Below, one piece after another: positions 1-64,000 of a stretch of 64,000 nucleotides of DNA (position 1 is the first letter of the stretch; each line of letters starts with the position of its first letter). This DNA comes from Siphonodentalium dalli (Eukaryota; Mollusca; Scaphopoda; Gadilida; Siphonodentaliidae), in assembly GCA_032622095.1 (NCBI GenBank), contig CP136061.1:23004991-23068990 (forward strand), written 5' to 3'. The notes below the pieces were generated by a model that was given only the letters and a program-made list of their open reading frames with translations, did not search any database and was not told the origin of the DNA. A program made the position numbers and the translations under genes.

Positions 1-432
1 TTTTCGAAGGATTTATGGTTCTAACCCAGAGATTCATGAATACAACTCAGGGATTTATGACTTTTTCGAAGGATTTGTGGCTCTAACCCAGATATTCATG
101 ATTACAACTCAGGGATTTATGACTTTTTCGAAGGATTTGTGGCTCTAACCCAGAGATTCATGAATACAACGCAGGGATTTATGACTTTTTCGAAGGATTT
201 GTGGCTCTAACCCAGAGATTCGTGAATAGAACTCAGGGATTTATGACTTTTTCGAAGGATTTATGGTTCTAACCCAGAGATTCATGAATAGAACGCAGGG
301 ATTTATGACTTTTTCGAAGGATTTGTGGCTCTAACCCAGAGATTCATGAATAGAACTCAGGGATTTATGACTTTTCGAAGGATTTATGGTTCTAACCCAG
401 AGATTCATGAATAGAACTCAGGGATTTATGAC

Positions 433-494
433 TTTTTCGAAGGATTTATGGTTCTAACCCAGAGATTCATGAATAGAACTCAGGGATTTATGAC
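433..494 (+). repeat. Reference monomer, commonest type (gaatag type)
   Basis: This is a clean 62-bp example of the most frequent monomer type, taken from the T5 run to the C of the following GATTTATGAC. Landmarks by monomer position: T5 tract 1-5; palindrome TTCGAA 4-9; GATTTATGG 11-19; CTAACCC 22-28; GATTCATGA 32-40, inside the 10-bp palindrome ATTCATGAAT 33-42; GAATAG 39-44; CTCAGG 47-52; GATTTATGA 53-61. Other types mostly differ at positions 16-22 (atggttc, gtggctc, atggcttt, atggctca), 28-30 (ccagag or cccgag) and 36-48 (gaatac, gactac, gattac, cacgaat, cgtgaat, aacgc). Confidence 0.95.
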
Positions 495-504
495 TTTTTC
501 GAAG
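443..504 (+). repeat. Internal trimer of ~21-bp subrepeats within the monomer
   Basis: Within one monomer period three related segments start at 443, 464 and 485, spaced 21, 21 and then 20 bp before the next monomer. They begin GATTTATGG, GATTCATGA and GATTTATGA. Segments one and two match at about 14 of 21 positions, including a shared AAC.CAG near the end. The third matches the second at about 12 of 20, being T-rich in the middle. The 62-bp unit is therefore best read as a diverged 21-mer trimer that is one base short of 63. The same periodicity holds in every monomer. Confidence 0.8.
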
Positions 505-3500
505 GATTTATGGTTCTAACCCAGAGATTCATGAATACAACGCAAGGATTTATGACCTTTTCGAAGGATTTATGGCTCTAACCCCGAGATTCATGACTAC
601 AACTCAGGGATTTATGACTTTTTCGAAGGATTTATGGTTCTAACCCAGAGATTCATGAATAGAACTAAGGGATTTATGACTTTTTCGAAGGATTTATGGT
701 TCTAACCCAGAGATTCATGAATAGAACTCAGGGATTTATGACTTTTTCGAAGGATTTATGGTTCTAACCCAGAGATTCATGAATAGAACTCAGGGATTTA
801 TGACTTTTTCGAAGGATTTATGGCTTTAACCCCGAGATTCATGAATAGAACTCAGGGATTTATGACTTTTTCGAAGGATTTATGGTTCTAACCCAGAGAT
901 TCATGAATAGAACTCAGGGATTTATGACTTTTTCGAAGGATTTATGGCTTTAACCCCGAGATTCATGACTACAACTCAGGGATTTATGACTTTTTCGAAG
1001 GATTTATGGCTCATACCCCGAGATTCATGACTACAACTCAGGGATTTATGACTTTTTCGAAGGATTTATGGTTCTAACCCAGAGATTCATGAATACAACT
1101 CAGGGATTTATGACTTTTTCGAAGGATTTGTGGCTCTAACCCAGAGATTCATGAATAGAACTCAGGGATTTATGACTTTTTCGAAGGATTTGTGGCTCTA
1201 ACCCAGAGATTCATGAATACAACGCAGGGATTTATGACTTTTTCGAAGGATTTGTGGCTCTAACCCAGAGATTCGTGAATACAACGCAAGGATTTATGAC
1301 CTTTTCGAAGGATTTATGGCTCTAACCCCGAGATTCATGACTACAACTCAGGGATTTATGACTTTTTCGAAGGATTTATGGTTCTAACCCAGAGATTCAT
1401 GAATACAACTCAGGGATTTATGACTTTTTCGAAGGATTTATGGTTCTAACCCAGAGATTCATGAATAGAACTCAGGGATTTATGACTTTTTCGAAGGATT
1501 TATGGGTTTAACCCCGAGATTCATGACTACAACTCAGGGATTTATGACTTTTTCGAAGGATTTATGGTTCTAACCCAGAGATTCATGAATACAACTCAGG
1601 GATTTATGACTTTTTCGAAGGATTTGTGGCTCTAACCCAGAGATTCATGATTACAACTCAGGGATTTATGACTTTTTCGAAGGATTTGTGGCTCTAACCC
1701 AGAGATTCATGAATACAACGCAAGGATTTATGACCTTTTCGAAGGATTTATGGCTCTAACCCCGAGATTCATGACTACAACTCAGGGATTTATGACTTTT
1801 TCGAAGGATTTATGGTTCTAACCCAGAGATTCATGAATAGAACTCAGGGATTTATGACTTTTTCGAAGGATTTATGGTTCTAACCCAGAGATTCATGAAT
1901 AGAACTCAGGGATTTAAGACTTTTTCGAAGGATTTATAGTTCTAACCCAGAGATTCATGAATAGAACTCAGGGATTTATGACTTTTTCGAAGGATTTATG
2001 GCTTTAACCCCGAGATTCATGACTACAACTCAGGGATTTATGACTTTTTCGAAGGATTTATGGTTCTAACCCAGAGATTCATGAATACAACTCAGGGATT
2101 TATGACTTTTTCGAAGGATTTATGGTTCTAACCCAGAGATTCATGAATACAACTCAGGGATTTATGACTTTTTCGAAGGATTTGTGGCTCTAACCCAGAG
2201 ATTCATGATTACAACTCAGGGATTTATGACTTTTTCGAAGGATTTGTGGCTCTAACCCAGAGATTCATGAATACAACGCAGGGATTTATGACTTTTTCGA
2301 AGGATTTGTGGCTCTAACCCAGAGATTCATGAATACAACGCAAGGATTTATGACATTTTCGAAGGATTTATGGCTCTAACCCCGAGATTCATGACTACAA
2401 CTCAGGGATTTATGACTTTTTCGAAGGATTTATGGTTCTAACCCAGAGATTCATGAATACAACGCAGGGATTTATGACTTTTTCGAAGGATTTGTGGCTC
2501 TAACCCAGAGATTCATGAATACAACGCAAGGATTTATGACCTTTTCGAAGGATTTATGGCTCTAACCCCGAGATTCATGACTACAACTCAGGGATTTATG
2601 ACTTTTTCGAAGGATTTATGGTTCTAACCCAGAGATTCATGAATAGAACTAAGGGATTTATGACTTTTTCGAAGGATTTATGGTTCTAACCCAGAGATTC
2701 ATGAATAGAACTCAGGGATTTATGACTTTTTCGAAGGATTTATGGTTCTAACCCAGAGATTCATGAATAGAACTCAGGGATTTATGACTTTTTCGAAGGA
2801 TTTATGGCTTTAACCCCGAGATTCATGACTACAACTCAGGGATTTATGACTTTTTCGAAGGATTTATGGCTCATACCCCGAGATTCATGACTACAACTCA
2901 GGGATTTATGACTTTTTCGAAGGATTTATGGTTCTAACCCAGAGATTCATGAATACAACTCAGGGATTTATGACTTTTTCGAAGGATTTGTGGCTCTAAC
3001 CCAGAGATTCATGAATAGAACTCAGGGATTTATGACTTTTTCGAAGGATTTGTGGCTCTAACCCAGAGATTCATGAATACAACGCAGGGATTTTTGACTT
3101 TTTCGAAGGATTTGTGGCTCTAACCCAGAGATTCGTGAATACAACGCAAGGATTTATGACCTTTTCGAAGGATTTATGGCTCTAACCCCGAGATTCATGA
3201 CTACAACTCAGGGATTTATGACTTTTTCGAAGGATTTATGGTTCTAACCCAGAGATTCATGAATACAACTCAGGGATTTATGACTTTTTCGAAGGATTTA
3301 TGGTTCTAACCCAGAGATTCGTGAATAGAACTCAGGGATTTATGACTTTTTCGAAGGATTTATGGCTTTAACCCCGAGATTCATGACTACAACTCAGGGA
3401 TTTATGACTTTTTCGAAGGATTTATGGTTCTAACCCAGAGATTCATGAATACAACTCAGGGATTTATGACTGTTTCGAAGGATTTGTGGCTCTAACCCAG

Positions 3501-4958
3501 AGATTCATGATTACAACTCAGGGATTTATGACTTTTTCGAAGGATTTGTGGCTCTAACCCAGAGATTCATGAATACAACGCAGGGATTTATGACCTTTTC
3601 GAAGGATTTATGGCTCTAACCCCGAGATTCATGACTACAACTCAGGGATTTATGACTTTTTCGAAGGATTTATGGTTCTAACCCAGAGATTCATGAATAG
3701 AACTCAGGGATTTATGACCTTTTCGAAGGATTTATGGCTCTAACCCCGAGATTCATGACTACAACTCAGGGATTTATGACTTTTTCGAAGGATTTATGGT
3801 TCTAACCCAGAGATTCATGAATAGAACTCAGGGATTTATGACTTTTTCGAAGGATTTATGGTTCTAACCCAGAGATTCATGAATAGAACTCAGGGATTTA
3901 TGACTTTTTCGAAGGATTTATGGTTCTAACCCAGAGATTCATGAATAGAACTCAGGGATTTATGATTTTTTCGAAGGATTTGTGGCTCTAACCCAGAGAT
4001 TCATGATTACAACTCAGGGATTTATGACTTTTTCGAAGGATTTGTGGCTCTAACCCAGAGATTCATGAATACAACGCAAGGATTTATGACCTTTTCGAAG
4101 GATTTATGGCTCTAACCCCGAGATTCATGACTACAACTCAGGGATTTATGACTTTTTCGAAGGATTTATGGTTCTAACCCAGAGATTCATGAATAGAACT
4201 CAGGGATTTATGACTTTTTCGAAGGATTTATGGTTCTAACCCAGAGATTCATGAATAGAACTCAGGGATTTATGACTTTTTCGAAGGATTTATGGTTCTA
4301 ACCCAGAGATTCATGAATAGAACTCAGGGATTTATGACTTTTTCGAAGGATTTATGGCTTTAACCCCGAGATTCATGACTACAACTCAGGGATTTATGAC
4401 TTTTTCGAAGGATTTATGGTTCTAACCCAGAGATTCATGAATACAACTCAGGGATTTATGACTTTTTCGAAGGATTTATGGTTCTAACCCAGAGATTCAT
4501 GAATACAACTCAGGGATTTATGACTTTTTCGAAGGATTTGTGGCTCTAACCCAGAGATTCATGATTACAACTCAGGGATTTATGACTTTTTCGAAAGATT
4601 TGTGACTCTAACCCAGAGATTCATGAATACAACTCCGGGATTTATGACTTTTCGAAGGATTTATGGCTCAAACCCCGAGATTCATGACTACAACTCAGGG
4701 ATTTATGACCTTTTCGAAGGATTTATGGTTCTAACCCAGAGATTCACGAATAGAACTCAGGGATTTATGACTTTTTCGAAGGATTTATGGTTCTAACCCA
4801 GAGATTCATGAATAGAACTCAGGGATTTATGACTTTTTCGAAGGATTTATGGTTCTAACCCAGAGATTCATGAATAGAACTCAGGGATTTATGACTTTTT
4901 CGAAGGATTTATGGCTTTAACCCCGAGATTCATGACTACAACTCAGGGATTTATGACT

Positions 4959-6873
4959 TTTTCGAAGGATTTATGGTTCTAACCCAGAGATTCATGAATA
5001 CAACTCAGGGATTTATGACTTTTTCGAAGGATTTGTGGCTCTAACCCAGATATTCATGATTACAACTCAGGGATTTATGACTTTTTCGAAGGATTTGTGG
5101 CTCTAACCCAGAGATTCATGAATACAACGCAGGGATTTATGACTTTTTCGAAGGATTTGTGGCTCTAACCCAGAGATTCGTGAATAGAACTCAGGGATTT
5201 ATGACTTTTTCGAAGGATTTATGGTTCTAACCCAGAGATTCATGAATAGAACGCAGGGATTTATGACTTTTTCGAAGGATTTGTGGCTCTAACCCAGAGA
5301 TTCATGAATAGAACTCAGGGATTTATGACTTTTCGAAGGATTTATGGTTCTAACCCAGAGATTCATGAATAGAACTCAGGGATTTATGACTTTTTCGAAG
5401 GATTTATGGTTCTAACCCAGAGATTCATGAATAGAACTCAGGGATTTATGACTTTTTCGAAGGATTTATGGTTCTAACCCAGAGATTCATGAATACAACG
5501 CAAGGATTTATGACCTTTTCGAAGGATTTATGGCTCTAACCCCGAGATTCATGACTACAACTCAGGGATTTATGACTTTTTCGAAGGATTTATGGTTCTA
5601 ACCCAGAGATTCATGAATAGAACTAAGGGATTTATGACTTTTTCGAAGGATTTATGGTTCTAACCCAGAGATTCATGAATAGAACTCAGGGATTTATGAC
5701 TTTTTCGAAGGATTTATGGTTCTAACCCAGAGATTCATGAATAGAACTCAGGGATTTATGACTTTTTCGAAGGATTTATGGCTTTAACCCCGAGATTCAT
5801 GAATAGAACTCAGGGATTTATGACTTTTTCGAAGGATTTATGGTTCTAACCCAGAGATTCATGAATAGAACTCAGGGATTTATGACTTTTTCGAAGGATT
5901 TATGGCTTTAACCCCGAGATTCATGACTACAACTCAGGGATTTATGACTTTTTCGAAGGATTTATGGCTCATACCCCGAGATTCATGACTACAACTCAGG
6001 GATTTATGACTTTTTCGAAGGATTTATGGTTCTAACCCAGAGATTCATGAATACAACTCAGGGATTTATGACTTTTTCGAAGGATTTGTGGCTCTAACCC
6101 AGAGATTCATGAATAGAACTCAGGGATTTATGACTTTTTCGAAGGATTTGTGGCTCTAACCCAGAGATTCATGAATACAACGCAGGGATTTATGACTTTT
6201 TCGAAGGATTTGTGGCTCTAACCCAGAGATTCGTGAATACAACGCAAGGATTTATGACCTTTTCGAAGGATTTATGGCTCTAACCCCGAGATTCATGACT
6301 ACAACTCAGGGATTTATGACTTTTTCGAAGGATTTATGGTTCTAACCCAGAGATTCATGAATACAACTCAGGGATTTATGACTTTTTCGAAGGATTTATG
6401 GTTCTAACCCAGAGATTCATGAATAGAACTCAGGGATTTATGACTTTTTCGAAGGATTTATGGGTTTAACCCCGAGATTCATGACTACAACTCAGGGATT
6501 TATGACTTTTTCGAAGGATTTATGGTTCTAACCCAGAGATTCATGAATACAACTCAGGGATTTATGACTTTTTCGAAGGATTTGTGGCTCTAACCCAGAG
6601 ATTCATGATTACAACTCAGGGATTTATGACTTTTTCGAAGGATTTGTGGCTCTAACCCAGAGATTCATGAATACAACGCAAGGATTTATGACCTTTTCGA
6701 AGGATTTATGGCTCTAACCCCGAGATTCATGACTACAACTCAGGGATTTATGACTTTTTCGAAGGATTTATGGTTCTAACCCAGAGATTCATGAATAGAA
6801 CTCAGGGATTTATGACTTTTTCGAAGGATTTATGGTTCTAACCCAGAGATTCATGAATAGAACTCAGGGATTT
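4959..6873. repeat. Segmental copy B (offset 4,958 bp)
   Basis: Second copy of the segment at 1-1,915, sharing all its rare marker words, including the cccagatattc variant and a 61-bp monomer (5,330-5,390). After about 6,873 it does not continue like the first copy; it returns to an earlier HOR phase through a 1,178-bp duplication. Confidence 0.88.
5632..6809. repeat. 19-monomer (1,178 bp) tandem duplication, copy 1
   Basis: The words ctttaaccccgagattcatg followed by aatag (near 5,782), ggctcatacccc (5,968) and gggtttaacccc (6,461) recur exactly 1,178 bp later. 1,178 equals 19 x 62. Breakpoints are uncertain by about one monomer, because neighbouring gaatag monomers are nearly identical. Confidence 0.75.
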
Positions 6874-7987
6874 ATGACTTTTTCGAAGGATTTATGGTTC
6901 TAACCCAGAGATTCATGAATAGAACTCAGGGATTTATGACTTTTTCGAAGGATTTATGGCTTTAACCCCGAGATTCATGAATAGAACTCAGGGATTTATG
7001 ACTTTTTCGAAGGATTTATGGTTCTAACCCAGAGATTCATGAATAGAACTCAGGGATTTATGACTTTTTCGAAGGATTTATGGCTTTAACCCCGAGATTC
7101 ATGACTACAACTCAGGGATTTATGACTTTTTCGAAGGATTTATGGCTCATACCCCGAGATTCATGACTACAACTCAGGGATTTATGACTTTTTCGAAGGA
7201 TTTATGGTTCTAACCCAGAGATTCATGAATACAACTCAGGGATTTATGACTTTTTCGAAGGATTTGTGGCTCTAACCCAGAGATTCATGAATAGAACTCA
7301 GGGATTTATGACTTTTTCGAAGGATTTGTGGCTCTAACCCAGAGATTCATGAATACAACGCAGGGATTTATGACTTTTTCGAAGGATTTGTGGCTCTAAC
7401 CCAGAGATTCGTGAATACAACGCAAGGATTTATGACCTTTTCGAAGGATTTATGGCTCTAACCCCGAGATTCATGACTACAACTCAGGGATTTATGACTT
7501 TTTCGAAGGATTTATGGTTCTAACCCAGAGATTCATGAATACAACTCAGGGATTTATGACTTTTTCGAAGGATTTATGGTTCTAACCCAGAGATTCATGA
7601 ATAGAACTCAGGGATTTATGACTTTTTCGAAGGATTTATGGGTTTAACCCCGAGATTCATGACTACAACTCAGGGATTTATGACTTTTTCGAAGGATTTA
7701 TGGTTCTAACCCAGAGATTCATGAATACAACTCAGGGATTTATGACTTTTTCGAAGGATTTGTGGCTCTAACCCAGAGATTCATGATTACAACTCAGGGA
7801 TTTATGACTTTTTCGAAGGATTTGTGGCTCTAACCCAGAGATTCATGAATACAACGCAAGGATTTATGACCTTTTCGAAGGATTTATGGCTCTAACCCCG
7901 AGATTCATGACTACAACTCAGGGATTTATGACTTTTTCGAAGGATTTATGGTTCTAACCCAGAGATTCATGAATAGAACTCAGGGAT
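6810..7987. repeat. 19-monomer (1,178 bp) tandem duplication, copy 2
   Basis: Second copy of 5,632-6,809, carrying the same marker words near 6,960, 7,146 and 7,639. It explains why offsets between the first 5 kb and the 7-10 kb region are 6,136 bp, that is 4,958 plus 1,178. Breakpoints are approximate. Confidence 0.75.
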
Positions 7988-9005
7988 TTATGACTTTTTC
8001 GAAGGATTTATGGTTCTAACCCAGAGATTCATGAATAGAACTCAGGGATTTAAGACTTTTTCGAAGGATTTATAGTTCTAACCCAGAGATTCATGAATAG
8101 AACTCAGGGATTTATGACTTTTTCGAAGGATTTATGGCTTTAACCCCGAGATTCATGACTACAACTCAGGGATTTATGACTTTTTCGAAGGATTTATGGT
8201 TCTAACCCAGAGATTCATGAATACAACTCAGGGATTTATGACTTTTTCGAAGGATTTATGGTTCTAACCCAGAGATTCATGAATACAACTCAGGGATTTA
8301 TGACTTTTTCGAAGGATTTGTGGCTCTAACCCAGAGATTCATGATTACAACTCAGGGATTTATGACTTTTTCGAAGGATTTGTGGCTCTAACCCAGAGAT
8401 TCATGAATACAACGCAGGGATTTATGACTTTTTCGAAGGATTTGTGGCTCTAACCCAGAGATTCATGAATACAACGCAAGGATTTATGACATTTTCGAAG
8501 GATTTATGGCTCTAACCCCGAGATTCATGACTACAACTCAGGGATTTATGACTTTTTCGAAGGATTTATGGTTCTAACCCAGAGATTCATGAATACAACG
8601 CAGGGATTTATGACTTTTTCGAAGGATTTGTGGCTCTAACCCAGAGATTCATGAATACAACGCAAGGATTTATGACCTTTTCGAAGGATTTATGGCTCTA
8701 ACCCCGAGATTCATGACTACAACTCAGGGATTTATGACTTTTTCGAAGGATTTATGGTTCTAACCCAGAGATTCATGAATAGAACTAAGGGATTTATGAC
8801 TTTTTCGAAGGATTTATGGTTCTAACCCAGAGATTCATGAATAGAACTCAGGGATTTATGACTTTTTCGAAGGATTTATGGTTCTAACCCAGAGATTCAT
8901 GAATAGAACTCAGGGATTTATGACTTTTTCGAAGGATTTATGGCTTTAACCCCGAGATTCATGACTACAACTCAGGGATTTATGACTTTTTCGAAGGATT
9001 TATGG
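7146..9005. repeat. 30-monomer HOR unit, 1,860 bp (Block I type)
   Basis: Bounded by successive ggctcatacccc monomers at 7,146 and 9,006, exactly 30 x 62 bp apart. An equivalent unit lies between 1,010 and 2,870. It contains the run gatttaagac, tatagttc at about 8,050-8,076 that recurs 1,860 bp later near 9,931. It contains no 61-bp monomer. Confidence 0.75.
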
Positions 9006-11350
9006 CTCATACCCCGAGATTCATGACTACAACTCAGGGATTTATGACTTTTTCGAAGGATTTATGGTTCTAACCCAGAGATTCATGAATACAACTCAGG
9101 GATTTATGACTTTTTCGAAGGATTTGTGGCTCTAACCCAGAGATTCATGAATAGAACTCAGGGATTTATGACTTTTTCGAAGGATTTGTGGCTCTAACCC
9201 AGAGATTCATGAATACAACGCAGGGATTTATGACTTTTTCGAAGGATTTGTGGCTCTAACCCAGAGATTCGTGAATACAACGCAAGGATTTATGACCTTT
9301 TCGAAGGATTTATGGCTCTAACCCCGAGATTCATGACTACAACTCAGGGATTTATGACTTTTTCGAAGGATTTATGGTTCTAACCCAGAGATTCATGAAT
9401 ACAACTCAGGGATTTATGACTTTTTCGAAGGATTTATGGTTCTAACCCAGAGATTCATGAATAGAACTCAGGGATTTATGACTTTTTCGAAGGATTTATG
9501 GCTTTAACCCCGAGATTCATGACTACAACTCAGGGATTTATGACTTTTTCGAAGGATTTATGGTTCTAACCCAGAGATTCATGAATACAACTCAGGGATT
9601 TATGACTTTTTCGAAGGATTTGTGGCTCTAACCCAGAGATTCATGATTACAACTCAGGGATTTATGACTTTTTCGAAGGATTTGTGGCTCTAACCCAGAG
9701 ATTCATGAATACAACGCAGGGATTTATGACCTTTTCGAAGGATTTATGGCTCTAACCCCGAGATTCATGACTACAACTCAGGGATTTATGACTTTTTCGA
9801 AGGATTTATGGTTCTAACCCAGAGATTCATGAATAGAACTCAGGGATTTATGACTTTTTTGAAGGATTTATGGTTCTAACCCAGAGATTCATGAATAGAA
9901 CTCAGGGATTTAAGACTTTTTCGAAGGATTTATAGTTCTAACCCAGAGATTCATGAATAGAACTCAGGGATTTATGACTTTTTCGAAGGATTTATGGCTT
10001 TAACCCCGAGATTCATGACTACAACTCAGGGATTTATGACTTTTTCGAAGGATTTATGGTTCTAACCCAGAGATTCATGAATACAACTCAGGGATTTATG
10101 ACTTTTTCGAAGGATTTATGGTTCTAACCCAGAGATTCATGAATACAACTCAGGGATTTATGACTTTTTCGAAGGATTTGTGGCTCTAACCCAGAGATTC
10201 ATGATTACAACTCAGGGATTTATGACTTTTTCGAAGGATTTGTGGCTCTAACTCAGAGATTCATGAATACAACTAAGAGATTTATGACTTTTCGAAAGAT
10301 TTATGGCTCAAACCCCGAGATTCATGACTACAACTCAGGGATTTATGACTTTTTCGAAGGATTTATGGCTTTAACCCCGAGATTCATGACTACAACTCAG
10401 GGATTTATGACTTTTTCGAAGGATTTATGGTTCTAACCCAGAGATTCATGAATACAACTCAGGGATTTATGACTTTTTCGAAGGATTTGTGGCTCTAACC
10501 CAGAGATTCATGATTACAACTCAGGGATTTATGACTTTTTCGAAGGATTTGTGGCTCTAACCCAGAGATTCATGAATACAACGCAGGGATTTATGACTTT
10601 TTCGAAGGATTTGTGGCTCTAACCCAGAGATTCGTGAATACAACGCAAGGATTTATGACCTTTTCGAAGGATTTATGGCTCTAACCCCGAGATTCATGAC
10701 TACAACTCAGGGATTTATGACTTTTTCGAAGGATTTATGGTTCTAACCCAGAGATTCATGAATACAACTCAGGGATTTATGACTTTTTCGAAGGATTTGT
10801 GGCTCTAACCCAGAGATTCATGATTACAACTCAGGGATTTATGACTTTTTCGAAGGATTTGTGGCTCTAACCCAGAGATTCATGAATACAACGCAGGGAT
10901 TTATGACTTTTTCGAAGGATTTGTGGCTCTAACCCAGAGATTCGTGAATACAACGCAAGGATTTATGACCTTTTCGAAGGATTTGTGGCTCTAACCCAGA
11001 GATTCATGAATAGAACTCAGGGATTTATGACTTTTTCGAAGGATTTATGGTTCTAACCCAGAGATTCATGAATAGAACTCAGGGATTTATGACTTTTTCG
11101 AAGGATTTATGGTTCTAACCCAGAGATTCATGAATAGAACTCAGGGATTTATGACTTTTTCGAAGGATTTATGGTTTTAACCCCGAGATTCATGACTACA
11201 ACTCAGGGATTTATGACTTTTTCGAAGGATTTATGGTTCTAACCCAGAGATTCATGAATACAACGCAAGGATTTATGACATTTTCGAAGGATTTATGGCT
11301 CTAACCCCGAGATTCATGACTACAACTCAGGGATTTATGACTTTTTCGAA

Positions 11351-12900
11351 GGATTGATGGTTCTAACCCAGAGATTCATGAATAGAACTAAGGGATTTAT
11401 GACTTTTTCGAAGGATTTATGGTTCTAACCCAGAGATTCATGAATAGAACTCAGGGATTTATGACTTTTTCGAAGGATTTATGGCTTTAACCCCGAGATT
11501 CATGACTACAACTCAGGGATTTATGACTTTTTCGAAGGATTTATGGCTTTAACCCCGAGATTCATGACTACAACTCAGGGATTTATGACTTTTTCGAAGG
11601 ATTTATGGTTCTAACCCAGAGATTCATGAATACAACTCAGGGATTTATGACTTTTTCGAAGGATTTGTGGCTCTAACCCAGAGATTCATGAATGCAACGC
11701 AGGGATTTATGACTTTTTCGAAGGATTTGTGGCTCTAACCCAGAGATTCATGAATACAACGCAAGGATTTATGACTTTTTCGAAGGATTTATGGCTCAAA
11801 CCCCGAGATTCATGACTACAACTCAGGGATTTATGACTTTTTCGAAGGATTTATGGTTCTATCCCAGAGATTCACGAATAGAACTCAGGGATTTATGACT
11901 TTTTCGAAGGATTTATGGTTCTAACCCAGAGATTCATGAATAGAACTCAGGGATTTATGACTTTTTCGAAGGATTTATGGTTCTAACCCAGAGATTCATG
12001 AATAGAACTCAGGGATTTATGACTTTTTCGAAGGATTTATGGCTTTAACCACGAGATTCATGACTACAACTCAGGGATTTATGACTTCTTCGAAGGATTT
12101 ATGGTTCTAACCCAGAGATTCATGAATACAACTCAGGGATTTATGACTTTTTCGAAGGATTTGTGGCTCTAACCCAGAGATTCATTATTACAACTCAGGG
12201 ATTTATGACTTTTTCGAAGGATTTGTGGCTCTAACCCAGAGATTCATGAATACAACGCAGGGATTTATGACTTTTTCGAAGGATTTGTGGCTCTAACCCA
12301 GAGATTCATGAATACAACGCAAGGATTTATGACATTTTCGAAGGATTTATGGCTCTAACCCCGAGATTCATGACTACAACTCAGGGATTTATGACTTTTT
12401 CGAAGGATTTATGGTTCTAACCCAGAGATTCATGAATACAACGCAGGGATTTATGACTTTTTCGAAGGATTTGTGGCTCTAACCCAGAGATTCGTGAATA
12501 CAACGCAAGGATTTATGACCTTTTCGAAGGATTTGTGGCTCTAACCCAGAGATTCATGAATAGAACTCAGGGATTTATGACTTTTTCGAAGGATTTATGG
12601 TTCTAACCCAGAGATTCATGAATAGAACTCAGGGATTTATGACTTTTTCGAAGGATTTATGGTTCTAACCCAGAGATTCATGAATAGAACTCAGGGATTT
12701 ATGACTTTTTCGAAGGATTTATGGTTTTAACCCCGAGATTCATGACTACAACTCAGGGATTTATGACTTTTTCGAAGGATTTATGGTTCTAACCCAAAGA
12801 TTCATGAATACAACGCAAGGATTTATGACATTTTCGAAGGATTTATGGCTCTAACCCCGAGATTCATGACTACAACTCAGGGATTTATGACTTTTTCGAA
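11351..12900. repeat. 25-monomer HOR, 1,550 bp (type II unit)
   Basis: Starts at the marker monomer ggattgatggttc with aactaagg. Monomer order: gaatag; two ctttaacccc; gaatac; aatgcaacgc; aacgcaagg; ctcaaacccc; ctatccc with cacgaat; two gaatag; ccacgag followed by gacttcttcg; gaatac; cattattac; aacgcagg; aacgcaagg with gacatttt; ctctaacccc; aacgcagg; cgtgaat with gacctttt; gtggctc gaatag; two gaatag; gttttaacccc; cccaaag with aacgcaagg; ctctaacccc. This is the fullest version of the Block II unit. Confidence 0.88.
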
Positions 12901-14388
12901 GGATTGATGGTTCTAACCCAGAGATTCATGAATAGAACTAAGGGATTTATGACTTTTTCGAAGGATTTATGGTTCTAACCCAGAGATTCATGAATAGAAC
13001 TCAGGGATTTATGACTTTTTCGAAGGATTTATGGCTTTAACCCCGAGATTCATGACTACAACTCAGGGATTTATGACTTTTTCGAAGGATTTATGGCTTT
13101 AACCCCGAGATTCATGACTACAACTCAGGGATTTATGACTTTTTCGAAGGATTTATGGTTCTAACCCAGAGATTCATGAATACAACTCAGGGATTTATGA
13201 CTTTTTCGAAGGATTTGTGGCTCTAACCCAGAGATTCATGAATGCAACGCAGGGATTTATGACTTTTTCGAAGGATTTGTGGCTCTAACCCAGAGATTCA
13301 TGAATACAACGCAAGGATTTATGACTTTTTCGAAGGATTTATGGCTCAAACCCCGAGATTCATGACTACAACTCAGGGATTTATGACTTTTTCGAAGGAT
13401 TTATGGTTCTATCCCAGAGATTCACGAATAGAACTCAGGGATTTATGACTTTTTCGAAGGATTTATGGTTCTAACCCAGAGATTCATGAATAGAACTCAG
13501 GGATTTATGACTTTTTCGAAGGATTTATGGTTCTAACCCAGAGATTCATGAATAGAACTCAGGGATTTATGACTTTTTCGAAGGATTTATGGCTTTAACC
13601 ACGAGATTCATGACTACAACTCAGGGATTTATGACTTCTTCGAAGGATTTATGGTTCTAACCCAGAGATTCATGAATACAACTCAGGGATTTATGACTTT
13701 TTCGAAGGATTTGTGGCTCTAACCCAGAGATTCATTATTACAACTCAGGGATTTATGACTTTTTCGAAGGATTTGTGGCTCTAACCCAGAGATTCATGAA
13801 TACAACGCAAGGATTTATGACATTTTCGAAGGATTTATGGCTCTAACCCCGAGATTCATGACTACAACTCAGGGATTTATGACTTTTTCGAAGGATTTAT
13901 GGTTCTAACCCAGAGATTCATGAATACAACGCAGGGATTTATGACTTTTTCGAAGGATTTGTGGCTCTAACCCAGAGATTCGTGAATACAACGCAAGGAT
14001 TTATGACCTTTTCGAAGGATTTGTGGCTCTAACCCAGAGATTCATGAATAGAACTCAGGGATTTATGACTTTTTCGAAGGATTTATGGTTCTAACCCAGA
14101 GATTCATGAATAGAACTCAGGGATTTATGACTTTTTCGAAGGATTTATGGTTCTAACCCAGAGATTCATGAATAGAACTCAGGGATTTATGACTTTTTCG
14201 AAGGATTTATGGTTTTAACCCCGAGATTCATGACTACAACTCAGGGATTTATGACTTTTTCGAAGGATTTATGGTTCTAACCCAGAGATTCATGAATACA
14301 ACGCAAGGATTTATGACATTTTCGAAGGATTTATGGCTCTAACCCCGAGATTCATGACTACAACTCAGGGATTTATGACTTTTTCGAA
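12901..14388. repeat. 24-monomer HOR, 1,488 bp (type II unit, one monomer deleted)
   Basis: Same monomer order as the 25-monomer unit, starting at its own gattgatgg marker, but the aacgcagg monomer after cattattac is absent: near 13,741-13,810 cattattac passes straight to the aacgcaagg/gacatttt monomer. Its next-to-last monomer also reads cccagag where the preceding unit has cccaaag. Confidence 0.88.
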
Positions 14389-15070
14389 GGATTGATGGTT
14401 CTAACCCAGAGATTCATGAATAGAACTAAGGGATTTATGACTTTTTCGAAGGATTTATGGTTCTAACCCAGAGATTCATGAATACAACTCAGGGATTTAT
14501 GACTTTTTCGAAGGATTTGTGGCTCTAACCCAGAGATTCATGATTACAACTCAGGGATTTATGACTTTTTCGAAGGATTTGTGGCTCTAACCCAGAGATT
14601 CATGAATACAACGCAGGGATTTATGACTTTTTCGAAGGATTTGTGGCTCTAACCCAGAGATTCGTGAATACAACGCAAGGATTTATGACCTTTTCGAAGG
14701 ATTTGTGGCTCTAACCCAGAGATTCATGAATAGAACTCAGGGATTTATGACTTTTTCGAAGGATTTATGGTTCTAACCCAGAGATTCATGAATAGAACTC
14801 AGGGATTTATGACTTTTTCGAAGGATTTATGGTTCTAACCCAGAGATTCATGAATAGAACTCAGGGATTTATGACTTTTTCGAAGGATTTATGGTTTTAA
14901 CCCCGAGATTCATGACTACAACTCAGGGATTTATGACTTTTTCGAAGGATTTATGGTTCTAACCCAGAGATTCATGAATACAACGCAAGGATTTATGACA
15001 TTTTCGAAGGATTTATGGCTCTAACCCCGAGATTCATGACTACAACTCAGGGATTTATGACTTTTTCGAA
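14389..15070. repeat. 11-monomer hybrid HOR, 682 bp
   Basis: Starts with gattgatgg and aactaagg, then jumps from the opening monomer to a gaatac, gattac, aacgcagg, cgtgaat string and finishes with the last monomers of the unit. It straddles the junction of the two 3,720-bp copies at 14,451 and is explained by that junction. Confidence 0.85.
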
Positions 15071-16620
15071 GGATTGATGGTTCTAACCCAGAGATTCATG
15101 AATAGAACTAAGGGATTTATGACTTTTTCGAAGGATTTATGGTTCTAACCCAGAGATTCATGAATAGAACTCAGGGATTTATGACTTTTTCGAAGGATTT
15201 ATGGCTTTAACCCCGAGATTCATGACTACAACTCAGGGATTTATGACTTTTTCGAAGGATTTATGGCTTTAACCCCGAGATTCATGACTACAACTCAGGG
15301 ATTTATGACTTTTTCGAAGGATTTATGGTTCTAACCCAGAGATTCATGAATACAACTCAGGGATTTATGACTTTTTCGAAGGATTTGTGGCTCTAACCCA
15401 GAGATTCATGAATGCAACGCAGGGATTTATGACTTTTTCGAAGGATTTGTGGCTCTAACCCAGAGATTCATGAATACAACGCAAGGATTTATGACTTTTT
15501 CGAAGGATTTATGGCTCAAACCCCGAGATTCATGACTACAACTCAGGGATTTATGACTTTTTCGAAGGATTTATGGTTCTATCCCAGAGATTCACGAATA
15601 GAACTCAGGGATTTATGACTTTTTCGAAGGATTTATGGTTCTAACCCAGAGATTCATGAATAGAACTCAGGGATTTATGACTTTTTCGAAGGATTTATGG
15701 TTCTAACCCAGAGATTCATGAATAGAACTCAGGGATTTATGACTTTTTCGAAGGATTTATGGCTTTAACCACGAGATTCATGACTACAACTCAGGGATTT
15801 ATGACTTCTTCGAAGGATTTATGGTTCTAACCCAGAGATTCATGAATACAACTCAGGGATTTATGACTTTTTCGAAGGATTTGTGGCTCTAACCCAGAGA
15901 TTCATTATTACAACTCAGGGATTTATGACTTTTTCGAAGGATTTGTGGCTCTAACCCAGAGATTCATGAATACAACGCAGGGATTTATGACTTTTTCGAA
16001 GGATTTGTGGCTCTAACCCAGAGATTCATGAATACAACGCAAGGATTTATGACATTTTCGAAGGATTTATGGCTCTAACCCCGAGATTCATGACTACAAC
16101 TCAGGGATTTATGACTTTTTCGAAGGATTTATGGTTCTAACCCAGAGATTCATGAATACAACGCAGGGATTTATGACTTTTTCGAAGGATTTGTGGCTCT
16201 AACCCAGAGATTCGTGAATACAACGCAAGGATTTATGACCTTTTCGAAGGATTTGTGGCTCTAACCCAGAGATTCATGAATAGAACTCAGGGATTTATGA
16301 CTTTTTCGAAGGATTTATGGTTCTAACCCAGAGATTCATGAATAGAACTCAGGGATTTATGACTTTTTCGAAGGATTTATGGTTCTAACCCAGAGATTCA
16401 TGAATAGAACTCAGGGATTTATGACTTTTTCGAAGGATTTATGGTTTTAACCCCGAGATTCATGACTACAACTCAGGGATTTATGACTTTTTCGAAGGAT
16501 TTATGGTTCTAACCCAAAGATTCATGAATACAACGCAAGGATTTATGACATTTTCGAAGGATTTATGGCTCTAACCCCGAGATTCATGACTACAACTCAG
16601 GGATTTATGACTTTTTCGAA
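15071..16620. repeat. 25-monomer HOR, 1,550 bp
   Basis: Copy of 11,351-12,900 displaced by 3,720 bp, with the same marker words, including cccaaagattc near its end. Confidence 0.88.
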
Positions 16621-18108
16621 GGATTGATGGTTCTAACCCAGAGATTCATGAATAGAACTAAGGGATTTATGACTTTTTCGAAGGATTTATGGTTCTAACC
16701 CAGAGATTCATGAATAGAACTCAGGGATTTATGACTTTTTCGAAGGATTTATGGCTTTAACCCCGAGATTCATGACTACAACTCAGGGATTTATGACTTT
16801 TTCGAAGGATTTATGGCTTTAACCCCGAGATTCATGACTACAACTCAGGGATTTATGACTTTTTCGAAGGATTTATGGTTCTAACCCAGAGATTCATGAA
16901 TACAACTCAGGGATTTATGACTTTTTCGAAGGATTTGTGGCTCTAACCCAGAGATTCATGAATGCAACGCAGGGATTTATGACTTTTTCGAAGGATTTGT
17001 GGCTCTAACCCAGAGATTCATGAATACAACGCAAGGATTTATGACTTTTTCGAAGGATTTATGGCTCAAACCCCGAGATTCATGACTACAACTCAGGGAT
17101 TTATGACTTTTTCGAAGGATTTATGGTTCTATCCCAGAGATTCACGAATAGAACTCAGGGATTTATGACTTTTTCGAAGGATTTATGGTTCTAACCCAGA
17201 GATTCATGAATAGAACTCAGGGATTTATGACTTTTTCGAAGGATTTATGGTTCTAACCCAGAGATTCATGAATAGAACTCAGGGATTTATGACTTTTTCG
17301 AAGGATTTATGGCTTTAACCACGAGATTCATGACTACAACTCAGGGATTTATGACTTCTTCGAAGGATTTATGGTTCTAACCCAGAGATTCATGAATACA
17401 ACTCAGGGATTTATGACTTTTTCGAAGGATTTGTGGCTCTAACCCAGAGATTCATTATTACAACTCAGGGATTTATGACTTTTTCGAAGGATTTGTGGCT
17501 CTAACCCAGAGATTCATGAATACAACGCAAGGATTTATGACATTTTCGAAGGATTTATGGCTCTAACCCCGAGATTCATGACTACAACTCAGGGATTTAT
17601 GACTTTTTCGAAGGATTTATGGTTCTAACCCAGAGATTCATGAATACAACGCAGGGATTTATGACTTTTTCGAAGGATTTGTGGCTCTAACCCAGAGATT
17701 CGTGAATACAACGCAAGGATTTATGACCTTTTCGAAGGATTTGTGGCTCTAACCCAGAGATTCATGAATAGAACTCAGGGATTTATGACTTTTTCGAAGG
17801 ATTTATGGTTCTAACCCAGAGATTCATGAATAGAACTCAGGGATTTATGACTTTTTCGAAGGATTTATGGTTCTAACCCAGAGATTCATGAATAGAACTC
17901 AGGGATTTATGACTTTTTCGAAGGATTTATGGTTTTAACCCCGAGATTCATGACTACAACTCAGGGATTTATGACTTTTTCGAAGGATTTATGGTTCTAA
18001 CCCAGAGATTCATGAATACAACGCAAGGATTTATGACATTTTCGAAGGATTTATGGCTCTAACCCCGAGATTCATGACTACAACTCAGGGATTTATGACT
18101 TTTTCGAA
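16621..18108. repeat. 24-monomer HOR, 1,488 bp
   Basis: Copy of 12,901-14,388 displaced by 3,720 bp, lacking the same single aacgcagg monomer. Confidence 0.88.
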
Positions 18109-18976
18109 GGATTGATGGTTCTAACCCAGAGATTCATGAATAGAACTAAGGGATTTATGACTTTTTCGAAGGATTTATGGTTCTAACCCAGAGATTCATG
18201 AATATAACTCAGGGATTTATGACTTTTTCGAAGGATTTATGGCTTTAACCCCGAGATTCATGACTACAAATCAGGGATTTATGACTTTTTCGAAGGATTT
18301 ATGGCTTTAACCCCGAGATTCATGACTACAACTCAGGGATTTATGACTTTTTCGAAGGATTTATGGTTCTAACCCAGAGATTCATGAATACAACTCAGGG
18401 ATTTATGACTTTTTCGAAGGATTTGTGGCTCTAACCCAGAGATTCATGATTACAACTCAGGGATTTATGACTTTTTCGAAGGATTTGTGGCTCTAACCCA
18501 GAGATTCATGAATACAACGCAGGGATTTATGACTTTTTCGAAGGATTTGTGGCTCTAACCCAGAGATTCGTGAATACAACGCAAGGATTTATGACCTTTT
18601 CGAAGGATTTGTGGCTCTAACCCAGAGATTCATGAATAGAACTCAGGGATTTATGACTTTTTCGAAGGATTTATGGTTCTAACCCAGAGATTCATGAATA
18701 GAACTCAGGGATTTATGACTTTTTCGAAGGATTTATGGTTCTAACCCAGAGATTCATGAATAGAACTCAGGGATTTATGACTTTTTCGAAGGATTTATGG
18801 TTTTAACCCCGAGATTCATGACTACAACTCAGGGATTTATGACTTTTTCGAAGGATTTATGGTTCTAACCCAGAGATTCATGAATACAACGCAAGGATTT
18901 ATGACATTTTCGAAGGATTTATGGCTCTAACCCCGAGATTCATGACTACAACTCAGGGATTTATGACTTTTTCGAA
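18109..18976. repeat. 14-monomer hybrid HOR, 868 bp
   Basis: Begins with gattgatgg, then carries aatataactc and actacaaatc variants, two ctttaacccc monomers, gaatac, gattac, aacgcagg and cgtgaat, and the usual closing string. It is three monomers longer than the 682-bp hybrid. The aatataactc and acaaatc variants recur together at 23,503-23,600, linking it to that unit. Confidence 0.82.
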
Positions 18977-20526
18977 GGATTGATGGTTCTAACCCAGAGA
19001 TTCATGAATAGAACTAAGGGATTTATGACTTTTTCGAAGGATTTATGGTTCTAACCCAGAGATTCATGAATAGAACTCAGGGATTTATGACTTTTTCGAA
19101 GGATTTATGGCTTTAACCCCGAGATTCATGACTACAACTCAGGGATTTATGACTTTTTCGAAGGATTTATGGCTTTAACCCCGAGATTCATGACTACAAC
19201 TCAGGGATTTATGACTTTTTCGAAGGATTTATGGTTCTAACCCAGAGATTCATGAATACAACTCAGGGATTTATGACTTTTTCGAAGGATTTGTGGCTCT
19301 AACCCAGAGATTCATGAATGCAACGCAGGGATTTATGACTTTTTCGAAGGATTTGTGGCTCTAACCCAGAGATTCATGAATACAACGCAAGGATTTATGA
19401 CTTTTTCGAAGGATTTATGGCTCAAACCCCGAGATTCATGACTACAACTCAGGGATTTATGACTTTTTCGAAGGATTTATGGTTCTATCCCAGAGATTCA
19501 CGAATAGAACTCAGGGATTTATGACTTTTTCGAAGGATTTATGGTTCTAACCCAGAGATTCATGAATAGAACTCAGGGATTTATGACTTTTTCGAAGGAT
19601 TTATGGTTCTAACCCAGAGATTCATGAATAGAACTCAGGGATTTATGACTTTTTCGAAGGATTTATGGCTTTAACCACGAGATTCATGACTACAACTCAG
19701 GGATTTATGACTTCTTCGAAGGATTTATGGTTCTAACCCAGAGATTCATGAATACAACTCAGGGATTTATGACTTTTTCGAAGGATTTGTGGCTCTAACC
19801 CAGAGATTCATTATTACAACTCAGGGATTTATGACTTTTTCGAAGGATTTGTGGCTCTAACCCAGAGATTCATGAATACAACGCAGGGATTTATGACTTT
19901 TTCGAAGGATTTGTGGCTCTAACCCAGAGATTCATGAATACAACGCAAGGATTTATGACATTTTCGAAGGATTTATGGCTCTAACCCCGAGATTCATGAC
20001 TACAACTCAGGGATTTATGACTTTTTCGAAGGATTTATGGTTCTAACCCAGAGATTCATGAATACAACGCAGGGATTTATGACTTTTTCGAAGGATTTGT
20101 GGCTCTAACCCAGAGATTCGTGAATACAACGCAAGGATTTATGACCTTTTCGAAGGATTTGTGGCTCTAACCCAGAGATTCATGAATAGAACTCAGGGAT
20201 TTATGACTTTTTCGAAGGATTTATGGTTCTAACCCAGAGATTCATGAATAGAACTCAGGGATTTATGACTTTTTCGAAGGATTTATGGTTCTAACCCAGA
20301 GATTCATGAATAGAACTCAGGGATTTATGACTTTTTCGAAGGATTTATGGTTTTAACCCCGAGATTCATGACTACAACTCAGGGATTTATGACTTTTTCG
20401 AAGGATTTATGGTTCTAACCCAAAGATTCATGAATACAACGCAAGGATTTATGACATTTTCGAAGGATTTATGGCTCTAACCCCGAGATTCATGACTACA
20501 ACTCAGGGATTTATGACTTTTTCGAA
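18977..20526. repeat. 25-monomer HOR, 1,550 bp
   Basis: Full type II unit between successive gattgatgg markers, with the aatgcaacgc, ctatccc, ccacgag, gacttcttcg and cattattac words in the standard order, and with cccaaag near its end. Confidence 0.87.
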
Positions 20527-21952
20527 GGATTGATGGTTCTAACCCAGAGATTCATGAATAGAACTAAGGGATTTATGACTTTTTCGAAGGATTTATGGTT
20601 CTAACCCAGAGATTCATGAATAGAACTCAGGGATTTATGACTTTTTCGAAGGATTTATGGCTTTAACCCCGAGATTCATGACTACAACTCAGGGATTTAT
20701 GACTTTTTCGAAGGATTTATGGCTTTAACCCCGAGATTCATGACTACAACTCAGGGATTTATGACTTTTTCGAAGGATTTATGGTTCTAACCCAGAGATT
20801 CATGAATACAACTCAGGGATTTATGACTTTTTCGAAGGATTTGTGGCTCTAACCCAGAGATTCATGAATGCAACGCAGGGATTTATGACTTTTTCGAAGG
20901 ATTTGTGGCTCTAACCCAGAGATTCATGAATACAACGCAAGGATTTATGACTTTTTCGAAGGATTTATGGCTCAAACCCCGAGATTCATGACTACAACTC
21001 AGGGATTTATGACTTTTTCGAAGGATTTATGGTTCTATCCCAGAGATTCACGAATAGAACTCAGGGATTTATGACTTTTTCGAAGGATTTATGGTTCTAA
21101 CCCAGAGATTCATGAATAGAACTCAGGGATTTATGACTTTTTCGAAGGATTTATGGTTCTAACCCAGAGATTCATGAATAGAACTCAGGGATTTATGACT
21201 TTTTCGAAGGATTTATGGCTTTAACCACGAGATTCATGACTACAACTCAGGGATTTATGACTTCTTCGAAGGATTTATGGTTCTAACCCAGAGATTCATG
21301 AATACAACTCAGGGATTTATGACTTTTTCGAAGGATTTGTGGCTCTAACCCAGAGATTCATTATTACAACTCAGGGATTTATGACTTTTTCGAAGGATTT
21401 GTGGCTCTAACCCAGAGATTCATGAATACAACGCAAGGATTTATGACATTTTCGAAGGATTTATGGCTCTAACCCCGAGATTCATGACTACAACTCAGGG
21501 ATTTATGACTTTTTCGAAGGATTTATGGTTCTAACCCAGAGATTCATGAATACAACGCAGGGATTTATGACTTTTTCGAAGGATTTGTGGCTCTAACCCA
21601 GAGATTCGTGAATACAACGCAAGGATTTATGACCTTTTCGAAGGATTTGTGGCTCTAACCCAGAGATTCATGAATAGAACTCAGGGATTTATGACTTTTT
21701 CGAAGGATTTATGGTTCTAACCCAGAGATTCATGAATAGAACTCAGGGATTTATGACTTTTTCGAAGGATTTATGGTTCTAACCCAGAGATTCATGAATA
21801 GAACTCAGGGATTTATGACTTTTTCGAAGGATTTATGGTTTTAACCCCGAGATTCATGACTACAACTCAGGGATTTATGACTTTTTCGAAGGATTTATGG
21901 CTTTAACCCCGAGATTCATGACTACAACTCAGGGATTTATGACTTTTTCGAA
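20527..21952. repeat. 23-monomer HOR, 1,426 bp
   Basis: Type II unit lacking the aacgcagg monomer after cattattac. In addition, its last two monomers are replaced by one hybrid (near 21,891-21,952, ctttaacccc in place of an aacgcaagg/gacatttt monomer plus a ctctaacccc monomer). This fits a second single-monomer loss on a 24-monomer background. Confidence 0.85.
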
Positions 21953-23440
21953 GGATTGATGGTTCTAACCCAGAGATTCATGAATAGAACTAAGGGATTT
22001 ATGACTTTTTCGAAGGATTTATGGTTCTAACCCAGAGATTCATGAATAGAACTCAGGGATTTATGACTTTTTCGAAGGATTTATGGCTTTAACCCCGAGA
22101 TTCATGACTACAACTCAGGGATTTATGACTTTTTCGAAGGATTTATGGCTTTAACCCCGAGATTCATGACTACAACTCAGGGATTTATGACTTTTTCGAA
22201 GGATTTATGGTTCTAACCCAGAGATTCATGAATACAACTCAGGGATTTATGACTTTTTCGAAGGATTTGTGGCTCTAACCCAGAGATTCATGAATGCAAC
22301 GCAGGGATTTATGACTTTTTCGAAGGATTTGTGGCTCTAACCCAGAGATTCATGAATACAACGCAAGGATTTATGACTTTTTCGAAGGATTTATGGCTCA
22401 AACCCCGAGATTCATGACTACAACTCAGGGATTTATGACTTTTTCGAAGGATTTATGGTTCTATCCCAGAGATTCACGAATAGAACTCAGGGATTTATGA
22501 CTTTTTCGAAGGATTTATGGTTCTAACCCAGAGATTCATGAATAGAACTCAGGGATTTATGACTTTTTCGAAGGATTTATGGTTCTAACCCAGAGATTCA
22601 TGAATAGAACTCAGGGATTTATGACTTTTTCGAAGGATTTATGGCTTTAACCACGAGATTCATGACTACAACTCAGGGATTTATGACTTCTTCGAAGGAT
22701 TTATGGTTCTAACCCAGAGATTCATGAATACAACTCAGGGATTTATGACTTTTTCGAAGGATTTGTGGCTCTAACCCAGAGATTCATTATTACAACTCAG
22801 GGATTTATGACTTTTTCGAAGGATTTGTGGCTCTAACCCAGAGATTCATGAATACAACGCAAGGATTTATGACATTTTCGAAGGATTTATGGCTCTAACC
22901 CCGAGATTCATGACTACAACTCAGGGATTTATGACTTTTTCGAAGGATTTATGGTTCTAACCCAGAGATTCATGAATACAACGCAGGGATTTATGACTTT
23001 TTCGAAGGATTTGTGGCTCTAACCCAGAGATTCGTGAATACAACGCAAGGATTTATGACCTTTTCGAAGGATTTGTGGCTCTAACCCAGAGATTCATGAA
23101 TAGAACTCAGGGATTTATGACTTTTTCGAAGGATTTATGGTTCTAACCCAGAGATTCATGAATAGAACTCAGGGATTTATGACTTTTTCGAAGGATTTAT
23201 GGTTCTAACCCAGAGATTCATGAATAGAACTCAGGGATTTATGACTTTTTCGAAGGATTTATGGTTTTAACCCCGAGATTCATGACTACAACTCAGGGAT
23301 TTATGACTTTTTCGAAGGATTTATGGTTCTAACCCAGAGATTCATGAATACAACGCAAGGATTTATGACATTTTCGAAGGATTTATGGCTCTAACCCCGA
23401 GATTCATGACTACAACTCAGGGATTTATGACTTTTTCGAA
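21953..23440. repeat. 24-monomer HOR, 1,488 bp
   Basis: Type II unit between gattgatgg markers, without the aacgcagg monomer but with an intact closing string. Confidence 0.87.
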
Positions 23441-24556
23441 GGATTGATGGTTCTAACCCAGAGATTCATGAATAGAACTAAGGGATTTATGACTTTTTCG
23501 AAGGATTTATGGTTCTAACCCAGAGATTCATGAATATAACTCAGGGATTTATGACTTTTTCGAAGGATTTATGGCTTTAACCCCGAGATTCATGACTACA
23601 AATCAGGGATTTATGACTTTTTCGAAGGATTTATGGCTTTAACCCCGAGATTCATGACTACAACTCAGGGATTTATGACTTTTTCGAAGGATTTATGGTT
23701 CTAACCCAGAGATTCATGAATACAACTCAGGGATTTATGACTTTTTCGAAGGATTTGTGGCTCTAACCCAGAGATTCATGAATGCAACGCAGGGATTTAT
23801 GACTTTTTCGAAGGATTTGTGGCTCTAACCCAGAGATTCATGAATACAACGCAAGGATTTATGACTTTTTCGAAGGATTTATGGCTCAAACCCCGAGATT
23901 CATGACTACAACTCAGGGATTTATGACTTTTTCGAAGGATTTATGGTTCTATCCCAGAGATTCACGAATAGAACTCAGGGATTTATGACTTTTTCGAAGG
24001 ATTTATGGTTCTAACCCAGAGATTCATGAATAGAACTCAGGGATTTATAACTTTTTCGAAGGATTTATGGTTCTAACCCAGAGATTCATGAATAGAACTC
24101 AGGGATTTATGACTTTTTCGAAGGATTTATGGCTTTAACCACGAGATTCATGACTACAACTCAGGGATTTATGACTTCTTCGAAGGATTTATGGTTCTAA
24201 CCCAGAGATTCATGAATACAACTCAGGGATTTATGACTTTTTCGAAGGATTTGTGGCTCTAACCCAGAGATTCATTATTACAACTCAGGGATTTATGACT
24301 TTTTCGAAGGATTTGTGGCTCTAACCCAGAGATTCATGAATACAACGCAGGGATTTATGACTTTTTCGAAGGATTTGTGGCTCTAACCCAGAGATTCATG
24401 AATACAACGCAAGGATTTATGACATTTTCGAAGGATTTATGGCTCTAACCCCGAGATTCATGACTACAACTCAGGGATTTATGACTTTTTCGAAGGATTT
24501 ATGGTTCTAACCCAGAGATTCATGAATACAACGCAGGGATTTATGACTTTTTCGAA
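23441..24556. repeat. 18-monomer truncated HOR ending Block II
   Basis: Starts with gattgatgg and the aatataactc/acaaatc pair and follows type II order for 18 monomers. At 24,557 a plain gaatag monomer replaces the expected gtggctc/cgtgaat monomer. This is the right edge of Block II. One private change, gatttataac, lies near 24,048. Confidence 0.83.
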
Positions 24557-24748
24557 GGATTTATGGTTCTAACCCAGAGATTCATGAATAGAACTCAGGG
24601 ATTTATGACTTTTTCGAAGGATTTATGGTTCTAACCCAGAGATTCATGAATAGAACTCAGGGATTTATGACTTTTTCGAAGGATTTATGGTTCTAACCCA
24701 GAGATTCATGAATAGAACTCAGGGATTTATGACTTTTTCGAAGGATTT

Positions 24749-27165
24749 ATGGCTCTAACCCAGAGATTCATGAGTACAACTCAGGGATTTATGACTTTTC
24801 GAAGGATTTATGGCTCAAACCCCGAGATTCATGACTACAACTCAGGGATTTATGACTTTTTCGAAGGATTTATGGTTCTAACCCAGAGATTCACGAATAG
24901 AACTCAGGGATTTATGACTTTTTCGAAGGATTTATGGTTCTAACCCAGAGATTCATGAATAGAACTCAGGGATTTATGACTTTTTCGAAGGATTTATGGT
25001 TCTAACCCAGAGATTCATGAATAGAACTCAGGGATTTATGACTTTTTCGAAGGAATTATGGCTTTAACCCCGAGATTCATGACTACAACTCAGGGATTTA
25101 TGACTTTTTCGAATGATTTATGGTTCTAACCCAGAGATTCATGACTACAACTCAGGGATTTATGACTTTTTCGAAGGATTTATGGTTCTAACCCAGAGAT
25201 TCATGAATAGAACTCAGGGATTTATGACTTTTTCGAAGGATTTATGGTTCTAACCCAGAGATTCATGAATAGAACTCAGGGATTTATGACTTTTTCGAAG
25301 GATTTATGGCTTTAACCCCGAGATTCATGACTACAACTCAGGGATTTATGACTTTTTCGAAGGATTTATGGCTTTAACCCAGAGATTCATGACTACAACT
25401 CAGGGATTTATGACTTTTTCGAAGGATTTATGGTTCTAATCCAGAGATTCATGAATACAACTCAGGGATTTATGACTTTTTCGAAGGATTTGTGGCTCTA
25501 ACCCAGAGATTCATGAATACAACGCAGGGATTTATGACTTTTTCGAAGGATTTGTGGCTCTAACCCAGAGATTCATGAATACAACGCAAGGATTTATGAC
25601 TTTTTCGAAGGATTTATGGCTCAAACCCCGAGATTCATGACTACAACTCAGTGATTTATGACTTTTTCGAAGGATTTATGGTTCTAACCCAGAGATTCAC
25701 GAATAGAACTCAGGGATTTATGACTTTTTCGAAGGATTTATGGTTCTAACCCAGAGATTCATGAATAGAACTCAGGGATTTATGACTTTTTCGAAGGATT
25801 TATGGTTCTAACCCAGAGATTCATGAATAGAACTCAGGGATTTATGACTTTTTCGAAGGATTTATGGCTTTAACCCCGAGATTCATGACTACAACTCAGG
25901 GATTTATGACTTTTTCGAATGATTTATGGTTCTAACCCAGAGATTCGTGAATACAACTAAGGGATTTATGACTTTTTCGAAGGATTTATGGTTCTAACCC
26001 AGAGATTCATGAATAGAACTCAGGGATTTATGACTTTTTCGAAGGATTTATGGTTCTAACCCAGAGATTCATGAATAGAACTCAGGGATTTATGACTTTT
26101 TCGAAGGATTTATGGCTTTAATCCCGAGATTCATGACTACAACTCAGGGATTTATGACTTTTTCGAAGGATTTATGGCTTTAACCCCGAGATTCATGACT
26201 ACAACTCAGGGATTTATGACTTTTTCGAAGGAATTATGGTTCTAACCCAGAGATTCATGAATACAACTCAGGGATTTATGACTTTTTCGAAGGATTTGTG
26301 GCTCTAACCCAGAGATTCATGAATACAACGCAGGGATTTATGACTTTTTCGAAGGATTTGTGGCTCTAACCCAGAGATTCATGAATACAACGCAAGGATT
26401 TATGACTTTTTCGAAGGATTTATGGCTCAAACCCCGAGATTCATGACTACAACTCAGGGATTTATGACTTTTTCGAAGGATTTATGGTTCTATCCCAGAG
26501 ATTCACGAATAGAACTCAGGGATTTATGACTTTTTCGAAGGATTTATGGTTCTAACCCAGAGATTCATGAATAGAACTCAGGGATTTATGACTTTTTCGA
26601 AGGATTTATGGTTCTAACCCAGAGATTCATGAATAGAACTCAGGGATTTATGACTTTTTCGAAGGATTTATGGCTTTAACCACGAGATTCATGACTACAA
26701 CTCAGGGATTTATGACTTCTTCGAAGGATTTATGGTTCTAACCCAGAGATTCATGAATACAACTCAGGGATTTATGACTTTTTCGAAGGATTTGTGGCTC
26801 TAACCCAGAGATTCACTATTACAACTCAGGGATTTATGACTTTTTCGAAGGATTTGTGGCTCTAACCCAGAGATTCATGAATACAACGCAGGGATTTATG
26901 ACTTGTTCGAAGGATTTGTGGCTCTAACCCAGAGATTCATGACTACAACTCAGGGATTTATGACTTTTTCGAAGGATTTATGGTTCTAACCCAGAGATTC
27001 ATGAATAGAACTCAGGGATTTATGACTTTTTCGAAGGATTTATGGTTCTAACCCAGAGATTCATGAATAGAACTCAGGGATTTATGACTTTTTCGAAGGA
27101 TTTATGGTTCTAACCCAGAGATTCATGAATAGAACTCATGGATTTATGACTTTTTCGAAGGATTT
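24749..27165. repeat. 39-monomer HOR of Block III, 2,417 bp
   Basis: Runs from one gagtacaac plus 61-bp monomer marker to the next; 39 x 62 minus 1. It is marked by cgaatgattt (near 25,110 and 25,917) and ggaattatgg, and its second half borrows the Block II string ctatccc/cacgaat, ccacgag, gacttcttcg, cactattac. The change from Block II begins at 24,557 with a run of gaatag monomers. Confidence 0.78.
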
Positions 27166-29210
27166 GTGGCTCTAACCCAGAGATTCATGAGTACAACTCA
27201 GGGATTTATGACTTTTCGAAGGATTTATGGCTCAAACCCCGAGATTCATGACTACAACTCAGGGATTTATGACTTTTTCGAAGGATTTATGGTTCTAACC
27301 CAGAGATTCACGAATAGAACTCAGGGATTTATGACTTTTTCGAAGGATTTATGGTTCTAACCCAGAGATTCATGAATAGAACTCAGGGATTTATGACTTT
27401 TTCGAAGGATTTATGGTTCTAACCCAGAGATTCATGAATAGAACTCAGGGATTTATGACTTTTTCGAAGGATTTATGGCTTTAACCCCGAGATTCATGAC
27501 TACAACTCAGGGATTTATGACTTTTTCGAATGATTTACGGTTCTAACCCAGAGATTCATGAATACAACTAAGGGATTTATGACTTTTTCGAAGGATTTAT
27601 GGTTCTAACCTAGAGATTCATGAATAGAACTCAGGGATTTATGACTTTTTCGAAGGATTTATGGTTCTAACCCAGAGATTCATGAATAGAACTCAGGGAT
27701 TTATGACTTTTTCGAAGGATTTATGGCTCAAACCCCGAGATTCATGACTACAACTCAGGGATTTATGACTTTTTCGAAGGATTTATGGTTCTAACCCAGA
27801 GATTCACGAATAGAACTCAGGGATTTATGACTTTTTCGAAGGATTTAAGGTTCTAACCCAGAGATTCATGAATAGAACTCAGGGATTTATGACTTTTTCG
27901 AAGGATTTATGGCATTAACTCCGAGATTCATGACTACAACTCAGGGATTTATGACTTTTTCGAATGATTTATGGTTCTAACCCAGAGATTCATGAATACA
28001 ACTAAGGGATTTATGACTTTTTCGAAGGATTTATGGTTCTAACCCAGAGATTCATGAATAGAACTCAGGGATTTATGACTTTTTCGAAGGATTTATGGTT
28101 CTAACCCAGAGATTCATGAATAGAACTCAGGGATTTATGACTTTTTCGAAGGATTTATGGCTTTAACCCCGAGATTCATGACTACAACTCAGGGATTTAT
28201 GACTTTTTCGAAGGATTTATGGCTTTAACCCCGAGATTCATGACTACAACTCAGGGATTTATGACTTTTTCGAAGGAATTATGGTTCTAACCCAGAGATT
28301 CATGAATACAACTCAGGGATTTATGACTTTTTCGAAGGATTTGTGGCTCTAACCCAGAGATTCATGAATACAACGCAGGGATTTATGACTTTTTCGAAGG
28401 ATTTGTGGCTCTAACCCAGAGATTCATGAATACAACGCAAGGATTTATGACTTTTTCGAAGGATTTATGGCTCAAACCCCGAGATTCATGACTACAACTC
28501 AGGGATTTATGACGTTTTCGAAGGATTTATGGTTCTATCCCAGAGATTCACGAATAGAACTCAGGGATTTATGACTTTTTCGAAGGATTTATGGTTCTAA
28601 CCCAGAGATTCATGAATAGAACTCAGGGATTTATGACTTTTTCGAAGGATTTATGGTTCTAACCCAGAGATTCATGAATAGAACTCAGGGATTTATGACT
28701 TTTTCGAAGGATTTATGGCTTTAACCACGAGATTCATGACTACAACTCAGGGATTTATGACTTCTTCGAAGGATTTATGGTTCTAACCCAGAGATTCATG
28801 AATACAACTCAGGGATTTATGACTTTTTCGAAGGATTTGTGGCTCTAACCCAGAGATTCATTATTACAACTCAGGGATTTATGACTTTTTCGAAGGATTT
28901 GTGGCTCTAACCCAGAGATTCATGAATACAACGCAGGGATTTATGACTTTTTCGAAGGATTTGTGGCTCTAACCCAGAGATTCATGACTACAACTCAGGG
29001 ATTTATGACTTTTTCGAAGGATTTATGGTTCTAACCCAGAGATTCATGAATAGAACTCAGGGATTTATGACTTTTTCGAAGGATTTATGGTTCTAACCCA
29101 GAGATTCATGAATAGAACTCAGGGATTTATGACTTTTTCGAAGGATTTATGGTTCTAACCCAGAGATTCATGAATAGAACTCAGGGATTTATGACTTTTT
29201 CGAAGGATTT
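27166..29210. repeat. 33-monomer HOR of Block III, 2,045 bp
   Basis: 33 x 62 minus 1, beginning with the gagtacaac marker and its 61-bp monomer (27,213-27,273). It contains cgaatgattt words near 27,528 and 27,961 and the same borrowed Block II string (ctatccc near 28,533, gacttcttcg near 28,760, cattattac near 28,857). Confidence 0.78.
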
Positions 29211-31379
29211 ATGGCTCTAACCCAGAGATTCATGAGTACAACTCAGGGATTTATGACTTTTCGAAGGATTTATGGCTCAAACCCCGAGATTCATGACTAC
29301 AACTCAGGGATTTATGACTTTTTCGAAGGATTTATGGTTCTAACCCAGAGATTCACGAATAGAACTCAGGGATTTATGACTTTTTCGAAGGATTTATTGT
29401 TCTAACCCAGAGATTCATGAATAGAACTCAGGGATTTATGACTTTTTCGAAGGATTTATTGTTCTAACCCAGAGATTCATGAATAGAACTCAGGGATTTA
29501 TGACTTTTTCGAAGGATTTATGGCTTTAACCCCGAGATTCATGACTACAACTCAGGGATTTATGACTTTTTCGAATGATTTACGGTTCTAACCCAGAGAT
29601 TCACGAATTCAACTAAGGGATTTATGACTTTTTCGAAGGATTTATGGTTCTAACCCAGAGATTCATGAATAGAACTCAGGGATTTATGACTTTTTCGACG
29701 GATTTATGGTTCTAACCCAGAGATTCATGAATAGAACTCAGGGATTTATGACTTTTTCGAAGGATTTATGGCTCAAACCCCGAGATTCATGACTACAACT
29801 CAGGGATTTATGACTTTTTCGAAGGATTTATTGTTCTAACCCAGAGATTCACGAATAGAACTCAGGGATTTATGACTTTTTCGAAGGATTTATGGTTCTA
29901 ACCCAGAGATTCATGAATAGAACTCAGGGATTTATGACTTTTTCGAAGGATTTATGGTTCTAACCCAGAGATTCATGAATAGAACTCAGGGATTTATGAC
30001 TTTTTCGAAGGATTTATGGCTTTAACCCCGAGATTCATGACTACAACTCAGGGATTTATGACTTTTTCGAATGATTTATGGTTCTAACCCAGAGATTCAT
30101 GAATACAACTAAGGGATTTATGACTTTTTCGAAGGATTTATGGTTCTAACCCAGAGATTCATGAATAGAACTCAGGGATTTATGACTTTTTCGAAGGATT
30201 TATGGTTCTAACCCAGAGATTCATGAATAGAACTCAGGGATTTATGACTTTTTCGAAGGATTTATGGCTTTAACCCCGAGATTCATGACTACAACTCAGG
30301 GATTTATGACTTTTTCGAAGGATTTATGGCTTTAACCCCGAGATTCATGACTACAACTCAGGGATTTATGACTTTTTCGAAGGAATTATGGTTCTAACCC
30401 AGAGATTCATGAATACAACTCAGGGATTTATGACTTTTTCGAAGGATTTGTGGCTCTAACCCAGAGATTCATGAATACAACGCAGGGATTTATGACTTTT
30501 TCGAAGGATTTGTGGCTCTAACCCAGAGATTCATGAATACAATGCAAGGATTTATGACTTTTTCGAAGGATTTATGGCTCAAACCCCGAGATTCATGACT
30601 ACAACTCAGGGATTTATGACTTTTTCGAAGGATTTATGGTTCTATCCCAGAGATTCACGAATAGAACTCAGGGATTTATGACTTTTTCGAAGGATTTATG
30701 GTTCTAACCCAGAGATTCATGAATAGAACTCAGGGATTTATGACTTTTTCGAAGGATTTATGGTTCTAACCCAGAGATTCATGAATAGAACTCAGGGATT
30801 TATGACTTTTTCGAAGGATTTATGGCTTTAACCACGAGATTCATGACTACAACTCAGGGATTTATGACTTCTTCGAAGGATTTATGGTTCTAACCCAGAG
30901 ATTCATGAATACAACTCAGGGATTTATGACTTTTTCGAAGGATTTGTGGCTCTAACCCAGAGATTCATTATTACAACTCAGGGATTTATGACTTTTTCGA
31001 AGGATTTGTTGCTCTAACCCAGAGATTCATGAATACAACGCAGGGATTTATGACTTTTTCGAAGGATTTGTGGCTCTAACCCAGAGATTCATGAATACAA
31101 CGCAAGGATTTATGACTTTTTCGAAGGATTTATGGGTTTAACCCCGAGATTCATGACTACAACTCAGGGATTTATGACTTTTTCGAAGGATTTATGGTTC
31201 TAACCCAGAGATTCATGAATACAACTCAGGGATTTATGACTTTTTCGAAGGATTTGTGGCTCTAACCCAGAGATTCATGAATACAACGCAGGGATTTATG
31301 ACTTTTTCGAAGGATTTATGGCTCTAACCCAGAGATTCATGAATAGAACTCAGGGATTTATGACTTTTTCGAAGGATTT
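29211..31379. repeat. 35-monomer HOR of Block III, 2,169 bp
   Basis: 35 x 62 minus 1, from the gagtacaac marker (61-bp monomer 29,258-29,318) to the next 61-bp-containing unit. It carries private variants such as gatttattgttc (near 29,394, 29,455 and 29,827) and gacggatttatgg near 29,697, plus the ctatccc to cattattac string near 30,644-30,970. Confidence 0.76.
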
Positions 31380-31839
31380 ATGGCTCTAACCCAGAGATTC
31401 ATGAATACAACTCAGGGATTTATGACTTTTCGAAGGATTTATGGCTCAAACCCCGAGATTCATGACTACAACTCAGGGATTTATGACTTTTTCGAAGGAT
31501 TTATGGTTCTAACCCAGAGATTCACGAATAGAACTCAGGGATTTATGACTTTTTCGAAGGATTTATGGTTCTAACCCAGAGATTCATGAATAGAACTCAG
31601 GGATTTATGACTTTTTTGAAGGATTTATGGCTTTAACCCCGAGATTCATTACTACAACTCAGGGATTTATGACTTTTTCGAAGGATTTATGGTTCTAACC
31701 CAGAGATTCATGAATACAACTCAGGGATTTATGACTTTTTCGAATGATTTGTGGCTCTAACCCAGAGATTCATGACTACAACTCAGGGATTTATGACTTT
31801 TTCGAAGGATTTGTGGCTCTAACCCAGAGATTCATGAAT

Positions 31840-33485
31840 ACAACGCAAGGATTTATGACCTTTTCGAAGGATTTATGGCTCTAACCCCAAGATTCATGAC
31901 TACAACTCAGGGATTTATGACTTTTTCGAAGGATTTATGGTTCTAACCCAGAGATTCATGAATAGAACTCAGGGATTTATGACTTTTTCGAAGGATTTAT
32001 GGTTCTAACCCAGAGATTCATGAATAGAACTCTGGGATTTATGACTTTTTCGAAGGATTTATGGCTTTTACCCCGAGATTCATGACTACAACTCAGGGAT
32101 TTATGACTTTTTCGAAGGATTTATGGTTCTAACCCAGAGATTCATGAATACAACTCAGGGATTTATGACTTTTTCGAAGGATTTGTGGCTCTAACCCAGA
32201 GATTCATGAATACAACGCAGGGATTTATGACTTTTTCGAAGGATTTATGGCTCTAACCCAGAGATTCATGAATACAACGCAAGGATTTATGACTTTTTCG
32301 AAGGATTTATGGCTCAAACCCCGAAATTCATGACTACAACTCAGGGATTTATGACGTTTTTGAAGGATTTATGGTTCTAACCCAGAGATTCACGAATAGA
32401 ACTCAGGGATTTATGACATTTTCGAAGGATTTATGGTTCTAACCCAGAGATTCATGAATAGAACTCAGGGATTTATGACTTTTTCGAAGGATTTATGGTT
32501 CTAACCCAGAGATTCATGAATAGAACTCAGGGATTTATGACTTTTTCGAAGGATTTATGGCTTTAACCCCGAGATTCATGACTACAACTCAGGGATTTAT
32601 GACTTTTTCGAAGGATTTATGGTTCTAACCCAGAGATTCATGAATACAACTCAGGGATTTATGACTTTTTCGAAGGATTTGTGGCTCTAAACCAGAGATT
32701 CATGATTACAACTCAGGGATTTATGACTTTTTCGAAGGATTTGTGGCTCTAACCCAGAGATTCATGAATACAACGCAAGGATTTATGACCTTTTCGAAGG
32801 ATTTATGGCTCTAACCCCAAGATTCATGACTACAACTCAGGGATTTATGACTTTTTCGAAGGATTTATGGTTCTAACCCAGAGATTCATGAATAGAACTC
32901 AGGGATTTATGACTTTTTCGAAGGATTTATGGTTCTAACCCAGAGATTCATGAATAGAACTCAGGGATTTATGACTTTTTCGAAGGATTTATGGTTCTAA
33001 CCCAGAGATTCATGAATACAACTCAGGGATTTATGACTTTTTTGAAGGATTTGTGGCTCTAACCCAGAGATTCATGATTACAACTCAGGGATTTATGACT
33101 TTTTCGAAGGATTTGTGGCTCTAACCCAGAGATTCATGAATACAACTCAGGGATTTATGACTTTTCGAAGGATTTATGGCTCAAACCCCGAGATTCATGA
33201 CTACAACTCAGGGATTTATGACTTTTTCGAAGGATTTATGGTTCTAACCCAGAGATTCACGAATAGAACTCAGGGATTTATGACTTTTTCGAAGGATTTA
33301 TGGTTCTAACCCAGAGATTCATGAATAGAACTCAGGGATTTATGACTTTTTCGAAGGATTTATGGTTCTAACCCAGAGATTCATGAATAGAACTCAGGGA
33401 TTTATGACTTTTTCGAAGGATTTATGGCTTTAACCCCGAGATTCATGACTACAACTCAGGGATTTATGACTTTTTCGAAGGATTT
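31840..33485. repeat. Segmental copy (offset 9,667/9,668 bp), left member
   Basis: Matches 41,507-43,153. Shared rare words include aactctgggattt (32,031 and 41,698), gacgtttttgaagg (near 32,353 and 42,021) and gacattttcg after cacgaat. The offset grows by one base after the extra C in the 63-bp monomer of the right member. Private changes include ctctaaaccagag near 32,690. Confidence 0.82.
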
Positions 33486-33733
33486 ATGGTTCTAACCCAG
33501 AGATTCATGAATACAACTCAGGGATTTATGACTTTTTCGATTGATTTATGGTTCTAACCCAGAGATTCATGAATACAACTCAGGGATTTATGACTTTTTC
33601 GAAGGATTTGTGGTTCTAACCCAGAGATTCATGATTACAACTCAGGGATTTATGACTTTTTCGAAGGATTTGTGACTCTAACCCAGAGATTCATGAATAC
33701 AACTCAGGGATTTATGACTTTTTCGAAGGATTT

Positions 33734-36700
33734 GTGGCTCTAACCCAGAGATTCATGATTACAACTCAGGGATTTATGACTTTTTCGAAGGATTTGTGGC
33801 TCTAACCCAGAGATTCATGAATACAACGCAGGGATTTATGACTTTTTCGAAGGATTTGTGGCTCTAACCCAGAGATTCGTGAATACAACGCAAGGATTTA
33901 TGACCTTTTCGAAGGATTTATGGCTCTAACCCCGAGATTCATGACTACAACTCAGGGATTTATGACTTTTTCGAAGGATTTATGGTTCTAACCCAGAGAT
34001 TCATGAATAGAACTCAGGGATTTATGACTTTTTCGAAGGATTTATGGTTCTAACCCAGAGATTCATGAATAGAACTCAGGGATTTATGACTTTTTCGAAG
34101 GATTTATGGTTCTAACCCAGAGATTCATGAATAGAACTCAGGGATTTATGACTTTTTCGAAGGATTTATGGCTTTAACCCCGAGATTCATGACTACAACT
34201 CAGGGATTTATGACTTTTTCGAAGGATTTGTGGCTCTAACCCAGAGATTCATGAATACAACGCAGGGATTTATGACTTTTTCGAAGGATTTATGGCTCTA
34301 ACCCAGAGATTCATGAATACAACGCAAGGATTTATAACTTTTTCGAAGGATTTATGGCTCAAACCCCGAGATTCATGACTACAACTCAGGGATTTATGAC
34401 TTTTTTGAAGGATTTATGGTTCTAATCCAGAGATTCACGAATAGAACTCAGGGATTTATGACTTTTTCGAAGGATTTATGGTTCTAACCCAGAGATTCAT
34501 GAATAGAACTCAGGGATTTATGACTTTTTCGAAGGATTTATGGTTCTAACCCAGAGATTCATGAATATAACTCAGGGATTTATGACTTTTTCGAAGGATT
34601 TATGGCTTTAACCCCGAGATTCATGACTACAACTCAGGGATTTATGACTTTTTCGAAGGATTTATGGTTCTAACCCAGAGATTCATGAATACAACTCAGG
34701 GATTTATGACTTTTTCGAAGGATTTGTGGCTCTAACCCAGAGATTCATGATTACAACTCAGGGATTTATGACTTTTTCGAAGGATTTGTGGCTCTAACCC
34801 AGAGATTCATAAATACAACGCAAGGATTTATGACCTTTTCGAAGGATTTATGGCTCTAACCCCAAGATTCATGACTACAACTCAGGGATTTATGACTTTT
34901 TCGAAGGATTTATGGTTCTAACCCAGAGATTCATGAATAGAACTCAGGGATTTATGACTTTTTCGAAGGATTTATGGTTCTAACCCAGAGATTCATGAAT
35001 AGAACTCAGGGATTTATGACTTTTTCGAAGGATTTATGGTTCTAACCCAGAGATTCATAAATAGAACTCAGGGATTTATGACTTTTTCGAAGGATTTATG
35101 GCTTTAACCCCGAGATTCATGACTACAACTCAGGGATTTATGACTTTTTCGAAGGATTTATGGTTCTAACCCAGAGATTCATGAATACAACTCAGGGATT
35201 TATGACTTTTTCGAAGGATTTATGGTTCTAACCCAGAGATTCATGAATACAACTCAGGGATTTATGACTTTTTCGAAGGATTTGTGGCTCTAACCCAGAG
35301 ATTCATGATTACAACTCAGGGATTTATGACTTTTTCGAAGGATTTGTGGCTCTAACCCAGAGATTCATGAATACAACGCAAGGATTTATGACCTTTTCGA
35401 AGGATTTATGGCTCTAACCCCAAGATTCATGACTACAACTCAGGGATTTATGACTTTTTCGAAGGATTTATTGTTCTAACCCAGAGATTCATGAATAGAA
35501 CTCAGGGATTTATAACTTTTTCGAAGGATTTATGGTTCTAACCCAGAGATTCATGAATAGAACTCAGGGATTTATGACTTTTTCGAAGGATTTATGGTTC
35601 TAACCCAGAGATTCATGAATAGAACTCAGGGATTTATGACTTTTTCGAAGGATTTATGGCTTTAACCCCGAGATTCATGACTACAACTCAGGGATTTATG
35701 ACTTTTTCGAAGGATTTATGGTTCTAACCCAGAGATTCATGAATACAACTCAGGGATTTATGACTTTTTCGAAGGATTTGTGGCTCTAACCCAGAGATTC
35801 ATGATTACAACTCAGGGATTTATGACTTTTTCGAAGGATTTGTAGCTCTAACCCAGAGATTCATGAACACAACTCAGGGATTTATGACGTTTCGAAGGAT
35901 TTATGGCTCAAACCCCGAGATTCATGACTACAACTCAGGGATTTATGACTTTTTTGAAGGATTTATGGTTCTAACCCAGAGATTCACGAATAGAACTCAG
36001 GGATTTATGACTTTTTCGAAGGATTTATGGTTCTAACCCAGAGATTCATGAATAGAACTCAGGGATTTATGACTTTTTCGAAGGATTTATGGTTCTAACC
36101 CAGAGATTCATGAATAGAACTCAGGGATTTATGACTTTTTCGAAGGATTTATGGCTTTAACCCCGAGATTCATGACTACAACTCAGGGATTTATGACTTT
36201 TTCGAAGGATTTATGGTTCTAACCCAGAGATTCATGAATACAACTCAGGGATTTATGACTTTTTCGAAGGATTTATGGTTCTAACCCAGAGATTCATGAA
36301 TAGAACTCATGGATTTATGACTTTTTCGAAGGATTTATGGCTTTAACCCCGAGATTCATGACTACAACTCAGGGATTTATGACTTTTTCGAAGGATTTAT
36401 GGTTCTAACCCAGAGATTCAAGAATACAACTCAGGGATTTATGACTTTTTCGAAGGATTTGTGGCTCTAACCCAGAGATTCATGATTACAACTCAGGGAT
36501 TTATGACTTTTTCGAAGGATTTGTGGCTCTAACCCAGAGATTCATGAATACAACGCAAGGATTTATGACCTTTTCGAAGGATTTATGGCTCTAACCCCAA
36601 GATTCATGACTACAACTCAGGGATTTATGACTTTTTCGAAGGATTTATGGTTCTAACCCAGAGATTCATGAATAGAACTCAGGGATTTATGACTTTTTCG

Positions 36701-37683
36701 AAGGATTTATGGTTCTAACCCAGAGATTCATGAATAGAACTCAGGGATTTATGACTTTTTCGAAGGATTTATGGTTCTAACCCAGAGATTCATGAATAGA
36801 ACTCAGGGATTTATGACTTTTTCGAAGGATTTATGGCTTTAACCCCGAGATTCATGACTACAACTCAGGGATTTATGACTTTTTCGAAGGATTTATGGTT
36901 CTAACCCAGAGATTCATGAATACAACTCAGGGATTTATGACTTTTTCGAAGGATTTATGGTTCTAACCCAGAGATTCATGAATACAACTCAGGGATTTAT
37001 GACTTTTTCGAAGGATTTGTGGCTCTAACCCAGAGATTCATGATTACAACTCAGGGATTTATGACTTTTTCGAAGGATTTGTGGCTCTAACCCAGAGATT
37101 CATGAATACAACTCAGGGATTTATGACTTTTCGAAGGATTTATGGCTCAAACCTCGAGATTCATGAATACAACTCAGGGATTTATGACTTTTTCGAAGGA
37201 TTTATGGTTCTAACCCAGAGATTCACGAATAGAACTCAGGGATTTATGACTTTTTCGAAGGATTTATGGTTCTAACCCAGAGATTCATGAATAGAACTCA
37301 GGGATTTATGACTTTTTCGAAGGATTTATGGTTCTAACCCAGAGATTCATGAATAGAACTCAGGGATTTATGACTTTTTCGAAGGATTTATGGCTTTAAC
37401 CCCGAGATTCATGACTACAACTCAGGGATTTATGACTTTTTCGAAGGATTTATGGTTCTAACCCAGAGATTCATGAATACAACTCAGGGATTTATGACTT
37501 TTTCGAAGGATTTGTGGCTCTAACCCAGAGATTCATTATTACAACTCAGGGATTTATGACTTTTTCGAAGGATTTGTGGCTCTAACCCAGAGATTCATGA
37601 ATACAACGCAGGGATTTATGACTTTTTCGAAGGATTTGTGGCTCTAACCCAGAGATTCATGAATACAACGCAAGGATTTATGA
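33734..37683. repeat. Segmental copy (offset 9,420/9,421 bp), left member
   Basis: Matches 43,154-47,104, including ctaatccagagattcacg (34,423 and 43,844), tgtagctc followed by gacgtttcg (35,889 and 45,310) and ttcaagaatac. Private differences are several, for example tattgttc near 35,470, tataac near 35,512 and gaacacaac near 35,867, so this duplication is older than those at 10,731 and 49,921. Confidence 0.82.
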
Positions 37684-39373
37684 CATTTTCGAAGGATTTA
37701 TGGCTCTAACCCCGAGATTCATGACTACAACTCAGGGATTTATGACTTTTTCGAAGGATTTATGGTTCTAACCCAGAGATTCATGAATAGAACTCAGGGA
37801 TTTATGACTTTTTCGAAGGATTTATGGTTCTAACCCAGAGATTAATGAATAGAACTGAGGGATTTATGACTTTTTCGAAGGATTTATGGTTCTAACCCAG
37901 AGATTCATGAATACAACGCAGGGATTTATGACTTTTTCGAAGGATTTGTGGCTCTAACCCAGAGATTCGTGAATACAACGCAAGGATTTATGACCTTTTC
38001 GAAGGATTTATGGCTCTAACCCCGAGATTCATGACTACAACTCAGGGATTTATGACTTTTTCGAAGGATTTATGGTTCTAACCCAGAGATTCATGAATAG
38101 AACTCAGGGATTTATGACTTTTTCGAAGGATTTATGGTTCTAACCCAGAGATTCATGAATAGAACTCAGGGATTTATGACTTTTTCGAAGGATTTATGGC
38201 TTTAACCCCGAGATTCATGACTACAACTCGGGGATTTATGACTTTTTCGAAGGATTTATGGTTCTAACCCAGAGATTCATGAATACAACTCAGGGATTTA
38301 TGACTTTTTCGAAGGATTTGTGGCTCTAACCCAGAGATTCATGAATACAACGCAGGGATTTATGACTTTTTCGAAGGATTTATGGCTCTAACCCAGAGAT
38401 TCATGAATACAACGCAAGGATTTATGACTTTTTCGAAGGATTTATGGCTCAAACCCCGAGATTCATGACTACAACTCAGGGATTTATGACTTTTTTGAAG
38501 GATTTATGGTTCTAACCCAGAGATTCACGAATAGAACTCAGGGATTTATGACTTTTTCGAAGGATTTATGGTTCTAACCCAGAGATTCATGAATAGAACT
38601 CAGGGATTTATGACTTTTTCGAAGGATTTATGGTTCTAACCCAGAGATTCATGAATAGAACTCAGGGATTTATGACTTTTTCGAAGGATTTATGGCTTTT
38701 ACCCCGAGATTCATGACTACAACTCAGGGATTTATGACTTTTTCGATGGATTTATGGTTCTAACCCAGAGATTCATTAATACAACTCAGGGATTTATGAC
38801 TTTTTCGAAGGATTTGTGGCTCTAACCCAGAGATTCATGATTACAACTCAGGGATTTATGACTTTTTCGAAGGATTTGTGGCTCTAACCCAGAGATTCAT
38901 GAATACAACGCAAGGATTTATGACCTTTTCGAAGGATTTATGGCTCTAACCCCAAGATTCATGACTACAACTCAGGGATTTATGACTTTTTCGAAGGATT
39001 TATGGTTCTAACCCAGAGATTCATGAATAGAACTCAGGGATTTATGACTTTTTCGAAGGATTTATGGTTCTAACCCAGAGATTCATGAATAGAACTCAGG
39101 GATTTATGACTTTTTCGAAGGATTTATGGTTCTAACCCAGAGATTCATGAATAGAACTCAGGGATTTATGACTTTTTCGAAGGATTTATGGCTCTAACCC
39201 AGAGATTCATGACTACAACTCAGGGATTTATGACTTTTTCGAAGGATTTATGGTTCTAACCCAGAGATTCATGAATACAACTCAGGGATTTATGACTTTT
39301 TCGAAGGATTTGTGGCTCTAACCCAGAGATTCATGATTACAACTCAGGGATTTATGACTTTTTCGAAGGATTT

Positions 39374-40612
39374 GTGGCTCTAACCCAGAGATTCATGAAT
39401 ACAACTCAGGGATTTATGACGTTTCGAAGGATTTATGGCTCAAACCCCGAGATTCATGACTACAACTCAGGGATTTATGACTTTTTTGAAGGATTTATGG
39501 TTCTAACCCAGAGATTCACGAATAGAACTCAGGGATTTATGACTTTTTCGAAGGATTTATGGTTCTAACCCAGAGATTCATGAATAGAACTCAGGGATTT
39601 ATGACTTTTTCGAAGGATTTATGGTTCTAACCCAGAGATTCATGAATAGAACTCAGGGATTTATGACTTTTTCGAAGGATTTATGGCTTTAACCCCGAGA
39701 TTCATGACTACAACTCAGGGATTTATGACTTTTTCGAAGGATTTATGGTTCTAACCCAGAGATTCATGAATACAACTCAGGGATTTATGACTTTTTCGAA
39801 GGATTTATGGTTCTAACCCAGAGATTCATGAATAGAACTCATGGATTTATGACTTTTTCGAAGGATTTATGGCTTTAACCCCGAGATTCATGACTACAAC
39901 TCAGGGATTTATGACTTTTTCGAAGGATTTATGGTTCTAACCCAGAGATTCAAGAATACAACTCAGGGATTTATGACTTTTTCGAAGGATTTGTGGCTCT
40001 AACCCAGAGATTCATGATTACAACTCAGGGATTTATGACTTTTTCGAAGGATTTGTGGCTCTAACCCAGAGATTCATGAATACAACGCAAGGATTTATGA
40101 CCTTTTCGAAGGATTTATTGCTCTAACCCCAAGATTCATGACTACAACTCAGGGATTTGTGACTTTTTCGAAGGATTTATGGTTCTAACCCAGAGATTCA
40201 TGAATAGAACTCAGGGATTTATGACTTTTTCGAAGGATTTATGGTTCTAACCCAGAGATTCATGAATAGAACTCAGGGATTTATGACTTTTTCGAAGGAT
40301 TTATGGTTCTAACCCAGAGATTCATGAATAGAACTCAGGGATTTATGACTTTTTCGAAGGATTTATGGCTTTAACCCCGAGATTCATGACTACAACTCAG
40401 GGATTTATGACTTTTTCGAAGGATTTATGGTTCTAACCCAGAGATTCATGAATACAACTCAGGGATTTATGACTTTTTCGAAGGATTTATGGTTCTAACC
40501 CAGAGATTCATGAATACAACTCAGGGATTTATGACTTTTTCGAAGGATTTGTGGCTCTAACCCAGAGATTCATGATTACAACTCAGGGATTTATGACTTT
40601 TTCGAAGGATTT
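39374..40612. repeat. 20-monomer unit, 1,239 bp (copy 1 of 3)
   Basis: Interval between two 61-bp-containing marker strings (gacgtttcg at 39,421 and gacttttcg at 40,660); 20 x 62 minus 1. It contains the diagnostic words aactcatgg, ttcaagaatac, gatttattgctc with ccaag, and gatttgtgac near 40,156. The same combination recurs at 53,875 and 59,699, 14,501 and 20,325 bp downstream. Confidence 0.82.
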
Positions 40613-41506
40613 GTGGCTCTAACCCAGAGATTCGTGAATACAACTCTGGGATTTATGACTTTTCGAAGGATTTATGGCTCAAACCTCGAGATTCATGAAT
40701 ACAACTCAGGGATTTATGACTTTTTCGAAGGATTTATGGTTCTAACCCAGAGATTCACGAATAGAACTCAGGGATTTATGACTTTTTCGAAGGATTTATG
40801 GTTCTAATCCAGAGATTCATGAATAGAACTAAGGGATTTATGACTTTTTCGAAGGATTTATGGTTCTAACCCAGAGATTCATGAATAGAACTCAGGGATT
40901 TATGACTTTTTCGAAGGATTTATGGCTTTAACCCCGAGATTCATGACTACAACTCAGGGATTTATGACTTTTTCGAAGGATTTATGGTTCTAACCCAGAG
41001 ATTCATGAATACAACTCCGGGATTTATGACTTTTTCGAAGGATTTGTGGCTCTAACCCAGAGATTCATTATTACAACTCAGGGATTTATGACTTTTTCGA
41101 AGGATTTGTGGCTCTAACCCAGAGATTCATGAATACAACGCAGGGATTTATGACTTTTTCGAAGGATTTGTGGCTCTAACCCAGAGATTCATGAATACAA
41201 CGCAAGGATTTATGACATTTTCGAAGGATTTATGGCTCTAACCCCGAGATTCATGACTACAACTCAGGGATTTATAACTTTTTCGAAGGATTTATGGTTC
41301 TAACCCAGAGATTCATGAATAGAACTCAGGGATTTATGACTTTTTCGAAGGATTTATGGTTCTAACCCAGAGATTAATGAATAGAACTCAGGGATTTATG
41401 ACTTTTTCGAAGGATTTATGGTTCTAACCCAGAGATTCATGAATACAACGCAGGGATTTATGACTTTTTCGAAGGATTTGTGGCTCTAACCCAGAGATTC
41501 GTGAAT

Positions 41507-43153
41507 ACAACGCAAGGATTTATGACCTTTTCGAAGGATTTATGGCTCTAACCCCAAGATTCATGACTACAACTCAGGGATTTATGACTTTTTCGAAGGA
41601 TTTATGGTTCTAACCCAGAGATTCATGAATAGAACTCAGGGATTTATGACTTTTTCGAAGGATTTATGGTTCTAACCCAGAGATTCATGAATAGAACTCT
41701 GGGATTTATGACTTTTTCGAAGGATTTATGGCTTTTACCCCCGAGATTCATGACTACAACTCAGGGATTTATGACTTTTTCGAAGGATTTATGGTTCTAA
41801 CCCAGAGATTCATGAATACAACTCAGGGATTTATGACTTTTTCGAAGGATTTGTGGCTCTAACCCAGAGATTCATGAATACAACGCAGGGATTTATGACT
41901 TTTTCGAAGGATTTATGGCTCTAACCCAGAGATTCATGAATACAACGCAAGGATTTATGACTTTTTCGAAGGATTTATGGCTCAAACCCCGAAATTCATG
42001 ACTACAACTCAGGGATTTATGACGTTTTTGAAGGATTTATGGTTCTAACCCAGAGATTCACGAATAGAACTCAGGGATTTATGACATTTTCGAAGGATTT
42101 ATGGTTCTAACCCAGAGATTCATGAATAGAACTCAGGGATTTATGACTTTTTCGAAGGATTTATGGTTCTAACCCAGAGATTCATGAATAGAACTCAGGG
42201 ATTTATGACTTTTTCGAAGGATTTATGGCTTTAACCCCGAGATTCATGACTACAACTCAGGGATTTATGACTTTTTCGAAGGATTTATGGTTCTAACCCA
42301 GAGATTCATGAATACAACTCAGGGATTTATGACTTTTTCGAAGGATTTGTGGCTCTAACCCAGAGATTCATGATTACAACTCAGGGATTTATGACTTTTT
42401 CGAAGGATTTGTGGCTCTAACCCAGAGATTCATGAATACAACGCAAGGATTTATGACCTTTTCGAAGGATTTATGGCTCTAACCCCAAGATTCATGACTA
42501 CAACTCAGGGATTTATGACTTTTTCGAAGGATTTATGGTTCTAACCCAGAGATTCATGAATAGAACTCAGGGATTTATGACTTTTTCGAAGGATTTATGG
42601 TTCTAACCCAGAGATTCATGAATAGAACTCAGGGATTTATGACTTTTTCGAAGGATTTATGGTTCTAACCCAGAGATTCATGAATACAACTCAGGGATTT
42701 ATGACTTTTTTGAAGGATTTGTGGCTCTAACCCAGAGAATCATGATTACAACTCAGGGATTTATGACTTTTTCGAAGGATTTGTGGCTCTAACCCAGAGA
42801 TTCATGAATACAACTCAGGGATTTATGACTTTTCGAAGGATTTATGGCTCAAACCCCGAGATTCATGACTACAACTCAGGGATTTATGACTTTTTCGAAG
42901 GATTTATGGTTCTAACCCAGAGATTCACGAATAGAACTCAGGGATTTATGACTTTTTCGAAGGATTTATGGTTCTAACCCAGAGATTCATGAATAGAACT
43001 CAGGGATTTATGACTTTTTCGAAGGATTTATGGTTCTAACCCAGAGATTCATGAATAGAACTCAGGGATTTATGACTTTTTCGAAGGATTTATGGCTTTA
43101 ACCCCGAGATTCATGACTACAACTCAGGGATTTATGACTTTTTCGAAGGATTT
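41507..43153. repeat. Segmental copy (offset 9,667/9,668 bp), right member
   Basis: Paralogue of 31,840-33,485, with one additional C at 41,739-41,743 and a private agagaatcatg near 42,735. It diverges at its right end, where a gtggctc monomer replaces atggttc. Confidence 0.82.
41713..41775 (+). repeat. 63-bp monomer (one extra C)
   Basis: The C run before CGAG has five Cs (ctttta followed by ccccc) instead of four, giving 63 bp. It is one of only two such monomers detected. The matching monomer at about 32,046 has four Cs, so the insertion postdates the segmental duplication. Confidence 0.9.
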
Positions 43154-46100
43154 GTGGCTCTAACCCAGAGATTCATGATTACAACTCAGGGATTTATGAC
43201 TTTTTCGAAGGATTTATGGTTCTAACCCAGAGATTCATGAATACAACGCAGGGATTTATGACTTTTTCGAAGGATTTGTGGCTCTAACCCAGAGATTCGT
43301 GAATACAACGCAAGGATTTATGACCTTTTCGAAGGATTTATGGCTCTAACCCCGAGATTCATGACTACAACTCAGGGATTTATGACTTTTTCGAAGGATT
43401 TATGGTTCTAACCCAGAGATTCATGAATAGAACTCAGGGATTTATGACTTTTTCGAAGGATTTATGGTTCTAACCCAGAGATTCATGAATAGAACTCAGG
43501 GATTTATGACTTTTTCGAAGGATTTATGGTTCTAACCCAGAGATTCATGAATAGAACTCAGGGATTTATGACTTTTTCGAAGGATTTATGGCTTTAACCC
43601 CCGAGATTCATGACTACAACTCAGGGATTTATGACTTTTTCGAAGGATTTGTGGCTCTAACCCAGAGATTCATGAATACAACGCAGGGATTTATGACTTT
43701 TTCGAAGGATTTATGGCTCTAACCCAGAGATTCGTGAATACAACGCAAGGATTTATAACTTTTTCGAAGGATTTATGGCTCAAACCCCGAGATTCATGAC
43801 TACAACTCAGGGATTTATGACTTTTTTGAAGGATTTATGGTTCTAATCCAGAGATTCACGAATAGAACTCAGGGATTTATGACTTTTTCGAAGGATTTAT
43901 GGTTCTAACCCAGAGATTCATGAATAGAACTCAGGGATTTATGACTTTTTCGAAGGATTTATGGTTCTAACCCAGAGATTAATGAATAGAACTCAGGGAT
44001 TTATGACTTTTTCGAAGGATTTATGGCTTTAACCCCGAGATTCATGACTACAACTCAGGGATTTATGACTTTTTCGAAGGATTTATGGTTCTAACCCAGA
44101 GATTCATGAATACAACTCAGGGATTTATGACTTTTTCGAAGGATTTGTGGCTCTAACCCAGAGATTCATGATTACAACTCAGGGATTTATGACTTTTTCG
44201 AAGGATTTGTGGCTCTAACCCAGAGATTCATAAATACAACGCAAGGATTTATGACCTTTTCGAAGGATTTATGGCTCTAACCCCAAGATTCATGACTACA
44301 ACTCAGGGATTTATGACTTTTTCGAAGGATTTATGGTTCTAACCCAGAGATTCATGAATAGAACTCAGGGATTTATGACTTTTTCGAAGGATTTATGGTT
44401 CTAACCCAGAGATTCATGAATAGAACTCAGGGATTTATGACTTTTTCGAAGGATTTATGGTTCTAACCCAGAGATTCATGAATAGAACTCAGGGATTTAT
44501 GACTTTTTCGAAGGATTTATGGCTTTAACCCCGAGATTCATGACTACAACTCAGGGATTTATGACTTTTTCGAAGGATTTATGGTTCTAACCCAGAGATT
44601 CATGAATACAACTCAGGGATTTATGACTTTTTCGAAGGATTTATGGTTCTAACCCAGAGATTCATGAATACAACTCAGGGATTTATGACTTTTTCGAAGG
44701 ATTTGTGGCTCTAACCCAGAGATTCATGATTACAACTCAGGGATTTATGACTTTTTCGAAGGATTTGTGGCTCTAACCCAGAGATTCATGAATACAACGC
44801 AAGGATTTATGACCTTTTCGAAGGATTTATGGCTCTAACCCCAAGATTCATGACTACAACTCAGGGATTTATGACTTTTTCGAAGGATTTATGGTTCTAA
44901 CCCAGAGATTCATGAATAGAACTCAGGGATTTATGACTTTTTCGAAGGATTTATGGTTCTAACCCAGATATTCATGAATAGAACTCAGGGATTTATGACT
45001 TTTTCGAAGGATTTATGGTTCTAACCCAGAGATTCATGAATAGAACTCAGGGATTTATGACTTTTTCGAAGGATTTATGGCTTTAACCCCGAGATTCATG
45101 ACTACAACTCAGGGATTTATGACTTTTTCGAAGGATTTATGGTTCTAACCCAGAGATTCATGAATACAACTCAGGGATTTATGACTTTTTCGAAGGATTT
45201 GTGGCTCTAACCCAGAGATTCATGATTACAACTCAGGGATTTATGACTTTTTCGAAGGATTTGTAGCTCTAACCCAGAGATTCATGAATACAACTCAGGG
45301 ATTTATGACGTTTCGAAGGATTTATGGCTCAAACCCCGAGATTCATGACTACAACTCAGGGATTTATGACTTTTTTGAAGGATTTATGGTTCTAACCCAG
45401 AGATTCACGAATAGAACTCAGGGATTTATGACTTTTTCGAAGGATTTATGGTTCTAACCCAGAGATTCATGAATAGAACTCAGGGATTTATGACTTTTTC
45501 GAAGGATTTATGGTTCTAACCCAGAGATTCATGAATAGAACTCAGGGATTTATGACTTTTTCGAAGGATTTATGGCTTTAACCCCGAGATTCATGACTAC
45601 AACTCAGGGATTTATGACTTTTTCGAAGGATTTATGGTTCTAACCCAGAGATTCATGAATACAACTCAGGGATTTATAACTTTTTCGAAGGATTTATGGT
45701 TCTAACCCAGAGATTCATGAATAGAACTCATGGATTTATGACTTTTTCGAAGGATTTATGGCTTTAACCCCGAGATTCATGACTACAACTCAGGGATTTA
45801 TGACTTTTTCGAAGGATTTATGGTTCTAACCCAGAGATTCAAGAATACAACTCAGGGATTTATGACTTTTTCGAAGGATTTGTGGCTCTAACCCAGAGAT
45901 TCATGATTACAACTCAGGGATTTATGACTTTTTCGAAGGATTTGTGGCTCTAACCCAGAGATTCATGAATACAACGCAAGGATTTATGACCTTTTCGAAG
46001 GATTTATGGCTCTAACCCCAAGATTCATGACTACAACTCAGGGATTTATGACTTTTTCGAAGGATTTATGGTTCTAACCCAGAGATTCATGAATAGAACT

Positions 46101-47104
46101 CAGGGATTTATGACTTTTTCGAAGGATTTATGGTTCTAACCCAGAGATTCATGAATAGAACTCAGGGATTTATGACTTTTTCGAAGGATTTATGGTTCTA
46201 ACCCAGAGATTCATGAATAGAACTCAGGGATTTATGACTTTTTCGAAGGATTTATGGCTTTAACCCCGAGATTCATGACTACAACTCAGGGATTTATGAC
46301 TTTTTCGAAGGATTTATGGTTCTAACCCAGAGATTCATGAATACAACTCAGGGATTTATGACTTTTTCGAAGGATTTATGGTTCTAACCCAGAGATTCAT
46401 GAATACAACTCAGGGATTTATGACTTTTTCGAAGGATTTGTGGCTCTAACCCAGAGATTCATGATTACAACTCAGGGATTTATGACTTTTTCGAAGGATT
46501 TGTGGCTCTAACCCAGAGATTCATGAATACAACTCAGGGATTTATGACTTTTCGAAGGATTTATGGCTCAAACCTCGAGATTCATGAATACAACTCAGGG
46601 ATTTATGACTTTTTCGAAGGATTTATGGTTCTAACCCAGAGATTCACGAATAGAACTCAGGGATTTATGACTTTTTCGAAGGATTTATGGTTCTAACCCA
46701 GAGATTCATGAATAGAACTCAGGGATTTATGACTTTTTCGAAGGATTTATGGTTCTAACCCAGAGATTCATGAATAGAACTCAGGGATTTATGACTTTTT
46801 CGAAGGATTTATGGCTTTAACCCCGAGATTCATGACTACAACTCAGGGATTTATGACTTTTTCGAAGGATTTATGGTTCTAACCCAGAGATTCATGAATA
46901 CAACTCAGGGATTTATGACTTTTTCGAAGGATTTGTGGCTCTAACCCAGAGATTCATTATTACAACTCAGGGATTTATGACTTTTTCGAAGGATTTGTGG
47001 CTCTAACCCAGAGATTCATGAATACAAAGCAGGGATTTATGACTTTTTCGAAGGATTTGTGGCTCTAACCCAGAGATTCATGAATACAACGCAAGGATTT
47101 ATGA
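43154..47104. repeat. Segmental copy (offset 9,420/9,421 bp), right member
   Basis: Paralogue of 33,734-37,683. The offset changes by one at the 63-bp monomer 43,573-43,635. The match ends near 47,104, where this copy reads gactttttcg with ctttaacccc and the other reads gacattttcg with ctctaacccc. The private word aatacaaagc lies near 47,030. Confidence 0.82.
43573..43635 (+). repeat. 63-bp monomer (one extra C)
   Basis: Second monomer with an extra C before CGAG, here on the ctttaa background. The paralogous monomer near 34,153 is 62 bp, so this is an independent one-base gain in a homopolymer. Confidence 0.9.
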
Positions 47105-50100
47105 CTTTTTCGAAGGATTTATGGCTTTAACCCCGAGATTCATGACTACAACTCAGGGATTTATGACTTTTTCGAAGGATTTATGGTTCTAACCCAGAGA
47201 TTCATGAATACAACTCAGGGATTTATGACTTTTTCGAAGGATTTGTGGCTCTAACCCAGAGATTCATGATTACAACTCAGGGATTTATGACTTTTTCGAA
47301 GGATTTGTAGCTCTAACCCAGAGATTCATGAATACAACTCAGGGATTTATGACGTTTCGAAGGATTTATGGCTCAAACCCCGAGATTCATGACTACAACT
47401 CAGGGATTTATGACTTTTTTGAAGGATTTATGGTTCTAACCCAGAGATTCACGAATAGAACTCAGGGATTTATGACTTTTTCGAAGGATTTATGGTTCTA
47501 ACCCAGAGATTCATGAATAGAACTCAGGGATTTATGACTTTTTCGAAGGATTTATGGTTCTAACCCAGAGATTCATGAATAGAACTCAGGGATTTATGAC
47601 TTTTTCGAAGGATTTATGGCTTTAACCCCGAGATTCATGACTACAACTCAGGGATTTATGACTTTTTCGAAGGATTTATGGTTCTAACCCAGAGATTCAT
47701 GAATACAACTCAGGGATTTATGACTTTTTCGAAGGATTTATGGTTCTAACCCAGAGATTCATGAATAGAACTCATGGATTTATGACTTTTTCGAAGGATT
47801 TATGGCTTTAACCCCGAGATTCATGACTACAACTCAGGGATTTATGACTTTTTCGAAGGATTTATGGTTCTAACCCAGAGATTCAAGAATACAACTCAGG
47901 GATTTATGACTTTTTCGAAGGATTTGTGGCTCTAACCCAGAGATTCATGATTACAACTCAGGGATTTATGACTTTTTCGAAGGATTTGTGGCTCTAACCC
48001 AGAGATTCATGAATACAACGCAAGGATTTATGACCTTTTCGAAGGATTTATGGCTCTAACCCCAAGATTCATGACTACAACTCAGGGATTTATGACTTTT
48101 TCGAAGGATTTATGGTTCTAACCCAGAGATTCATGAATAGAACTCAGGGATTTATGACTTTTTCGAAGGATTTATGGTTCTAACCCAGAGATTCATGAAT
48201 AGAACTCAGGGATTTATGACTTTTTCGAAGGATTTATGGTTCTAACCCAGAGATTCATGAATAGAACTCAGGGATTTATGACTTTTTCGAAGGATTTATG
48301 GCTTTAACCCCGAGATTCATGACTACAACTCAGGGATTTATGACTTTTTCGAAGGATTTATGGTTCTAACCCAGAGATTCATGAATACAACTCAGGGATT
48401 TATGACTTTTTCGAAGGATTTATGGTTCTAACCCAGAGATTCATGAATACAACTCAGGGATTTATGACTTTTTCGAAGGATTTGTGGCTCTAACCCAGAG
48501 ATTCATGATTACAACTCAGGGATTTATGACTTTTTCGAAGGATTTGTGGCTCTAACCCAGAGATTCATGAATACAACTCAGGGATTTATGACTTTTCGAA
48601 GGATTTATGGCTCAAACCTCGAGATTCATGAATACAACTCAGGGATTTATGACTTTTTCGAAGGATTTATGGTTCTAACCCAGAGATTCACGAATAGAAC
48701 TCAGGGATTTATGACTTTTTCGAAGGATTTATGGTTCTAACCCAGAGATTCATGAATAGAACTCAGGGATTTATGACTTTTTCGAAGGATTTATGGTTCT
48801 AACCCAGAGATTCATGAATAGAACTCAGGGATTTATGACTTTTTCGAAGGATTTATGGCTTTAACCCCGAGATTCATGACTACAACTCAGGGATTTATGA
48901 CTTTTTCGAAGGATTTATGGTTCTAACCCAGAGATTCATGAATACAACTCAGGGATTTATGACTTTTTCGAAGGATTTGTGGCTCTAACCCAGAGATTCA
49001 TTATTACAACTCAGGGATTTATGACTTTTTCGAAGGATTTGTGGCTCTAACCCAGAGATTCATGAATACAACGCAGGGATTTATGACTTTTTCGAAGGAT
49101 TTGTGGCTCTAACCCAGAGATTCATGAATACAACGCAAGGATTTATGACATTTTCGAAGGATTTATGGCTCTAACCCCGAGATTCATGACTACAACTCAG
49201 GGATTTATGACTTTTTCGAAGGATTTATGGTTCTAACCCAGAGATTCATGAATAGAACTCAGGGATTTATGACTTTTTCGAAGGATTTATGGTTCTAACC
49301 CAGAGATTAATGAATAGAACTCAGGGATTTATGACTTTTTCGAAGGATTTATGGTTCTAACCCAGAGATTCATGAATACAACGCAGGGATTTATGACTTT
49401 TTCGAAGGATTTGTGGCTCTAACCCAGAGATTCGTGAATACAACGCAAGGATTTATGACCTTTTCGAAGGATTTATGGCTCTAACCCCGAGATTCATGAC
49501 TACAACTCAGGGATTTATGACTTTTTCGAAGGATTTATGGTTCTAACCCAGAGATTCATGAATAGAACTCAGGGATTTATGACTTTTTCGAAGGATTTAT
49601 GGTTCTAACCCAGAGATTCATGAATAGAACTCAGGGATTTATGACTTTTTCGAAGGATTTATGGCTTTAACCCCGACATTCATGACTACAACTCGGGGAT
49701 TTATGACTTTTTCGAAGGATTTATGGTTCTAACCCAGAGATTCATGAATACAACTCAGGGATTTATGACTTTTTCGAAGGATTTGTGGCTCTAACCCAGA
49801 GATTCATGAATACAACGCAGGGATTTATGACTTTTTCGAAGGATTTATGGCTCTAACCCAGAGATTCATGAATACAACGCAAGGATTTATGACTTTTTCG
49901 AAGGATTTATGGCTCAAACCCCGAGATTCATGACTACAACTCAGGGATTTATGACTTTTTTGAAGGATTTATGGTTCTAACCCAGAGATTCACGAATAGA
50001 ACTCAGGGATTTATGACTTTTTCGAAGGATTTATGGTTCTAACCCAGAGATTCATGAATAGAACTCAGGGATTTATGACTTTTTCGAAGGATTTATGGTT

Positions 50101-51629
50101 CTAACCCAGAGATTCATGAATAGAACTCAGGGATTTATGACTTTTTCGAAGGATTTATGGCTTTTACCCCGAGATTCATGACTACAACTCAGGGATTTAT
50201 GACTTTTTCGATGGATTTATGGTTCTAACCCAGAGATTCATTAATACAACTCAGGGATTTATGACTTTTTCGAAGGATTTGTGGCTCTAACCCAGAGATT
50301 CATGATTACAACTCAGGGATTTATGACTTTTTCGAAGGATTTGTGGCTCTAACCCAAAGATTCATGAATACAACGCAAGGATTTATGACCTTTTCGAAGG
50401 ATTTATGGCTCTAACCCCAAGATTCATGACTACAACTCAGGGATTTATGACTTTTTCGAAGGATTTATGGCTCAAACCTCGAGATTCATGAATACAACTC
50501 AGGGATTTATGACTTTTTCGAAGGATTTATGGTTCTAACCCAGAGATTCACGAATAGAACTCAGGGATTTATGACTTTTTCGAAGGATTTATGGTTCTAA
50601 CCCAGAGATTCATGAATAGAACTCAGGGATTTATGACTTTTTCGAAGGATTTATGGTTCTAACCCAGAGATTCATGAATAGAACTCAGGGATTTATGACT
50701 TTTTCGAAGGATTTATGGTTCTAACCCAGATATTCATGAATAGAACTCAGGGATTTATGACTTTTTCGAAGGATTTATGGCTTTAACCCCGAGATTCATG
50801 ACTACAACTCAGGGATTTATGACTTTTTCGCAGGATTTATGGTTCTAACCCAGAGATTCATGAATACAACTCAGGGATTTATGACTTTTTCGAAGGATTT
50901 ACGGTTCTAACCCAGAGATTCATGAATACAACTCAGGGATTTATGACTTTTTCGAAGGATTTGTGGCTCTAACCCAGAGATTCATGATTACAACTCAGGG
51001 ATTTATGACTTTTTCGAAGGATTTGTGGCTCTAACCCAGAGATTCATGAATACAACGCAAGGATTTATGACCTTTTCGAAGGATTTATGGCTCTAACCCC
51101 AAGATTCATGACTACAACTCAGGGATTTATGACTTTTTCGAAGGATTTATGGTTCTAACCCAGAGATTCATGAATAGAACTCAGGGATTTATGACTTTTT
51201 CGAAGGATTTATGGTTCTAACCCAGAGATTCATGAATAGAACTCAGGGATTTATGACTTTTTCGAAGGATTTATGGTTCTAACCCAGAGATTCATGAATA
51301 GAACTCAGGGATTTATGACTTTTTCGAAGGATTTATGGCTTTAACCCCGAGATTCATGACTACAACTCAGGGATTTATGACTTTTTCGAAGGATTTATGG
51401 TTCTAACCCAGAGATTCATGAATACAACTCAGGGATTTATGACTTTTTCGAAGGATTTATGGTTCTAACCCAGAGATTCATGAATACAACTCAGGGATTT
51501 ATGACTTTTTCGAAGGATTTGTGGCTCTAACCCAGAGATTCATGATTACAACTCAGGGATTTATGACTTTTTCGAAGGATTTGTGGCTCTAACCCAGAGA
51601 TTCATGAATACAACTCAGGCATTTATGAC

Positions 51630-51751
51630 TTTTCGAAGGATTTATGGCTCAAACCTCGAGATTCATGAATACAACTCAGGGATTTATGACTTTTCGAAGG
51701 ATTTATGGTTCTAACCCAGAGATTCACGAATAGAACTCAGGGATTTATGAC
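51630..51751 (+). repeat. Two consecutive 61-bp monomers
   Basis: 51,630-51,690 and 51,691-51,751 both have four Ts before CGAAGG. Adjacent short monomers occur only here and in the duplicate at 57,454-57,575. Elsewhere, 61-bp monomers are single. Confidence 0.9.
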
Positions 51752-53874
51752 TTTTTCGAAGGATTTATGGTTCTAACCCAGAGATTCATGAATAGAACTC
51801 AGGGATTTATGACTTTTTCGAAGGATTTATGGTTCTAACCCAGAGATTCATGAATAGAACTCAGGGATTTATGACTTTTTCGAAGGATTTATGGCTTTAA
51901 CCCCGAGATTCATAACTACAACTCAGGGATTTATGACTTTTTCGAAGGATTTATGGTTCTAACCCAGAGATTCATGAATACAACTCAGGGATTTATGACT
52001 TTTTCGAAGGATTTGTGGCTCTAACCCAGAGATTCATTATTACAACTCAGGGATTTATGACTTTTTCGAAGGATTTGTGGCTCTAACCCAGAGATTCATG
52101 AATACAACGCAGGGATTTATGACTTTTTCGAAGGATTTGTGGCTCTAACCCAGAGATTCATGAATACAACGCAAGGATTTATGACATTTTCGAAGGATTT
52201 ATGGCTCTAACCCCGAGATTCATGACTACAACTCAGGGATTTATGACTTTTTCGAAGGATTTATGGTTCTAACCCAGAGATTCATGAATAGAACTCAGGG
52301 ATTTATGACTTTTTCGAAGGATTTATGGTTCTAACCCAGAGATTAATGAATAGAACTCAGGGATTTATGACTTTTTCGAAGGATTTATGGTTCTAACCCA
52401 GAGATTCATGAATACAACGCAGGGATTTATGACTTTTTCGAAGGATTTGTGGCTCTAACCCAGAGATTCGTGAATACAACGCAAGGATTTATGACCTTTT
52501 CGAAGGATTTATGGCTCTAACCCCGAGATTCATGACTACAACTCAGGGATTTATGACTTTTTCGAAGGATTTATGGTTCTAACCCAGAGATTCATGAATA
52601 GAACTCAGGGATTTATGACTTTTTCGAAGGATTTATGGTTCTAACCCAGAGATTCATGAATAGAACTCAGGGATTTATGACTTTTTCGAAGGATTTATGG
52701 CTTTAACCCCGACATTCATGACTACAACTCGGGGATTTATGACTTTTTCGAAGGATTTATGGTTCTAACCCAGAGATTCATGAATACAACTCAGGGATTT
52801 ATGACTTTTTCGAAGGATTTGTGGCTCTAACCCAGAGATTCATGAATACAACGCAGGGATTTATGACTTTTTCGAAGGATTTATGGCTCTAACCCAGAGA
52901 TTCATGAATACAACGCAAGGATTTATGACTTTTTCGAAGGATTTATGGCTCAAACCCCGAGATTCATGACTACAACTCAGGGATTTATGACTTTTTTGAA
53001 GGATTTATGGTTCTAACCCAGAGATTCACGAATAGAACTCAGGGATTTATGACTTTTTCGAAGGATTTATGGTTCTAACCCAGAGATTCATGAATAGAAC
53101 TCAGGGATTTATGACTTTTTCGAAGGATTTATGGTTCTAACCCAGAGATTCATGAATAGAACTCAGGGATTTATGACTTTTTCGAAGGATTTATGGCTTT
53201 TACCCCGAGATTCATGACTACAACTCAGGGATTTATGACTTTTTCGATGGATTTATGGTTCTAACCCAGAGATTCATTAATACAACTCAGGGATTTATGA
53301 CTTTTTCGAAGGATTTGTGGCTCTAACCCAGAGATTCATGATTACAACTCAGGGATTTATGACTTTTTCGAAGGATTTGTGGCTCTAACCCAGAGATTCA
53401 TGAATACAACGCAAGGATTTATGACCTTTTCGAAGGATTTATGGCTCTAACCCCAAGATTCATGACTACAACTCAGGGATTTATGACTTTTTCGAAGGAT
53501 TTATGGTTCTAACCCAGAGATTCATGAATAGAACTCAGGGATTTATGACTTTTTCGAAGGATTTATGGTTCTAACCCAGAGATTCATGAATAGAACTCAG
53601 GGAATTATGACTTTTTCGAAGAATTTATGGTTCTAACCCAGAGATTCATGAATAGAACTCAGGGATTTATGACTTTTTCGAAGGATTTATGGCTTTAACC
53701 CCGAGATTCATGACTACAACTCAGGGATTTATGACTTTTTCGAAGGATTTATGGTTCTAACCCAGAGATTCATGAATACAACTCAGGGATTTATGACTTT
53801 TTCGAAGGATTTGTGGCTCTAACCCAGAGATTCATGATTACAACTCAGGGATTTATGACTTTTTCGAAGGATTT

Positions 53875-55113
53875 GTGGCTCTAACCCAGAGATTCATGAA
53901 TACAACTCAGGGATTTATGACGTTTCGAAGGATTTATGGCTCAAACCCCGAGATTCATGACTACAACTCAGGGATTTATGACTTTTTTGAAGGATTTATG
54001 GTTCTAACCCAGAGATTCACGAATAGAACTCAGGGATTTATGACTTTTTCGAAGGATTTATGGTTCTAACCCAGAGATTCATGAATAGAACTCAGGGATT
54101 TATGACTTTTTCGAAGGATTTATGGTTCTAACCCAGAGATTCATGAATAGAACTCAGGGATTTATGACTTTTTCGAAGGATTTATGGCTTTAACCCCGAG
54201 ATTCATGACTACAACTCAGGGATTTATGACTTTTTCGAAGGATTTATGGTTCTAACCCAGAGATTCATGAATACAACTCAGGGATTTATGACTTTTTCGA
54301 AGGATTTATGGTTCTAACCCAGAGATTCATGAATAGAACTCATGGATTTATGACTTTTTCGAAGGATTTATGGCTTTAACCCCGAGATTCATGACTACAA
54401 CTCAGGGATTTATGACTTTTTCGAAGGATTTATGGTTCTAACCCAGAGATTCAAGAATACAACTCAGGGATTTATGACTTTTTCGAAGGATTTGTGGCTC
54501 TAACCCAGAGATTCATGATTACAACTCAGGGATTTATGACTTTTTCGAAGGATTTGTGGCTCTAACCCAGAGATTCATGAATACAACGCAAGGATTTATG
54601 ACCTTTTCGAAGGATTTATTGCTCTAACCCCAAGATTCATGACTACAACTCAGGGATTTGTGACTTTTTCGAAGGATTTATGGTTCTAACCCAGAGATTC
54701 ATGAATAGAACTCAGGGATTTATGACTTTTTCGAAGGATTTATGGTTCTAACCCAGAGATTCATGAATAGAACTCAGGGATTTATGACTTTTTCGAAGGA
54801 TTTATGGTTCTAACCCAGAGATTCATGAATAGAACTCAGGGATTTATGACTTTTTCGAAGGATTTATGGCTTTAACCCCGAGATTCATGACTACAACTCA
54901 GGGATTTATGACTTTTTCGAAGGATTTATGGTTCTAACCCAGAGATTCATGAATACAACTCAGGGATTTATGACTTTTTCGAAGGATTTATGGTTCTAAC
55001 CCAGAGATTCATGAATACAACTCAGGGATTTATGACTTTTTCGAAGGATTTGTGGCTCTAACCCAGAGATTCATGATTACAACTCAGGGATTTATGACTT
55101 TTTCGAAGGATTT
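53875..55113. repeat. 20-monomer unit, 1,239 bp (copy 2 of 3)
   Basis: Same marker combination as 39,374-40,612 (aactcatgg, ttcaagaatac, tattgctc, gatttgtgac near 54,657), embedded in the first 5,824-bp copy. Confidence 0.84.
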
Positions 55114-57453
55114 GTGGCTCTAACCCAGAGATTCATGAATACAACTCAGGGATTTATGACTTTTCGAAGGATTTATGGCTCAAACCTCGAGATTCATGAA
55201 TACAACTCAGGGATTTATGACTTTTTCGAAGGATTTATGGTTCTAACCCAGAGATTCACGAATAGAACTCAGGGATTTATGACTTTTTCGAAGGATTTAT
55301 GGTTCTAAGCCAGAGATTCATGAATAGAACTCAGGGATTTATGACTTTTTCGAAGGATTTATGGTTCTAACCCAGAGATTCATGAATAGAACTCAGGGAT
55401 TTATGACTTTTTCGAAGGATTTATGGCTTTAACCCCGAGATTCATGACTACAACTCAGGGATTTATGACTTTTTCGAAGGATTTATGGTTCTAACCCAGA
55501 GATTCATGAATACAACTCAGGGATTTATGACTTTTTCGAAGGATTTGTGGCTCTAACCCAGAGATTCATTATTACAACTCAGGGATTTATGACTTTTTCG
55601 AAGGATTTGTGGCTCTAACCCAGAGATTCATGAATACAACGCAGGGATTTATGACTTTTTCGAAGGATTTGTGGCTCTAACCCAGAGATTCATGAATACA
55701 ACGCAAGGATTTATGACATTTTCGAAGGATTTATGGCTCTAACCCCGAGATTCATGACTACAACTCAGGGATTTATGACTTTTTTGAAGGATTTATGGTT
55801 CTAACCCAGAGATTCACGAATAGAACTCAGGGATTTATGACTTTTTCGAAGGATTTATGGTTCTAACCCAGAGATTCATGAATAGAACTCAGGGATTTAT
55901 GACTTTTTCGAAGGATTTATGGTTCTAACCCAGAGATTCATGAATAGAACTCAGGGATTTATGACTTTTTCGAAGGATTTATGGCTTTTACCCCGAGATT
56001 CATGACTACAACTCAGGGATTTATGACTTTTTCGATGGATTTATGGTTCTAACCCAGAGATTCATTAATACAACTCAGGGATTTATGACTTTTTCGAAGG
56101 ATTTGTGGCTCTAACCCAGAGATTCATGATTACAACTCAGGGATTTATGACTTTTTCGAAGGATTTGTGGCTCTAACCCAGAGATTCATGAATACAACGC
56201 AAGGATTTATGACCTTTTCGAAGGATTTATGGCTCTAACCCCAAGATTCATGACTACAACTCAGGGATTTATGACTTTTTCGAAGGATTTATGGCTCAAA
56301 CCTCGAGATTCATGAATACAACTCAGGGATTTATGACTTTTTCGAAGGATTTATGGTTCTAACCCAGAGATTCACGAATAGAACTCAGGGATTTATGACT
56401 TTTTCGAAGGATTTATGGTTCTAACCCAGAGATTCATGAATAGAACTCAGGGATTTATGACTTTTTCGAAGGATTTATGGTTCTAACCCAGAGATTCATG
56501 AATAGAACTCAGGGATTTATGACTTTTTCGAAGGATTTATGGTTCTAACCCAGATATTCATGAATAGAACTCAGGGATTTATGACTTTTTCGAAGGATTT
56601 ATGGCTTTAACCCCGAGATTCATGACTACAACTCAGGGATTTATGACTTTTTCGCAGGATTTATGGTTCTAACCCAGAGATTCATGAATACAACTCAGGG
56701 ATTTATGACTTTTTCGAAGGATTTACGGTTCTAACCCAGAGATTCATGAATACAACTCAGGGATTTATGACTTTTTCGAAGGATTTGTGGCTCTAACCCA
56801 GAGATTCATGATTACAACTCAGGGATTTATGACTTTTTCGAAGGATTTGTGGCTCTAACCCAGAGATTCATGAATACAACGCAAGGATTTATGACCTTTT
56901 CGAAGGATTTATGGCTCTAACCCCAAGATTCATGACTACAACTCAGGGATTTATGACTTTTTCGAAGGATTTATGGTTCTAACCCAGAGATTCATGAATA
57001 GAACTCAGGGATTTATGACTTTTTCGAAGGATTTATGGTTCTAACCCAGAGATTCATGAATAGAACTCAGGGATTTATGACTTTTTCGAAGGATTTATGG
57101 TTCTAACCCAGAGATTCATGAATAGAACTCAGGGATTTATGACTTTTTCGAAGGATTTATGGCTTTAACCCCGAGATTCATGACTACAACTCAGGGATTT
57201 ATGACTTTTTCGAAGGATTTATGGTTCTAACCCAGAGATTCATGAATACAACTCAGGGATTTATGACTTTTTCGAAGGATTTATGGTTCTAACCCAGAGA
57301 TTCATGAATACAACTCAGGGATTTATGACTTTTTCGAAGGATTTGTGGCTCTAACCCAGAGATTCATGATTACAACTCAGGGATTTATGACTTTTTCGAA
57401 GGATTTGTGGCTCTAACCCAGAGATTCATGAATACAACTCAGGGATTTATGAC

Positions 57454-57575
57454 TTTTCGAAGGATTTATGGCTCAAACCTCGAGATTCATGAATACAACT
57501 CAGGGATTTATGACTTTTCGAAGGATTTATGGTTCTAACCCAGAGATTCACGAATAGAACTCAGGGATTTATGAC
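57454..57575 (+). repeat. Two consecutive 61-bp monomers (duplicate)
   Basis: Counterpart of 51,630-51,751 within the second 5,824-bp copy. Confidence 0.9.
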
Positions 57576-59698
57576 TTTTTCGAAGGATTTATGGTTCTAA
57601 CCCAGAGATTCATGAATAGAACTCAGGGATTTATGACTTTTTCGAAGGATTTATGGTTCTAACCCAGAGATTCATGAATAGAACTCAGGGATTTATGACT
57701 TTTTCGAAGGATTTATGGCTTTAACCCCGAGATTCATAACTACAACTCAGGGATTTATGACTTTTTCGAAGGATTTATGGTTCTAACCCAGAGATTCATG
57801 AATACAACTCAGGGATTTATGACTTTTTCGAAGGATTTGTGGCTCTAACCCAGAGATTCATTATTACAACTCAGGGATTTATGACTTTTTCGAAGGATTT
57901 GTGGCTCTAACCCAGAGATTCATGAATACAACGCAGGGATTTATGACTTTTTCGAAGGATTTGTGGCTCTAACCCAGAGATTCATGAATACAACGCAAGG
58001 ATTTATGACATTTTCGAAGGATTTATGGCTCTAACCCCGAGATTCATGACTACAACTCAGGGATTTATGACTTTTTCGAAGGATTTATGGTTCTAACCCA
58101 GAGATTCATGAATAGAACTCAGGGATTTATGACTTTTTCGAAGGATTTATGGTTCTAACCCAGAGATTAATGAATAGAACTCAGGGATTTATGACTTTTT
58201 CGAAGGATTTATGGTTCTAACCCAGAGATTCATGAATACAACGCAGGGATTTATGACTTTTTCGAAGGATTTGTGGCTCTAACCCAGAGATTCGTGAATA
58301 CAACGCAAGGATTTATGACCTTTTCGAAGGATTTATGGCTCTAACCCCGAGATTCATGACTACAACTCAGGGATTTATGACTTTTTCGAAGGATTTATGG
58401 TTCTAACCCAGAGATTCATGAATAGAACTCAGGGATTTATGACTTTTTCGAAGGATTTATGGTTCTAACCCAGAGATTCATGAATAGAACTCAGGGATTT
58501 ATGACTTTTTCGAAGGATTTATGGCTTTAACCCCGACATTCATGACTACAACTCGGGGATTTATGACTTTTTCGAAGGATTTATGGTTCTAACCCAGAGA
58601 TTCATGAATACAACTCAGGGATTTATGACTTTTTCGAAGGATTTGTGGCTCTAACCCAGAGATTCATGAATACAACGCAGGGATTTATGACTTTTTCGAA
58701 GGATTTATGGCTCTAACCCAGAGATTCATGAATACAACGCAAGGATTTATGACTTTTTCGAAGGATTTATGGCTCAAACCCCGAGATTCATGACTACAAC
58801 TCAGGGATTTATGACTTTTTTGAAGGATTTATGGTTCTAACCCAGAGATTCACGAATAGAACTCAGGGATTTATGACTTTTTCGAAGGATTTATGGTTCT
58901 AACCCAGAGATTCATGAATAGAACTCAGGGATTTATGACTTTTTCGAAGGATTTATGGTTCTAACCCAGAGATTCATGAATAGAACTCAGGGATTTATGA
59001 CTTTTTCGAAGGATTTATGGCTTTTACCCCGAGATTCATGACTACAACTCAGGGATTTATGACTTTTTCGATGGATTTATGGTTCTAACCCAGAGATTCA
59101 TTAATACAACTCAGGGATTTATGACTTTTTCGAAGGATTTGTGGCTCTAACCCAGAGATTCATGATTACAACTCAGGGATTTATGACTTTTTCGAAGGAT
59201 TTGTGGCTCTAACCCAGAGATTCATGAATACAACGCAAGGATTTATGACCTTTTCGAAGGATTTATGGCTCTAACCCCAAGATTCATGACTACAACTCAG
59301 GGATTTATGACTTTTTCGAAGGATTTATGGTTCTAACCCAGAGATTCATGAATAGAACTCAGGGATTTATGACTTTTTCGAAGGATTTATGGTTCTAACC
59401 CAGAGATTCATGAATAGAACTCAGGGAATTATGACTTTTTCGAAGGATTTATGGTTCTAACCCAGAGATTCATGAATAGAACTCAGGGATTTATGACTTT
59501 TTCGAAGGATTTATGGCTTTAACCCCGAGATTCATGACTACAACTCAGGGATTTATGACTTTTTCGAAGGATTTATGGTTCTAACCCAGAGATTCATGAA
59601 TACAACTCAGGGATTTATGACTTTTTCGAAGGATTTGTGGCTCTAACCCAGAGATTCATGATTACAACTCAGGGATTTATGACTTTTTCGAAGGATTT

Positions 59699-60937
59699 GT
59701 GGCTCTAACCCAGAGATTCATGAATACAACTCAGGGATTTATGACGTTTCGAAGGATTTATGGCTCAAACCCCGAGATTCATGACTACAACTCAGGGATT
59801 TATGACTTTTTTGAAGGATTTATGGTTCTAACCCAGAGATTCACGAATAGAACTCAGGGATTTATGACTTTTTCGAAGGATTTATGGTTCTAACCCAGAG
59901 ATTCATGAATAGAACTCAGGGATTTATGACTTTTTCGAAGGATTTATGGTTCTAACCCAGAGATTCATGAATAGAACTCAGGGATTTATGACTTTTTCGA
60001 AGGATTTATGGCTTTAACCCCGAGATTCATGACTACAACTCAGGGATTTATGACTTTTTCGAAGGATTTATGGTTCTAACCCAGAGATTCATGAATACAA
60101 CTCAGGGATTTATGACTTTTTCGAAGGATTTATGGTTCTAACCCAGAGATTCATGAATAGAACTCATGGATTTATGACTTTTTCGAAGGATTTATGGCTT
60201 TAACCCCGAGATTCATGACTACAACTCAGGGATTTATGACTTTTTCGAAGGATTTATGGTTCTAACCCAGAGATTCAAGAATACAACTCAGGGATTTATG
60301 ACTTTTTCGAAGGATTTGTGGCTCTAACCCAGAGATTCATGATTACAACTCAGGGATTTATGACTTTTTCGAAGGATTTGTGGCTCTAACCCAGAGATTC
60401 ATGAATACAACGCAAGGATTTATGACCTTTTCGAAGGATTTATTGCTCTAACCCCAAGATTCATGACTACAACTCAGGGATTTGTGACTTTTTCGAAGGA
60501 TTTATGGTTCTAACCCAGAGATTCATGAATAGAACTCAGGGATTTATGACTTTTTCGAAGGATTTATGGTTCTAACCCAGAGATTCATGAATAGAACTCA
60601 GGGATTTATGACTTTTTCGAAGGATTTATGGTTCTAACCCAGAGATTCATGAATAGAACTCAGGGATTTATGACTTTTTCGAAGGATTTATGGCTTTAAC
60701 CCCGAGATTCATGACTACAACTCAGGGATTTATGACTTTTTCGAAGGATTTATGGTTCTAACCCAGAGATTCATGAATACAACTCAGGGATTTATGACTT
60801 TTTCGAAGGATTTATGGTTCTAACCCAGAGATTCATGAATACAACTCAGGGATTTATGACTTTTTCGAAGGATTTGTGGCTCTAACCCAGAGATTCATGA
60901 TTACAACTCAGGGATTTATGACTTTTTCGAAGGATTT
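59699..60937. repeat. 20-monomer unit, 1,239 bp (copy 3 of 3)
   Basis: Same marker combination as 53,875-55,113 displaced by 5,824 bp, embedded in the second 5,824-bp copy (gatttgtgac near 60,481). Confidence 0.84.
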
Positions 60938-61568
60938 GTGGCTCTAACCCAGAGATTCATGAATACAACTCAGGGATTTATGACTTTTCGAAGGATTTAT
61001 GGCTCAAACCTCGAGATTCATGAATACAACTCAGGGATTTATGACTTTTTCGAAGGATTTATGGTTCTAACCCAGAGATTCACGAATAGAACTCAGGGAT
61101 TTATGACTTTTTCGAAGGATTTATGGTTCTAAGCCAGAGATTCATGAATAGAACTCAGGGATTTATGACTTTTTCGAAGGATTTATGGTTCTAACCCAGA
61201 GATTCATGAATAGAACTCAGGGATTTATGACTTTTTCGAAGGATTTATGGCTTTAACCCCGAGATTCATGACTACAACTCAGGGATTTATGACTTTTTCG
61301 AAGGATTTATGGTTCTAACCCAGAGATTCATGAATACAACTCAGGGATTTATGACTTTTTCGAAGGATTTGTGGCTCTAACCCAGAGATTCATTATTACA
61401 ACTCAGGGATTTATGACTTTTTCGAAGGATTTGTGGCTCTAACCCAGAGATTCATGAATACAACGCAGGGATTTATGACTTTTTCGAAGGATTTGTGGCT
61501 CTAACCCAGAGATTCATGAATACAACGCAAGGATTTATGACATTTTCGAAGGATTTATGGCTCTAACC

Positions 61569-64000
61569 CCGAGATTCATGACTACAACTCAGGGATTTAT
61601 GACTTTTTCGAAGGATTTATGGTTCTAACCCAGAGATTCATGAATAGAACTCAGGGATTTATGACTTTTTCGAAGGATTTATGGTTCTAACCCAGAGATT
61701 AATGAATAGAACTCAGGGATTTATGACTTTTTCGAAGGATTTATGGTTCTAACCCAGAGATTCATGAATACAACGCAGGGATTTATGACTTTTTCGAAGG
61801 ATTTGTGGCTCTAACCCAGAGATTCGTGAATACAACGCAAGGATTTATGACCTTTTCGAAGGATTTATGGCTCTAACCCCGAGATTCATGACTACAACTC
61901 AGGGATTTATAACTTTTTCGAAGGATTTATGGTTCTAACCCAGAGATTCATGAATAGAACTCAGGGATTTATGACTTTTTCGAAGGATTTATGGTTCTAA
62001 CCCAGAGATTCATGAATAGAACTCAGGGATTTATGACTTTTTCGAAGGATTTATGGCTTTAACCCCGAGATTCATGACTACAACTCGGGGATTTATGACT
62101 TTTTCGAAGGATTTATGGTTCTAACCCAGAGATTCATGAATACAACTCAGGGATTTATGACTTTTTCGAAGGATTTGTGGCTCTAACCCAGAGATTCATG
62201 AATACAACGCAGGGATTTATGACTTTTTCGAAGGATTTATGGCTCTAACCCAGAGATTCATGAATACAACGCAAGGATTTATGACTTTTTCGAAGGATTT
62301 ATGGCTCAAACCCCGAGATTCATGACTACAACTCAGGGATTTATGACTTTTTTGAAGGATTTATGGTTCTAACCCAGAGATTCACGAATAGAACTCAGGG
62401 ATTTATGACTTTTTCGAAGGATTTATGGTTCTAACCCAGAGATTCATGAATAGAACTCAGGGATTTATGACTTTTTCGAAGGATTTATGGTTCTAACCCA
62501 GAGATTCATGAATAGAACTCAGGGATTTATGACTTTTTCGAAGGATTTATGGCTTTTACCCCGAGATTCATGACTACAACTCAGGGATTTATGACTTTTT
62601 CGATGGATTTATGGTTCTAACCCAGAGATTCATTAATACAACTCAGGGATTTATGACTTTATCGAAGGATTTGTGGCTCTAACCCAGAGATTCATGATTA
62701 CAACTCAGGGATTTATGACTTTTTCGAAGGATTTGTGGCTCTAACCCAGAGATTCATGAATACAACGCAAGGATTTATGACCTTTTCGAAGGATTTATGG
62801 CTCTAACCCCACGATTCATGACTACAACTCAGGGATTTATGACTTTTTCGAAGGATTTATGGTTCTAACCCAGAGATTCATGAATAGAACTCAGGGATTT
62901 ATGACTTTTTCGAAGGATTTATGGTTCTAACCCAGAGATTCATGAATAGAACTCAGGGATTTATGACTTTTTCGAAGGATTTATGGTTCTAACCCAGAGA
63001 TTCATGAATAGAACTCAGGGATTTATGACTTTTTCGAAGGATTTATGGCTTTAACCCCGAGATTCATGACTACAACTCAGGGATTTATGACTTTTTCGAA
63101 GGATTTATGGTTCTAACCCAGAGATTCATGAATACAATTCAGGGATTTATGACTTTTTCGAAGGATTTATGGTTCTAACCCAGAGATTCATGAATACAAC
63201 TCAGGGATTTATGACTTTTTCGAAGGATTTGTGGCTCTAACCCAGAGATTCATGATTACAACTCAGGGATTTATGACTTTTTCGAAGGATTTGTTGCTCT
63301 AACCCAGAGATTCATAAATACAACGCAAGGATTTATGACCTTTTCGAAGGATTTATGGCTCTAACCCCAAGATTCATGACTACAACTCAGGGATTTATGA
63401 CTTTTTCGAAGGATTTATGGTTCTAACCCAGAGATTCATGAATAGAACTCAGGGATTTATGACTTTTTCGAAGGATTTATGGTTCTAACCCAGAGATTCA
63501 TGAATAGAACTCAGGGATTTATGACTTTTTCGAAGGATTTATGGTTCTAACCCAGAGATTCATGAATAGAACTCAGGGATTTATGACTTTTTCGAAGGAT
63601 TTATGGCTTTAACCCCGAGATTCATGACTACAACTCAGGGATTTATGACTTTTTCGAAGGATTTATGGTTCTAACCCAGAGATTCATGAATACAACTCAG
63701 GGATTTATGACTTTTTCGAAGGATTTATGGTTCTAACCCAGAGATTCATGAATACAACTCAGGGATTTATGACTTTTTCGAAGGATTTGTGGCTCTAACC
63801 CAGAGATTCATGATTACAACTCAGGGATTTATGACTTTTTCGAAGGATTTGTGGCTCTAACCCAGAGATTCGTGAATACAACTCAGGGATTTATGACTTT
63901 TCGAAGGATTTATGGCTCAAACCCCGAGATTCATGACTACAACTCAGGGATTTATGACTTTTTCGAAGGATTTAAGGTTCTAACCCAGAGATTCACGAAT
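61569..64000. repeat. Right-hand continuation of the array
   Basis: Continues the Block V monomer order (aatgaatag, aacgcagg, cgtgaat/gacctttt, ctcgggg, ctcaaacccc, cacgaat, cttttacccc, cgatggattt, cattaatac) without a sharp duplicate inside the window. Private changes include gactttatcg near 62,660, ccccacgatt near 62,811 and aattcagg near 63,138. It ends in mid-monomer, 42 bases into a cacgaat-type copy, so the array continues beyond the window. Confidence 0.85.

Follow-up and report, generated by a model that had tools for sequence, protein, structure and literature searches.

An uninterrupted 62-bp satellite array with copied multi-monomer blocks and higher-order repeats of irregular length

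Analysis of a 64,000-base stretch of DNA (the window) revealed one uninterrupted head-to-tail array of a 62-bp satellite, very probably the interior of a eukaryotic satellite array in which the main route of homogenisation has been repeated exchange, in register, of blocks of several monomers. Repeated in-register duplication of such blocks can be read directly from the order of the monomer variants. As it stands, the array is chromosome DNA of a familiar type; what is new here is a monomer that reads as three subunits, three main monomer classes arranged in a blurred 8-monomer pattern, and copied multi-monomer runs. With no insertions and with monomer variants whose order can be followed, the array lends itself to the study of how such arrays grow, and several layers of block duplication are visible within this one 64-kb piece. 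The features are located in Table 1.

Table 1. Coordinates of the array, its domains and the principal copied blocks within the 64-kb window
Feature	Coordinates	Strand	Description
Uninterrupted 62-bp satellite array	1–64,000	+	1,032 full monomers and a 41-base partial; 132 distinct; mean 4.18% from consensus
Example monomer	1–62	+	Three subunits (21+21+20); palindrome ATTCATGAAT in subunit 2; TTCGAA at the 3/1 junction
Domain D1	1–10,722	+	173 monomers, 34 distinct; leading lags 99, 129 and 80 monomers
Domain D2	10,723–24,548	+	223 monomers, 24 distinct; leading lags 195, 123 and 170, then 60, 25 and 63
Domain D3	24,549–63,959	+	636 monomers, 103 distinct; leading lags 328, 609, 385, 234, 94 and 57
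Perfect tandem duplication	10,723–18,162	+	10,723–14,442 and 14,443–18,162; 60 monomers each (3,720 bp); 0 mismatches
Tandem duplication of a 94-monomer, 5,824-bp block	49,957–61,604	+	49,957–55,780 and 55,781–61,604; 3 mismatches
Long-range copies	36,447–61,852	+	36,447–41,527 vs 56,773–61,852; 82 monomers, 328 apart; 13 mismatches, 99.74% identity

When the full 64,000 bases were aligned, with wrap-around, to a single circular consensus of 62 bases, they resolved into 1,032 full monomers plus one 41-base partial, with 63,998 bases aligned, 27 one-base deletions and 2 one-base insertions. The slot arithmetic closes (1,032 × 62 − 27 + 2 + 41 = 64,000), reproducing to the base the count of 1,032 slots, 27 losses and 2 gains given in an earlier sequence-only reading. 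Mismatches to the consensus amounted to 2,676 of the 63,998 aligned bases (4.18%), and the full monomers comprised 132 distinct sequences, 63 of them singletons. That reading had also described a single orientation and no space for an inserted element or spacer, and the alignment agrees on both: one strand carries every slot, and with no slot replaced the array leaves no place where a transposon or spacer could sit. Tandem Repeats Finder likewise reported a single array of period 62 spanning positions 1–64,000 (1,032.7 copies, 93% matches), together with a second, overlapping row of period 21. GC content stayed between 0.370 and 0.378 in all 16 of the 4-kb windows, with a slight drop from 0.377–0.378 to 0.370–0.374 at 24001–24549, close to where domain D2 gives way to D3. 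A single non-coding unit repeated head to tail over such a length is satellite DNA in the general sense. The array probably also extends beyond 64 kb, as the earlier reading proposed: the window begins and ends inside it, and neither true end lies in the window.

The description of this DNA as gene-free was upheld as far as tested. The 64-kb window gave no Rfam match at gathering scores and no tRNA, and its 17 open reading frames of at least 60 aa were all 64 aa long, which is also the length of the longest frame. Because the unit length of 62 bp is not divisible by three, stop triplets recur again and again in every frame; on this ground, and given the 64-aa maximum, a protein-coding repeat was rejected. 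An array of a known structured RNA or of tRNAs was rejected as well, there being no match to either. A stable single-strand hairpin of the consensus monomer found no support: the fold gave z values of −0.27 and −0.24 on the two strands and was equalled by 71 and 73 of 200 shuffles, respectively.

The 62-bp consensus reads as three degenerate subunits of approximately 21 bp (21+21+20), namely AAGGATTTATGGCTCTAACCC, AGAGATTCATGAATACAACTC and AGGGATTTATGACTTTTTCG. Rotational self-identity of the monomer was 33/62 at a shift of 21; among 20,000 base-shuffled monomers, 7 scored as high at one or more of the shifts 5–31. Subunit 2 of the consensus contains the perfect 10-base palindrome ATTCATGAAT, and TTCGAA lies at the junction of subunits 3 and 1. 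The CpG within TTCGAA, at monomer columns 5–6, was retained in 1,013 of 1,033 monomers; the observed/expected CpG ratio was 0.69, in a sequence so simple that this ratio says little about the host. Spectral power at 10.33 bp (62/6, the sixth harmonic) was high in three of the four dinucleotide classes tried, the fraction of 5,000 shuffles reaching it being 0.0046 for AA/TT, 0.0076 for WW and 0.0018 for purine-purine. The fourth class, SS, showed no such excess (0.30 of 5,000 shuffles reached its power), and the third harmonic of 62 fell below 0.05 in none of the four classes. The 10.33-bp signal follows partly from the three-subunit structure. Selective constraint on the columns identical among subunits was considered and found no support: these 30 columns had a mean of 2.77 events vs 2.06 for the other 32, so they were not less variable (one-sided p = 0.78; base-stratified p = 0.96).

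Monomers were assigned to classes by three diagnostic columns chosen after inspection of the data, giving 502 of class a, 260 of class b, 255 of class g and 15 others. Reading the class string by eye revealed a blurred 8-monomer pattern, baaabagg (approximately 496 bp). Class agreement was 0.50 at lag 8 and 0.44 at lag 9, vs a maximum of 0.42 over lags 1–59 in 500 shuffles of monomer order. Two further measures place the higher-order repeats (HORs) that had been proposed for this array beyond chance: the mean best-match divergence of 8-monomer windows was 0.37% vs 2.73–2.84% in 20 shuffles of monomer order, and a Lempel-Ziv parse required 206 factors vs 431–440 in 10 shuffles.

No single regular HOR period ran along the array; the leading lags differed among three domains, whose limits were drawn by eye without a change-point test (Table 1). 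Among lags 1–699, the best for the whole window was 328, with an exact match in 18% of monomers. Within D2, a 25-monomer HOR (approximately 1,550 bp) was nested in the 60- and 63-monomer blocks. The least self-similar bins lay at approximately 2.5–5.0, 9.9–12.4 and 24.8–34.7 kb (mean 0.70–1.13%), and the first part of D3 (24,549–33,843) was among the least self-similar stretches. Human alpha satellite has a 171-bp monomer and regular HORs in its active arrays. Set beside it by description, the present array is similar in its ordered, divergent monomer classes and in copied blocks that are far more alike than neighbouring monomers; it differs in its 62-bp monomer, in lacking a CENP-B box, and in HORs whose lengths vary widely, no single period being dominant.

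Comparison of monomer runs identified 50 copied pairs, 14–94 monomers long and 99.46–100% identical, of which 11 were perfect; the runs were picked for identical monomers, so their high identity is partly by construction, and the order shuffles serve as the control. They sit in monomer register at many different lags. In addition to the two tandem duplications and the long-range copies in Table 1, 57 of the 60 monomers of the perfect duplication occurred a third time at 18,349–21,882 with 0 mismatches. Mean divergence was 6.09% between adjacent monomers and 6.33% between random pairs. Blocks of several monomers are therefore more alike than the monomers inside them, as in HOR satellites generally.

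Perfect multi-kilobase copies could partly be assembly artefacts, as a mis-resolved repeat graph could also yield perfect 3,720-bp copies. Against the broader proposal that the long near-identical blocks were produced by assembly or polishing on a real but less ordered array stand the 50 copied runs, with their many lags and varied identities (99.46–100%), and the low number of monomers that are unique in sequence (63 of 1,032). We regard this proposal as very unlikely.

Homogenisation by block exchange accounts best for the observations. Neighbours diverging almost as much as random pairs (6.09% vs 6.33%) indicate that homogenisation acts mainly on blocks. Identical adjacent monomers made up 12.6% of neighbours, vs 7.5% (maximum 9.7%) in 500 order shuffles, and this excess indicates that single monomers are duplicated too, so the process is not purely one of blocks. 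Among the 36 haplotypes (of 132) with four or more occurrences, 13 common variable columns gave 78 pairs, 22 of which showed four-gamete conflicts; these conflicts suggest exchange between classes, and recurrent mutation could have given some of them. Tandem copies, the best being 5.8 kb long with 3 mismatches and 3.7 kb long with none, give good support to the proposed homogenised array with HORs, and the near-identity of these long copies suggests that homogenisation may be active. Copying in such a satellite would proceed through unequal exchange between sister chromatids, through replication-linked repair, or through both, acting between copies that are out of register. Such exchange would keep the array alike at the scale of blocks while neighbouring monomers still differ. 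A role of the array would probably be structural, in centromeric or other heterochromatin through chromatin packaging, rather than through an encoded product.

The earlier reading suggested a centromeric core or a large heterochromatic block; these are two distinct placements of the array on its chromosome, which the sequence features of the window do not tell apart, and both were weighed. The first is an active centromere core, in which CENP-A nucleosomes would occupy the array and recently copied HOR blocks would mark the kinetochore site. The long, insertion-free array in a single orientation, its HORs and its near-identical blocks are consistent with this, as are the 10-base palindrome of the consensus and the high 10.33-bp power in three of four dinucleotide classes, and three monomers measure 186 bp, which is close to one nucleosome repeat. 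However, the SS class lacks the 10.33-bp excess and part of that signal comes from the three units of approximately 21 bp, and the same features may occur in non-centromeric satellites. Nor was a CENP-B box found in the 64-kb window: against the 9 core bases of the motif, the best sites matched 7/9 and there were 0 sites with 0 or 1 mismatch. This absence weighs little, since many centromeres have no CENP-B box. Two-mismatch sites numbered 300, vs a shuffle mean of 114, and were rejected as a signal; the 200 matches listed trace to a small set of monomer variants, each present in many copies, which leaves the excess over shuffles with little meaning. Overall, we consider an active centromere core possible, if somewhat improbable.

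The second placement, to which we give about an even chance, is a non-centromeric heterochromatin block (pericentromeric, subtelomeric, or on a sex or B chromosome) that grew by neutral expansion or by drive. The sequence showed no centromere-specific mark, the subunit-identical columns showed no constraint in one test (p = 0.78), and neutral unequal exchange is enough to produce nested HORs. On the other side, the window contains no array edge or flank by which the array could be placed, and the three telomere motifs searched for on both strands (TTAGGG, TTTAGGG and TTAGG) were absent from the 64-kb window. The fullest form of the centromeric proposal is unlikely in our estimation: that an undescribed 62-bp family serves its host as the active centromere, that its hierarchy has four steps (21 bp, 62 bp, approximately 496 bp and 1.5–20 kb), that its HOR blocks have no fixed length, and that block homogenisation goes on with neither a CENP-B box nor a dominant HOR. 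Should the array prove to be centromeric, the range of centromere repeats would gain a short unit whose higher-order structure is irregular.

Searches for relatives were negative: blastn of the first 1,240 bases matched nothing among plasmids and phages, and there was no match to an exact 29-base monomer pattern in prokaryote or viral contigs or to an exact 25-base monomer pattern in prokaryote contigs; these searches may leave out records of the window's own genome or of genomes close to it. Within this prokaryotic, viral, plasmid and phage range, and in text searches, nothing contradicted the earlier reading, which recognised no named family; the eukaryotic assignment draws on the general character of such arrays and on this absence from prokaryotic collections. 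In the literature, the passages mentioning "62 bp" in PMC3694981, PMC3152781, PMC6096759 and PMC11579321 describe no satellite with a 62-bp monomer, and the main text of PMC10900743 contains no such passage. The relevant passage of PMC6096759 reports a 62-bp region within the frog satellite PcP190, and in PMC3152781 the figure 62 is merely the decimal part of a mean length. Pieces of the monomer or its complement of 12 or 14 letters appeared in PMC5507470, PMC5799248 and PMC9480990, which concern biofilm, a microRNA and C. elegans, and were taken as chance. The goat satellite SatIII, located in the centromere region and described in a passage of PMC11579321 as having a 22-bp unit, resembles the present satellite in having a short unit, of approximately 21–22 bp; unlike SatIII as described there, the satellite in the window has a fixed 62-bp monomer built of three units of approximately 21 bp.

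All 27 single-base losses were placed at the same consensus position, in a T-run at the monomer boundary. When contexts were matched with the focal column left out, the best-matching context elsewhere also lacked the base for 25 of the 27, against a background of 2.6%. Most losses were therefore passed on when blocks were copied, and sequencing error was mostly rejected as their source. For the remaining two, the majority of the closest contexts keep the T. At 51569–51690 and again at 57393–57514, two successive monomers each lack a T of the T-run, and these two pairs are copies 94 monomers apart. Since the closest contexts of the second monomer mostly keep the T, the second loss in each pair appears to have arisen shortly before the 94-monomer duplication. 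The two single-base gains were a T at 41,733, between monomer positions 19 and 20, and a C at 43,598, between positions 24 and 25; no more than 1.9 kb separates them in the 64-kb array.
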